Program-made: the position numbers and the translations under genes
In this document: piece after piece, positions 1 to 64,000 of the stretch
Layout: every line of letters begins with the position of its first letter
Numbering within the stretch: position 1 is the first letter of the stretch
The notes under the pieces: model-generated
Told to the model about the DNA's origin: nothing
The model's input: the letters and a program-made list of their open reading frames with translations, nothing else
Databases searched by the model: none
Assembly: GCF_032854445.1 (NCBI RefSeq)
Contig: NC_088296.1
Span: forward strand, 15,489,485-15,553,484
From: Liolophura sinensis
Lineage: Eukaryota; Mollusca; Polyplacophora; Chitonida; Chitonidae
Length of the DNA: 64,000 nucleotides
Direction: 5' to 3'

Positions 1-654
1 GATGAGATTTAATGACTATTCTTCTTCACAACGTATTTGCTTTAGGCTGCACATATGGACACTCAAAGGTGGTGTCAGCCTTGTTGTTTGGATCAGACTA
101 TGTAATCCAGTACAGCGACCCATATATACAGAGCAGTAAAAGTTACATGGAAAAAAAAATTTTTGAAAGAGAAAAAAATTTACTTGGTTAAAAAGGAAGA
201 GAAAGGATTCTTTTTTTAACATCCGACATTAAAAGTCGGGGCCTAAGTTTAAAAGTCCAATCTCATAATTAAGGGTTACGCCATGATCTTATCTGTATGT
301 ATGGGGCTACTGCCTGATCGTCAAGTGACGTTTCTCAATCCCAAAATGTACTTTTAGACGACGAAGAAAACCAACACGATTTAAAGTATAACCTCCAATA
401 ATATATGATCATTATGTCTGTTCTTTTTTAAACTGTTTAAACTTCCTTTGGGATACTTTACCGATCTACTTTATAGATACATGACGTCTAGGATTGTCTT
501 CTCTTTCCATGCACGACATGCAGTACTACATTACATGTGACAAAGAAGTCAAGTCAAGGATATACTATACGGGTCTGACAATAATGACACTGATAGATGT
601 GTGGCGATAAAGATAATGAAGGATCCCCTTCAACCGTCTTTTATAATTAGCTAT

Positions 655-885
655 TAGTAATTTGTTTGATTGTGGATTCACGCCATACTCAAAAATATTT
701 CACTTATGCGACGTCGGTCCAGCATTATGGCGGGAGGCAGACCACCTGCAGATTTCTGACAGACCTTCCCACATACGACCCGAAAGGAAAGCATCATGAA
801 CAGGACTTGAAGCCATAGCAACTGCATTGTGAGAGAGGCTCCTTCTCCTGCCGTAGCTGGCTAACTACTCGGGTACGGATGCCCT
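655..885 (-). mobile_element. SINE-1 copy, diverged
   Basis: SINE-1 is defined by a tRNA-like head (GGCTCAGTTGGTTAGCGCGC with a B-box-like GAGTTCAAGTCC), a body containing CCGTACGTGGGAAGGTCTG, and a 3' end reading GAGTACGGCGTAAAACACCAA followed by an (AAAT)n tail. This copy reads on the minus strand, is nearly full length and strongly mutated. Confidence 0.75.
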
Positions 886-952
886 CAACTACATCTTTAC
901 ACGGTTTACCTGTTTGATAAAAGGATTTATTATCACGTCCTGTTTCTTGGAT

Positions 953-1622
953 TGTACCAAGTACGCCCCAGAATTAGACTGCACCAAGGGCACCTCAGGA
1001 TTTTAAACAGTACCAAGTACACCTCAGATTTAGATTGTACCAAGGGCACCTCAGAATTTTAGGGCTGTACCAAGTACACCTCAGAATTAGATTGCACCAA
1101 GGGCACCTCAGAATTTTAGGCTGTACCAAGTACACCTCAGAATTAGATTGCACCAAGGGCACCTCAGAATTTTAGGGCTGTACCAAGTACACCTCAGAAT
1201 TAGATTGTACCAAGGGCACCTCAGAATTTTAAACAGTACCAAGTACACCCTCAGAATTAGATTGCACCAAGGGCACCTCAGAATTTTAGGCTGTACCAAG
1301 TACACCTCAGAATTAGATTGCACCAAGGGCACCTCAGAATTTTAGGGCTGTACAAGTACACCTCAGAATTAGATTGCACCAAGGGCACCTCAGAATTTTA
1401 AACAGTACCAAGTACACCTCAGATTTAGATTGTACCAAGGGCACCTCAGAATTTTAGGGCTGTACCAAGTACACCTCAGATTTAGATTGTACCAAGGGCA
1501 CCTCAGAATTTTAAACAGTACCAAGTACACCTCAGAATTAGATTGCACCAAGGGCACCTCAGAATTTTAGGCTGTACCAAGTACACCTCAGAATTAGATT
1601 GCACCAAGTACACCTCAGATTT
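953..1622. repeat. Tandem array of two alternating 28-30 bp units
   Basis: The two units alternate: TGTACCAAGTACACCTCAG with an ATTAGAT linker, and TGCACCAAGGGCACCTCAG with an ATTTTAGGGC or ATTTTAAACAG linker, giving a composite period of about 57 bp. Both strands keep open frames through it as a by-product. Decayed units continue to about 1770. Confidence 0.92.
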
Positions 1623-1789
1623 TACGGACCTTATCATAAATATCACAGATGTTCAGAGTGCACATTGTACACCTGAGATTTTGCTGAGCGTACCAAATAC
1701 ACATCGCATTTTCATGCCGTATAATATACAGACCCTAGACTGCGCCAAGCACATCACAGATACCATATACATCACAGATGTTTAGACCG

Positions 1790-1995
1790 TACTGAAGTAT
1801 CATGCCGAAGACCACCCGACATGACACCCCAACCAGTCACATTATACTGACACCGGACCAGCTAGTCCTGTTTCCTTGTTCTCTCAGTGCTGAGCGACAA
1901 ACGAGGCAGCAACAGGTACCATTTCTTATAGTCTTTGGTATGACCCGACCCGGATTTGATCCCGGGTCTTCTGACTTCCACACGACTTTGTAGAC
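1790..1995 (-). mobile_element. SINE-2 fragment
   Basis: Shares AAGTATCATGCCGAAGAC and the following ATACTGACACCGG segment with copies at 31.7, 36.5 and 61.3 kb. It ends with a tRNA-like B-box region (GATTTGATCCCGGGTC), read on the minus strand. Confidence 0.7.
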
Positions 1996-2196
1996 CAATC
2001 AAATAAATAAATATATCAAATGATTAACAACAGATTGAAATTTTTGCTTTAAATGAAGACATCACCTTTTAAAATAGTCTAAAAGGTCATTTTGTGTTCA
2101 TTCCCAACTGGGTTTTCACTATATTTTTACATATTTTTAATACTGAATAATATGCCAACAAAAACTGTGGTTCCCTACAGCTGACGTTTTACATTA

Positions 2197-2374
2197 TGTG
2201 TACTTTTTTTAAAGGTGGACCATCAGCATAATTTAAAAAAGAACCCTTTTCCAGATGTGTATTTTATTTAAAGGTGAACCATCAGCATATTTTTAAAAGA
2301 ACCTTTTTTCCAGATGTGTACTTTATTTAAAGGTGGATCATCGACATAACTTAAAAAAGAACCCCTCTCCAGAC
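2197..2374. repeat. Three-copy 59-bp tandem repeat
   Basis: AAAGGTGGACCATCAGCATA and variants start at 2211, 2270 and 2329, each followed by an A-run and a CCAGATGTGTA motif. Confidence 0.85.
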
Positions 2375-4141
2375 TTGATGATTTTATAAAACAAAACACA
2401 GATATCAGTAAAGGTATCCAAATAGAAAAAATCTTTATTGCAAATTTTAATTGTCGATGAAATGCCTGCTTAGAAATTGACTATCAAGTTATGTGTCCAT
2501 AAGGCTTAGATCTTTTAACACAAAAATCAAGATATCAAAAAGTCATAAATACATCAGTCCATGGAACTTGGTATCTGGAATTCGCAAATAAAACAAACTT
2601 ACCAGAAGCATTAAACAAATAGAAAATCGGTTTTTGCTCTGATTAGAAAAATACAAGCAAATTTTACGAATGATACTATAATGATGATTGGCACAAGGGC
2701 ACTATCAGCACTACAGTCATATGCAACACAAACACACAGTTACGGCACTCTAATTCTATATTATAGACATTATAAAGAACATTTATGGCACTATTTCCAT
2801 TTATGGCATAGGAGCACTTTTGTGGCAAGAATGCCAACCAAAATCTCGCTTAAGGCATTACACGGTTAGATAAAATACAGCCATAAACACAACGTTGAAA
2901 GGCTAATGCAGAGAAAAGTAAAAAGTTAACATGGATATACTGAGTTTCAGCTTTTAACTGTTAAAATTTTAATTAAAATCATATTAAAATTTCTGTGATA
3001 TTATTGCCGAAGACATGGTGGGATAGTGGGAAAAAAGCTTTATACATTATGTCCACAGACATGGGGCAGGGGGTAGTTTGTGGGTGAGAGGTGTTAAGTT
3101 ACATATGTATCTTAATAAACGCAACAATTTACACAAATGGAATTAAGGTTCACGTAGCTCCTTGTTTTCTCGTTTTTACAGAATCAGTGACAGAAAATTC
3201 AATCGACCAATCAGAACGCGTCTGGAAAAATTTTAATGGCGGATATGGTTGTTGTTGTTATAACGTAAACACCTACGTGTCCTAGTAACACCACATCCAA
3301 CAGGCCTGCTTCACATGGTATTAATTAAAGCAGTTTATTATTGTTCAGGCGATTTGAGCAATCTTCTGCATTTGTGTGCCAATAGATGCCTCGAACTGGT
3401 TTTATCATGATAACATAGAGCCATAATGCTACCCGGCTCTGTGGTTATATCAAGGTCAGCTTACGTGCATTGAAAGGCAGCCGAACCTTCTTGCACGAAA
3501 TTTGACTGGATGAGAAGGTTTCTGGATGGTACGTCCCTAAATAAATGTCACGCCGTTACTTGCTTCAAATAACAACATTACCCCAAAAATTTGCTAAAAT
3601 ACAAATACATTTTAACCTTATAATAAATCCGCATATATGCCTCATATCGATATGCCAGGCTATAACTGTCTGGAAAACCATATACACAAAACACACACAC
3701 AGAGTGTAGAGTTTTCTGCACATGCCAAATCCATCACGAGTCTTAGCTAAAATTTTAACATCGTTTTAAAACTTAAAAAAATGTAAGCATTGTTACATTT
3801 AAAAATAGAGACAATAAAGCAACTATATTGCTATAATCCTGGAAAGACAAATGCAGGCACACACAAAAAGGGGGCCGTATACCATGGGGACCATACATAA
3901 GCTCAAAGAAAACAAAAACATTAATGTGGAGAAACAGCTTAAGCCAAATATAAACAAAAAGAATGCTGATTGGACAGTTACAGGTTCTTTACTGTTTGAA
4001 ATTTAAAATGAAACCGACGAGTAAGAAAAAGCGGTGCTAACTAAGAAATAAATCGCTTTACTGTCTACCCAGAAATAAAAGCCCTTCCCAAATCAAAAAT
4101 GTCCCCTTCCTCTTTGAGCATTCATTATCATATTGCGTCAT
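2375..4141. other. Region downstream of ZP-A, no gene recognised
   Basis: AT-rich sequence with only short open frames (under 70 codons) that lack recognisable domains. It would include the ZP-A 3' UTR next to 4142. Confidence 0.5.
3334..3339 (-). terminator. Candidate polyadenylation signal of ZP-A
   Basis: AATAAA on the minus strand, about 800 bases after the ZP-A stop, is the nearest I see. The distance is long, so this is weak. Confidence 0.2.
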
Positions 4142-4350
4142 TTATGCAGTGCTTATGCCCTTGTTGTAGTACGCAGACTCTGTCTTCCCTTCCGGTCTGG
4201 CCTCACTTCGGGTAAAGCGGAAGCAGAGGAAGGCGGAGGCGATCAAAGCCACCAAGAGCAGGACACCGAAGATGATGGTGACAGTCAGGAATGGGACGCT
4301 TTGAACGCAAGATTCAAAAGTGCTGGCGGGGCACGAAGTAAGCTCAATGT
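4142..4350 (-). CDS. ZP-A coding exon 10: transmembrane helix and cytoplasmic tail
   Basis: The exon is 209 nt, ending at TAA (4144-4142). After two extracellular cysteines comes a hydrophobic helix beginning FLTVTIIFGVLLLVAL, then basic FRFTR and a short tail ending NKGISTA. The acceptor is CTTGCAG. The ZP-B equivalent begins FLAVTVVFSFLLIITL. Confidence 0.87.
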
Positions 4351-7300
4351 CTGCAAGATAAAACAAATCGGAAATGTGTGAATATTTGTTCATTTCTCTC
4401 ATAGAACATTTCGATCAGTATTTTTAATTCACAATTAAATTCTACGCTGTAGGAAGAAGATGCCTTTCTTCGGTAATGTCTTCAACAGGAACCTGTTGAA
4501 TTATTGCCATAGCTCTCACAGACGAACTGTCATTGTAGGAAAAAGTAATGCCCGTTACCCTTCAAACTCGGTAATAAAGTTCATAAAATTTGTAATGCAG
4601 GTTTTAACATTTTAACACTGTAAACATTACCGGTACGAGTGTGATATTTTCTGATATGCAATAATTTGAGTTATTCTTGGTAAATATAGAAACTTTGATT
4701 TGATTAGCGAATATGGAAAAATTTTAAATACAGCCTCGTTTAAGCAAAATCACGAAGCACCCACTAGTGAAGGAGAACACCCTGACGCCGGATTGGACGG
4801 TTTCCACCTCGGTCTCGTTGCCTGCCTGACGCTTCTTACGTCCGAAGCCAGTACCAACTGGCCCGCAGGTTGACACCTGTGACAACAATAATATATGCCA
4901 TTATGGACAAGACTTAATAAAGTCTTTCACACATGCATTGTGTAACAGTCGCTAGTGAAATTCATGTAAGATTACATGAAGACTGTAAAAAGACTGTTAA
5001 AGGCTGTATCTGAAAAAACCTTTGCTTGTATTTCCTTTAGCTTTTAATGCATTCCAACGGTTGATAGCATGCTGGACTGTATGGACAATATTGCTCAAGT
5101 TTGTCCCCAGTGACGTCACAAAATTTTTCTACACCTTTATGTTCAATCTTTGTGAACTCTACTCATGTTATGTGTGACTTTGTAAAAGAAAGCATATCTG
5201 ACATAGAATACCAGTTATTAAATATGACGCTATGACGTAAAACACATATCAAACAAAGTCTATCGTACATTCCAAGCTCTTCAGTGTATTTAACTCGATG
5301 AAGAAATCTTTAAAGAAAAGAATATGTGAATGTACAGTTTTCTGCGGTCTTTCTAAAGAAATTTCGATTATAGAGTCTATGTCCTTTTAACCACTCTGTC
5401 ATGAACTGCCCCCTTTAAATTTATTGATTTATTTGATTGGTGTTGCCGTACTCAAGAATATTTCACACATACGACGGCGGTCAGCATTATGGTGTCAAGC
5501 AACTTAGCAAACCCACGACCATCCATAGGCTGCTGACAGACGCCCCGTCAGACTTAAAGAATATATGAAAGGAAATCTAAAATAAAGATTATGCCAAAGA
5601 ATGAAAAAGAAAACCTAAATTTCTGAAGCACAATTTATATCTTTCAATAACCCCTCTATTTTATTAAAATTTTCATCATCGATAAACTAACTGGTAAAGC
5701 CCCTTTCACCATTCCAGATTTCCTCTCCACGCACAGAATTGCTTCCATCACTGATGAAACTATCATCACTGATGTCACGACTGCAGACAAACTACTAATT
5801 TCCGCTGCAGTTTAAAGCCATGTTTACGAACGTACATGAGAAGATCTGTCAGCAACCTGCGGTTGCCGAGTTTCCTCCCACGGTAATGCAGGCAGCCGTT
5901 GTATAAGTGAAATATTCTTAAGTTCAGCCATTTTACGCCCAGAGAAGAAAGCTGCGAAACATTTTTTTGTATTTTTATACGTAAGGACACATTCTAAGCC
6001 GCATGTTAAGAAATAAATAACAAGAATCATGTATTTTTTATGATGATCCTTGTTGAAAGTGATGGTAAGCTTCTCTTACTGGGTTACATCTGTTGTCGCC
6101 TGCTCTACACACGAGCAGGTCACACTGGAACACGAGGTCTTGTGAGTTGTCGAACTTGAAGGCGTCGATGGGAATTGTGATGACGGTCTGGTTCCTAGTC
6201 ATCGGTGGGCGAACAACGTTCAGAGCATCCAGACCGATACAGCTGAAACCGGAAACCACAGAAGGATTAACGGGCGCGAGAATTTTAATAACATGGAGAT
6301 ACCCAGATATGTTGAGCAATACAGGAGAAACGCACACACGGTGAGCGACACAGGAGAAAGTCAGACACGGTGTGCAACACCGGAGAAATTCAGACATGGT
6401 GAGCAGCACTCAAGGAATTCAAAAGTGGTGAACAATACAGAAGAAAGTCAGACATAGTGAGCAATATAGGAGAAACGTACGCACGGTGAGCAACCACAGG
6501 AGAAAGTAAGGCACGATGAGCAACACAGAAGAAACTCAGACACGGTGAGCAACACATGAGAAAATCAGACACGGTGAGCAATACAGAAGAAAGTCAGACA
6601 CAGGGAGCAACACAGAAGAAACTCAGACATGGTAAGCAACACGGGAGAAACTCTAACGCGATGAGCAACACAGGAGAAACACAGACACGGTGAGCAACAC
6701 AGGAGAAACGCACACACGTTGAGCAACACAGGAGAAAGTAAGACACCGTGAGCAACACAGGAGAAAACCAGACATGGTGAGTAATACAGAGGAAAGTCAA
6801 ACACACTGAGCAACACAGGTGAAACTCAGACATGGTGAGCAGCACAGGAGAAACTCTTACGCGATGAGCAACAAAGGAGAGACACAGACACGGTGAGCAA
6901 CACAGGAGAAACGCACACACGTTGAGCCACACAGGAGAAAGTAAGCCACGGTGAGCAACACAGGAGAAAGTCAGACACAGTGAGCAATACAGAAGAAAGT
7001 CAGACACAGCGAGCAACACAGGAAAAACTCTAATGGGGTGAGGAAACTCTAATGCGGTGGGCAACACAGGAGAAACTCAAACATGGTGAGTAACAAGGAG
7101 AAACGCAAACACGGTGAGCCACACAGGAGGAACGCGCGAAAACGGTATTTGAAAATATTTTTGTATGCTGGGTATTGAGACCACCTAATTATATATATCG
7201 TCTTTGCATAATAATGTTTTAAATAAGGATGTGCTGCATGTCTAATAAATTTATTTGAATATAAAATCCAAACACGTCTTTAATCTTTGGTATGATAATA

Positions 7301-10300
7301 TTTATGAATATATTAAAAGTATAAATATGTATATACTAAATATATTTTAAAAAATTATAATATTATCACGCAAAGTCAATATACAAAATGGGGTCCTAGA
7401 TATTCAAAACTTAATTTCAAAACTCTTTTTCTTTAAGGAAAAATCCAAGAAAAAGAGTTAAGACCATATTTACAACTAATTTGTAACACTATTTCAATGG
7501 AACTTTATGCTATTGTTATATTCTTCACATTTAAAGCAGCATTAGAAAGAATAAAGGGTACGTACCCACCGGTTACCAAAACCTTAGACGCACGGTTGGC
7601 TGTGTTTGTTGAACTATACGCGGTACAAGAAGTGGCAAAAAGAGACTGGTATTCTGAAATCAGATATAAAATAGTTTCATCAATAACTGATTAATTCGTT
7701 CATTCATTTTCTTAGTGCATGCTTAATACGTTTTTTAAAACTATTCTGCTTTAATAAAATATTTCTTGTACTTTGCTAACAAAGTGCATTTAGTTCAAGA
7801 TTTCCACTTAATTCAAGACCAATAGGCCTACATTTTGAATCATTTTATTATCTTAGAAATTAGTCGTCATACGAAACTCGAGGGCAATGTTTAAGCAAAA
7901 GACACCTATCGTGTATGTAATATAAAAACAGAAAACGAACTTGCTGTTTGTCGAGAACGGGATATGAAGAATGCCATGCCAGTCTTAATGTTCTATTTCT
8001 GCACAGTCATATGGTGTCAAGTTTCAATCAAGTTTAGGATATAGGTCAAGTCGGTTGTTTCCTGTTTGCAGTGTTTGAGAGACCCAATTAACGCATTTGA
8101 TTTCTATACCTGGGACATATAAATGGGCTCCGGCTCATCGGAGATAATCCAGTGTAACAATGGCTGCTCCCGCAATTTTCTAAAGGGCTGGAACTTAGCG
8201 TTTATCTCCCTTGGGACATTCATTTGTTTGAGTTTCATTCGAGTTCACGCACCTTTGTGCGTGATCCTACGGTACCGAGACAAGGCTCGTGTATAGATGG
8301 GCGCCATCAGTGCAGTGATTTCATCCCAAATTTGTGGATAATTGTGGAAAGTATCAGATATTTCATAAGTATTTTCAGATTCCTTGAGTCTAAATGTGTA
8401 TCAGTGGTGTAAAACCAAGCAACTAACTGAATTAATCAAAAACATCCTCAATAAAAACGAACTATTTACTCACGTATTAGCTAATGAACATTAAGTTATT
8501 CAACATGACGGCGCTCACGAAAGGCAGCATGAAAAGATAGTTCGATGAAATAATCAGCCGTGGCGTTTCTGTAGACTAAAAACCAAAGCAGATCACCGCT
8601 CTTAGTGCGACATGTGAGGAAAGAGATGTCACTGCAGCCTAATCGACTGGGTATGGCAAAAGTCTCGTATATCAGCTTATGCTTTGGGTCATCCAGCGTC
8701 GAGAACAAAGTGTAGAACTCACGATAACTATTGCTGTTTCCCCTGTGAATTCTGTTATGCAAAGTCAAGTGGTAAGTGTGTAAATATATTTAAATTGGCA
8801 TGGTTCAGCTTGAGCACGGACGGAGAAGATAATAATACCATCGAAGCCTTTAAAAAAAACGCACTGGTCAACAGTTCGGTACGTTCGCTCAGGTGTCGTA
8901 ATGCACGAGTCTCGCTTTCGACGTGGCTGTTGTAAAAAGTATGTTCTATATTAGAATGTTAGGGTTTGTGAATATCTTCCTGATTCATGCACGAAATTCT
9001 TCGATTCACGCCAGCATGCTACTGTCGTTTTCTTTTCCTTTAAAGCTTTCTCGACACTGATCCTATCCCATCTTAGTGGTAGTAACCATCTTTGGCCAAA
9101 CAAATGTTTTGCCAAACCTAACGTCGGAGCAATCTAGGGCTATTTTCTAAATAAAATATCCGGGACGTTGTACTCACGCGTGGAATCGAGGACAAGCCGC
9201 AGCTCCAAGTCCTCGCCAACGATAGCCGTCTCTGTTGCGGCCATCTCAGCCCCCGAGGACGCTCGGATGATCTCCATGTGGGTCACTGTTGTCGTACCGG
9301 TTACGACCTGACCCGGGCGGGAAGCGGCAGGCCTAGACAACAACAACAGCAACACTGAGTGATTTCAATTCCACTACGGAAAATGACCCACATTCACAAA
9401 ACATCGTAAATCAAAATGAGAATTACGAAGATTGGTTTACAAACTTTTGTGAAAGTGGCTCACAGACTATAAAATATCTTTCACTCAGTGTCAGTTCAAT
9501 GCCAATATTTCATCCACCGCCTCTTAAGGCTTTTTTGAAAGGAGTTAAAAGCATTCAAGCAGTTGGATTCTAAGGTGGACATTATTTACCATACCAGCCC
9601 TACCAGTGTCTAGGAACTCTGACGTCACAAGAAGTTTTCCCACTGTACATTACCATGGATTCTAAGGTGGACATTATCTACCATACTAGCCCTACCAGTG
9701 TTTAAGAACTCTGACGTCACTAGAAGTTTTCCAACTGTACATTACCGTGGATTCTAAGGTGGACATTACCTACCATACTAGCCCTACCAGTGTTTAAAGA
9801 GAATGTTACGTCAGAAAGTATTTTCAAGCTAGTTTTGAATTGCAATAATGTAGCCTTGTTTGACTTTAAACACTACGCAGTGATTACCTTTAGTGATGTC
9901 AATAATTCATGTACAACTTCACAAATCTGAGGTCATTTTGGTGGGGGGTGGGTTGTTGTAGAGTGAGCCCAGGAGAGGCCTATAGACCCATCACGAAAAC
10001 TACACTAGCCTAATATAAAGCATGATTAAAGACGTACAGCATGGAGAGTAAAACCAGAGCATCGACGTCAGTGTCATAGCTGGCAAATGGTCACAAGTAA
10101 CCGGTGAAACACGGCATCTTGTCAGTTTACCTCCGTCAGGGTTTTACTACGGCGGCCAGCATTATGGTGAGAGGAAACCGGTCTGAGCCCGGGGGAAACC
10201 CACGACCATTCGCAGGTTGCCGACAGACCTTCCCACGTACGGCCGGAGGGGAAGCCAACATGAGCTGGACTTGAACTCACAGCGACCCCGTCAGGGTTTT

Positions 10301-13300
10301 ATTCTAACTGTTCATGTAAATACATAGATACTAGCTATCTGCACGTCCCCTAGCACCATGGCTTAAGCTGAATGAGGTTAAAAAAGTGCATTGATGTTAA
10401 TTGCAATTTACAAGACGTCTCTGGTCTAGAATTACTCAAAACGCTGTGCTGTCGTGACATTTAACTCACAGACTACACCATGAAGGGTTAAATTAAAACA
10501 TCTTCGACAGTGTGATAATTAGCAAATGGTGAAAACTGGTGAATTCAAGTCATTTCAGTACATTTTTTGGTGCCAGGAGATATGTGTTCCAGGAGATATG
10601 TGTTCCAGGAATGAATGTTCCACGACGAGCGCCAAAGGTTTGAAAATGTTTCTGCTCTGCACAAGTGATATTGTGACAAGCAGGAAGGTAAGACTAAGAA
10701 GAAAACTCACTGGACCCCGATAACCCCCTGTACTTGTCCGTCCGTAGTATGGATACAGTTGGCTACATGTTCCTCGTCGTAAATTGTTTCGTACAAGGTA
10801 CTGTACTGCACAACAACTCTCACCGCGTATATCGTGTTACCGCTCTGGAAAAAAAAGCAACAACATAAAGAAAACATTATTTTCCAACTATACTAGCCGT
10901 CCTGGCCCCGGTTTCATGAATCATACTTAGCTAAGTAAGCGCTTAACAACCATGACGACGTATGTTGTAAAGATATGAAGTGCACTTAGCTAGGGGCTAC
11001 TTAACACATAAAGGTTTCATAAAGGTGACCCCTCCACATAGATACATAGTATGACATAGCCCCCTCCCCCCCCCCCCCCCCCCCTCCTTTCACCAAAAAT
11101 GTTTTCTTTCCATAGACCAAATAACATGGGCTGGGCGATTTTAATAAAAATGCTTAACAAATAAAGGACAACAACAGAACAATGGTCTGTCCAGTTTGGA
11201 CCTAGGTCGCCATTGTGTGGGAACAGTTGACCCATGATCCATGAGTTCTCTCCCTTAGACTGACCTCTTCAAATGCGATGGCAAAAAAACACCCCGAAAT
11301 ATCATGTGGTTTCTTAAGCAAATACCCCATCTAAATTGAGTAAACAATGACAGGGAAGTTGATCGTTTTTTCGAGCGTTATTATATTTCTTACGGCGCAT
11401 GCGTCGCTCTCTACCTCTATGCACTTTTTAACGGAATAAACATCTGATTTGAATTTAAAACATCTGACTGCACGATGACATTTAATTTCTAATCATATTG
11501 CAACAAGTAACACCACATCAGCTTTTTTAGCTATAGTGCAAGCAAACTACTAGACCTCTGCTTTCAAAATGCACAAATATAGACAGCTATGAATTATTTG
11601 TCGAATATCCCTTAGAAATGAACTATTTCAAGCAAAAAAGATGGATGTGACGTCACGGTATCCGCTGCACTGGGTCCCAACAAATCACTGTAGGATTATA
11701 TTTGTTTCACTGAACCATTTTATCAGGTTGGAAATAATATTCTAAAATAGTAAATGGAGCTATTTTTCTGGGAATTTTTAAAGGGCTTTTATCTGACATG
11801 ACTTCACTATTTTGAGATGACCTAACACTGGCTTAGAGTGTTTCGCTTATACAAGGTGTAGATTACACTTCTCGACACTGATATCGGAAATGACAGACGC
11901 AGCGCAAGGTGGAGATACCAGTCGAGCCTTACGTTTGCCTGGACGGTAGATGTTATTCCGCAGGAATTCAGATTGAAGGTCTGGGTAAAAGAGGTCGAGG
12001 GAGGGGTAGGGTTGGAGAACTGACACTGCGCCACGTTCCCTTGATTCTTGACAAAGATCTTTCCGTTAAAGTTGGCTCCTGGCAGAGGGATGATGGTTAC
12101 GGACATTGTACTCACGTCGCATGTGGTCGAAACTGAAAGTGAATGAAGAAAAATGTGTTGCAGTGCGTTACATGATGCAGTGGAGGACAAGCCCCATGTG
12201 ATCGTATTATCGTTATTCGGAATTAAACCAATTTCTAAACCAGATCCACAAAAAGCTGCATGTGGTCAAAACTGAAAGTGAAAAAGCGACAATCTATTAC
12301 GTCACGCAATGGAAGACAAACCGTATGTGGTCGAAAGTGAAAGTGAAAGACCTCGAATGTATTACGTCATTCAGTGGAAGATAAATCACATGTGGTCGAA
12401 AGTGATGCAGTGGAAGGTAAGCCCATGTTTTAAGAATAGCACGTTACTCTAAGAATTAACATCAAAAAAACTCTTTACCATCAAAAGGACATGACCAAAA
12501 GTAAAGAATGTTCAAAATCAAACTATGAAACCTGATCAACCCAATTTAATGTAGTAAGTAACTGCAACAAAACATTAAGATCAGCCAAATTTTAAAATAT
12601 AGCCAGCTCACTGTGGGGAAGGGAAGCCTGAGATAAGATGTTGTCACTGTAACCCGACCAAAAGTTTTCTGAGACGAGAAACTTTGACCAAACTCGAGGT
12701 GCAAATTATTTCTCTGATGCTGAGGTTCAAACTAGTTTTCTCAAATGGCGAAATCTAACGAAACCCGAGGTCCAAACTAGTCTTCTGAGATGGGAAACTC
12801 TCACCAATCCTGAGGCCCAAACTAGTTTTCTCAAATAGAAAAACTCTGACCAAACCAGAGGCCCAGCTTAGTTTGCTGAGATGAGAAATTTTGAGGGGAA
12901 CTGTGATGCCTATCCTAGTTTCGCTTACCTCTCTCTGTGTCGCAGCCTAGGCCCGTGAATCCAGCAGTACAGGCACACAGGTCACTCGGTCCACCATTGT
13001 TGTAACATATTTGGTTAGTACCCACACAGTTTTGGTTGTTACAAGTTCCGGCCGTTCGGAGTGTTCCTATAACGATAAAAAACAACAACTTAAAAGAAAA
13101 CAAACTCAATAAAGTGGTAAACTGTAACAAGTCTAAAACCCAACTTACTTTCTTTCCCCATGGGAGACTGTAACCCAGGAAGGCCAATGGGAAGGCAGAA
13201 CATAAAAGACTTACAGCATAGAGAGTAAAACCAGAGCAACAATGATAACTGGCAGTGTGACAGCTGGCAAATAGTCACACGTAACTGGTGAAATATGGGT

Positions 13301-15027
13301 TCTTGTCAGTTTACCTTCAGTTAAGGTTTTATTCCAGCTCTTCATGTAAACGCTTAAATAGAAGCAAATTAGGCGCTCCCTAGCACCGTGACTTAAGCAG
13401 AATTAGGTTAAAAAAAAGTGCACTGTTGTTTGTTGCAATTTATTATACATCCCTGGTCTGAAATTACTCAAATTGTTGTGTTGTCATACATATATTCATT
13501 TATTTGATTGGTTTGTTACGCCGTACTCAAGAATATTCTACTTATACGACGGCCGACAGCATTATGATGGGAGGAAACTGAGCAGAGCCCGGGAAAGACC
13601 CACGACAATCCGCAGGTTGCTACCAGACCTTTCCATGTATGGCCGGAGAGGAAGCCAGCATGGGCTGGACTTGAACTCTTAGTGACCGCATTGGTGGGAA
13701 GCTCCTGGGTCATTGTGCTTACCTTGAATGGAACAGTCGTACCCAATTCTTCCTAGGCCACATTGGCAGTTGCCGGCGTTGTTACCAGTGGTCAAGCAGG
13801 TGCCCTCGCACAAGGTTCCACTCCGCCGACAGTCGTAGGCACGTTGTCCCTCTACAACCACAGGCAGAAGGAAAATATTATGGTCGAGATTTCAAAGTCG
13901 TTAGTTTTGCCCAGTATTGTTTTTTTATTATTTTTATTATTATTTTTCATATTAAAGAACAACAATAATAAAGAATAACAATAAAATTAAAACAATTCTC
14001 AAATTTAAGTTAATGAAAGACCGCATGAATACGATTATTATTACTGACAATCTCTGAAATTTAGTCTATGCACTTGTGAATCAGAGATTCCTAAACATTC
14101 AAACAACAGTTGTCTACATTGTCAAAAAAATACCTTCTCATTTATCTCAAATTAAAATTTTAAGGGCCGATTTTAACTTTCACTGAATACGAGTACTAAA
14201 CTTGTGCTTGTGGTTCTGCCAACAGCATACATCAACTGAATGGAGCCAGTCACCGCCTTAGTTAAACTTTCGCCGTATTTATTTATTTATTTGATTAGTG
14301 TTTTACGCCGTACTCAAAATTATTTCACTTATGCGACGGCGGCCAGTATTTTGGTGGAAGGAAACCGGGCAGAGCCCGGGGGAAAATCACGACCATCCGC
14401 AGGTTGCTGTCAGACCTTCCCACGTACGGCCGGACAGGAAACCAGGCTTTCACCGTACTGCTTTCATTAAAATGTATCTTGGGGTATGTGATTGCTTTTA
14501 ACTGTATCAAATTATGGGAGGCGAATTTAATGCAAATTCACCCTGAACTGCCTATTAATGGAACGTATTTAAAAAAAAAAAAACCTTCATACATCCACGT
14601 AACCTCTACCATCGACGATTGACTTTGTTAAGCCTCTTATTACGATTATTTATATATTTGATTAGTGTTTTGCGCGGTACTCAAGAATATTTCACTTATA
14701 CCTTGGCGGCCAGTATTTTGGTGGGAGGAAACCGGGCAGAGCTCGGGGGAAACCCACGACCATCCGCAGGTTGCTGGAAGACACCTCGTACAAATTTCAC
14801 GTATGCTACGGCGATCAATTTTATGGGCTGATGCTCTCACACTGAAGAAGTTATGAGCTTCGGAAACTTGTATGTATTATATGTAACAAAAAGGCCGCCA
14901 TTGCACTTTAAAGTAATGACCCTTGAATCCTTGCACTTTATAATAGTATAACTTCATGCCTGAAAAATATAGACTTACCAACGAACAGCACCATCGCCAG
15001 TAAAAGTAGTACCTCGCGGAACATCAT
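4142..15027 (-). CDS. ZP-A: EGF-like and zona pellucida domain transmembrane protein (10 exons, 458 aa)
   Basis: Coding exons are 15027-14979, 13851-13723, 13066-12929, 12132-11933, 10844-10711, 9332-9178, 7653-7566, 6242-6080, 4876-4765 and 4350-4142. They total 1377 nt, with consistent phases (1,1,1,0,2,1,2,0,1) and no internal stop. Order of parts: signal peptide (about 1-16), EGF-like module 1 (about 24-57), EGF-like module 2 (68-101), ZP domain (about 110-350), furin-type site RKKR (365-368), extracellular stalk with two cysteines (396, 404), transmembrane helix (about 409-432) and a 26-residue cytoplasmic tail. ZP-N cysteines 1-4 and the ZP-C cysteines are present. ZP proteins are usually cut at a furin-type site before the membrane anchor and then polymerise extracellularly; that role is family knowledge. 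The ligand and tissue are unknown. The paralogue ZP-B lies on the opposite strand about 35 kb away. The model rests on splice logic and paralogue alignment, not on transcripts. Confidence 0.88.
4765..4876 (-). CDS. ZP-A coding exon 9: post-ZP stalk with furin site
   Basis: The exon is 112 nt, phase 0 in and phase 1 out. It holds a ZP-C cysteine (VSTCGP) and GFGRKKRQ, a consensus furin-type cleavage site matched exactly in ZP-B exon 9. An Asn-Glu-Thr glycosylation sequon follows. The donor GTGGGT (4764 downward) is the only nearby site that keeps phase with exon 10. Confidence 0.83.
5418..5548 (-). mobile_element. SINE-1 fragment in ZP-A intron 8
   Basis: Contains the tail and 3' body of SINE-1 (TTTATTTGATTGG, then CCGTACTCAAGAATATTTCA); the head is missing. 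Confidence 0.75.
5806..5926 (+). mobile_element. SINE-1 fragment in ZP-A intron 8
   Basis: A body fragment in the opposite orientation to the copy at 5418. It is recognisable from CTGTCAGCAACCTGCGG and GTATAAGTGAAATATTCTT. A short open frame here is SINE sequence. Confidence 0.7.
6080..6242 (-). CDS. ZP-A coding exon 8: ZP-C core
   Basis: The exon is 163 nt, phase 2 in and phase 0 out, the same length as ZP-B exon 8. It begins by completing GCIGLDAL and contains the ZP-C signature PIDAFKFDNSQDLVFQC followed by LLVCRAGDNRCNP, aligned with FKAFKFNTGELHIYC and VRVCLQATDALCQP in ZP-B. An Asn-Gln-Thr N-glycosylation sequon is present. The donor is GTAAGA. Confidence 0.9.
6330..7135. repeat. 29-bp minisatellite in ZP-A intron 7
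   Basis: About 27 imperfect copies of a 29-bp unit with core GTGAGCAACACAGGAGAAA followed by a variable decamer such as CTCAGACACG. It fills most of the first 900 bases upstream of exon 8 in the transcript sense. Long minus-strand frames through it are by-products of the repeat. Confidence 0.93.
7566..7653 (-). CDS. ZP-A coding exon 7: ZP-C cysteine 5 region
   Basis: The exon is 88 nt, phase 1 in and phase 2 out, too short to show as a long ORF. Its acceptor is GATTTCAG and its donor is GTACGT. It encodes YQSLFATSCTAYSS and ends VLVTGG, equivalent to ENCGAYN and MVADG of ZP-B exon 7 (103 nt). The next exon then supplies the following cysteine in both genes. It is the only stretch found in this intron interval that keeps frame and supplies the expected cysteine. 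Confidence 0.82.
9178..9332 (-). CDS. ZP-A coding exon 6: ZP linker and start of ZP-C
   Basis: The exon is 155 nt, phase 2 in and phase 1 out. AIVGEDLELRLVL matches the ZP pattern of a glycine-glutamate followed by alternating hydrophobics, and aligns with TFIGEDLNIKVSL in ZP-B exon 6 (158 nt). The acceptor is TCTAG and the donor is GTGAGT. Confidence 0.87.
9565..9815. repeat. 92-bp tandem repeat (2.7 copies) in ZP-A intron 5
   Basis: Units start at 9565, 9657 and 9749 with GGATTCTAAGGTGGACATTA. The first two carry TGACGTCA, the CRE palindrome; the third has a mutated form. A related, inverted stretch is at 41458-41660. Confidence 0.88.
10022..10465 (+). repeat. DR-2 dispersed repeat in ZP-A intron 5, interrupted by a SINE-1 piece
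   Basis: DR-2 is a repeat of about 270 bp recurring at 13.2, 25.4, 37.5 and 39.1 kb. Its landmarks are GAGAGTAAAACCAGAGCA, AGGGTTTTATTC and CATTGATGTTAATTGCAATTT. Its class is not recognised; I see no coding capacity. This copy is split by a SINE-1 fragment at 10147-10288. Confidence 0.82.
10147..10288 (-). mobile_element. SINE-1 fragment with perfect 13-bp target duplication
   Basis: The flanks CGTCAGGGTTTTA occur at 10134-10146 and 10289-10301. The fragment lacks both the tRNA head and the AAAT tail. DR-2 copies at 13.3 and 25.5 kb lack this insert and so represent the empty site. Confidence 0.85.
10711..10844 (-). CDS. ZP-A coding exon 5: end of ZP-N
   Basis: The exon is 134 nt, phase 0 in and phase 2 out. 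It carries the fourth ZP-N cysteine in HVANCIHT, aligned with HTVTCEHT in ZP-B exon 5 (137 nt). The acceptor is TCCAG and the donor is GTGAGT. An AGAG at the acceptor leaves a two-base ambiguity; phase and the paralogue favour a start at 10844. Confidence 0.82.
10903..11033. mobile_element. Foldback MITE-like element in ZP-A intron 4
   Basis: The ends are imperfect inverted repeats: GGCCCCGGTTTCATGAATCA at the left and, in reverse complement, AGGGGTCACCTTTATGAAAC at the right. No coding capacity. This type of TTTCATGAA-ended foldback element is common in invertebrate genomes. Confidence 0.55.
11061..11094. repeat. Poly-C tract in ZP-A intron 4
   Basis: A run of more than 20 cytosines on the plus strand, so the ZP-A pre-mRNA carries a G-run here. 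It is a probable length-variable site and a possible quadruplex. Confidence 0.9.
11933..12132 (-). CDS. ZP-A coding exon 4: first half of the ZP-N subdomain
   Basis: The exon is 200 nt, phase 1 in and phase 0 out. It carries ZP-N cysteines 1-3 (in TTCDV, AQCQF and NSCGI). FNGKIFV aligns with FNGEIFV in ZP-B exon 4. The acceptor is CTTTCAG (before 12132) and the donor is GTAAGG. The acceptor and first bases of this exon are copied several times further into intron 3 (see findings). Confidence 0.88.
12119..12420. repeat. Tandem duplication containing the ZP-A exon 4 acceptor
   Basis: The segment CATGTGGTCGAAACTGAAAG, which spans the exon 4 start and its acceptor (12133-12134), recurs in altered form near 12259, 12323 and 12389. 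Each copy is followed by a piece resembling GATGCAGTGGAGGACAAGCC. The copy near 12259 keeps an intact acceptor. Confidence 0.8.
12655..12893. repeat. About 45-bp tandem repeat in ZP-A intron 3
   Basis: Four to five imperfect units with the core AAACTAGTTTTCTCAAATG and CCAAACCCGAGG-like segments. It lies just upstream of exon 3 on the plus-strand map. Confidence 0.8.
12929..13066 (-). CDS. ZP-A coding exon 3: EGF-like module 2
   Basis: The exon is 138 nt, phase 1 to phase 1. It encodes a six-cysteine EGF-like module ending in the characteristic ACTAGFTGLGC. The acceptor is ATAG before 13066 and the donor is GTAAGC after 12929. ZP-B exon 3 (129 nt) is the equivalent module. Confidence 0.88.
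13205..13490 (+). repeat. DR-2 dispersed repeat in ZP-A intron 2
   Basis: Aligns with the 10.0-kb copy through GAGAGTAAAACCAGAGCA, AAGGTTTTATTCC and CCTGGTCTGAAATTACTCAAA, and lacks the SINE insert. Confidence 0.82.
13495..13719 (-). mobile_element. SINE-1 copy abutting the ZP-A exon 2 donor
   Basis: SINE-1 from its tail through GGCTCCTGGGTCATTG, stopping where the tRNA head should begin. The last SINE bases merge with the donor of exon 2 (13722-13717). Confidence 0.85.
13723..13851 (-). CDS. ZP-A coding exon 2: EGF-like module 1
   Basis: The exon is 129 nt, phase 1 to phase 1. Six cysteines are spaced like an EGF module, beginning YDCRRSGTLC and ending GRIGYDC. ZP-B exon 2 begins YDCRRSNQVC, so the two are clearly homologous. 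The donor GTAAGC (13722-13717) runs directly into a SINE-1 fragment, so the intron side of this splice site is partly SINE-derived. Confidence 0.88.
14277..14448 (-). mobile_element. SINE-1 copy in ZP-A intron 1
   Basis: Tail and body are present (CCGTACTCAAAATTATTTCA through CCCACGTACGGCCGGA); the head is missing. Confidence 0.8.
14648..14830 (-). mobile_element. SINE-1 copy plus a second SINE-1 scrap in ZP-A intron 1
   Basis: The tail and body run to about 14786. A second partial body follows at 14791-14830 (ATTTCACGTATGCTACGGCG). Confidence 0.75.
14979..15027 (-). CDS. ZP-A coding exon 1: signal peptide
   Basis: Sixteen codons plus one base, starting at a tandem ATG-ATG and encoding MMFREVLLLLAMVLFV, a typical hydrophobic signal peptide. 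The donor is GTAAGT (14978-14973). The exon is 49 nt, exactly the length of exon 1 of ZP-B, and both end in phase 1. The sequence just before the start codon looks like a splice acceptor ending in GGCAG. Confidence 0.8.
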
Positions 15028-15045
15028 CCTGCCAACACAAAGACA
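15028..15045 (-). promoter_or_regulatory. Probable 5' UTR splice acceptor before the ZP-A start codon
   Basis: Reading the minus strand, CTTTGTGTTGGCAG ends one base before ATG. ZP-B has the same arrangement, which suggests a conserved 5' UTR intron with an unlocated non-coding first exon upstream. Confidence 0.5.
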
Positions 15046-15450
15046 ATGAGTATGCGCCTAAAAAATGGACCTACAGTGTAAACATACTAGAATGCAAGAG
15101 ACTACTGTATAGAGAGTAAAAGGAGAAAAGCAACGAAAATATGATAGTGGGCGAATGCTAACACATAACCACTGAAATCCGGTTAGGGTGGAGGCATTGC
15201 TTAAAAGGTTCCAATTGCGACAAAGACTGGCCTTTCGTGTGAAAAGCACCAACAAAATACCTATGAATACATTAGCATACACAAGTTGCCAGTGGAACGT
15301 GGAATAAAGAAGGTGTTGCACAAGCCCACAAACAAGAATTAAATGCACCCATCGTTTACATAAAACGTGGGTATGAAGTTTCCGCTCAATGGCCCTCAGT
15401 CTATACATCGCAGTCTTTGAACGTTGCCAGTTTATCGAAAATAAGAATTT

Positions 15451-15497
15451 GGAGGGGAGGGGGCGGGAGTGGGGGTGGGGGGGGGGGGGGGGGGTCA
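15451..15497. repeat. G-rich tract upstream of ZP-A
   Basis: Several G-runs of 4-6 followed by about 19 consecutive G on the plus strand, about 430 bases upstream of the ZP-A start codon. It has quadruplex potential. Confidence 0.85.
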
Positions 15498-15764
15498 GGA
15501 GTTAGTGATGATGGACACTTGACGAACCATATACTGATTCCTGGTTTTAAACATGTTCTCGCCACGATATGGCTGAAATATTGCCGATGTGGCGTAAAGC
15601 CATAATCATTCATTCATTCATTCACTTGACATGACTCGCATTACCGATATGTGAAAGTGTATTTAACCAGTCTTATGAATTGCAACTGATATCGCTGTAT
15701 GTAGTAAAATCCAATTCTAGTTATAAAATCATGATACCAGACGGTGCATACGCTACTACTATTG

Positions 15765-15932
15765 AATTATGATCTCATATTCAACATAATATTTTGTTAG
15801 TTTAATGAAATTTTTGTGTTGAATTAACAGAATATGTGTGTTATGTTTAACAGAAAAATCTGCTGCCATAGCAGAATACATTCCGGCATCACTCAGACTT
15901 TGTGTTAAATTTAGCAGATTCTTTTTTTTCGA
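15765..15932. mobile_element. MITE-1 copy upstream of ZP-A
   Basis: MITE-1 is a palindromic element built from (TA)TTCTGTTAATTC and AGCAGAATAnATTCnnGCATCACTCA motifs; the best copy is at 61.8 kb. Here GAATACATTCCGGCATCACTC and flanking inverted motifs are visible. The element is degenerate. Confidence 0.65.
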
Positions 15933-17984
15933 GTAGCGGTACATGAATTTCATACCCCAAGAATTCTACGACTCCTTGTTGTTAATTACAGCCATCAAAA
16001 TCCTTTGTAAAGAGCTACATTATTACACATTAAACATTCTCCACACTAAAGTAAGTCAAACAAGAATGATTTCTTTCAAAGTCTTTCGATTTTTACCGTA
16101 GTTTGTTCGAATTTATTCACCAGAATTTTAACTATCGTACAGCTTCGAAATACATAAAGAAAAGACAAAAAGTGCGCTTGGGCAAAACAACGGAAATTGG
16201 ATTATTGCTAACGGATATGTACATTAGATGGTGAACAGCACGTTATCTACAGCTTGCCAGCATTATCTTTTCAATGACGACTTCTTTGCTGTGCTGTTTG
16301 AATAATGGTTTGGATGCTGTGAGCTACTGTTTTCATTGCAAAACTTATTCCACAGTTTCATCATGTGTTAATTCACACATACCACTGATGGTGTGAACCA
16401 TCCTGCACAAGTTTCTTTAATCCTACAATGGCTGTATGCGCAGTCTAACCTTCGTCGAAGATCATACGGGCCGTGAGTGTAACATGATTCCGTGACATGC
16501 CGTGTACTGTGGCTACGGCATATTGTTTAAGTTAAGCAGCACTATAAACATGTTGGTATAATCAATGCCCTAATGAATATTGTTCCAAATAGTTCATACG
16601 GATGTCGTCCAACACATTGGTTACAAATTTTCAGTCTTTCTTTGACGTCATGACGTCCCAATTACTTTCACCTAGAATGAAATGAGGCGCGATGTTGTCT
16701 CGAGATTGGATGATGAGGCGTTGGGAAAGACGGATCCATACATAGAAACTGCCCCGTTTCACGCCATCACAGAAAAGAAAAAAAAAAGAACAGAAACGAG
16801 CTAACAAAGGATGATATTTGGATTATTTCATAACCGTAAGAGATTGACAACACGCCCGCTTTCTTACCTAAATTCAGCTTTCCAGTTGAGGAATGTTCGA
16901 ATTTACGCCAAGTCAACAGAAAGATGATGGTGCGTTACAGACAGTATGAACGTTAACAAACACAGTATAGAAACACTTTTGTTGGTTAATGTACAGTTTG
17001 CAGTGTTGTCATACTGCCTGACAACCGTATTTCTGTTGAACAGGATTATCGTCGTAGTTGGTGGTAAAAGCCTTCCATTGGAGTCACACCTGATCTTGTC
17101 ACAGAGTTCATACTGAGCACACCGTCATAGCACGGTCGTATTTAACCTTCGATATAACAACTACAGTACTGTTACTATATCAGCTCAAAATCCAATGTCA
17201 CCTGGCGTTGTACCTATATAACACATGCATCACCAAACTGTCTCGCTGCACGAGTTCTGTCCCTTTGGTTCACAGTTCTGTATGAAGTGATACCAAGGTG
17301 ACATGCATATACCTCTTCATGGTTTATCGACTCATTCCACTGACTCCCTATATACACCAATGGCCATGCGCAGGTCTACCTGTGCCATGCTGGCTTCCCG
17401 ATCTACTAATTAACGGAAAGATACGCAACTCATGTGTGCATATAAAAGCAATTTCCATCGATGAAATGGAAATGAAAATCGATATGGCGGGTGTTTACCT
17501 GCTCCATCACGCCGGTATAGGTTTTGTGGCTTAATTCATTAGCGTGTGAATTACAACGATGTAGCCATGCAAGTATGAAAAGCACTGGGGATTGGGTGTT
17601 AAATTAGATAGATAAACCTTCAAAAAGCGCTTGTGTACAGGAAGCTGCAGGTATAGGTCTATGTACCCCAGTATTAGTCAATATTTGGACAAAAGTTAAC
17701 CGTCGACGAAACACCACTATGATATCAAACTGAAAAAAAAAAACAACACGTAAGGCGTAAAAAAGCTGATGCATGCGTCAATCAATTATGCAAATTCTCA
17801 AAAGCATTCACTCATGCATCTTACCGGATAATTGAATATTGATTTAGTTTGTCTGTGAATAGTGCCATAGCAACGTTGGATTAATTGGAGGGTACAGTTG
17901 TTTTTTTTTTTTTGTTTGTTTGTTTGTTTTGTTTTGTTTTTTCATTATTCCTTAATGGTGGTCATGATTAATTTAGTTAGGACT
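15933..17984. other. Intergenic stretch, no gene recognised
   Basis: No open frame with a recognisable domain. Any ZP-A promoter and non-coding first exon may lie here, but I could not identify them. A (TTTG)n run lies at 17901-17941. Confidence 0.5.
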
Positions 17985-18225
17985 ATTGGTGTTTCACGCC
18001 TAACTCACGGTGGACATGATAGTATGTATGTATGCTTAGGGTTTTACGTTGTAGTCCCACTTTTCAACCATATGACGATGAGGTGTCATCAGGTGTGGTG
18101 AACACATAGTATGGCTTTTTATGGCAGGGGCGAGCCCATGCTGTTAGAATGCGGCTGACTCTTAGGAATCATGCTGAAAACACCAGACATGACACCCCAT
18201 CCAGTCACATAGCAAGGTCTACGTA
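17985..18225 (-). mobile_element. SINE-2 copy, diverged
   Basis: Contains TTTTCAACCATATGACGATGAGG and CACCAGACATGACACCCC, shared with copies at 31.7, 36.5 and 44.3 kb. Confidence 0.65.
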
Positions 18226-19471
18226 AAAGCATCTCGTGTATGGAACCTTTACCTGAAACTGGAACAGAATACAGCTTTGTGCGTGATTCTAAATTCCACA
18301 TATTTACGTACATGACTTGTTTGCGATTATTATTTTTGTCGTTGTTTTTATTATTATTATAATTATTTTTATTCAGTTCTTTTCGAAAAATACCTTATTC
18401 CAATACCTTGTTATAAATTTAAAGCAGACAATAACACGTTGCAGTAATAAACGCGGATAGTAGTATCCGGTACGTGTCCTGCGTAACTTGTACATTGCTT
18501 CATTACCTTGATGTGTTAAACAGATACGGGTGTATGCAAATTGGGCGAGGGATATGTGGCAATTTATTTCGCACCTCAAAACCTCGAATTACCTCAGGCG
18601 GAACCTGTGTGTTGCCGTCTGTGATCTCTTTTGAGTGGCTATATGCCCGGGTATGAATGGTTAGCTTTTTAATGTTGGAAAGTGCAGTCTTTACATATAT
18701 ACTTGTGAACATATCTCATCTGAGTAACATCGAACCATATATTCGGATGTTCCTTAGCACAAACCTTTTTATCTTTTCCTTTTTCTTTTTCTTCTTGAAG
18801 TGCCGATATATGAACTAGTTCATTTGGGGTGAAGATGGGTGTGTCGACATTTTGAATGGAAAAGATTTGAATGGAAAGAAGTGCCCTGAATACATGCTCG
18901 ATCGCGGACTGGCACAAATACTCACTGGGGTGTGACGCGGTCATTGCTTCAGTGATCCTTCCTTTTACTACAAATAAACACCATTACCGGTTTTGACCCA
19001 CCCAGTAGCACGTCACAGTTGGGCACATTTTATCCTTTCAGAGCGAAAAATGAAAGAAACTCTTTTCAGTACAAGGGGAAAAGCGAAATGGTGGAGGATG
19101 GGGGATGCGTTGAGGACATGGGAAGGGGAAGGGGGAGGTGGCGTACACTTTTACAATTTACTTTCTCTTTTCCTCAGAAATTTCTAAAACTTTCTAAAAA
19201 GAATTGAAACCTAATGAAGCAAACAACAACAGAAAGACCATTAAAATGCCTATACCTTTACTTTTGTAAAGCTTTTTTTTAAATACCGTTTTGTTTAACT
19301 TTTATCCAATGACTTAAATTTATTTGTTTCTTTATTTATTTGATTTTTGTTTAACGCAATACTGAAAAGTTACTGACTAGATATCCGTCAATTTCATGAG
19401 TGGAGAAAACCGGAACACTTGGGGCACCCGGAGCACCCGGAACTCATACGTGTATATTTGCACACCATATA
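18226..19471. other. Intergenic stretch, no gene recognised
   Basis: Only short open frames without recognisable domains. A diverged SINE-1 tail is possible near 19320-19370. Confidence 0.45.
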
Positions 19472-19549
19472 GATTTATTTATTTATTTTATTTATTTGAT
19501 TGGTGTTTTACGCCGTACTCAAGAATATTTCACTTATGCGACGGCGGCA
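19472..19549 (-). mobile_element. SINE-1 3' fragment
   Basis: An (ATTT)n tail followed by GATTGGTGTTTTACGCCGTA and a short part of the body. Confidence 0.75.
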
Positions 19550-21013
19550 CACCATATGGAGGACAAGTGGTCTTCAACAAATGTTACACTGCGCAAACCC
19601 AGAACTTGTGTGTCCTAGCGATTAGCAGACAAGGGCCTTCATCCACCAGACAACGCCCGCTACTTATGTATCGAGACCGTCGACGGATTATATAATATGT
19701 GTCGGGTTAAAGCAAAAGTGCTTGTCTTGTTTGTAGTTAATTTATTTTGTTCATCCCACACAAAAGTTAGGGTGGATTATGTTGTGTTAAAAATGAAACG
19801 TGCCAAAATGGCGTATATAGCTGTATATAGAAAATATTGTTCTGCTCAGTACATCTCATGGACAAAAAAAAAACACTGCTGTTGTATTATACAGTGTCAA
19901 TAGCTTACATAAAATCGCGCCTATTCAAGTCAATCACATAGGAAATAAATCGAAAATTTATAAAATAAAATGGGAAGACAAGCTCTTCGTTATTCGTGCT
20001 TCGTTCACCTTTATTATTTCTCTTTTTTTTCTTCGGAGGGGGGGGGGGGTGTTCCTTTTATTGGGAGAAAAACTAATCCTTTTCTAGGACTATGTCATAT
20101 GTCTCAGTTAAGCTCAACAATTTCAACCTGTAAGTTTTCTGACATTTAAGTACGTTGTCATGAAAGTTTTGTTTTCTCTTCTTGTGGAAATGTTTAAATT
20201 TTCCTACCGAAGAAAACATTTTATCAATGTATGTTACAAAAGCGATGGTGTTGGTGCATGTTTACGAAAAGAAAATTGCGAAAAGAGAAAAGACAAACAA
20301 TAGCATGACACATTTTTAACTGAATGATGGAATAGGCGATCTCCCCTATACATACATCCGTACATTTGACTGGTTGCGTAACATCTCTCGTTTTTATAAG
20401 GCAATGTCCCACATCGCACACAAAAGACCATGTGTCGCTGGGAAATTGATTTTTTTTATCAGAGAAAGAAGTAGAATGGTATAATTTTACTGCAGTTTTT
20501 TTTGAAAGGATTCCTTTAACTCAGTGTAAAGAGGCAGCCTCGTGCTACATATATACAGAGAGCAGAAAAATGCATACAAAAAACAGGTTGTATAAAGCGC
20601 ATGGTGTGGACAGAAACTAGGTTTGCATCGCCTAGATTAAAAACACCAAGCCTTCTGGAGCATCCCAGAACAATATCGCTCGCTGAAGCGGAGTTCAACG
20701 TCTGGTTTCTATTACAGTTTGTTCATCTAGTGGAAAGGCCTAGGAGAAAAACTAAGACTATATGTTACAGGTTTAAGCTTTATGCTGTCCTAGGTTGGGA
20801 CATGCCTGTCACACACAAACATAAGAGCTGTAAAAAGAGTCGTAAGTAGACCGTAACTATTCACCTGTATAGGTTGACACATATATTTTAATGGTGATTA
20901 ACACATATTTGTGCGGAGTACTGTTTTATTTAAAACATATTTTGCTTACTTATTTGTTTGATATTTATCGATGATTTCTAAAATATTTCACGCTACACAA
21001 AGCCTAGGGCTTC

Positions 21014-21132
21014 CAGCAGTCTGCGGATGGTCGTGGTCTGCCCGGTTTCTTCTCACCATAATGCTGGGCGACGTTGTATAAGAGAAATATTCTTGAGTAC
21101 GGCGTAAAACACCAATCAAGTAAATAAATAAA
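21014..21132 (+). mobile_element. SINE-1 3' half
   Basis: From CTGCGGATGGTCGTGG through GAGTACGGCGTAAAACACCAA and an AAATAAAT tail. Confidence 0.78.
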
Positions 21133-24100
21133 TTATACAAAGCTGGACAATTTTATGGATGGATAAAATGGCGCCACTCTTCACCAGATATTGCGTGTAA
21201 GCATAATGTATGATACCGATAAGAAAAATTGGGAATGACCGATACTGCAGGTGAACTTGTGTTCTGTTTGCTAAGTGAAGAGAAATAAGTGAGCCCTTTT
21301 GAACTGACTTCTTTAAACTACTTTGACAAATTGAGATGTTTCAGGACATAGCCGAACAAGGAAAACAAGTCCTTCTACAATACTATCGTATAAAGCCGGT
21401 TCTATGTGAGTTATGTCAACATAGTGTTATCAAGATACAAGCTGTGTCAACGCTATCAAGCCCATCTAGAGCGTAGTTACTGTCAAAATTAAACAGATAT
21501 CAGCACACTTTAGCCCTTTACGCAAATACTACATGAAAATGTGTCCTCTCACTCGTGGAATTTACTTAAGCTTAAACTCCCTTACCTGTCCAAGTGTTTT
21601 TTTCTTTTGACTCCGTATTCGGAAAAGGGAAAAAATACGTCCTTTAGGTCCAACACTCGAGGCGGTCACGGGTGGAACTGACGGGAGATGAGATGGGTCT
21701 ATAAAGTATACAGGGGCAGATGAAATCACATGCACCACACCCGATTACCTGAATGATGCTATGTTTGACACACCTGAATACATCGACCCCAGACGTCTAA
21801 GTGATGAGTACGTGGCCTTTCAGTTCAAAATAGATGTGCTCATATTTTAATTGTCTCCATCTTCTATGTTCCACAAATACCCCACCCGGACCGGTTTTCG
21901 ATCCTTTATTTCATATCACCCAACCTACAAGCACTTCCATTACTATATAGGCTACCAGTGTACCGCGTCAGGACTCTTTTATATCGCAATATAATACAGC
22001 GGTCCACATTATCTCGTGGCATATACATTTTATTTCGAACAACAAAGACACCAAGGATCGGGCTGACTAAAAGGGCGGCGTTGATTGGACCACAATAGAC
22101 CAGTTTGTTCCGTTATGATCGGTAAACGAATAAGTAATGAAGCATATACATAAAGATAAATGTTCCACTGTGTGAGGAAAAGTCGAGAATAAAAGGAGCG
22201 AGCACCTGTTGGGGCTAGTGCCCATTAAATAGCAGTTTTCAGATTGGTCAAGTACAATGGTACGGAATTCCCATTTGGTTGCATAATATACTTTAATTAT
22301 GCAGTTTGGGCTTCTTGTGCGTAAAAATGCACCAGTCCCTTATCCAAGCCTTGGATGTACGCCAATAATTATTCGTGTGTTACCAAAAATAACAAAAGTG
22401 ATATAAAAAGAAGACATATCTGAATGAAGACGTGCTTGACATCAGTTTCAACAACAATTGCAAATAACAGTGTAGACGTCTTTATAGCTATATATAAAGA
22501 AAGAAAAAAAATCATTTGGAAAAAGGTACCATATACACGTTAGCACGACGTTGTCATAAAAGCAGTTATAAGTTCTCCCGACATTACCAGTCAGACATCA
22601 ACACATCACGACACCAAACATGATACTAAAAACGCTAAATCCAGCAGGCATACACAGAGAGTAACTTACACATATCATATACACATTCGTGCATCAAACG
22701 TGGGAAACGTCCTAATTTGTCAGAGGTCGACGGCTTATCCCAGGCAATCCTTTTTTCCTTCATTCATGACAGTTATCGCCATTGTATCAGTGAAAAATTC
22801 TTTTAACGCCATTCTGGTTGCAAAAAAGACAGTATTTCGTTAAAATACAATGAGATGAATTAGCAAATAGATGTAAATCGGAGATTAATTGATTGGTCAT
22901 TGATTGACGCCACACTCATATAAGTGGAAAACAAATGATCTTGGCAGAGAGGTCACGTCGCGGCGAAAGCCAACACCCCTTCCCGACACAAACGTTCCGG
23001 ATTCAGGGATAATGCAAAACGTTACATGCAAGCCATGAATGGTAACCTCAGTACACACTCAAGGGCAGATAACCAGCAGCAACCACTCAAGGGCAGATAA
23101 TCCAGATACCTGCCTCACGATAACCACAAACCCATCTGCGCAATACAGAATAAATGTGTCTACTTCTAACAGATATGACGTTAATTCCGGTTTGGGGCGG
23201 TTTAGGTAATGTTAGTTTTTAGGTTTTCAATATGAAGGATAATGTTCGCTTTGCGCTCAGCACTGGATAAACAGACCAAGTAGAGGTGGGTCAGGGGCCA
23301 GTATATATATGATGTGAGTGGGGAGGTGTCTCGTGTCTTCGACATAGCCAATAAACATCTACGATAAATGTTCTGACATTGGATCTGACCTGGTACCTGG
23401 AGATCTGACCTGGTACCTGGAGATACGACTTGATTTCGTCGAAATAACCAAGTCAACTGTCTGAATCTGGCCATGACTACTTCTAGCCACACCCTGTTGG
23501 CGGCGAGATCCAATACAGGTATGCACAGGGCACCAATTTCTAAACGTAACCCACATGTAATGACACATAACATCTGTGAAAGTGAAGTTGTCTTCTGTAA
23601 CTGGAAACGAACGCTGTGCACCCGTAAACGACAAGACCGTAGAATATAAAATTTGCTCGTTCAATGCATGCGGTATTTGTTCAAATTTATTTTCTCCGGG
23701 TTTTTTTGTCTCTTGTTTCTACTTATTATATTTTTTAAGCCACTTGTGCCATTTCTTCCCTCGTGTTTTTCCTATAATTACTGATTTTAAAGTATGCGAA
23801 TTCAACTCATTGTTCTCTGATAAACATTGCCCTATGACAGTTATCTTCGATATCAAGCGAGTGACAACTGAAAAACGCGTTTATCGACCTGAAAGACAAT
23901 TCGGCCTTAGGGAATGGGACAATGAAAAGGCTGGTGGATATTTGCAATCAACTGATATTGACAAAATTGAAGATATATAATTTTACCTAAATTACCATCA
24001 CTGATACACGCCTTATACTGTCAGGAGAACTTGGTGACCAAATAAATGTTTGTCACCTGTTGACTGACCAAGAAAAAGCACAAAATTATATGCTGAAAAG

Positions 24101-24180
24101 AAAAAAGCTGGTCACTCAACCGTTGACCATAAATGCTTACCAAAATAAAATGGTTGCCTTTATGACCAAGTTTTTTAATT
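21133..24180. other. Intergenic stretch, no gene recognised
   Basis: Open frames up to 139 codons occur near 23.2-24.0 kb on both strands, but none shows a domain, splice logic or repeat identity I can name. A 16-bp direct repeat, ACTCAAGGGCAGATAA, lies at 23047-23102 and a duplicated CTGACCTGGTACCTGGAGAT near 23387-23423. Confidence 0.45.
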
Positions 24181-24184
24181 TAAT

Positions 24185-24280
24185 TTAATTTAATTTATTT
24201 GATTGGTGTTTGACGCCGTACTCAAGAATATTTCACTTATAGGACGGCACCAAGCGCGACCATCCACAGGTTCAAAGTCT
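24185..24280 (-). mobile_element. SINE-1 3' fragment
   Basis: Tail and the first part of the body only (GACGCCGTACTCAAGAATAT). Confidence 0.72.
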
Positions 24281-24346
24281 TTTTGATCAACACAACCGTT
24301 ATACGGCAGAAGAACTGAACAGAATGCAAACCCACATTACATGAAA

Positions 24347-24416
24347 GATTTATTTATTTATTTGATTGGTGTTTTACGCCGTACTCAAGAATATTTCACT
24401 TATACAACGGCGGATA
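24347..24416 (-). mobile_element. SINE-1 3' fragment
   Basis: Contains the (ATTT)n tail plus ACGCCGTACTCAAGAATATT. It lies about 70 bp from another fragment of the same orientation and directly precedes LINE sequence. Confidence 0.75.
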
Positions 24417-24417
24417 C

Positions 24418-25430
24418 ATGTAAGAAACACGATGCAGCTGTCAGTGAAATAAATTGTGTGTTTACAGACACGGCCGAAAAAGTGTTTGGTTATAAGAAAA
24501 CAGCAGAAAGAATTTCTCGAAAGTTAAATTCAAGTAAACTTTGGTTCAATGGCAAACTTTAAGAAGCACGTGTATGGAGTACAGTTCAACATAGCGCAAA
24601 AAGCAAATAGGAAGTAAAGAACCGATAAAACGTAGCTATCTTTGCAAAAAATGAGTGAAAGTTATAAAATTGAATATTGCTTAACCAAAAAGTCTCCATT
24701 GTATAGACACAACTGTGCACAGCGTATTGGTATTCTTAGTAAAAGTAATCCAAAGTCATATGTGGATCTCATAAACAACTTCATTAAAAGTAGTGCTGTA
24801 GACTACATAGACATCTCCAAATTTATCTGAATATTTTAGAACCTGAACGCGGAGTATCACTCAGCGATTGAGCTGACTAATGATTTGCTTGCCAGTGTCG
24901 AAAACTATGGAATAATGAAATTAACAGTCCTATAACAACGAAGGAAACTATTATCCCAATAAACTATGGAATAATGAAATTAACAGTCCTATAACAACGA
25001 AGGAAACTATTATCCCAATAAACTATGGAATAATGAAATTAACACTCCTATAACAACGAAGGAAACTATCATCCCAATAAACTATGGAATAATGAAATTA
25101 ACACTCCTATAACAACGAAGGAAACTATTATCCCAATAAACTATGGAATAATGAAATTAACAGTCCTATAACAACGAAGGAAACTATTATCCCAATAAAC
25201 TATGAAATAATGAAATTTACAGTCCTATAACAACGAAGGAAACTATTATCCCAATAAACTATGAAATAATGAAATTAACAGTCCTATAACAACGAAGGAA
25301 ACTATCATCCCAATAAACTATGGAATAATGAAATTAACACTCCTATAACAACGAAGGAAACTATCATCCCAATAAACAATCTTAAAACTAAAAAGGCGGC
25401 AGGAGCAGACAGGATTTGTTATATGATTTA
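24418..25430 (+). pseudogene. Dead non-LTR retrotransposon (LINE), 5' and pre-RT part
   Basis: Frameshifted open segments encode SKLWFNGKL, IGILSKSNPKSYVDLINN, LNAEYHSAIELTNDLL and NNEINSPITTKETIIPINN followed by KKAAGADRI. This order is typical of the region before and at the start of a LINE reverse transcriptase. Stops and frameshifts are frequent. An internal 59-bp stretch has been amplified in tandem (24902-25373). The downstream RT part resumes at 27.07 kb. Confidence 0.72.
24902..25373. repeat. 59-bp tandem repeat, eight copies, inside the LINE remnant
   Basis: Units start at 24902, 24961, 25020, 25079, 25138, 25197, 25256 and 25315, each beginning AAACTATGGAATAATGAAAT. Copies differ at only a few positions. 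As 59 is not a multiple of three, each unit shifts the frame. Confidence 0.95.
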
Positions 25431-25431
25431 A

Positions 25432-25690
25432 GGTGTATAGAATATAGGGTAAAACCAGAGCAGCAACGACAGTGTTATATCTGGCAAATGATCTCACGTA
25501 ACCGATTAAATACGGCGTCTTGTTAGTTTATCTCAATCAGGGTTTTATTCTTACTGTTCATGTAAATGCATAAATAGTAGCAAATTACACGCCTCCTAGC
25601 CCCTATGGCTTAAATAGAATTAGGTTAGAAAATATGCATTGATGTTAATAGCAATTTATTAGACGTCACTGGTCTAAAATTACTCAAACA
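25432..25690 (+). repeat. DR-2 dispersed repeat
   Basis: A near-complete copy: GGGTAAAACCAGAGCAGC, TCAGGGTTTTATTCTTACTG, GCATTGATGTTAATAGCAAT and CTGGTCTAAAATTACTCAAA. It sits between the LINE part and the Penelope-like part. Confidence 0.85.
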
Positions 25691-26300
25691 ATATATCAAC
25701 AGGGTGTAGGTACTCCGATGAGTACAAATTGTGCCCCACTTTTGACCGACCTATACCTGTTCTCACGTGATTCCCAGTATATGCAGAAACTATTAAGCGG
25801 TAATCCTCTCTAGGCAAGATCTTTCTCATTCACTAAGCGGTATATTGATGATCTGCTAGCTTTAAGGAACCCCTATATAAAAAAACTATGACAGATACTT
25901 ACCCACCATCGCTGCATTTAAAGGAAACCACAGACTCTCCAGATGGTACTTTTTATCTGGACCTGCCTGGACAAAGATCAAAACGGTTATTTCTCTCGCA
26001 GACTTTACGACAAGAGGGATAGTTTAAATTTTGACACTGCAAATTATCCTTACTTGGATAGCAATATAGTGAAGGTTCCTGTATGTGTCGTGTACATATC
26101 TCGCCTGGTAGCATTTGTTAGATCCTGCGTGTTGTTTGGCGATTTCAATCAACGTCACAAGTTATTACCGCAAAAACTAGTGTGTCAAGGTTATTCCATC
26201 AAACGTTTAACACTGAGTACAGTAAGTAAATATGTGCACAGCGTCCAGAATCTCCCCGCCACGATCTGCTTTATGATTGTGTCTAATTCCGTTTAACCCA
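25691..26300 (+). pseudogene. Dead Penelope-like reverse transcriptase fragment
   Basis: In one frame, with an internal stop, it reads GTPMSTNCAPLLTDLYLFS, then TKRYIDDLLAL with the YIDD catalytic motif. After a frame break it reads TFYLDL, RRLYDKRDSLNFDTANYPYL and VVYISRLVAFVRSC. This order (NCAPLL, YIDD, YLDL, LYDKRD, YISQL-like) is what I know from Penelope-type or closely related RT proteins. The exact class is uncertain. It is truncated and inactive. Confidence 0.68.
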
Positions 26301-26323
26301 GGGCTAGTGACTGGATATTCATC

Positions 26324-26654
26324 ATGAGTGAGTGAGTGAGTGAGTGCTTGGGGTTTAACGTCGTACTCAACAATTTTTCAGTCATATGACGACGAAGGAA
26401 TCTTAGGGTGCATGTACGTGTAATGTGCCTCCTTGTTGCAGGACGGATTTCCACCGCTCTTTTATTTAGTGCTGCTTCACTGAGACGAATTACCGAAAGC
26501 AAGTAAGCCGCCCCGCCCGAGCCATTATACTTATATCGTTGCACTATCCCCTTCATGCTGAACGCCAAGCGAGGAAGTTACAACTTCCTCTTTTAAAGTC
26601 TTACGTGTGACTCGATCAAGGATTGATCCTGGATCTACCTGTCCCGAAGCAGGT
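26324..26654 (-). mobile_element. SINE-2 copy with 9-bp target duplication
   Basis: Starts with (GAGT)n and CTTGGGGTTTAACGTCGTAC, ends near GGATTGATCCTGGATCTACC. Flanked by ATATTCATC at 26315-26323 and 26655-26663. The GAGT-rich end is the 3' tail of the element. Confidence 0.85.
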
Positions 26655-27069
26655 ATATTCATCGTGTTGAACTAGATGGCCACGTTGGATGTATGAACAG
26701 TCGCAATCAATGCGCTACTGAGGTATATATTTTTGTTATCGACAACTCATATTCTAGCATGGTAGATGATTTGAATACTGATTTCACTCAGTCGCCTAGA
26801 GCATACCTCCCGTCTTTTCAACGTCGGTGAAAAGTGTTAACAGCTTTTCTTTGCATGATTCCTTCCTATTTTTGTACTTTATATACTTTGTTAGTTAGGT
26901 GGTGGTTTGTCGTTTAGGTAACTGACCTTGCGATAATTGGCCTGGAACATCCTTATTGAACGCGCTGGTATACGAATGTTTGCTTGGATGCATAGATTTG
27001 ATGGAGTATGATGATTTGGGTCTTGGTACAAATTATAAAAAGTGATACAGATGGTAAATGAGTAATCGA

Positions 27070-27600
27070 AAATATGCATGGTTTAATCAAATCTTGCGTT
27101 AAATCGGACGAAAATCTTAGGGATTATTTCGAATGCAAAAGTGTTTTCCGACAAGGCGAAAACTTGTGTCCTTTTTTTTTCAATTTACTTCAACGACATA
27201 GAAAATTATTTGCAAAGAGAAGAGAGTGGATTGGAACCGTAACTACTGCGGTCGAAAGTGAATTGGATATATACTTGAAATGACTTGTCCTTTTGCATGC
27301 TGGTGATAAAGTTCTCTTAGAAGTGTCAGCACAAAACCTACAATTATCGTTGTATACTTTTGCTAATTACTGTAGCACATCCAGACTTCAAGTTAACTTA
27401 ACGCGGATAAACCAAATGCATGATATTCTCCAAAATCAAAATTGTTCCACCTTTTCATTTATGGATGAAAGTCAGGAAATTGTTGACCAGTATACAAATC
27501 TTGGTGTTACATTTTATCGAACCAGCTATTTCTCTGCTACAAAAATACAATGCACGCGTAAATCATTAGATGAATTAGATATACAGCATTAAAATCGATT
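27070..27600 (+). pseudogene. Dead LINE reverse transcriptase, catalytic and thumb part
   Basis: Segments read IKSCVKSDENLRDYFECKS, FRQGENLCPFFFNLL and VTTAVESELDIYLK. After a break come LLEVSAQNLQLSLYTFANYC and VDQYTNLGVTFYRT. These match the LINE order of RQGE-LSP-F, the position of YADD (here decayed to HAGD), AQNLQ and YLG. The element is inactive, and decayed sequence may continue to about 28.0 kb. It is separated from its likely 5' part by DR-2, the Penelope-like remnant and SINE-2. Confidence 0.78.
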
Positions 27601-28257
27601 TTATATCAGTCGTTAAACATAGTATCAAACATGTCCATGTTAATGCTGGACTAACTTCACATAAGGTAGAAAATTCTGTTACCCTCAATATTGTTCCTAA
27701 ACTTAAGAGCAAACATTAGAAAGATTATCATCTTTATGAAGATTATGATGCTTACTCATGCGAAACCATTAACGACATAAAAAAAAGCACTCATAACAAA
27801 GATGTGCAGTTCCACCCGTCTCATTAAAACCACACGTGGAAAGTTTTTTCTACACAGTGCTACGTTACAAAGAAGTTTGTATTTACAGTTCAAAGTTGCC
27901 GTCACGATTTTATTTCATATACAGATCGGCTATATTTGTCCCAAAAAAGGATGCGGTCATGGGACTATACGCCTACGCGCAGGAGAAAGTGTGTAAGGGT
28001 AAAAATCAAGTTCTCCCAAACTATGTGACACTTGTATAGGAAAACATGTGCATTGTAGCTCTTCAGGGTGAGAGGATGGAAAGTGGTTATCAGGTTGAGT
28101 GATCATGAATGGATGAAAAGTTATGGTTTAGTTTTGGTATCGCTGAAAAGAATTTTTAGTTGAGGTCTGTGAACTTACAGCCTGTCACTGATCCTTGCAA
28201 CTTTAGAACTTGTAATCCGGCTTCGCTATCTCTCTACAAGTTACAGGTTTCTATTCA

Positions 28258-28420
28258 TTTTTATTTATTTATTTGACTGCTGTTTAACACCATAAACAAG
28301 GGGGTTTCACGTTTACCACGGCGGCAAACACTATGATAAGAGGAAACCGGGCTGGGCTGCTACCAGACCTTTCCGGGGAGAAATCCAGCAAGAGGCGCGC
28401 TTAACCACATTAGTGAAAAG
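28258..28420 (-). mobile_element. SINE-1 copy, diverged
   Basis: (ATTT)n tail, ACGGCGGCAAACACTATGAT and GAGGAAACCGGGCTGGGCTG, with a deletion in the body. Confidence 0.65.
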
Positions 28421-28489
28421 CTGCTGAGTCTGAGATAAACTTCAAAAAATAATCTGCTAATTTTAACAGAAAAGTGTATTGTGTTTTTA

Positions 28490-28640
28490 TAACACGATGC
28501 ACATATGATATTCAACATAATATACTGTTAGTCTAATGCAGTCCGTATGTTGAATTAATAGAATATAGAATAGTTTGCTGCAATGACCCAATACATACTG
28601 GCATCACCCAGACAACAGATTTTTAGCATATATCATAATA
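28490..28640. mobile_element. MITE-1 copy, partial
   Basis: Shares ATTCAACATAATATACTGTTAG, TTGAATTAATAGAAT and ACATACTGGCATCACCCAGAC with the 15.8- and 61.8-kb copies. Confidence 0.65.
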
Positions 28641-29047
28641 AAGCGCCCGGATGTCCCTCAGTTAGAAAGGCATATGAGACATAAAGTAATAGTACAGTCT
28701 TCGGGATATATCATGTGGCTTAATATATAAAAGTACAAAAAGCCTCTCAATTTTTCTCCTTTGGGCATAGAAATATCTTTAAACTACAAGTTTCCTAAGG
28801 GCCCTTCCGTCAATCCGGAAATTAAGTTACGCTTTACTTATGTTAGATTTATTTAAGCGTGGCCAAATCTGTAGGTTTAACCCCGGAATTCTATTTTCTG
28901 TGTCAGCCAATCAACGTTGATTTTATATCTCTTTGGCAGAAACTGTACGAGTGTAGTCATTATCACGTAGGCCTATGGTGCAAGTCTTACTCATCCATCT
29001 GTACACTGATACATATTCCACGATTGTTTTGAGCAAGGGAATTTGGG

Positions 29048-29262
29048 GCCTGTTCCACACAGCCGTTTCTGTCAAAATTTGAAATACGATGTCAAACCTT
29101 ATTTGGGGTTTTATAAATTAAAATTGTGCACCCCTCATCAATGTTATCTTAGGACAAATGTGTCCAAATTTCAACTTCCAGTACCAAAGAATCAGGCATC
29201 GTTCCGAACTTTTAAATTTTGACTTAAGTCAGAAAGGGCTTTATGAAATCGACCCCTAAACG
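29048..29262. mobile_element. Foldback MITE-like element
   Basis: The left end GGGGCCTGTTCCACACAGCC and the right end (reverse complement GGGGTCGATTTCATAAAGCC) are imperfect inverted repeats; TCAAAATTTGAA-like segments pair further in. No coding capacity. Confidence 0.55.
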
Positions 29263-29739
29263 TTATAATCCGTCTTTAGTACCTTTGACACTTCCCGTTT
29301 TACTGTGTAATCAATTCCTTGTCAGAAAATTGGACATTTTATTTCTTACTTTCTGTAAGAGGGGAATTTCATGTTTGATCTGTTTTGTCTCTAAAGGTAA
29401 AAAAAAGTCCTACTGTTTCAAGTTACCTGTGAAAAATGTTAGGCAACTTTTGTTGACATAATTTATCGATCACGTGTGTTACCGCATTCCGGAGATACAA
29501 ATGACACCCCTTTCTCTTTCAGGAACTTCTTAGCTTCAAAAACGTTCAACTCCTCAGTTTTCTTCATCATTTGTTTACTTTAAAAAAACGACTCCGTGTG
29601 AAACTTTCCTCAAACGCTCATGTTATAGTAATTGTTATTAAAATTGATTGCCGAACACATTTGACAGAGTATGTGATTCATGCTAATAATAATTGTTTTT
29701 TACCTTTAGCTACAAAACAGTTCCAACTCAAAACTCCCC

Positions 29740-29962
29740 TATTGGTATTTGACGCTATAGTCAAGAATTTCTCAGTTATATGATGTTGGTGTTCAGCTTA
29801 AGGCCGGGGGGGGAGGGGAGGGGGCGGGGATGGTAATGCCTTGATAGGCTAAACCACCGACCTTCACCAGTTACCTGACAAACTTAAACTGACTTAAAGC
29901 TGCATTCAACCTGTGATAGCCGGGATTCGAACCTGTGACCTTATTAGTCACAGGTTCGAGGA
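29740..29962 (-). mobile_element. SINE-3-like copy with tRNA-like B box
   Basis: GACGCTATAGTCAAGAATTTC at the tail side and GCCGGGATTCGAACCTGTGA at the head side. The body resembles stretches at 41.8-42.0 and 44.1-44.2 kb. Assignment as one family is tentative. Confidence 0.45.
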
Positions 29963-30049
29963 CAACCCGTTGCGGTGAGAGCAAGGCTTAGCTTATTTAT
30001 CCCAGCACGACGGCCTGGGGAATATTACGTTTCCCCTTCTATATAAAAA

Positions 30050-30170
30050 ATGTGGATGGTCGTTGGTTTGCTCCGTGCTCTGTCCGATTTCCTCCCACTA
30101 TAATGCTAATCGCCGTCGTACACGTGAAGCAATCTTGAGTACGGCGTAAAACACCAATCAAATCAAACAT
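30050..30170 (+). mobile_element. SINE-1 3' half, tail to tail with the next copy
   Basis: From GTGGATGGTCGTTGG to GTAAAACACCAATCAAATC. It faces the full-length copy at 30172-30407, so the pair forms an inverted repeat. Confidence 0.78.
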
Positions 30171-30171
30171 T

Positions 30172-30407
30172 TATTTATTTATTTGATAGGTGTTTTACGC
30201 CGTACTCAAGAATATTTCACTTATACGACGGCAGACAGCATTATGGTGGGAGGAAACCGGGCAGAGCAGGGGGGGGGGGACCCACGACCATCCACAGGTT
30301 GCTGGGAGACCTTCCCACTTACGACCGGAGAGTAAGCCAGCATTAGTGAGAGACTCCTGGTTCCTTACGCTGTGTTAGCCCGCTAACCAACTGAGCCACG
30401 GAGGCCC
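30172..30407 (-). mobile_element. SINE-1, full length
   Basis: Complete from the (ATTT)n tail to the tRNA-like head CTAACCAACTGAGCCACGGA. The body carries a G-run at 30269-30279. Confidence 0.88.
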
Positions 30408-30699
30408 CCTTTTTATGAGTAACGTGCACTGAGGTACTCAAAATAGAAATTTCGTAAAATTCCAACATTGTCCATACTTATTACGTATTCTAATTTATTC
30501 CGAATCTGCACGTGTTTGAGAGGACTAGACATTATTCATCTACAGCTGCGTGTTAGGTGTTGAATAAGACAAGATTTCTCTCTTCAATAACTATCAGTCT
30601 GAATGTCACGGATAAGAATAAGTGTATAAGTGTATGAAAACGTGGCGTCTATGACACATCATTCTATGGGTAAGACGTGGCCTCAGACCCCGCATAATT

Positions 30700-31000
30700 T
30701 CCCGTAAGGGACAATGTTAAACAAACATTCCGTTGCCAATACGCTTTGGGGCTTTGGGGTTTACCTGGCCAAGTCTAAGAGAAAGCAGCCATCAAACATA
30801 ATTTGACCGTCAAAATCTGGATCTTTCTGTCCCCCCCTAGCAACTTCAACCTCATCACCACCCGTCTCCTTGCGTCCTGTCGTCCAGAATTTCAAACTTT
30901 CGTCGTTAAAACTCATACCTTCTCAAAGTTTAGACAATTTCCTTTATTTTGATACCAAGCATGCCAAGCGTAGCCCAAAAATGACAGTGCTGACAGTGTA
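30700..31000 (+). repeat. DR-5 dispersed repeat
   Basis: Shares AAACATTCCGTTGCC, GACCGTCAAAATCTGGA, CAGAATTTCAAACTTTC and CTCAAAGTTTAGACAATTTCC with copies at 35.0-35.4 kb (inverted) and 56.0 kb. The class is unknown. Confidence 0.75.
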
Positions 31001-31106
31001 CTGATTCCATGTGGGGTGATTGCGGCTTGTTGTCATGCATGGTTACAAAGCTTTCATATCTTTAGGAACATGTTAGGCATACAAACTTACGCATGCGCCC
31101 CATAAT

Positions 31107-31382
31107 CTTATTTATTTATTTATTTATTTGATTGGTGTTTTACGCGGTACTCAAGAATATTTCACTTATACGACGGCGGTCAGCATTATGGTGGGTGGAA
31201 ACCGGGCACAGCCCGTGGCAAACCCACGACCACCTGCAGGTTGCTGGAAGACCTTCCCCACGTACGGCCGGAGAGGAAGCCAGCACGAGCTGGACTTGAA
31301 CTCACAGCGACCACATTGGTGAGAGACTCCTGGGTCATCACGCTGGGCTAGCGCGCTAACCAACTGAGCCACGGAGACCCCC
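31107..31382 (-). mobile_element. SINE-1, full length
   Basis: Complete from the (ATTT)n tail to the head GCTAACCAACTGAGCCACGG. It has a B-box-like segment (GAGTTCAAGTCCAG on the minus strand) and an A-box-like GGCTCAGTTGGTTAGCGCGC. Confidence 0.88.
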
Positions 31383-31528
31383 ATAACCTGTTAACTTTCA
31401 GAATTGCAATCCTAAAACGCCACTGTATCAACCTTTAGCCTATAATGTAACGATTGGTCACCATATTTTCATTATTATCATCATTTTCATCAGTAGTAAT
31501 TTCCAACATTGTTGTATGATAACGAAAT

Positions 31529-31531
31529 TGT

Positions 31532-31566
<35 letters not shown>

Positions 31567-31610
31567 TCTGACTGGGGTATTACGCCGCACTCATGCAAAA
31601 ACATTTCACT
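31529..31610 (-). mobile_element. SINE-1 3' end with expanded (ATTT)n tail
   Basis: About nine ATTT units followed by GACTGGGGTATTACGCCGCA; the rest of the body is missing. Confidence 0.65.
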
Positions 31611-31689
31611 CATTACCACGCTACAGTGTCTAATAGTGTGTGGAATAGGCTACCATTTTTGGATTGTATGATCTTCAGACTCGCTTCAG

Positions 31690-31925
31690 TGCATGTTTGT
31701 ATGCTTGGGGTTTTTCGCCGTACACTTTTTCAGCCACACCACCACGATAAACCATTAGGTGAGTGTACATATATTGTGTTCTCTAGTGTGATGGCGGGTC
31801 CACCACTGACGAATCATGCCGAGGACACCAGACATGGCACCCCGCCCAGTCACTTTATACTGACACCCGGTCAACCAGCTCGGTTTCCTTGCTCTAACTC
31901 ATCGGCGATGAGCTGCATCGTTAAC
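31690..31925 (-). mobile_element. SINE-2 copy
   Basis: TGCTTGGGGTTTTTCGCCGT, CGAGGACACCAGACATGGCA and ACACCCGGTCAACCAGCTCG, shared with copies at 1.8, 36.5 and 61.3 kb. Confidence 0.75.
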
Positions 31926-32091
31926 TCGCTTGGCTGCCTCGCTGCCTCACTGCCTCGCCCTCGCGAGGTTTGCTATTGGTATAAATGGTAAGAAAGATTA
32001 CGTCAAGTATAAAAGTGGCAAAGGCCTCTCCCAAACTGTGCAACATACTGTACACCTCGCTGTGAGATCCGCACAGGCCGTATGTGGGAAG

Positions 32092-32130
32092 GCGCTAACC
32101 GGCTGAGCCACGGAGCCCCCCCCCCCCCCC
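32092..32130 (-). mobile_element. SINE-1 head fragment with poly-C
   Basis: GCTAACCGGCTGAGCCACGG followed by about 15 C. It directly abuts the 46-bp tandem array. Confidence 0.65.
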
Positions 32131-32406
32131 GTGTAAGATAATAAACAATTTAAAACTTATAACAATGTATGTTCCTGTGTAAGATAATAAACAGTTTAAA
32201 ACTTATAACAATGTATGTTCCTGTGTAAGATAATAAACAGTTTAAAACTTATAACAATGTATGTTCCTGTGTAAGATAATAAACAGTTTAAAACTTATAA
32301 CAATGTATGTTCCTGTGTAAGATAATAAACAGTTTAAAACTTATAACAATGTATGTTCCTGTGTAAGATAATAAACAGTTTAAAACTAATAACAATGTAT
32401 GTTCCT
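32131..32406. repeat. 46-bp tandem repeat, six near-identical copies
   Basis: Units start at 32131, 32177, 32223, 32269, 32315 and 32361 with GTGTAAGATAATAAACAGTT. Only single-base differences are seen between copies, which indicates recent amplification. Confidence 0.96.
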
Positions 32407-33255
32407 GTGTTATATATCACTGTCTAAAGTGATCTCACCTCAGCAGACAAACCTTATGTGACCAGGTGGCCAAAATGATTGTGTAGAGTTATCTCCCCTT
32501 TTTAGCTCACTTTGCGTGGAAGATAGAGATGCTGAAGTGGCATAGCTCAGCGATGCAGATTGCTGTTTGAAGGTTTGAGGTTTTGTTATTTTCTTAATGT
32601 TTCCAGTTTTTCTAGCTCTAAACACCATTGTGGTATTTGAAAGGAACTGTTAATAGTGCGAGCTATTATCGGATTGCATTGACAAAGTGTAGTGAGAGAA
32701 AGCGATAATGTAGTTCGGACCTTGATCGCTGCTGTAGAAGTGTTGTAAAAAGCGGGAAATTTTGTAAGAAATGCGTAGATCAAAAAATGGGTGTAACTGT
32801 ATATATTAGCATGAGCTGAACACGTTATAGTATATTACTGACAAGGAAATATTTGTTAAATTTACAGCTGGTCTAGACCTGCTGGGGTGGGGGGGAATGT
32901 TCTAACATGCTATTGTTGCTGTGGCTGTAGGGAATCTGCACGCTGCCAGTAGTCAACACACTGTATTTGCTTTATTGTAATAGGGTAATAGTGAATTAAA
33001 CCTTTCTTGATTTGGTGACTTTAATGCTATTGCCGGTTGTACTAGTTTTGCTGTAAACAGGGAACTAGTCGTATATAGTTTTATGTAATTTTACTTAGTA
33101 CACTGTGAAAAACCGTTACACTGTAAAAATGTGTGACACTGAGATGTCACGAAGATGACATTTTTGTTCTCTAATAGCTGTAACCAGCATTGTTCTGCTT
33201 GCCTTTGATGCTTTGATTAGTCTACAAGATGAGCAGTGAGGTAAGTTTGCTAGAG
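32407..33255. other. Intergenic stretch, no gene recognised
   Basis: Short frames only. No domain or repeat identity seen. Confidence 0.45.
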
Positions 33256-33512
33256 GGGCCTCCGTGGCTCAGTTGGTTAGCGCGCTAGCGCATCCTTATG
33301 GCCCAGGAGCCTCTCACCAATGCGGTCGCTGTGAGTTCAAGTCCAGCTCATGCTGGCTTCCTCTCCGGCCGTACGTGGGAAGGTCTGGCAACAACCTGCG
33401 GATGGTCATGGGTTTCCCCCGGCTTCCACCCACCATACTGCTGGCCGCCGTCGTAGAAGTGAAATATTCTTGAGTACGGCGTAAAACACCAAATAAATAA
33501 ATAAATAAATAC
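33256..33512 (+). mobile_element. SINE-1, full length, best reference copy
   Basis: Starts GGGGCCTCCGTGGCTCAGTT (A-box-like), continues with GAGTTCAAGTCCAGC (B-box-like) and ends GAGTACGGCGTAAAACACCAA with an (AAAT)n tail. It is a tRNA-derived, Pol III type retroposon by structure. Confidence 0.9.
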
Positions 33513-34465
33513 GTTTGCTAGTATTTGATGATTATTTCCAATTAAGAGACTAAATGTAAAATTCAATATATTGCATAATGATGCATTTATGGTTAACATG
33601 TGTACATGTTCATTTCTCCGAGCCAAGAGTATGTATACTCAAAAGGATTTCGCTGTAATTCAGATGTGTGTGTAGTGTTCGTGAGATACTGGTGTAGTAT
33701 AGCATTTGGATAGTGCAGATAGTTAAACTGTTGTTGAACCCTCGATGTTTCAGTGAGGACCCCTGTGTCTTAGTGAACCCCGTTCGGTTAGAAAGTTTGG
33801 AAGTTATGGGTCACCATATTGATCCATGTATATAGTGTTGGTTATTACCTAATGTAGATTACAGTTAGTTTTGATGGGTATTTAGTTGTTCTCATTATTG
33901 ACAGAGTACCATATGCGTTTCATTTCATTAATGGTTTGCAGCAGTGTATCTGCAAATATTTTCTTTTGGTAGTAATTTTTTTACCTGATATAAATGTAAT
34001 TTTGGAGTTAATAGTTATTTCATTAAAAGCTGATACTGCAGGGCAGCACTAAAGTGCAGGGTTTAATGATATTTTGAGATGTGACACCAGTAAACTCGTG
34101 GCAGTGAGGTTATACGTGAATTAAGTTTCTGATAGTCCTTGTCATTCGTTCTACAGTATACAAAAATACTGCGCAATAATGTATGTGAATGGGTTTTTTT
34201 TTTCCGTAACCACTGTGTTGTACTCAGGTGATTGACTTAGTGTGATCAATTGCTTTTAGTAGCTCCCGATAAAGTTGTATTGATACATTGCGTATACTGA
34301 TAGATACTGAGTTCTAGGTGCAGTGTTTTTGCAGAGATCTAATTAAATTGTTCTGTCACTATACAGGCTCCACCCCTGGTCACTTTCCCATATTTCACTG
34401 CCACTGAATAAACTTGACCATGTACAGCAGCCATGATGATGTTTTTATTATTTGGTAAAAATTTC
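33513..34465. other. Intergenic stretch, no gene recognised
   Basis: No open frame with recognisable features and no repeat that recurs in the window. Confidence 0.45.
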
Positions 34466-34755
34466 TTGTGTTGTTCATTTGCTTAATAACGCTCTCTTGT
34501 CGGTCTTGTCAAGCTGTTGTATGTTTCATGTATTATTTTTTTTTTTTGCTTAATCAACAATGTAACGCTCTCTTGTCGGTCTTGTCAATCCGTTGCATGT
34601 TTCATCTATTGTTCATTTGCTTAATCAACAATGTAACGCTCTCTTGTCGGTCTTGTCAATCCGTTGTATGTTTCATCTATTGTTCATTTGCTTAATCAAA
34701 AATGTAACGCTCTCTTGTCGGTATTGTCAATCCGTTGTATGTTACATCTATATGT
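34466..34755. repeat. 71-bp tandem repeat, four copies
   Basis: AACGCTCTCTTGTCGGTCTT starts at 34488, 34564, 34635 and 34706. The first unit has a longer T-run (period 76). Open frames across it are artefacts of the repeat. Confidence 0.93.
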
Positions 34756-35029
34756 TGAAATGAACAACTTAGCCCCCTCTTTAAATACTTGCTTCTGTCG
34801 CCAGTTGATCATTATTCTTGATAACGACATTAATACCGATATCGAAACGTCGCGCACTGAATAAACAGAAGTTGTGATCCATACATGTGCTATGTTATCC
34901 AACTCAACTTCTAAATGCCATTGAAAGAAGTGATACAGCACTGGCTGGGGGTGGGACAAGAAGCCGGATTTTACCGGATGCGTGTGACTATTTGCCATCC
35001 ATCGGGCAGTCGGACACAGACCCCCATTA

Positions 35030-35440
35030 CAACTTCCGTTTTTCGGTAGGGACGATTGTAGTTCTGTGAGTTTTAGGGTATAAAGTCTTTTTTTGCTCCC
35101 AGGCGTCCATTTTTGGTGCACAGGTGCATGCTTGGTATTAAAATGCTGGAAACTGTCTAAACTTTGAGGAGGTATGAGCTTTATTGATGAAAGTTTGAAA
35201 TTCTGGGTGAGAGGACACAAGGTGTGAGGTAGTGATGAGGCTGCGAGTGACGTCCCCTTTGCGTTGCTTGGCACGCCTCATAGCTGCCGGCATGGAAAGG
35301 TCCAGATTTTGACGGTCAACCTATGTCAAGATTTTTATGGCTTCTTTCTCACAGGCTGGGCCAGGTATTGCACCAAAGCTTATTAGCCACGGAATGTTTG
35401 GGACTGAGCTACAGCGCTAGACGTTAACATTGTCGCTTAT
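35030..35440 (-). repeat. DR-5 dispersed repeat, inverted copy
   Basis: The reverse complement of the 30.7-kb copy, including CTAAACTTTGAGGAGGTATG and TCCAGATTTTGACGGTCAAC. A 192-codon minus-strand frame at 34696-35274 lies across this repeat and the 71-bp array and is not credible as a gene. Confidence 0.75.
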
Positions 35441-36544
35441 GGAAAGTTAATGGGGGTCCGCGGCCAGACGTGGGTGAGAGTGGCTCGTGTAATACAGTAT
35501 GTATATGTCGCTGACCCGGTCCATGGGTACAGAGGATCGGGTAATGGCCGCAACCGAATTAGCCAGACCTGGATTCGAGCGTAATTGGTCAGAGAGTAGT
35601 CGACTGTGGAAAGAAAAATGCTTTACCGGTAGTCTAATGAGCCAGCCTAAACTCAACCCCACCCCCATCTAAATCGTTTCCCCCAATAAAAGAAATTATT
35701 ACCGAAATAGAGCATTCGACCTGTGACCAATCCATTGTCAGGATTGTTCATTTTTGTCAAGAAGGTTTACAACACCACAGTCACATGGTGTCTTATGACG
35801 ATGAGAAGTGATTATGTGTGTGTACAGATACTGTGTTTTCTTGTTGAATGGTGAGTCCATACCGCCAAAGTGTTGCCGCCATTGAAGTATCAAGCCGATG
35901 TCGTTTTATAGTATTTTTCAATAATTTACCCAGAAATTATATTTAATTTAGAACTTACTATCTAATATTGTCATACATGAAATTTGTATAACTTTAATAA
36001 GACAAGGTTTTGATATTGTAAAATAAAGTCAGTCCACGTAGTGATAATGTGTAGATATGCCGACCTGCCGGAGTGGTTTCCAACCATATCGTGACTGAGC
36101 GCTTGAGTTTCACACTGGTCAGCCGGATAGTGGTGAGTAGAGGTAGTAAATGGTCAAGTGTTTATGTGTCTGCTGTGTGCACGTCAGAAAAGACTAGTAG
36201 ACTGACATTCTCCTGTGCTCAGCTGCTGTTTTGATCTGATAAAACAAGTACCTTGTATACATACCATAAGAATTGATATTGTAAAATTACACTACTTTCT
36301 ATCTCGATCTGACGGAAGTTAACATTAGACCTTTTAATTTCCCACTCTGTGCCTTGCGTGATGGCTCTAAGTAAATAGCCGTGAGAACCTAACTTTGATC
36401 TTGTGTTCTGTAAACCCCAAAACATCCACAGATCGAACCTGCACGGTCAGTAAACAGGGGGTGTAAAGAGAAGAAGATACATATATATATTGTCTGATAG
36501 GGTATTACCTGTACCTTGTGTCCATGTCTTTGGGAAGTCGATCC
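35441..36544. other. Intergenic stretch, no gene recognised
   Basis: Contains a possible diverged SINE-2 piece at 35760-35900 (CACATGGTGTCTTATGACGA, AAGTATCAAGCCGATG). Otherwise nothing identifiable. Confidence 0.4.
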
Positions 36545-36825
36545 TGAGATGAATGAATGAATGAATGAATATTTGGTGTTCAACCTCGTACTTAGCAATT
36601 TTTGCAGTCATTAAGTGTATGTACATGCACTGCGTCTTCTTGTCAAAGTGCTTCCACTACTGAAGTATCATGCCGAAGACACCAGACATGACACCATAAC
36701 CAGACCAACCAGTCCTGTTTCCTTGCTCTAGCCTCTCAGTGTGAGGCAGCAACAAGTACCATTTTAAGTGTAAACCCGGGTCCTCCCGACTTCGAGGCGG
36801 GAAGCGTCGTTAAGAACTAAGAACA
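36545..36825 (-). mobile_element. SINE-2 copy with (GAAT)n tail
   Basis: (GAAT)n, TCAACCTCGTACTTAGCAAT, AAGTATCATGCCGAAGACAC and TCCTTGCTCTAGCCTCTCAG. Confidence 0.78.
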
Positions 36826-37444
36826 CAGATAAATAACTGAATACAGTGTACTAACTCAGTCCCCACCTGCCATACCATATATGAACTGAACAGTCGTAGA
36901 AAAGGGGACACAACTCCTAAGGCCAGAATACTGGACTGTGTGGCCCAAATACAATGTACACATGCAAATTGAATATGTATAAAGCCACGCCCACTATTCC
37001 ACGATCACATGGCAATGTACGGGGCGTCGTAAAAGCGTGGTCAGAAATGCAAATAAAGGCCCAGTAGTTAGTCCAGGGCTTAAAAAAAGTGTTTTTTGTG
37101 TTAGCGGGTGGTTGGAAACTGAACATTGTATTGACAAAATAATTAAGTAGACAGCTGCAAACTTCTTTTCACTGAGGTCGTGATATATGGTTAGGTCTGG
37201 CGGCCATCTTTACCAAATCAAACACCTTTCTTGTCAGAAATACAAAAACGTGTAAATTATAACTATACTGGATTTTCTTTCATATCTTTTCTTATGATAC
37301 TTTAGAGTCAATTCACAGAAATTTTTTCTCTCAGTTTATATAATGTTAAGGTCAATAAAACGCTGAAGCGATATGAACACCACCAAAGCCGCCTTTGCGT
37401 TTTTGAGTAACCCAGCATTCTGAATATGTGTACACCAGTGATCA

Positions 37445-37775
37445 ATAAATTGTAATTAACATTATTGTCTTTTTCTGCTTAAGCCATGGTGTTAGGGGAT
37501 GTGTAATTTGCTACTATTTAAGCATTTACAGGAACAATTAGAATAAAATCCTAACTTTGGTAAACTGACACGAGGCCGGATTTCACCGGCTTAGTTGTGA
37601 CCGTTTACCAACAATCACACTGTCGTCGCTGCTTTGGTGTTACTCTCTATGCAGTACGTCTTATTTATACTGTATTAAACTGGCACGAGGCCGGATTTCA
37701 ACAGTCAGGCCCAATACGTGTGTACATTTAGTCGCTCTCTTCACACAGTCGTCGCTGCACTTGTTTTACTTCCCA
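37445..37775 (-). repeat. DR-2 copy with a duplicated end
   Basis: The reverse complement of DR-2. The end segment, read on the plus strand as ACGAGGCCGGATTTCA to the GTCGTCGCTGC motif, occurs twice (37571-37640 and 37685-37760), so one terminus is duplicated in tandem. Confidence 0.75.
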
Positions 37776-38163
37776 TACACTGCGTTTTTAATTATATTTT
37801 ATACATTAAATATCATTAAAAATATAAAAAAAGTGCAAAAATTGACCACCAAAACTAACCATGGGGGTACTAAGCTGTAGTTAATGCTGCGGATTTTCTT
37901 CACTGAATAATGTATGGGGTTTTTTTTAACACAGATATCTTGTCAAGGAAGTTATTATTCATATCGTGTATTTATTTTGAAGAAATAACAGTGCAAGAAT
38001 TCCTTCAAAATTAGAAAAACTCAATTCCATATCACTGACGTGGTGTATTGTTAACGTGGTTCGTGTAATCCCTAGTTAAACAGAAGCTCTTAACTGCGTG
38101 TAGCTAGTAATTACAGATAATTTGAAGCTTGCGTCATCTTATTTTCCCTTCAAATTTGATTCA

Positions 38164-38245
38164 TTATTATTTATTTGATTGGAGCTTTACGTCCACCTGA
38201 AGGATATTTCACTAATACGACGGCGGCCAGCATTATGGTGGGTGA
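38164..38245 (-). mobile_element. SINE-1 3' end fused to a minisatellite
   Basis: TTTATTTGATTGGAGCTTTACG through CGACGGCGGCCAGCATTATG, then directly into the 18-bp array. Confidence 0.75.
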
Positions 38246-38636
38246 ATGGTGGTCAGACTCCAGGTGATGGTCTGACTCCGGGTGATGGTCAGACTCCAGG
38301 TGATGGTCAGACTCCAGGTGATGGTCTGACTCCGGGTGATGGTCAGATACCGGGTGATGGTCTGGCTCCGGGTGATGGTCTGACTCCGGGTGATGGTCAG
38401 ACTCCAGGTGATGGTCAGACTCCAGGTGATGGTCTGACTCCGGGTGATGGTCAGATTCCGGGTGATGGTCAGATTCCGGGTGATGGTCTGACTCCGGGTG
38501 ATGGTCTGACTCCGGGTGATGGTCAGACTCCAGGTGATGGTCAGATTCCGGGTGATGGTCAGGTTCCGGGTGATGGTCTGACTCCGGGTGATGGTCAGAT
38601 TCCAGGTGATGCTAAGGACTCTAGGTGATGGTAAGA
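38246..38636. repeat. 18-bp minisatellite, about 21 copies
   Basis: Units GGTGATGGTCAGACTCCA and variants (CTGACTCCG, CAGATTCCG). The period is a multiple of three, so one plus-strand frame (38179-38628) stays open and would read as (GDGQTP)n or (GDGLTP)n. There is no signal, splice or start evidence for translation; the ATG is in SINE sequence. Confidence 0.93.
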
Positions 38637-38689
38637 TTCAGGTCTAACAGACTTCGCTAAACAGCAATGAATTAATGAATTTATTTATT

Positions 38690-38875
38690 TCAGTTAGATG
38701 ATCAATGTTGTTAAATGCCATACGCCAAATTTTTTCACTTACACGATGACGGCCAGTTTTATGGGTAGATGAAACCAGTGCTAGGGGTAAAACCATCGAC
38801 TTTTGGCACGTTACTGTCAAGCTAACTCTGATGTGACGTACATTTTCGCACGCCGTGTATTTGTAGAAGATAAGA
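38690..38875 (-). mobile_element. SINE-3-like fragment
   Basis: TGTTAAATGCCATACGCC and GACGGCCAGTTTTATGGGTAG resemble segments at 43.4 and 51.4 kb. The class is tentative. Confidence 0.45.
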
Positions 38876-39074
38876 GGTCTTCAACGAACATTACGCTGTG
38901 TTACGGCCACTGGACCTGTCGTCAACATCAGCATGCAGCATACAGTGACTGAATTAAAAAACAAGACAGCATAAACTTTTAGTGCGCTTTAAGTTTGATG
39001 TATCCTTTACAGTGTTATTGTATATTAAATGTGATGACAATACAATCATTTGAAGAAATCTAGCCAAACGACGT

Positions 39075-39205
39075 CTAATAAAATGTAATTAACATCAATG
39101 CATTTTTGTTACTTAAGTCTTCTTAAGCCATGGCGCCAGAGGTTGTGTAATTTGCTTTCATTTAAGCATTTACACGAACAGTAAGAATAAAATCCTTTGA
39201 TCTGC
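39075..39205 (-). repeat. DR-2 fragment
   Basis: The reverse complement of the DR-2 central part: TGTAATTAACATCAATGCAT, TAAGCCATGGCGCCAGAGG and GAACAGTAAGAATAAAATCC. Confidence 0.78.
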
Positions 39206-40470
39206 GCAAACGGCCACATGAGAATGGTAAATCACTTCTTTTTTTACATCACTGCACTCGTTAGAGAGCTCAAGCCCCAAGCCACTCAGGTGGTGTGTTC
39301 GAATCCAGACCATGTTTGCTCGTATTTTGTGCCAAATACACGTTGAAATAAGGCCGTTTTCAATAGTGGGAAGGGCACATTTACATGGGTCATTTACTTG
39401 TTACATATATAATCCTGAAAACAGCACAAAATACCTGTTCAAATAAATAAATAAATCCGTAGAAAACCAGACCAGGTGTGTGTGTGTGGTTGGGGGGGGG
39501 GGGGGGTGAATGGCTGTTACTTTTTTGGCGGAGTTAAAAATTTTAGCGCTAAATGGCAGTGCTGAAAGGAACTTTTTGCGTCGGCGCATGTACATTAATA
39601 ATTACCGACCCACGAAGTGAATCTATACAATAGGAGGATTAAACCTGTTTGTAAAACAAATATATGCTGTGTAAACAGGGAATATCCCAACTTTTATGTG
39701 ATAAGGGATTAATGTTTGAATTCCAAGAAAATAAATAGTAATTAAATAAGGATATAACTTTGTGTTACGCTTTTTAAATTCAGTGTTTGAGCAATTCTCC
39801 TGAGAAATTACCTGTACCGATATTCCTTTCGTGCAAAGGTAAACCTACCTGTAATTGAAGCATTATGGACAGGTGCGACGGTTTTTTTTCATTATTATTA
39901 AATTAAGCACGGACGACGTCATTCAATAGTACCGTTGTTAGTTTATTGATGCGGGTTGATATAAGTACAAAATCCTAACGGGAGCGGGTTTCAACAAACC
40001 GTTATTGATGTCCACGGAGTTTAATGTGTACTCATAGTCAATAAAACCCCTTTTTCTAACATGAATGCAGATCTTGGCAGAACCAACTTGGGCTGAATGG
40101 GACTGTGAAGGGTGGAGCACGGTACACTGTAGAGAAGAGTCAGGCCAGCTCACCCTTGCATATACCCAGTAATCTATGCAGAACACGACGTTATATATTC
40201 ACCAGGTTTATATCCACGTTAAAGCTCTTCAGACGTCTCTTCGAGGTTTTTACCTGGCGCAGTGATTGACGGACGTGAACTGCGTTGACGGACGTAACAG
40301 GTGGTAAGTATATTGAGCAATTTATGGAGGTTATATACCAGAATCCTATTGCTGTATAAGAGAGATTAAACATAACACAGATGTCTCCAGAAGACATCTT
40401 CTCCGAAGCCCTAAGGATTTATTGTCATGTGCATAATCATAGTGGATGGGTCATGGGTTTCCCCCCGGGA
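39206..40470. other. Intergenic stretch, no gene recognised
   Basis: Holds a (GT)n/(G)n run at 39476-39507 and otherwise only short frames. Confidence 0.45.
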
Positions 40471-40477
40471 AATGTTC

Positions 40478-40686
40478 TCATTAATGTGGTCACTGTGAGT
40501 TCTAGTCCAGCTCATGCTGGCTTCCTTTCCGGTCGTATGTGGGAAGGTCTTCCAGCAAACAGCGAATGGTTTTTCAGCAACCTGCGGATGGTCATCCATT
40601 TCCCCAACCATAATGCTGGCCGCTTTTGTATAAGTGAAATTTTCTTGAGTACATCGTATAACATCAATCAAATAAATAAATAAATC
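40478..40686 (+). mobile_element. SINE-1 copy, head missing, internal duplication
   Basis: From GTGAGTTCTAGTCCAGCTC to the AAATAAAT tail. The CAGCAAnCnGCGnATGGT segment occurs twice near 40552-40594. Confidence 0.75.
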
Positions 40687-41029
40687 AAGCAGAGTGGTCG
40701 GATATATTTGTTGATGCAGTTAGTGTTTTGTGTCATTCTTAAGGGGTTAGGGTGCTTCTATACATGTTACAGCGGTCGTATCTAAACATGGACGAAACCT
40801 TGTTGCCCGGGGTTAAGTACCTGACAACTCAGGGTTTATGAAAGAGAACAATAAAAACACGAGTCACCTTTGTCGAAACACCAAGGACCCTTCTCCCCCT
40901 AGGACTAACTTTCTTGAGATTTAGTCCACGTGTACGATGTGTGATCGATATTCGATAATAACATAGCACAGTGTACTTTACCTACCATCATAAGGAGCCC
41001 TTATTCTGAATGAACACGCCTTTTGAATG

Positions 41030-41312
41030 AGATCCAGAGTCTATCCTGGGTCGGGTCACACCTAAGACCCTACAAAAAAAGGACAGAAAAGATAGTTTGA
41101 CCAGTATCAGTATAATTTCTCGGGCGGGGTGCCTTACTTGCCTTCGGTAAGTCGTCTCAGTGAAGCAGCACTAGATAAAAGAGCGGTGGAAATCCGTTCT
41201 GCAGCAAGGAAGCACATTACATACTCTCTAAGGATTCCTTCGTCGTCATATGACTGAAAAATTGTTCAGCACGACGTTAAAGCCCAAGCACTCACTCACT
41301 CACTCACTTACT
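41030..41312 (+). mobile_element. SINE-2 copy
   Basis: The reverse orientation of the 26.3-kb copy. It ends in AACGTCGT-like sequence read as CACGACGTTAAAGCCCAAG plus (CACT)n. Confidence 0.82.
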
Positions 41313-41457
41313 GTTTCGAATGATCAGCTGTCAGGCCTCATTTCAGTATATCTATTTTGTAACCACTATATGTTAAAGGAAAAGGCCTTTAAAGAGCTAA
41401 AGGTGTTTAAAGATTTCAATTCTAAGGTAAGCTGTATGGACCGTACGATCAGGGTTT

Positions 41458-41665
41458 AGGATCTTTGACGTCACAGGAAGATTTTTCCAACTCTATTCAC
41501 GACACTAGAGGTTGGAATAACTCTTTTTACCAATGAGCAAAAGATTACTGAAATAATGTCCCCAAAAATTCCTTCCTTCTGGTCAACATCAGGAAAAAAG
41601 TGTGATTTGACGTCAGAGTTCCTAGATAGCGTCAGCATGGCCCATAAAACGTACCATAGTAAACA
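41458..41665. repeat. Distant copy of the 92-bp unit of ZP-A intron 5
   Basis: TTTGACGTCACAGGAAG and, in the other orientation, TGACGTCAGAGTTCCTAG, plus CACTAGAGGTTGGAAT. It contains two CRE-like palindromes about 150 bp apart. Confidence 0.55.
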
Positions 41666-43380
41666 AATATTTGAATGCCTTTCAACACCATAAATAAAAT
41701 CTGAAAAAAATAAAAAGTATTTTACGCATAGTTTTCGTTTTCTGTACGATGAAACTTACTTCACATTTTAGTTTTCTTTAACCTTAAGCAATTTCGACTA
41801 AATGTTTTTCCATGACTGGTATTTAATGTCAATCTCATGGGGTATTTCCTTTACAAGGCGGCTGTAAGGTTTATGGGTGGAATAAACCAGCTCACCTTGC
41901 CAAGAACCTAACAGATCTCTTGACTTAAAACCGCTATCTAACAAACGAGAGCTGGATTCGAACTTGCGACTTCGATGGTGAGGGTCTTTGTTGAGCTCTC
42001 TGCGCAGTGGCAAGAGAGAGCTTTTATTATATGTTCAAAGTTCGTCCCCACATGCATTACACGAGCAGTGTTTTGTCTACACGTGGTTACTCAGATCCAC
42101 ATTTTGTGCTCGCTAACGATATATGTGTCCCCCACGTTTATGTGGGGTCCCCACATTCTGGGGTCCCAGTATTCCTTTAACTCCAATTAAATCCGTGCAG
42201 TAGGCTTAACTATCCTGGGGTATTGAATACCTGACCTACTTACCTGACAAAGCCTTTCACTGGCGCGTGATAATCCCTTAATCCAGGTCGCTAACACCCA
42301 CTGTGAAACGCCTGCCAAATGGCGGAGTAGTTTTCGTACGAAAATATAAGAGCGACTCTATACCGCTTTCTCTGAGGCGGGGACCCTAATGCTTTAATCG
42401 TCCATCTTGTTCATCAGCATAAGAATTTCCTGTGAAGAGTTACATCATAAGTCCATCCATTTCAAGTCTGAATCACACAATCCTGCATTCTGATTGGCCA
42501 GATCCGGACGCTATGAGAGCTAATCTTGTGAAAAGGGGGTCTTGTTTTTGGACGGGTTAAAGCCTTCTTCTGGAAGCCCTATTGTTTTGTCCCTGACACT
42601 TTTGGCAGAACAAATATCAACCGATTTCAATGAAATTTAAGTAGGTTTTACTTTTTGTGCTCGAAGTACCGGGCTCGAGAGTATATCACGAATAAAACTT
42701 TGTGATCACACAAACAAACAAGTAAGTTGCTGGGAAAACTCCGCAACTCCACAAAATTACTGACATAAAGCTGCATCTGGCTTCACCGCAATGGTATGTA
42801 CTCGAGCACTCGATCTAATATGCCAACAGGCATTCGGGGCACTAACTGTTGGTAATCAGTATGCGCATACATATATTGTTGTGATGCGGTACCATGCTTC
42901 AACGAAAGCTAAGGATATTCATTCGAGTATGTCGCTCTGTACGTATCCGTGTGTCTGTCCGTCTCTCTGTCTGTAACGCTTTGCTTTCCGTGCAATAAAA
43001 AAATTATACACTTTGCATGTAATTTTGGGTGCAAATTCACTTTCTGCAGCCTCATATGTTCGAAAAGCAACAAGAATCGTGGATGTTTTTGTTTTTCCTT
43101 TCTATATACTGATTTCCTTGATTCTGATTGGTCGTTAATTTCCGTATCATAATAGGTTCTATTATTTTCTGATTTGATGGTAAACATTCCGACTTCATTT
43201 TAGATCAAGTTCAAAAAACAAGCTTTCTTCATACAGAAATTTTGCATATTTAGCGCACGATATAAATTATCTTGTTTTCATCATATGTTTGAAATAAGAC
43301 AGTGGGTTCTGTAAAGACGTGTAACGTGCCTTCTGTTCACATAAGACGTAACGTGGATTATAGATGGAACCAGTTGTGAA
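41666..43380. other. Intergenic stretch, no gene recognised
   Basis: A SINE-3-like segment with a B-box-like GAGCTGGATTCGAAC is present at 41810-42005. Nothing else can be named. Confidence 0.4.
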
Positions 43381-43382
43381 CA

Positions 43383-43660
43383 ATTTATTTAGTGATTGTT
43401 GCTTAACACCACACTTAAAACGTTTTCATTTATACGACGGCGAGAAGTTTTAAGGGTGAAGGAATCCGCAGTGTCCGGCTTAAACTACCCACATTTCCCC
43501 GTCTAAAACCTGTTCCCCGTCTAATGCCGATATCCCATCCAAAATCCGGTCCCCGTCCAAGCCCGTTGCCCGTCCAAACCCGGACTTGAGCCCGTACCTC
43601 CTATAGCTTAGTCATTGAAAGGCAAGCGCCTTTAACCACTGGCCTATTGCCCGCCCCCGC
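43383..43660 (-). mobile_element. SINE-3 copy with its own tRNA-like head
   Basis: The tail side has TGCTTAACACCACACTTAAA and ATACGACGGCGAG. The head, on the minus strand, reads TAGGCCAGTGGTTAAAGGCG (A-box-like) and GGGCTCAAGTCCGG (B-box-like), different from the SINE-1 head. The middle holds a degenerate CCCCGTCTAAAACC-type short repeat. Confidence 0.62.
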
Positions 43661-44341
43661 ACTGTACTGTTATGCAATTTTCCTCACATACTTTGAGCGT
43701 TTACACCATGTGTATATAAGTAATTATTATAATCATATACTGTAACTAAGTTATTCCTGGTTAATTAAACTGATACACGCTAGAAGGTGATCAGTGTGTC
43801 CATGATGTTTTCAAGCGTGCACTCCTTCATTTGTTGTGCTAATTCATCTGACGCAAGACTTAATCAGCCTGGAGTATCGGTCAAGACATGACAATCGATG
43901 CACGTTCATCACACCCTTGGAAATAGGGCGAAATTGAACTGCACGAGATTTCAGAAGTACTGATGTACTACGCATTTGTGTAACTACCCATGACCCAGTA
44001 ACATGAAGTGCCCCCACTCAGATGGGAGAACCTTTCCCGCCTAAAGCTTAAACAAAATTCGAACATATATTGTCAGCTCTGTAGTTTATCGTTAAGTTCT
44101 GTACTTGCCATGACACTATGATTGGTTTACGGGCGAAGGAAACTGAACTGAGCCGAAACGAACTACCTACCTTTGGTAAGTGCCTCATAAACCACCTGAC
44201 TTACAGTCGGTGTCGAGATGGTAAGAGGTGGATTCGAGACCGAGGCTTCATTGGTTATGGGAAGATCAGGTAAAAGCGCTTGATGTGCGCGGGGCAGTGT
44301 TGTTTACACGAGCGCAGCTATATATACTTTTAAAAAAAAAT

Positions 44342-44697
44342 GGAGACCGCTTCGGTGGCCTCACGGATAGAGCGTCCTCCTCGAAATCGGGAGACCCGGG
44401 ATCAAACCCTGGCCGAGTGATACTTGTTGCTACCTTGATCGGCACTCACCACTAAGACGTTAGAGCAAGGAAACAAGATTGGCCAGGTGTCAGTATAATG
44501 TGACTGGGTGGGGTGTCATATCTGGTGTGTTCTGCATGATACGTCATTGGCGGCAGGACCAGCCTTTGGCGGTTTTTGTACTCGCCCTGCCACAAGAAGA
44601 CACAGTGTATGTACACGTACCTTATGGCTCCTCGCCTTCATATGACTGAAAAATTGTTACATACGACGTAAAAACCCATGCATATATACATTCAAAC
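44342..44697 (+). mobile_element. SINE-2, full length with tRNA-like head
   Basis: The head is GGTGGCCTCACGGATAGAGC (A-box-like) and GACCCGGGATCAAACCCTGG (B-box-like). The body shares GTGTCAGTATAATGTGACTG with other copies. The 3' end is ATATGACTGAAAAATTGTTA and ACGACGTAAAAACCC. This copy defines the orientation of the family. Confidence 0.85.
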
Positions 44698-45198
44698 ATG
44701 AAAAATGGAAGTCTTTCTCACGTCTATTTAGATTTATGCTGACCTCACATATGGATATCTACTCTTCATTTTTAATGCGTACTCTCTTAACGACCCTTGG
44801 CAAATAATTCCTCCATTTCCGATGTGGAAGTTTGCTCAATTCAAAAAGAAAAAATAAAAAAGCGGCTCGCATGGGAAGCTCTTATTCATAAAAAATAGAA
44901 AGGAAGAGCTTTACTTTTAGCATTTCTTGATCTATTCATAGATACGCATAATAATATACCATAAAGGATGAGGGTCTATGCCTGTCGGGTGTGTTTGTGA
45001 ATAAAGACTTTTTAAATAGGGAGACGTCTGGGAGTGGAGGGGAGAGGGTCTGTAGTGGGAGAGGGGTCTGTATTATGAAGTCAGTGCATTTAATGCTACA
45101 TACACTTATTCAGTACATTGACAGCATTGATTATATTGAAGTAATGTATATTGTAATACAGACTAATGTATTTTACAGCAACTGGACAAACTCTGCAG
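44698..45198. other. Intergenic stretch, no gene recognised
   Basis: Short frames only. Confidence 0.4.
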
Positions 45199-45365
45199 GT
45201 GTTATTTATTTGTTTATTTATATAATTGGTGTTTTACGCAGTACTCAACAATATTTCACTCATACGACGGCCGCCAGCCTTATGGTGTGAGGAAACCGGG
45301 TAGAGCCCGGGGAAAACCCACTGCCATCCACAGGTTGCTGACAGACATTCCCAGGAGAGAAACCC
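45199..45365 (-). mobile_element. SINE-1 copy, head missing
   Basis: Tail, ACGCAGTACTCAACAATATT, and GGAAACCGGGTAGAGCCCGG. Confidence 0.78.
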
Positions 45366-46705
45366 AGCTGTTGGGTTATTCTTTTGCACCTGCAAGCTAG
45401 CCACTCGTTTCATGGTAACTTCTTGAAAAAAAAAATACGGTAGATTAAATTGAAAGTTATGGGCACACCTCTCCCACCCTTTCCTACATCATTCCATCTT
45501 CCCCTATGTAAAACTAGTGATACCAACAAGGTTGCCGCGTGAAGTTTCGTGAAAATCTAGTTTATTGAGTTATCCAGATATTTTTTCTCTGGCAATTTCT
45601 TTTTTATTGTAAAAGTCATCTCCATGTAATGATATAATAGGTAACGTATACAAAAAAAAAGAATTCTTGTCACTTGTCACATGATCTAATGCGTTGTTAC
45701 CGGCACTCGGGGATAATTGCCATAGATACATGTAGGCAAGAAAAACAGGTATGGAATGTATTAAAGATACATTTTCGCGATGGCCGCGACTGCTCGCATT
45801 AAATTGACAGGTTTTTTACCCTCTGGCCCTCTTTACAAAAAAAAGAAAATTCTAAGATCAGTTATACTGGAGATGAAATCTCTTCACTCGTAAACCTACA
45901 CAGGAACATTTTTTTTAATGTTTTTGACGATGTTTTCTTAAGAAACTTAAGAAAACTCTTAAATGACAGAAGAAAAACCAACAGCTCTCGCAATAACAGT
46001 ATTACAAACCTATTATCAGATCTTTGGTCAGCCATTGAGAAGGCAGAATTCTGGAAGTTTTCCTTACCAGGTACATTAGTGATTTTGTTGTATACCGGTA
46101 TGTACACACAAAATACATGAAGCCCTCTGGTTGCTGACATGTGGTCGATGACACAAAAAACGAAACCCATTGAAGGCAATACATGTACAATATTACCTCC
46201 AAACACTGAAGATCCAAGCCTTCAAGATCCAAAATGCAGAGTATTATCTCTGTTGTGTTTAGTGTATTATTCTCGCCTTCCCCCCCCCCCACCCCCCGCC
46301 CCACCCCTCAAAAAAATCTCAAAAATCAGAAAATGTGGTAACAGAAACCTTAAATTGTTTGTTTAATTGAATGCCTCACGTTAAAATATGGGAAGACAAA
46401 ACTCTGACAAACTGTTTGAGCGACAGAGCTACTCACAAGCCTAAAAGGATGTATATGAAGTAGGAGTGGGTGTAAGGTAAACATTCAGGCTTCACTGTTC
46501 CTAAAATGATTTTACTGACATAAAAGGGAAAATAGTGCTTATATGAGCTTTGTGCGTGAAATAGCTGGCTGGTAAGGTACCGCCCTTCACAGTCCAGTTC
46601 AGCGCTATGCAAATATTAGCAGTTTTAATGGCGTCTGATATGTTTTAGACCACGTGGCAATCCCCCCAAAACACAAGTGCAACAGCAACAGCATGTTTGT
46701 GTATA
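45366..46705. other. Intergenic stretch, no gene recognised
   Basis: A poly-C run is at 46279-46303. A 114-codon minus-strand frame (45862-46206) has no recognisable domain or splice context. Confidence 0.45.
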
Positions 46706-46707
46706 AA

Positions 46708-47032
46708 ATAAAAGATAATTGAGAAGGGTAAACAATATAACTGAGAAGGGTGAACAATATGACTGCGAAGGGTAAGCAATATAACTGAAAAGATAAACAA
46801 TATTACTGAAAAGGTAAACAATATAACTGAAAAGGTAAAGAATATAACTGAGAAGGATAAACAATATAACTGAAAAGGTAAACAATATAGCTGAGAAGGA
46901 TAAACAATTTAACCGAAAATGTAAACAATATAGCTGAGAAGGATAAACGATATAACTGAAAAGGTAAACAATATAACCTAGAAGGGTAAACAATATAACT
47001 AAGAAGGGTAAACAATATAACTGAAAAAAAAT
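46708..47032. repeat. 21-22 bp minisatellite, about 15 copies
   Basis: Units AATATAACTGAGAAGGGTAAAC and AATATAACTGAAAAGGTAAAC. Minus-strand hydrophobic frames across it are repeat by-products. Confidence 0.92.
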
Positions 47033-47427
47033 CAAAACGATTTTCAATACTGCTCAACAAACACACACTTCATAGACGTTTTGTTTTGTCCTCTTTGAAG
47101 ATGGTTCTGTTTTCTGGTTCTGTTTTCGGGTGCTGTTTTCTATATTATCTTTGGCACTTGTACAGCAATGTCTCTTTTCAGTTGTCCACTCATTCCACTT
47201 CCACCCCATCTTGAAGCAAAAGACTGGGATCTGAACACAAGCAGTTTTTAATTGAGTTTACCCTGAAGTACATAATCCTCAGTCTTATTTGCTTTTCGAG
47301 ATGAATACTTGTAATGCTATGCTATACTATACTGGTCATGGCGTATGATATCTCGACAAAAAAAAAAGAAACATGACGTTATCAGACGCAGAATGATCTT
47401 TTTAAGCATTTTGAAATTCTATGCCAC

Positions 47428-47503
47428 ACCTTGTCATGATTTGAACTCAGGTCTCTGACTTACGACATTTACTAGGCCGACGCTCTACCATCTCAGGCAT
47501 CCA
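47428..47503 (-). other. tRNA-like sequence (pseudo-tRNA or SINE head)
   Basis: On the minus strand GGATGCCTGAGATGGTAGAGC is A-box-like and GACCTGAGTTCAAATCATG is B-box-like, spaced like a tRNA. The stems pair poorly, so it is not called a functional tRNA. Confidence 0.45.
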
Positions 47504-48940
47504 AGTGGAGCGATGCAGAGGTGCATAAACTGTGCCGGCCGGGAAGGTCAAAGTTTTTATACTTTTTTTTTATCATCGCTTGACGAGAGACAAATCATTA
47601 GGCCTCGATGGATGAGGATGTCAAGTTTCGTTTACAGTTTTAGCAAATTAAACAAACTAAAAGGTCAATAGTCTTCGTCTGTACACTGGTCTAATTATTT
47701 TAACAAGTAGAATTAGTTCAAAGGGCTTTTCTCTAGTATGCCTATCTTCTTGGCGGGTCTAATTACATGGTTTCCCATGGAAATAGTTTAACGCACATTA
47801 TGTGTGCCACAGATTAGCGCATATCTTGGTCTTGCAGATTAGTCGACTAGTGGTGGATTTGTTTACACTGTTTAAAAGGCGCAACCCTTAGCGCTGTGTT
47901 GGGTTTTACAAACATAGAATGTGTCTTTTATCATTACAAATCGTGCTCTTGTTAGCGCAGAACATATATTTGTTAAGATTGGATGTCTGTTTGCTATCGT
48001 ATATTTGTCATCGTGTTGTGAAAATGTTTGCCAACATGTAGTTCCACCTGTAAAACGAAGATTAAAATACACAAAACTCTACCCCAAGAATACCAATGGT
48101 TTTTAACCACCTTTTCTACACCTCCCCCGCCCCCCGAAACTGAAGTAGGTAGTCTTGCTCCACCCAAGAATATCTCCTAACTCAGAGCAAAGATAGAAAT
48201 ACTGCAGAGTATATACTGATAATGCTTGTGAAACATATATAACGTCTCTCATTTCTGTGTAATATCACCCTAGCAGTCCAAATTAAACCTCCAGATGATA
48301 AGACAGAGATAAATCAAAGTTTATTTTATTGTACGTATTACCTCTAAGCCTCCTCTGACCGAAAATTTTTCTTTCTTTCCAAACGTTAGTTTTTCGTGAG
48401 TCACATCCGAGTTCGTCTTACCATCTATTTGTTGATCGATTCAAGGATTTTTACTGAATAAATTTACACTATCTTAACCTCTTCGCTCTGTCACGTTTTT
48501 CAAGGAATGATTCTTACTAAACTGCGTCATCCAAAAACAAATAGTATTTAACGAAAACGTGAAAAACTGGTATGGGTTCATGGGTCTGACGATCTACACT
48601 TTGTACAGATCGTCATTATGCCAGGTTACATATGTATATGTTTACACGCGCTCACATGCCCCTTAGCTTTGTCATCGACGCCAAGAAACATCTCAGCGAT
48701 GAGACACAATTCTGCTGTACGTTTATGTTCGGTCACACCTAAATCTAAACTTGTATTTGCTGTCAAGGTTTTGTTTGGCGGGGCTACATAGACATAAAAA
48801 TCTTCAGAAAAAAACAAAAACAATGCTCATACATGTATCTAGCCATCGTAACTCCTCTCCTGTAAAACGGTGACTAGATAGATCCTGCACTAGATAACTA
48901 AAATATATTATATGGAAGCAAAATATATAAATAAAATATA
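47504..48940. other. Intergenic stretch, no gene recognised
   Basis: Only short frames. No repeat that recurs elsewhere in the window was noticed. Confidence 0.4.
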
Positions 48941-48944
48941 TTTA

Positions 48945-49006
48945 TTTTTTTATTTATTTGTTTGTTTGTTTATTTGTTTGTTTGTTTGTTTGTTTGTTTG
49001 TTTGAC
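48945..49006. repeat. (TTTG)n / (TTTA)n microsatellite
   Basis: About 14 tetranucleotide units, ending in GTTTGACTGGTGCACTGAAC, which resembles the end of a SINE-1 tail. Confidence 0.9.
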
Positions 49007-49309
49007 TGGTGCACTGAACAACGGGATTTATACAGGGTTATGGATGTAGAAAGGGATATGACTAGAACAATGTGATATAGTTAAACACGCTAGCTATAGA
49101 GCCCTTCCACAAAACTCTTATTAACGTCAAATCGTTTCCTGAGGGATAACGGAATGCATTTCCCGTGGATCTTAGGGAATTTGAAGTGTAAAGTAAGACT
49201 TGTGATTTTGAAGAGCTGATTTCTGGTGAAGGATTTGTCGATCCTCAGTCAATTTAGTAATCAGTTGATTAATTCGATTAGATATCACAATTAAAACGAC
49301 GTGTTACTC

Positions 49310-49750
49310 TAAAAAAAATAAATAACCCGTTAAATTTAACAGAAAGTCTGTTACCTCAGTGATGTTATAATGTATTCTGTTATATTGCAGCAGAATATTC
49401 TGTTTAAAATAACACATAGTCTATTAATTCAAACGTAGCGAATCTATTAGACTAACAGGATATTACACTCTAAAAACACCTGTGTACAAGCGGTACACAG
49501 TGTTGTTGCAAAACTTCATTTGCAAAACTTCATGTCCACATAATTTTGGGTACCATCAGTACACAAATTGTGCATTTCACGGTAATTTGTGTACATATGT
49601 GTGTATCGCTGATACATATGTCACTGTGGATGCGCAAATTTGTACCCAGTCGTTTTCAGAGAGTATATTGAATATCACATAGTACTGTGTCATAAGGGCG
49701 GAATACATTCTAGCATCACTCAAAGAACAGATTTTAATTAATTTCAGATT
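49310..49750. mobile_element. MITE-1 copy with a nested element, directly upstream of ZP-B
   Basis: The left arm (TTAAATTTAACAGAAAGTCTG and ATAATGTATTCTGTTATA) and right arm (GAATACATTCTAGCATCACTC and AGAACAGATTTT) are inverted relative to each other. Between them lies a second, about 200-bp element at 49468-49670 with its own ends (CACTCTAAAAACACCTGTGT, and ACTCTCTGAAAACGACTGGG on the other strand). The right arm ends about 55 bp before the ZP-B start codon. Confidence 0.72.
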
Positions 49751-49786
49751 AATTTTTGGAGTTCATGAAAATATCCGCTGTAATCT

Positions 49787-49805
49787 CATTCTGTTTTTCT
49801 TGTAG
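49787..49805 (+). promoter_or_regulatory. Probable 5' UTR splice acceptor before the ZP-B start codon
   Basis: TTCTGTTTTTCTTGTAG ends immediately before ATG at 49806. This is a strong pyrimidine tract plus AG, so the true promoter and first exon should lie further upstream. Confidence 0.6.
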
Positions 49806-49854
49806 ATGACAAGAATGATATGGATATTTGCGCTAGCCGTGATGGCGCGAATTG
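49806..49854 (+). CDS. ZP-B coding exon 1: signal peptide
   Basis: The exon is 49 nt and encodes MTRMIWIFALAVMARI, a hydrophobic signal peptide, with donor GTGAGT. The ATG follows a strong pyrimidine tract and TTGTAG, so the start codon is probably the first triplet of an internal exon. Length and phase match ZP-A exon 1. Confidence 0.8.
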
Positions 49855-52800
49855 GTGAGTTCAAACTTACAGTTTGTTCGTATGTACTAAGGTCTTGATT
49901 CCAAACTCTTAAATGACAAAGACGAACCCTTAAGTATTATAATATTCAAGACCAGCTACTAACACAAAAACTTCTTCCGTTTATGACAGGATTAGAGCAA
50001 AGGTCATCGGAAGATCATTTTCTGTCGGTTCTTTACCATTTTTTTTTTACTGTCATCTGCTTTTTTATACCATATTTTGTTAGTGTGGTATAATTTTTTT
50101 CTTTTTTTTTCTGACAATTTTTTGTTACTGTTTAATGTGTAATGTTTTTACAATTTTCATCACTGTTGTCTGATTGTCCGTTGTTTTGTTTTTTTGGTGT
50201 TTTTTTTTCATTGTACTGTCTTTTTACACGTACTGTCTGACATACAATCTTTATCTCCATTGCCCAACACCAATATCTGACCACCTTTGTTTCCGTTTCC
50301 TCACAGCGCATGCGGCGTACGTCCCGTATGATTGTCGGCGTTCGAACCAGGTATGTGTGTCTGACGTCACAGGTGGACAGTGTACAAACACCGGATCATG
50401 TGTCTGCACAGATCCTAACTTCACCGGATATGATTGCTCGCTACCCGCAGGTAGGTTCACGCTAATTAAAAACGAATAAGACAACCTTACACAAAATCAG
50501 AATAGGCGCTCTATTGGCACCTGCTAATCTGAGCCTCCGTTCGCCGCCTCTACCCCCACCCCCCACCCTTCAAAAAAGATAAAGAACAAAAAAATAATAA
50601 TAATAAATTTCAATGATATACGTACAAACAAGAAACCAGGTCTGACTTCAGTCGAAATTTTGAACAATACCATTATACTTTACGGGCCATTTGTGGGCAA
50701 ATACAAAATGAACCTACAAATCGTAACAAGCGTTGTGCAAAGGCAAACCTGCCACAAGGTTTTGTTTATTTATTTGTTTATGTATTTGACTGGTGCTTTA
50801 CGCCGTACTTAAGAATATTTCACTTATGCGACAGCAGCCAGCATCACAATCTTTTGAGTCCATCAACTGTGCATTAATATAAAATACGTTTTCGAAAAGC
50901 AATGTTCCATATGTAATAAAAACTCAAAGTCAAATGATATTGGTGAAAATGTTTGTTGCTCGCATTGCACATGTAGTTTTTGACATTGGTCGTCTCCTTT
51001 GCATCCATTACTTCCAATTAATTCATCTTTTACAGCGGAATTATATCATTCTTTATACAAACAAATCGTATTATCTGTGGGTCATGTATTTGTATTTAGT
51101 TCAGGAACGCTTTCCCCCGCAGTGTAGTATTGACTGTGGAGGGCGTGGAAGATGCTATGACGATGGATTCGGTGCCAAGTGTTTTTGTGATCCGTCTTAC
51201 TACGGAGATCGGTGTCAGTTTGACAGAGGTAAATATTAATCGGGTGTTCCACCCATCCAGTATCTGAGTGTTCGAATCCGGATGACGCCTCTTTTTTTTT
51301 TCTCTCTGTATACTTTAGCTTAGCCTATGTTTCTTCCTTTTTATCATAAGTTTTTTAAAGGTGATAATGTGAACACTGTATACATGTAGCTAAATATCCA
51401 AACTATATTTCAGTTTTTTCATATAAAAAAAACTATGAGTATTGCTTAACGCCACTCATAAAGATTTTCCACTTTAACGATGGTGTTTAGTTTTATGGGT
51501 GAATGAAACTGGTATGAACAATGCCAGCGGGAAAAGCCATGTCCGACAAATATTCCGTGTAACAGAGGAAGAAAAAAAGGCGTGCGAGGAAGATATGCAA
51601 AAAAAAAAGGAATTTTCCCATGAGAAGACAGACAATGTTCAACGAGACAAGATAGCGTTTTGCAACTTCATTATGTGAATAATTACTCCAAAGGAGAATA
51701 CTCTGCAGATCTCGCGATGAGATTACGATATTTGCCTGAGATTTTGGGTGTATTTGTACGTAGTTACGGACATAAATCTCAGAAAAGGATTTATCCTAAA
51801 GGGTTTATTTTAATATTCGTATTTTTGCCGAATTCCATGTGGATTACCTTTATTAATCATGTTAATCCGTCAAATAATTTTCTTTCTCTTCCCTTTTTCT
51901 CGCTCTTTCCATTTTTTCCTACAGTATCAGTCCAATGTTTCACTGAGTACATGACAATTCGGGTGTTTCCGATCAATTTTAACGGTGAGATTTTTGTGGC
52001 AACCCTGCCTCCTGATGTGGAGCCCGCGTGCCAATTCGAGGCTGCGCCTGACGGAAATGGTTTCCTGAAGAATCTATCTTTCAGTGACAACCCCACCGTG
52101 AATCCATGTTTACCAAATCTGAGTGTCGCCACGAGCACTGTGGTAAGTATTAGTGGTGTTTTATTGTCTTCCTTGGTGAGTAGGTGGCGCTGTAATCAGC
52201 CGCCTAATTTAAATTGCATTCAGGGCCATTCTTCTACCAAACAGACATATGTAAGTGCATAACAAGTCATATCAGATATTTCAACATGTCGAATAATTCC
52301 TCTAAACATGTTCTGCCTTGCATGTCGCTCTTGCAGTGACGTAATGATTTGACGCTATAGTGACGCTCCATTTCTGGTTCTGCTCATTTTACGCATTTGA
52401 CATCATACAACCCATACTTTTCACTAATCAAATTGAAACAAAATATAAGTTGAAAAACATAATGTCTACATGATTTAGACATACAGTACACTTTAAAAGA
52501 CGATTATCTCAGTGCTGAAGAGAATGGTTCCACAATAAATAGTTCCTTGAGGTAAAAATACCCCTTATGTTTCTTTTAGTATAACACAGGACACTGGCTC
52601 CATAAGACTCTGTCCACTGCTTAGATTGCTTTGCCGCCTGCTGTCTTGACTTAGGCTCTGTAATGTTTAGACAGACAGACACACAGACAGACAAACAGAC
52701 ACCAGCAAAGACATCAGCCTTAGCGAAGGTAATGACATGATTGAGGTCGCTCATGTATCCATAACATCCACTATACTCATACCGTTGTTCTTTTTTTTTT

Positions 52801-55800
52801 CTTGATATTTCACACTTTTAGGATGGGACAAACATTTTCACCTATGAGATCTCGGTCAAATACAATCCTAGGTACACGACATTTGTTGATGAAATCCACA
52901 CTGTTACCTGCGAACACACGCTGAACGGGCCGTTAGTTGGAGCAGTCATAGATGTGGAGTGAGTACACACAGTTAAAACGCAAATGTTAAAGACGGGTCA
53001 CCACATGGAGCTCTCGTAGATGTAAAGTGGGTATAAGTGAGTAGTCAAGACGTAAATGTTAAAATGTCAACAACCGTGGAGCGGTGAACCGCTCAGCCGT
53101 TTATTCGTATTTTTTCTTGTCTCTTATTTCATCGGTGCTGGGTGGAGTAGGATTGGGGTGGGGGGGTGTCAGTCACCCTTGTAATCCTATTTTTCGTGGC
53201 CTCTTATTTCAGTGGGGGGCCTACCAACGGTGTGATCATTTCCGGTAATGCCACCGTCCTTGACCTTGACATCACGCGAGAGTCGGATGGAGTCTCCGTC
53301 AGTAGAAATAACCTCGTGACCTTCATCGGGGAGGATCTGAACATAAAAGTGTCGCTCAAGGACGAGTCAAGTACGTGACCTCTAACAAACTGCTATTAAG
53401 ATCACCGCATTAGTTAGCTAGTTCTGCTTACGCCATGATGTTACGGCGAATAAGCTACTACTACTTCAGCATTTAGACGAACAGTCAGAACCAAAAGAAA
53501 TTCATTTTACAACACAGGTATAAGACTTGAAATTAAAGCGACCGCTAAACCGCAAATTTAACAGACGAAAAGGGGACACAGGTGGACTTTAAAGACATAA
53601 CTGAAGCAAACTTAAGAGGAAAGAGTTCAAGTCCAGCTCATGCTGGCTTCCTCTCCGGCCGTATGTGGGAAGGACTGCCAGTAGCGTGCGGATAGCCGTG
53701 GGTTTCCCTCGGGCTCTGCCTGGTTTTCTCCCACCATAATGCTGGCCGCCGTCGTATAAGTGAAATATTCTTGAGTACGGCGTAAAACAGAAATCAAATA
53801 AATAAATACATACTTTGTAAGCCGTTAGCTTTTAGGTTCAATATTCTTTGTAAGCTTTTAGCTTATAGGGTCAATATACTTTGTAAGTCGTTATATGGTC
53901 AATATAGTTTGTAAGCCTTTAGCTTATAGGGTCAATATACTTTGGGTTTGTCAGCAGCTTGCGGATGATCATGAGTTTCCCCCTGATCCAGCCCGGTTTC
54001 CTCCCATCATAATGCTGGCCGCCGTCGTTTAAGTGAAATATTCTTGAGTTCGCCGTAAAACATCAATTAAATAAATAAGTTTATCGATATACTTTGTAAG
54101 CCGTTAGCTTATAGGATCAATATACTGTGTAAGCCTTAAGATTAATTCATTGTATCAAAAATGGTATTTAAACATGGTTTCTTTGTGTACAGGATACAAG
54201 AATCACAAGGTGGAGAACTGTGGAGCCTACAATTACCCACTGCTGGATTCTGCCGTCAACAACCTCAGGCTGGAAAAGAGAATGGTGGCAGATGGGTGAG
54301 GTTAGAGGGTGTATCCATTAGTTTTGTTCTGCGTAGTCGGGGTCTCCGTGGCTCAGTCGGTTAGGGCGCTGGTGAAGCGTAATGACCCAGGAGCCTCTCA
54401 CCAATGCGGTCGCTGTGAGTTCAAGTCCAGATCGTGCTGACTTCCTCTCCGGCCGTAAGTGGGACGGTCTGCCAGCAACCTGCGGATGGTCGTGGTTTTC
54501 CCCCGGGCTGTGCACGGTTTCCACCCACGATAATGTTGGCCGCCGTCGTATAAGTGAAATATTCTTGAGTACGGCGTAAAACACCAATCAAATAAATGAA
54601 TAAGTTTTGTTCCGCATGAAACATTTTTACCTGTGACAAACAGCTCTCTATGAGAGCAATATTGTGGTTGTGTGGTTGTTGGGGATGGTTAGCTTGTTGA
54701 TTTTGATTTCTGGGTGCATCTTTGAAATGCGCATGCGTCACGACTTGTGACCGAACATCGGTATTTTGTTCTTCTTCACTCCTGTGAAGTACATGTATAT
54801 ATCATGTCAAAGATCTAAATGTACCTATGTATAGCCCCTGGGAATTATTGAACCCTACATAGTCTGAAATGCATTCTAAGCGATTTCTGGGTAGTAAGTA
54901 AATATATACGTCGACAAATATGAATTATTTTCAGAGCAAAGATACCGCAAGGCAATAAGTCGTTAGAAGCCAATTTAGTTATTTCAAAATATCGCTCATG
55001 TATAAGAAACCATGTTATGAGTACACCATAGGCCTACTATACCAGCCACAGCCCAATGTTTTGTACCAAACCTATGTTTGCTTGTACGTGGGGTACATGT
55101 ATTTATAAATATGTATATTTACATAAGTGTTAGGAAAGTAGCCTCTTTTCGCACATACTGTAATTAGTTAGAAACATGGCTAATGCATGGGAGAATAACT
55201 TATATGGTAACAAACCCATATCATACATCCTCATGTTTTGTCCCGTATCGTACCTATGTTTCGTCGTATGTTAATACCTGAGGTACAATATCATATCATA
55301 ATGGTGTATCCCAGGTTATATCGATCTATTTGCCATAATGCTTGCCGCTGTCGTATAATTGAAATATCCGTGAGTATGGTGTAGAACATGAATTAAATCA
55401 ATAAATAAATTATTCCATGTAAGCAGTCCATCAGTCAATCAATCCACATGTTATTCATTCCGTCATCGTTTCTCCTCTCCCCAGCTGCCCGGCACCGGAC
55501 TCCCAGGATGTCATCAGCGGTCCTCTCATAAAGACACCCACCACAGTCTTCGTCCCCTTCAAAGCTTTCAAATTTAACACTGGAGAACTGCACATCTACT
55601 GTTCGGTTAGGGTGTGTCTTCAGGCGACAGACGCCTTGTGCCAACCCGTGAGTATGCAGCCGCAACAGAAATTAGTCTCGTAGAATCTCATGCCTCGCGT
55701 TAACTCCTTGGCGTCCAGTGGACGGTCCCCCCAACGGAAGTGTTGAAAAAGGCCCAAATCCCACAACAACCTTCACATGGTAATGACGTCAGTGGATTCT

Positions 55801-57964
55801 GATTGGCTTACCTTTGCGTGACTTGCGAACAAAACTATTTTTCAGTATCGTTATTTACATGGCCTCTATGAATTGGGCCTAAAATCATGACATAGGCTCA
55901 GCCTCAAAACCTGGACCTTGTTAGATTCACAGATTGGGAGGCTATAGGTTCTGCATGTAGCAAGCTGAGAGGAAGTCAGTCGCAGCTTCATTACTACCTG
56001 ACACCTTGTGTCTTCTCGCTAAGTATTTAAAATTCCCATCGGTAAAACTCATACTTGTTCAGAGTTTGGATAATTTCCTTTGTTTTCATACCAACCATGC
56101 CTATGTACACAAAAAATAAAAAAACAGAGGGGTTATTTGGTCTTGCATCCACATTGGCTTTAGAACCGGAAGACGTCTGAGCGCAAGGCAAGCGGTAGGG
56201 AGCCAATCAGAGTTCAGTGGCGTAAAGTGTATGTTGTTGTTGTGTCAGCATCTATCAGCTTGTCCCTTACCAGCCTGATCACTGCACCTTATGCAGGTAA
56301 CACGAAATAGCATACCATCGAGGATTTGCGGGGCTGGGTTGACTTTACGAAACTTCGCCAAAAGACGTTTGCCTGAAATATATTTATCTCTTTCCTGGCT
56401 GGCTCTGTCGATTGAAATGTTGATCTCACACAACTGATCAATCTATGAATGACGAATGAAGTCTCGTGTTCAAATCCAGCTATGGTTGACTCAGCTAAGG
56501 CTCAGGAGTTTTCCCAGGTAGCCTATCTGACGAAGGGCGCCATCTTACATGTACAAGGGAAAAACGCTTTAGTAAGGTGTTACACACCAATCAGATAAAT
56601 GAACAACAAAATAAATATCCTTTTCAAAGGGGGCCTTTATGATCCAGTGGTTAGCGCGTTAGCACAGCACAATAACCCAGGAGACTCTCATCAATGCGAC
56701 CGTTTTGAGTTCAAGCCCAGCTTATACTTGCTTCCTCTGGTCGTGTGTTGGAAGCACCCTTCGGACGGTGACGGGTTTCCCCGGGTATCTGCCGAACCTC
56801 TATTCGCCATAATGCTGGCTGTCATCGAACTAATGAATTTTTGGGGTACGGCGCAAAACACCAATCAGATAAATAAAGGTAATATTCCTTTCAACAGGAC
56901 GACTGTACTGCTCAGAAGGGAGGCCCAGGAGGTGGATTCGGGCGTAAGAAACGACAATCTGGTGATGACCAAGACGTCGAAGAGCTCTCCACCAGCTTCT
57001 ATGTTGTCACGAAACTGGAACCAGGTTGTGAGTACGAAACTGTGGCTCTGTGTGCCTGTCTGATGTTTGTAAATATAGAGCCAAGGATATCCTAAAACAT
57101 TCGTTAGTATCGTGTTGACGAAATAGGGACTTGACTATAACTATTAGCCTTAGTTAAATACCAATTTGCAGTATTTGTAGGACCTACTGACAAGAAGCCC
57201 CAAACATTATTTAATAAAACCAGGGCTGTAGATCAATAAATGATTCTGATCAGTGTACAAAATGTTTTCAAGGATTTCAAAAATCTAATGAGCTGTACTT
57301 TCCAGCATTTTAAACTAAATGACATTCAGGCCAAATGTTCCTACTAACTTCCATGTTGAAATTAATGGGTACTATTTCAGAAGGTCATCGATTGGTCCAT
57401 TAACTACATTATTACTCATGATATTTGCATAATTTAACGCCATTAATCGAGTAAACCTAGTATGGTTCGAAATATACAAGCACCACGTTATCTTATGAAT
57501 ATGAATTAAATTAAACGTTAAATTAGCTTAATATTAGTAGTAATGTATCATTTTTTAATCAAACATTATGTAGAGCGCTCATTAAGTAGAATTTGCTAGA
57601 GATCTGGCATTGCGCCAATAGACTTAAGTTCGCCAATATCACGCGAAAGATCAGTGGTTTATTCTTTTAATCCACTGACAAAACTGGTCGCCATAGCCTA
57701 TATGGGCCTAAATGAGCAATTCAGTTCTGAATATGGCAATAAACACGTCTAAAATAAATTAATTTCTTCACAGATTTCCAAGAAAGCAATTCATCCACGA
57801 AGGTTGAGGAGAAGTCCTGTTTCCAGACGCCAGCCTTCTTAGCCGTCACAGTGGTGTTCTCTTTCTTGCTGATTATCACACTGGTTGTCACAGTGATCAT
57901 GTGTCTGAGATATATGCGACGGGAAAAAGAGCTCACTAAGGGAGACAACTCTGCGAGAGCATGA
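49806..57964 (+). CDS. ZP-B: EGF-like and zona pellucida domain transmembrane protein (10 exons, 473 aa)
   Basis: Coding exons are 49806-49854, 50307-50450, 51100-51228, 51925-52142, 52822-52958, 53213-53370, 54193-54295, 55485-55647, 56898-57027 and 57774-57964. They total 1422 nt with no internal stop and the same intron phases as ZP-A. Order of parts: signal peptide (about 1-16), EGF-like module 1 (26-60), EGF-like module 2 (73-103), ZP domain (about 112-367), furin-type site RKKR (383-386), stalk, transmembrane helix (about 431-454) and a 19-residue tail. By family knowledge it is an extracellular-matrix or egg-coat type polymerising precursor; the tissue is unknown. Its introns carry at least five SINE-1 copies, two of them within 50 bp of splice sites. 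An unrecognised 5' non-coding exon is expected upstream. Confidence 0.88.
50307..50450 (+). CDS. ZP-B coding exon 2: EGF-like module 1
   Basis: The exon is 144 nt, phase 1 to phase 1, with acceptor CCTCACAG and donor GTAGGT. Six cysteines run from YDCRRSNQVC to DPNFTGYDC, an EGF-like pattern. An Asn-Phe-Thr sequon lies near the end of the module. Confidence 0.88.
50762..50845 (-). mobile_element. SINE-1 3' fragment in ZP-B intron 2
   Basis: Tail plus ACGCCGTACTTAAGAATATTTC and the start of the body. Confidence 0.75.
51100..51228 (+). CDS. ZP-B coding exon 3: EGF-like module 2
   Basis: The exon is 129 nt, phase 1 to phase 1. Two AG acceptors are near each other. The one at 51098-51099 (ATTTAG) keeps frame; using the downstream TTCAG would shift phase and hit a stop, which decides the start. 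It encodes a six-cysteine module containing DCGGRGRC and ending SYYGDRC, a textbook EGF pattern. Confidence 0.87.
51425..51545 (-). mobile_element. SINE-3-like fragment in ZP-B intron 3
   Basis: ATTGCTTAACGCCACTCATAA and TTTAGTTTTATGGGTGAATG resemble the 38.7- and 43.4-kb segments. Confidence 0.45.
51925..52142 (+). CDS. ZP-B coding exon 4: first half of ZP-N
   Basis: The exon is 218 nt, phase 1 in and phase 0 out. Pyrimidine-rich acceptor ending TACAG; donor GTAAGT. It contains ZP-N cysteines 1-3 and FNGEIFV. It is 18 nt longer than the ZP-A exon, the extra residues lying between cysteines 2 and 3. Confidence 0.88.
52822..52958 (+). CDS. ZP-B coding exon 5: end of ZP-N
   Basis: The exon is 137 nt, phase 0 in and phase 2 out, with acceptor TTTTAG and donor GTGAGT. 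It contains the fourth ZP-N cysteine in HTVTCEHT and ends GAVIDV. Confidence 0.86.
53213..53370 (+). CDS. ZP-B coding exon 6: ZP linker and start of ZP-C
   Basis: The exon is 158 nt, phase 2 in and phase 1 out, with acceptor ATTTCAG and donor GTACGT. TFIGEDLNIKVSL is the conserved strand before ZP-C. An Asn-Ala-Thr sequon is present. Confidence 0.87.
53398..53498 (-). repeat. DR-2 fragment in ZP-B intron 6
   Basis: CTGCTTACGCCATGATGTTA and TTTAGACGAACAGTCAGAACC match the reverse complement of the DR-2 centre. Confidence 0.6.
53622..53814 (+). mobile_element. SINE-1 copy, head missing, in ZP-B intron 6
   Basis: Starts GAGTTCAAGTCCAGCTCATG, contains the whole body and ends with an AAATAAAT tail. 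Confidence 0.85.
53815..54140. repeat. Repeated TTAGCTTATAGGGTCAATAT units around a SINE-1 piece
   Basis: Copies of ACTTTGTAAGCC-GTTAGCTTATAGG-TCAATAT occur before and after a SINE-1 3' fragment at 53944-54084, with an approximately 33-bp period. Confidence 0.78.
53944..54084 (+). mobile_element. SINE-1 3' half in ZP-B intron 6
   Basis: From GTCAGCAGCTTGCGGATG to an AATAAATAAG tail; nested in the short tandem repeat above. Confidence 0.8.
54193..54295 (+). CDS. ZP-B coding exon 7: ZP-C cysteine 5 region
   Basis: The exon is 103 nt, phase 1 in and phase 2 out, with acceptor GTACAG and donor GTGAGG. It encodes NHKVENCGAYNYPLLDS and ends MVADG. A full-length SINE-1 was inserted 37 bp downstream of its donor (54333-54602). 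Confidence 0.86.
54333..54602 (+). mobile_element. SINE-1, full length with target duplication, in ZP-B intron 7
   Basis: The head is GGTCTCCGTGGCTCAGTCGG, the body is complete and the tail is AAATAAATGAATA. Flanks: AGTTTTGTTCTGC (54320-54332) and AGTTTTGTTCCGC (54603-54615), 12 of 13 identical. Confidence 0.9.
55333..55413 (+). mobile_element. SINE-1 3' fragment in ZP-B intron 7
   Basis: CATAATGCTTGCCGCTGTCG through an AAATAAAT-type tail. It ends about 70 bp before exon 8. Confidence 0.7.
55485..55647 (+). CDS. ZP-B coding exon 8: ZP-C core
   Basis: The exon is 163 nt, phase 2 in and phase 0 out, with acceptor CCCCAG and donor GTGAGT. It completes GCPAPDSQDV and holds FVPFKAFKFNTGELHIYC and RVCLQATDALCQP, the canonical end of a ZP domain. 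Confidence 0.9.
55970..56105 (+). repeat. DR-5 fragment in ZP-B intron 8
   Basis: CATTACTACCTGACACCTTG, AAACTCATACTTGTTCAGAG and TTTGGATAATTTCC match the 30.7-kb copy. Confidence 0.7.
56630..56878 (+). mobile_element. SINE-1, full length but diverged, in ZP-B intron 8
   Basis: Head GGGGGCCTTTATGATCCAGTGG, B-box-like GAGTTCAAGCCCAG, and 3' end GTACGGCGCAAAACACCAATC. It lies immediately before the exon 9 acceptor. Confidence 0.82.
56898..57027 (+). CDS. ZP-B coding exon 9: post-ZP stalk with furin site
   Basis: The exon is 130 nt, phase 0 in and phase 1 out. It contains a ZP-C cysteine, a glycine-rich run and GFGRKKRQ, the predicted furin-type site. Two donors three bases apart fit the phase (GTTGTG after 57024, GTGAGT after 57027). 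The second has the better consensus and adds one residue. A SINE-1 copy ends about 20 bp before the acceptor. Confidence 0.84.
57774..57964 (+). CDS. ZP-B coding exon 10: transmembrane helix and cytoplasmic tail
   Basis: The exon is 191 nt, ending in TGA (57962-57964). A stalk with one cysteine (KSCFQTP) precedes a strongly hydrophobic helix, FLAVTVVFSFLLIITLVV, and a basic tail (RYMRREKEL). ZP-A has two cysteines in the same stalk, so disulphide pairing may differ between the paralogues. Confidence 0.87.
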
Positions 57965-58830
57965 CGGGTCAGGGAAATCATCTCGTACTGTGAAATATTC
58001 TTTGAAAAGCTCATACGAAAATGATTTAAACTAAAGATTCTATTTGAGACCACGGACAGCCGGGCACTTTTGTTTTCAGCCAATAGCTGATTATACTCTT
58101 TCGAGTCGCTCCACAGCAGCGTTAAAGAGCACATCAAAAAAGATATACGTGTTGCATAAAACCAGAATCCGGTTTCGAAGAGTATCACACTTTTATACAG
58201 TTATTATCAGGTATATAGTTTTTAAAATTTTGTTTACATTTGGCAATGAGCTACTGTAAAATCAGATCTTTTAGCCGCATTAGTTAGCGAGAAAGGCCCC
58301 ACCTTTTCTCATCTAAACATGCGTGAACACGCGAGTCTCTTGAAATATCGATTCGGCTTATTTTCCCATACCTTCCCATTTTGGTATTCTTTTTGCTGTT
58401 GCGGCGCGTCAGGGAAAGTGTCCGAGTGTCCGTGAACTCGAACTGGAAGACCCCAGTCTTTAACTTGCTGACCTTGCCAGAAATTGTTGAATACGTGGTC
58501 ACGTTCGTGACCACGTGGGCAAAACAGCTTTTCGCCAATTTTACCTCTTCTGGGTTTTGAAAAATATAAAAGAGACAAAATCTTTTTCATGTATATTTTA
58601 AGATAAGTCCTGCCAGGAAATTTGTTTATATCGTTTTGGGAATAAAATTAACAACTTTGTGTGTATACTTATTAAAGTGTGATTAGATTGTGAATTCTGT
58701 GCATTCCGAAAACAGAATCAAGAGCCTGGTCTCCAAACGAGCGTTACACTACACAAACGACCGAGTGAACACCCTGGACGACATATCACCGAGGCCCCTG
58801 TGAACAGCTAGACGGGGTGAATGTGACAAA
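57965..58830. other. Region after ZP-B, probable 3' UTR, no further gene
   Basis: Contains a half copy of the 63.7-kb TIR element at 58262-58345 and the candidate AATAAA. Minus-strand frames of 84-155 codons (57721-58590) overlap ZP-B exon 10 or this repeat and show no domain. Confidence 0.5.
58641..58646 (+). terminator. Candidate polyadenylation signal of ZP-B
   Basis: This AATAAA, 677 bases after the stop codon, is the first one I see downstream of ZP-B. Its use is not shown by the sequence. Confidence 0.3.
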
Positions 58831-58839
58831 TTCCCTGCC

Positions 58840-58917
58840 CGGGTCTGGGTTTGAACCTGCACACCTGGTGCCTCATGATAGGGAGTCGCACTTTTTACCC
58901 ACTGAGCTACAAACCTT
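58840..58917 (-). other. tRNA-like sequence (pseudo-tRNA or SINE head)
   Basis: On the minus strand GGTTTGTAGCTCAGTGGGTA is A-box-like and GCAGGTTCAAACCCAGACC is B-box-like. The T-arm pairs reasonably; the anticodon arm is irregular. Confidence 0.5.
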
Positions 58918-59639
58918 TTTCCTCATTTGATTCAACGGTCAATCTTGTCTACTTGTGCTAGAGATCGCTTTCAGAACCGATATGACCGCAGGCGGAGCAT
59001 TATAATGTGTATATGGTATACTTTTAGAACAATCTTCTTTTTGACAAGCTCGAGCCAATCCTCAACTTCAGGTTCTTCGAAAGGACAGGTTTTGCTTGAT
59101 CACATAAAATGTATTTGCATGTGCCTCTTCTCTTTACGATGACACTCTTTAGGTCACGATTCTGAGTAGTAAAAAGATTAGAAGTCAGGATATATGCATT
59201 TCCCGTAAATAAAAAACATATGATCCACCACCAAAGCTTTGAGTCACCGGAATTTACAAGTATATCAGTGCAGCTCTATGACAGAGTGGGAGTAACTGAA
59301 CACTTTTGAAGCGATATGACTAGTATAGGCCTACTCATACGAAATGCATGGCTCCCATTTAGGGCGATCAGAAGTTTCTCAGGTATTTGACGAAGGTTGG
59401 TGATTTCATTGCACAGAGGTTTGTTTCGCACATAAGCTTAGACGACGTCATAAAAGTGTAAAATTCTTGACCATGGAGTTACACAAGGATGAAGTAAATA
59501 AATATGTTAAATAATTAACAAATAAAGATAACCATGATTTTTTTAAAATAAGAGTGAAATGAACTTTTAGATACTGCACGAAAATGCTTGACTTCACACA
59601 CAAATAAAGGTCGGTCCGTTGTGGTAATGTCGCACCCCC

Positions 59640-60182
59640 AGAGTGAAAGAAACACAACAGAGCCCTGATAGAGCTTGGAGGAACCCTGGTAGACCCCTGA
59701 GAGAGCCGGGAGGACCCTAGTAGAGCCGAATGAAACACGGCAGTGTTAGAGGAACCCTGGTAGAGCCGAATGAAACACGGCAGTGTTAGAGGAGCCCTGG
59801 TAGAGCCGAATGAAACACGGCAGTGTTAGAGGAACCCTGGTAGAGCCGAATGAAACACGGCAGTGTTAGAGGAGCCCTGGTAGAGCCGAATGAAACACGG
59901 CAGTGTTAGAGGAACCCTGGTAGAGCCGAATGAAACACTGCAGTGCCAGGGGAACCCTGGTAGAGCTAAAGAAAACACGACAGAGCCGAAGGAACCCTTA
60001 AGTCGAAGGCGGAGGATCCCTGTTAGAGATAAAGTAGACACGACAGTCTGAGGACCCTTATGCCTGGTAGAACTGAAGGAGACATGACAAAGCCAGAAGA
60101 GCCCTGGTAGAGGTGAAGGAAACACGACAAAGCCGTAGGATCGTAGGAACCAAAGGACTCATGGTAGATCTAAAGGAAACAC
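59640..60182. repeat. 40-bp minisatellite, first block
   Basis: Units of 40 bp, for example TAGAGCCGAATGAAACACGG starting at 59721, 59761, 59801, 59841 and 59881. Flanking units are more diverged. Confidence 0.93.
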
Positions 60183-60512
60183 GCCGGGAGAGGGAGTAAG
60201 TGGGTGAGTGCTCACGGTTTAACTTTGTACTTAACAATTTTTCATTTATATGACAACAAAGGAGTCCTTAGAGTGCATGTAATGTGCCTCCTTGTTGCAG
60301 GACGGATTTCCACCGCTCTTTTATCTAGTGCTGCTTCACTGAGACGACTTACCGAAGGCAAGTGAGCCCTCTCGTCCAAACCAGTGTGTTGATTCGGGTT
60401 AGCCAGTCGTTGCACTATCCCGTTAATGCTGAACACCAGGTGAGGAAGCTACAGCTTCCTCTTTCAGCGTCTTAGGCGTGACCCGACCCAGGATCAGCCT
60501 TGGATCTAATGG
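60183..60512 (-). mobile_element. SINE-2 copy inserted in the 40-bp minisatellite
   Basis: Starts GGGTGAGTGCTCACGGTTTAAC and continues through GGACGGATTTCCACCGCTCT to GACCCGACCCAGGATCAGCC. Minisatellite units flank it on both sides. Confidence 0.85.
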
Positions 60513-61135
60513 AAACACAACAGGGCCTTGGTATAACTGAAGGAAACACGACAAAGCCGGAGGAACCCTGACAGAGCTGAAGGAGAAACTGCAGAGCAGT
60601 AGGAGTCCTGACAGAACTGATGGAAACACGACAGAGCCGGAGGATCCCTGATAGAGCTGGAGGAAACACGACAGAACTGTAGGATCCCTGATAGAGGTGA
60701 AGGAAAAACGACAGATCTGGAGGATCCCTGATAGAGCTGAAGGAAACACGACAGAGCCGGAGGATCCCTGATAGAGCTGAAGGAAACACGACAGAGTCGG
60801 AGGATCCCTGATAGAGCTGAAGGAAAAACGACAGATCCGGAGGATCCCTGATCGAGGTGAGGGAATCACGACAGAGCCGGAGGATCCCTGATCGAGGTGA
60901 GGGAATCACGACAGAACCGAAGGATCCCTCATGGAGGTGAGGGAATCAGGAGAGAGCCGAAGGATCGTTCATAGAGCTGAAGAAAACAAGACAGAGCCAA
61001 AGGATCGCTATTAGAACTGAAGGGATCACGACAGATCCAGAGGATCCTGACAGAATTGAAAGAATCGCAACAGAACCAGTGGAGCCCTAGTAGAGCTGAA
61101 GGAAACACGACAGAGGCGGAGGAAGCTTGACAAGA
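60513..61135. repeat. 40-bp minisatellite, second block
   Basis: A continuation of the first block with unit GAGCTGAAGGAAACACGACA plus GAGCCGGAGGATCCCTGATA. Long minus-strand frames (145 and 148 codons) are repeat by-products. Confidence 0.93.
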
Positions 61136-61282
61136 GTCGCAGAAAAACGAGTGTGCCGTTCGAATCAAATCGGGCTGAGACTCGTGCTCCTCTCAGCACG
61201 TACGCCAATGACTGCGTTTATCTATTTACATCAATGCCAACACTAGACAACTTGACATACTGGTACTTTAGAACTAACGAAT

Positions 61283-61535
61283 AAATGCTTGGGGTTTAAC
61301 GTCGTACTTAACAATTTTTCAGTCATACAACGAGGCGTCGTCATTAGGTGTATGTACATACAGTGTGTCTTCTTATGGCAGGGTTAGTTCGGGTAGCCGC
61401 CACGGAAGTATTACGCCGAAGAGCCCACCCAGTCACAATATACTGACACCGGGCCAACCTGTACGGTTTCCTTGCTCTAGCCTCTCACTGCTGAGCGCCA
61501 AGCGAGGCAACAGGAAGTATCATTTTTAATTTTCT
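61283..61535 (-). mobile_element. SINE-2 copy
   Basis: GCTTGGGGTTTAACGTCGTAC, TTTTTCAGTCATACAACGAG and TACTGACACCGGGCCAACC. Confidence 0.8.
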
Positions 61536-61802
61536 TGGCATACCAAAATATCTGTACAAAAGTGTTAGTGTAGCCAGTGGTGTCAACCAAGCGTAGACAG
61601 CGGCGCATGCGCTATAAGGAAGAGGGGAATGACTAAGAAACATAGCTGTTATATTTTGATTTACACTTTATTTCTTAAAATACAAACACTTAAAACACTG
61701 GTCACGCAGTTTCCAAAACGAAATACACAACAATAAGATATACAGCTTGAACATTAAGCACCACAAAAATTACACTTGCGATAAAAGCAAAACCAGCTTC
61801 AC

Positions 61803-62050
61803 TCCAAAGAACAGTCTGTTAATTTTAGCAGAAATTCTGTTGTCCAAGTGACGCTAGAATGTATTCTGTTAATACAGCAGATAATATTCTGTAACACAAA
61901 CGTTCTGTTAATTCAACATAAAGATTCTATTAGGCGAACAAAATATTATGCTGAACATGACAGAATATTGCCTTATAATAAGAGTATACATTCTAGCATT
62001 ACTCAGGCAACAGACTTTCTGCTAAAATTAACAGATTATTTTTTGAGTGA
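61803..62050. mobile_element. MITE-1, most complete copy, palindromic
   Basis: The left arm CTGTTAATTTTAGCAGAAA and, beyond a spacer, GCTAGAATGTATTCTGTTA. The right arm is the inverse (ACATTCTAGCATTACTCAGG, then TTTCTGCTAAAATTAACAG). The arms are about 60 bp and can fold into one hairpin. No coding capacity. Confidence 0.82.
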
Positions 62051-63032
62051 AAAATTAATTAATAGGGCATCAGTTACTATAGGGCGCTTACATAAAATGA
62101 TTAATGCTCATAAAACTTCTAGAAGAGATTATTCTAATAATCCAGTCTGTGACTCGTTAAAACTACAGCTTCTGTCTTGATTATGATAAAAACAATGTTG
62201 TTTTTTTTTACCCATTATTACAACTAGTTTCAGTTACGAGATATTCACCTTTGAAGCAATTGTAACTCAATATTAAAAATCAAATAAAATGTCTTGATTG
62301 TCGTAAAAGGAAACAATGGCCAACAGGTAAACGTCAGCAAACTGCGTTTCATGAGATAACAGGTCAGATATTCATCGATATGAAAATATTTATCTAAAAA
62401 ACAAAAAAAAAAAGGCTTGTCGTGCAGACTACCGAATAAAAGAGGCACAAAGCAAATCTAAAAGTATAACCGAGACTACAACACAATCTCCTATATGAAC
62501 AACATAGATATGTAAACTGCACGTCAAAATATTGTTATTTACATGTAGATTCATATACAAGCACCGGTATATACTGTGTACAGTTTTCACGTAGAATGCT
62601 GTGCATTTCATTGTCTTCTGGTATAGCCGGCTTTGCAAACACATCATCATAACGAGCGCCGTAGTTAGGAAGACATACATGGACGCAGATATTAAGGTTT
62701 TTCAACGGATATATGGCCAAGTAAAAATAGTAAAACAGCAGTAAGATAATACCAAACCTCCAACATCATGGTTTTGTAGCTTTCCAAAATTTTTTGAACA
62801 CTTTTCAACCCTTTCGTAGCCTAACTCAGTTTTCTTATAGTTGATTTTTCGTAAATTTTGATAATTTTTCATAACTGTCCTCATAATTATGGTTTAATGA
62901 CATTCAAACCTAATCAATGTCATTTACGCAAACATGACGAAAGAAATTGTTACCATAAAGTATTTATCTTTAATGAGGTCTTGGGTAATGAGCAAGGACT
63001 TACACAAAACTACCACCTTAACAGCACGATGG
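62051..63032. other. Intergenic stretch, no gene recognised
   Basis: Short frames only, no recognisable repeats or domains. Confidence 0.4.
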
Positions 63033-63152
63033 AGTGAGTGAGTGCTTGGGTCTTAACGTCGTACGTAACAATTTTTCAGTCATATGACGACGAAGGAATC
63101 CTTAGAGTGCCTCCTTGTTGCAGGACGGATTTCCACCGCTCTTTTCTTTAGT
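63033..63152 (-). mobile_element. SINE-2 3' fragment
   Basis: GAGTGAGTGCTTGGGTCTTAAC through GGATTTCCACCGCTCTTTTC; truncated. Confidence 0.8.
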
Positions 63153-63665
63153 GAACAGCACAATGGAGAACGAAGGTTTACATGCATGCCTGATTTTGGC
63201 TCAGAATGGAATCAGCTTGTGACGCTAGCCAAAATTTGGACGGACATCAGCGGAAAACCTAAGATTTACTAGTGTCTGAGATTCACCGTTATAGAAAGAA
63301 AAGAAAAGAATACGTGTGCGCATATACTTGTGCATGGAAATACAATCGACTGAAATAATACTAAAGGAAAAACGCCTCACGTGTCCTGTCAATATTCCTT
63401 TTTAATAACGGTGATAAACAGATGTAACTGAAATCATAACACAAAAAGTCACAATTGAAAACAAACCTACGCATTTCAACAGCCATGCGTGCTCAGTATT
63501 TCCACCTGAATTTCCACAATGCCATTTCCGGAAAATAATGAGCATGCCACATCCAGGGGATTTACGGAATCTCAAATGTAAGCCAACAAAATAAGGTAAA
63601 ACATCCTTCTTGCGGAACAAAATAACACCTGACGCATTTGTGTGACTAGAATAAGCCAAGTTGGT

Positions 63666-63882
63666 ATTTCAGCAGTCTCGCGATTTCACGCAGATAAAAT
63701 GCGAGATTTCACGGTATTTGCCAGACTGAAATGAATATTTATCTCGCACGGCCGGGTCGGTCGGTCGGCCGCCGCCGTTAGCAGCTGCCGTAAAATTACG
63801 TCTTTTAGCCGCATTAGTTCACGAGATCCCCGATCCAATCTGGTCTCAACCTGCGTGAACTCGCGAGATTCCTGAAATGACA
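63666..63882. mobile_element. Element with about 28-bp terminal inverted repeats
   Basis: The left end ATTTCAGCAGTCTCGCGATT and the right end (reverse complement ATTTCAGGAATCTCGCGAGT) pair, both continuing into TTCACGCAG. Inside is a GGTCGGTCGGTCGG-rich core. The right half resembles 58262-58345. Confidence 0.65.
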
Positions 63883-64000
63883 ACTAGCATTTGTTATACA
63901 TGGAAACTACGAAGCATTAGACACATACATCAATGTGGAAGAGCTCAATAGACAAGTCTATTTCCTTGACTTACTAAATATCTTGCGAGTAGATAAAAAT

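Follow-up and report, generated by a model that had tools for sequence, protein, structure and literature searches.

ZP-A and ZP-B, two genes standing back to back on opposite strands and about 35 kb apart in the window (the whole stretch of 64,000 nucleotides analysed), are with a probability of roughly 0.78 two members of a chiton EGF-ZP family that builds an extracellular filament matrix. Their products are most likely membrane-anchored precursors of ZP filaments, released by furin. The genes form a real pair and are mostly expected additions to a known type of EGF-ZP protein; the members themselves are new.

Gene models of ZP-A and ZP-B

ZP-A was composed of ten coding exons on the minus strand (15027-4142) and ZP-B of ten on the plus strand (49806-57964). 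When joined at GT..AG sites, each set gave one open frame, of 458 and 473 amino acids respectively, with stop codons ending at 4142 and 57964. The phases after exons 1 to 9 were 1,1,1,0,2,1,2,0,1 in both genes, which also had exon 1 (49 nt) and exon 8 (163 nt) of equal length. The spliced models thereby agreed with the preliminary description in exon number, phase series and these two lengths. In exon 9 of ZP-B, the donor at 57027 was retained; the alternative donor at 57024 likewise keeps frame and phase.

14979..15027, minus: ZP-A coding exon 1, signal peptide, 49 nt, end phase 1 (gene model; hydrophobic N-terminus)
13723..13851, minus: ZP-A exon 2, EGF 1, six Cys (gene model, phase-free scan, Cys count)
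12929..13066, minus: ZP-A exon 3, EGF 2, six Cys (gene model, phase-free scan, Cys count)
11933..12132, minus: ZP-A exon 4, ZP-N first part (gene model, Pfam, phase-free scan)
10711..10844, minus: ZP-A exon 5, ZP-N second part (gene model, Pfam, phase-free scan)
9178..9332, minus: ZP-A exon 6, linker and ZP-C start (gene model, Pfam, phase-free scan)
7566..7653, minus: ZP-A exon 7, ZP-C (gene model, Pfam, phase-free scan)
6080..6242, minus: ZP-A exon 8, ZP-C, 163 nt (gene model, Pfam, phase-free scan)
4765..4876, minus: ZP-A exon 9, GFGRKKR/Q furin-type site, then hydrophobic strand (strand picked by eye)
4142..4350, minus: ZP-A exon 10, transmembrane helix, short tail, stop (gene model, script for helix)
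15028..49805, no strand: interval between first coding exons, 34.8 kb; no further gene recognised (Pfam, 20 of 35 frames of at least 90 aa); tandem and dispersed repeats
49806..49854, plus: ZP-B coding exon 1, signal peptide, 49 nt, end phase 1 (gene model)
50307..50450, plus: ZP-B exon 2, EGF 1, six Cys (gene model, phase-free scan, Cys count)
51100..51228, plus: ZP-B exon 3, EGF 2 (Pfam EGF_2 at its cut-off)
51925..52142, plus: ZP-B exon 4, ZP-N first part (gene model, phase-free scan)
52822..52958, plus: ZP-B exon 5, ZP-N second part (gene model, phase-free scan)
53213..53370, plus: ZP-B exon 6, linker and ZP-C start (gene model, Pfam, phase-free scan)
54193..54295, plus: ZP-B exon 7, ZP-C (gene model, Pfam, phase-free scan)
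55485..55647, plus: ZP-B exon 8, ZP-C, 163 nt (gene model, Pfam, phase-free scan)
56898..57027 (donor 57024 possible), plus: ZP-B exon 9, GFGRKKR/Q furin-type site and hydrophobic strand (strand picked by eye)
57774..57964, plus: ZP-B exon 10, transmembrane helix, short tail, stop (gene model, script for helix)

As a control, a script that imposed the phases and was given the ZP-B exon peptides alone regained exons 2 to 10 of ZP-A, and vice versa (scores 676 and 681), against a background of 18 to 89 in six scans (three 11-kb stretches, both strands, both references). Identical phase series were also obtained with phases left free, the references then being either ZP-A or ZP-B together with a relative at 4.34 Mb on C2. 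Nine equal phases would arise by chance with a probability of about 1e-4, given typical phase frequencies.

In both proteins, a signal peptide was followed by two EGF-type modules of six cysteines each, a ZP module, the GFGRKKR/Q site and one helix; cysteine counts, a script and Pfam ZP-C thus bore out the modules initially described. Among Pfam models, ZP-C was above its cut-off in both proteins, Cuticlin-N was above cut-off in the ZP-N region of ZP-A, and EGF_2 was at its cut-off in ZP-B. The ZP-N model reached 19.7 bits in ZP-A for a cut-off of 24.7, and ZP-B had no listed ZP-N match. ZP-A gave no match to any Pfam EGF model, even with the threshold relaxed to E 10, and its EGF modules are therefore assigned from cysteine spacing, alignment with relatives and the EGF matches of the family profile. 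Conserved cysteines of ZP modules number four in ZP-N and four or six in ZP-C; in keeping with this rule, ZP-A and ZP-B each displayed four and six. The order ZP-N, then ZP-C was found in both, as indicated by Pfam ZP-C and by a six-gene family profile, whose alignment with uromodulin covered an EGF, ZP-N and ZP-C (E 3.8e-13).

Downstream of the ZP module, both proteins showed a basic site, a hydrophobic patch and a membrane anchor. GRKKR and the helix were located by script and the patch by eye (VRVFSFT in ZP-A, SFYVVTKL in ZP-B), the script's own pick adjoining the helix instead. All eight modelled family genes, including the six presented below, displayed G-R-[KR]-[KR]-R after ZP-C and then a hydrophobic helix. 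A strand between site and helix was picked by eye in the seven genes with a read-through exon 9; the script agreed with the eye in four of eight and placed the strand beside the helix in the rest, ZP-A and ZP-B included. Gene conversion was considered as the source of the identical GFGRKKRQ and rejected, G-R-[KR]-[KR]-R-[QE] being conserved across the family; its identity in this pair is thus nothing special.

The EGF-ZP family and the origin of the pair

Six more EGF-ZP genes were modelled (C2:4.34, C2:13.19, C2:14.06, C2:14.09, C7:2.97 and C7:3.05, positions in Mb), and genome searches gave additional family matches on C2 and C7, so that the larger family suspected in the preliminary description is indeed present in this genome. 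The internal phases 1,1,0,2,1,2,0,1 were recovered with phases free in seven of the eight genes, and at seven of eight junctions in C7:2.97; in C2:14.06 the phase-free search picked an incorrect exon 7, and the exon put in its place was selected with the phase as a requirement. The ten-exon, fixed-phase plan is a family trait, special to no one pair. Layout and furin-type site were common to all eight modelled genes, and the six other genes were 23-36% identical to ZP-A or ZP-B. Where proteins have diverged this far, common intron phases offer a character for orthology. Exon 8 measured 157-181 nt in the six other models, 163 nt in none of them, and an exon 1 of 49 nt was also predicted, with phase 1 imposed, in C2:14.06 and C2:14.09. 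In contrast to ZP-A and ZP-B, the group at 13-14 Mb on C2 displayed two extra cysteines in ZP-N and a PPxYxN tail, and C7:3.05 was devoid of two ZP-C cysteines.

Pfam ZP-C at E 0.01 matched three of the six full-length members scanned, and in a genome search with this model at E 0.001 the ZP-A and ZP-B exons were absent from the matches listed. Matches confined to EGF sequence, eight rows of them at 35.51-35.55 Mb on C6 and others on C8, C12 and C13, were left out of the family, and ZP-C matches on C1, C9 and C13 were left out of the trees, which consequently had no outgroup. The one young pair measured, C2:14.06/14.09, had a dN of 0.16, lower than its dS of 0.39, and gave no sign of overall positive selection.

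ZP-A and ZP-B were 32% identical (31.9% and 31.7% in two alignments), and synonymous sites were saturated (pS 0.80, dS not computable), confirming the moderate similarity and old divergence previously noticed. Their common origin had been attributed to an inverted duplication. This did not hold as argued: the internal phase series recurs in further EGF-ZP genes on C2 and C7 and so provides no evidence for direct duplication of the pair.

That one inverted duplication made ZP-A and ZP-B, each other's closest relatives and back to back ever since, is a possibility that we consider doubtful. The two are neighbours on opposite strands, and in the tree with the other EGF-ZP genes of this genome, which had been suggested as a check, they fell in one family group, split from C2:13.19/14.06/14.09 at 100/99. 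Their equal exons 1 and 8 also speak for it, the 163-nt length of exon 8 being absent from all six other models, although the 49-nt exon 1 seems to recur in C2:14.06 and C2:14.09. Identities were less favourable, as ZP-B shared 36.2% with C2:4.34 and 35.1% with C7:3.05, more than the 31.9% it shared with ZP-A; for ZP-A, one alignment placed C2:4.34 ahead (32.3% versus 31.9% to ZP-B) and the other ZP-B (31.7% versus 30.8% to C2:4.34). Best trees from eight and from six genes did not join ZP-A with ZP-B, and the best eight-gene tree (unrooted) put ZP-A with C2:4.34, at a support of 83/89 that is not firm. Yet the AU test did not reject joining the pair (p 0.143 and 0.144 with eight genes under two models, 0.343 with six genes), and the rival join of ZP-B with C2:4.34 fared no better (p 0.11 and 0.088, eight genes). 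Best genome matches outside self likewise did not unite the pair: ZP-B led to C2:4.2-4.3, C7:3.05 to ZP-B, and ZP-A to the last exon at C2:14.09. The ten-exon, fixed-phase gene was probably ancestral to the family and would have spread over C2 and C7 by gene duplication.

Filament assembly and site of action

In uromodulin and egg-coat ZP proteins, a hydrophobic strand prevents premature polymerisation. Uromodulin is a cut precursor that polymerises; it carries a GPI anchor, not a helix, and is cut by another protease. As predicted from their sequences, ZP-A and ZP-B would be type I membrane precursors with, in order, signal peptide, EGF 1, EGF 2, ZP-N, ZP-C, furin-type site, strand, helix and short cytoplasmic tail. 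By analogy, the strand may block premature polymerisation, a furin-type protease would cut after GRKKR, and the strand would depart; ZP modules could then polymerise, with EGF arms projecting off the filament. Uromodulin aligned with the family over the length of EGF, ZP-N and ZP-C; it differs in being a kidney protein and in its GPI anchor, ZP-A and ZP-B having a helix.

Published reports place EGF-ZP proteins in the shell or the mantle of oyster, pearl oyster, limpet and nautilus, and one is among the shell matrix proteins common to four marine conchiferans compared (PMC8700984). ZP-A and ZP-B display the layout of these molluscan shell matrix proteins (EGFZP/EGFL; oyster EGF-ZP1-3 and IMSP-2; Lottia and Nautilus homologues), namely EGF(s), one ZP and a signal peptide, the EGF of ZP-A being recognised by its cysteine pattern. 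Several related genes near one another are likewise known from oyster, where three lie on one scaffold at 37.5% identity. These proteins come from conchiferan shells or mantle, whereas ZP-A and ZP-B are from a chiton and likened to them by layout. The nemertean proteins NeZPL1, 4, 5 and 6, also compared by layout, show the same module order: signal peptide, one or two EGF, ZP module, furin site directly after, and transmembrane region. No report of chiton EGF-ZP proteins was found in the open literature searched, the main paper on the family lying outside the reach of that search, and no priority is claimed; the main text of a chiton genome paper (PMC7850002) contained neither 'egf' nor 'zona'.

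The likeliest use, at roughly even odds, would be as part of a matrix secreted by the mantle (in shell plates, sclerites or cuticle), since those molluscan proteins of the same layout for which data exist belong to the shell matrix or the mantle. The same proteins argue against a role at the egg coat or oocyte surface, comparable to abalone vitelline-envelope ZP proteins and NeZPL1/4/6, which appears unlikely here. By layout an egg role fits equally, since nemertean proteins of this type are partly oocyte proteins: three of the four EGF-bearing ones (NeZPL1, 4 and 6) were detected in oocytes. Chiton expression data were not found in the open literature searched, and the excess of dS over dN in C2:14.06/14.09 also stands against it. 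Somewhat more plausible, but still tentative, is service in a general apical extracellular matrix (cuticle, gut, nephridium, sensory aesthetes), apart from mineral or eggs. The Cuticlin-N match of ZP-A and uromodulin as the best solved relative point this way, and nothing specific speaks against it, although domain matches give no tissue.

For the mantle-secreted matrix, it is conceivable, with less than even chances, that chitons possess an old, expanded EGF-ZP family of fixed ten-exon plan, located on two chromosomes and used in shell plates and sclerites. If so, EGF-ZP shell matrix would be older than the divergence between chitons and shelled molluscs. With its fixed gene plan, the chiton family provides an outgroup for the question of whether EGF-ZP matrix arose before the conchiferan shell. 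A published statement that several lophotrochozoan lineages each evolved EGF-ZP proteins on their own (PMC11673550, citing Shimizu 2022) runs against the shell-plate reading and does not settle the matter.

The interval between the genes

Twenty of the 35 stop-to-stop frames of at least 90 amino acids in 15028..49805 were tested, and none reached a Pfam cut-off; no tRNA (bacterial-code setting) and no Rfam match was found between ZP-A and ZP-B. When introns of the two genes were compared by blastn, the pieces matching the other gene did so at several places and are repeats; with repeats alone in common, the introns are unrelated, as had been noticed. One single match (74%, same sense) was located upstream of both first exons, at 15787-15929 and 49315-49465. 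A shared promoter was considered here and rejected, as this match is a dispersed repeat found throughout the genome, with at least 47 genome matches, counting the query itself, when 40 of 2185 candidates were scored.

Gene models of the pair

The two back-to-back EGF-ZP genes of the window (C2:15489485-15553484) were rebuilt from the sequence as follows.

15027 to 4142, minus strand: ZP-A, ten coding exons, 458 aa
49806 to 57964, plus strand: ZP-B, ten coding exons, 473 aa

Both displayed the phases 1,1,1,0,2,1,2,0,1 after coding exons 1 to 9 and shared the lengths of coding exon 1 (49 nt) and exon 8 (163 nt), confirming the architecture reported in the preliminary description. Exon 3 of ZP-B started at 51100; its exon 9 could end at either 57027, where the donor is good, or 57024, where it is poor, the phase being equal either way. 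A splice-aware script, run as a control under imposed phases and given the exon peptides of one gene only, recovered exons 2-10 of the partner in both directions with scores of 676 and 681, the background being 18-89 in six scans that covered both strands of three 11-kb intergenic stretches. When phases were left free and the EGF-ZP gene C2:4.34 (chromosome:Mb) was added as reference, a second script returned identical exons and phases. The observation of the pair was real and well made, and ordinary in kind.

An AG acceptor-like site lay one base before the start codon of ZP-A (15028-15040) and directly before that of ZP-B (49794-49805); of the four first exons predicted elsewhere in the family, three had such a site within six bases of the start. 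This suggests that the 5' untranslated region is interrupted by an intron.

One short repeat, SINE-like by eye and ending in runs such as AATCAAATAAATAAA, occurred in introns of both genes (13490-13720, 14275-14445, 53621-53811, 54375-54602 and others). The window also contained five minisatellites:

953-1624: 56-bp units, 12 copies
6295-7133: 29-bp units, about 25 copies, inside ZP-A intron 7
38250-38636: 18-bp units, 21 copies
59710-59966: 40-bp units, 6 copies
60537-61123: 40-bp units, 15 copies

The family and its exon plan

Searching the genome with ZP-A, ZP-B, C2:14.09 and C7:3.05 as queries uncovered further copies on C2 and C7, as expected from the larger family proposed earlier. Six were modelled:

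C2:4.34, minus strand: EGF-ZP gene
C2:13.19, plus strand: EGF-ZP gene
C2:14.06, plus strand: EGF-ZP gene
C2:14.09, plus strand: EGF-ZP gene
C7:2.97, plus strand: EGF-ZP gene
C7:3.05, minus strand: EGF-ZP gene

Another match was found at C2:14.07 (E 1.7e-7), and additional, weak ones (E 0.001 to 0.5) at C2:13.21-13.23, 14.02-14.04, 14.21, 14.33 and 14.43, and at C7:3.00, 3.03-3.04 and 51.70.

With phases left free, the junctions after exons 2-9 were 1,1,0,2,1,2,0,1 in seven of the eight genes (all except C7:2.97); for exon 7 of C2:14.06 the phase-free pick was wrong and its replacement was selected with the phase required. The two junctions of that exon therefore do not count as independent evidence. 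Exon 7 of C2:14.09 was trimmed at its start. In C7:2.97 seven of the eight junctions agreed, the odd one adjoining the frame-broken exon 9. Since the same phases recur across the modelled C2 and C7 genes, the gene plan is a property of the family; the new part is this family-wide architecture in the chiton. Exon 2 started in phase 1 in ZP-A, ZP-B, C2:4.34, C2:14.06, C2:14.09 and C7:2.97, in phase 2 in C2:13.19 and in phase 0 in C7:3.05. The predicted exon 1 (phase 1 imposed) measured 49 nt in C2:14.06 and C2:14.09, 46 nt in C2:13.19 and 76 nt in C2:4.34; none was found in C7:3.05. Exon 8 measured 166 nt in C2:4.34, 157 nt in C2:13.19, 160 nt in both C2:14.06 and C2:14.09, 169 nt in C7:3.05 and 181 nt in C7:2.97, and the equal 163 nt is therefore particular to ZP-A and ZP-B.

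The apparent frame break in C7:2.97 (exon 9, C7:2979780-2980000) lay just 3' of the furin-type site and may reflect a pseudogene or an assembly error. The 3' part of the C2:4.34 gene (exons 5-10, ~12 kb) recurred in two copies spaced ~50 kb apart (C2:4.24, 4.29 and 4.34 Mb), with DNA blocks 91-99 % identical (most 96-99 %); exons 2-4 were found only once within C2 4.23-4.36 Mb. Either part of the gene was recently duplicated in tandem, or the assembly is at fault here.

Relationship and age of ZP-A and ZP-B

The split between the two genes is old, as previously proposed: pS reached 0.80, saturated beyond correction, at about 32 % identity. Genes C2:14.06 and C2:14.09 displayed dS 0.39 and dN 0.16.

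A direct inverted duplication had been deduced from the shared phases, and this main argument falls because other C2 and C7 genes share them. Among eight genes (without exon 1), ZP-A was 31.9 % identical to ZP-B, 32.3 % to C2:4.34 and 29.1 % to C7:3.05, whereas ZP-B was nearer to the latter two (36.2 % and 35.1 %); with six genes and exon 1, ZP-A was 31.7 % identical to ZP-B and 30.8 % to C2:4.34. Best genome matches outside the gene itself were a last exon at C2:14.09 for ZP-A, C2:4.2-4.3 for ZP-B, and ZP-B for C7:3.05. The unrooted eight-gene tree, in which several end branches were long and flagged by the program, firmly (100/99 or 100/100) separated ZP-A, ZP-B, C2:4.34, C7:3.05 and C7:2.97 from C2:13.19, C2:14.06 and C2:14.09. 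The pair thus fell into one firm group, but the best tree joined ZP-A with C2:4.34 (83/89; second model 65/86), no branch within that group being firm. Forcing ZP-A with ZP-B cost 3.2-3.8 log-likelihood units and was retained by the AU test (p 0.143 and 0.144; 0.343 with six genes). Forcing ZP-B with C2:4.34 cost 3.3-4.3 units (AU p 0.11 and 0.088), and with C7:3.05, 1.2 and 0.7 units (p 0.40 and 0.45). Taken together, identities, trees and best matches slightly disfavour a direct inverted duplication.

Protein modules and possible use

Both proteins displayed the announced two EGF modules, ZP domain, GFGRKKRQ and single helix. Cysteines numbered six per EGF, four in ZP-N and six in ZP-C, followed by GFGRKKR|Q, a hydrophobic strand, the helix and a tail of 25 (ZP-A) or 18 residues (ZP-B). 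The strand (VRVFSFT in ZP-A, SFYVVTKL in ZP-B) was picked by eye, the script's top-scoring stretch adjoining the helix in both. Pfam ZP-C scored above cut-off in both, Cuticlin-N above cut-off in ZP-A and EGF_2 at cut-off in ZP-B; ZP-N was below cut-off in ZP-A and not listed for ZP-B, and the EGFs of ZP-A, matched by no Pfam EGF model, were recognized by their cysteines. Six family members gave few matches at E 0.01 (ZP-C three, EGF_Teneurin three, EGF_2 two, CUT_N two, ZP-N one), so single Pfam models detect these proteins poorly, and the ZP-C model searched against the genome at E 0.001 did not return the window's own exons. A six-member profile aligned with uromodulin from EGF through the end of ZP-C (E 3.8e-13), its remaining strong matches being Notch-type EGF modules.

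In ZP proteins, furin-type cleavage separates the ectodomain from a blocking strand, whereupon ZP modules polymerise. The order read from the two sequences (signal peptide, EGF arms, ZP module, basic site for cleavage, hydrophobic strand, helix) would suit the same course here: a furin-type cut would free the ectodomain, the ZP modules would polymerise and the EGF arms would point outward.

Use in the mantle, sclerite or plate matrix is given a probability of about one half, by analogy with conchiferans. EGF-ZP shell matrix proteins are reported in oyster, where three genes share a scaffold, one is described as common to four marine conchiferans (PMC8700984), and Pinctada, Nautilus and Lottia proteins from mantle or shell are mentioned in PMC11673550, where, citing Shimizu 2022, such proteins are said to have evolved independently in several lineages. 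Service in another apical matrix seems rather unlikely, and an egg coat, to which the partly oocyte-derived nemertean proteins of like layout would point (same paper), more doubtful still.

A Y-x-N motif was observed in the cytoplasmic tail (last exon) of ZP-A, C2:13.19, C2:14.06, C2:14.09 and C7:3.05, as PPxYxN in the three C2 genes, and was absent from ZP-B, C2:4.34 and C7:2.97. Two ZP-C cysteines that the remaining seven gene models share were absent from C7:3.05; their joint absence suggests that they pair with each other in those seven.
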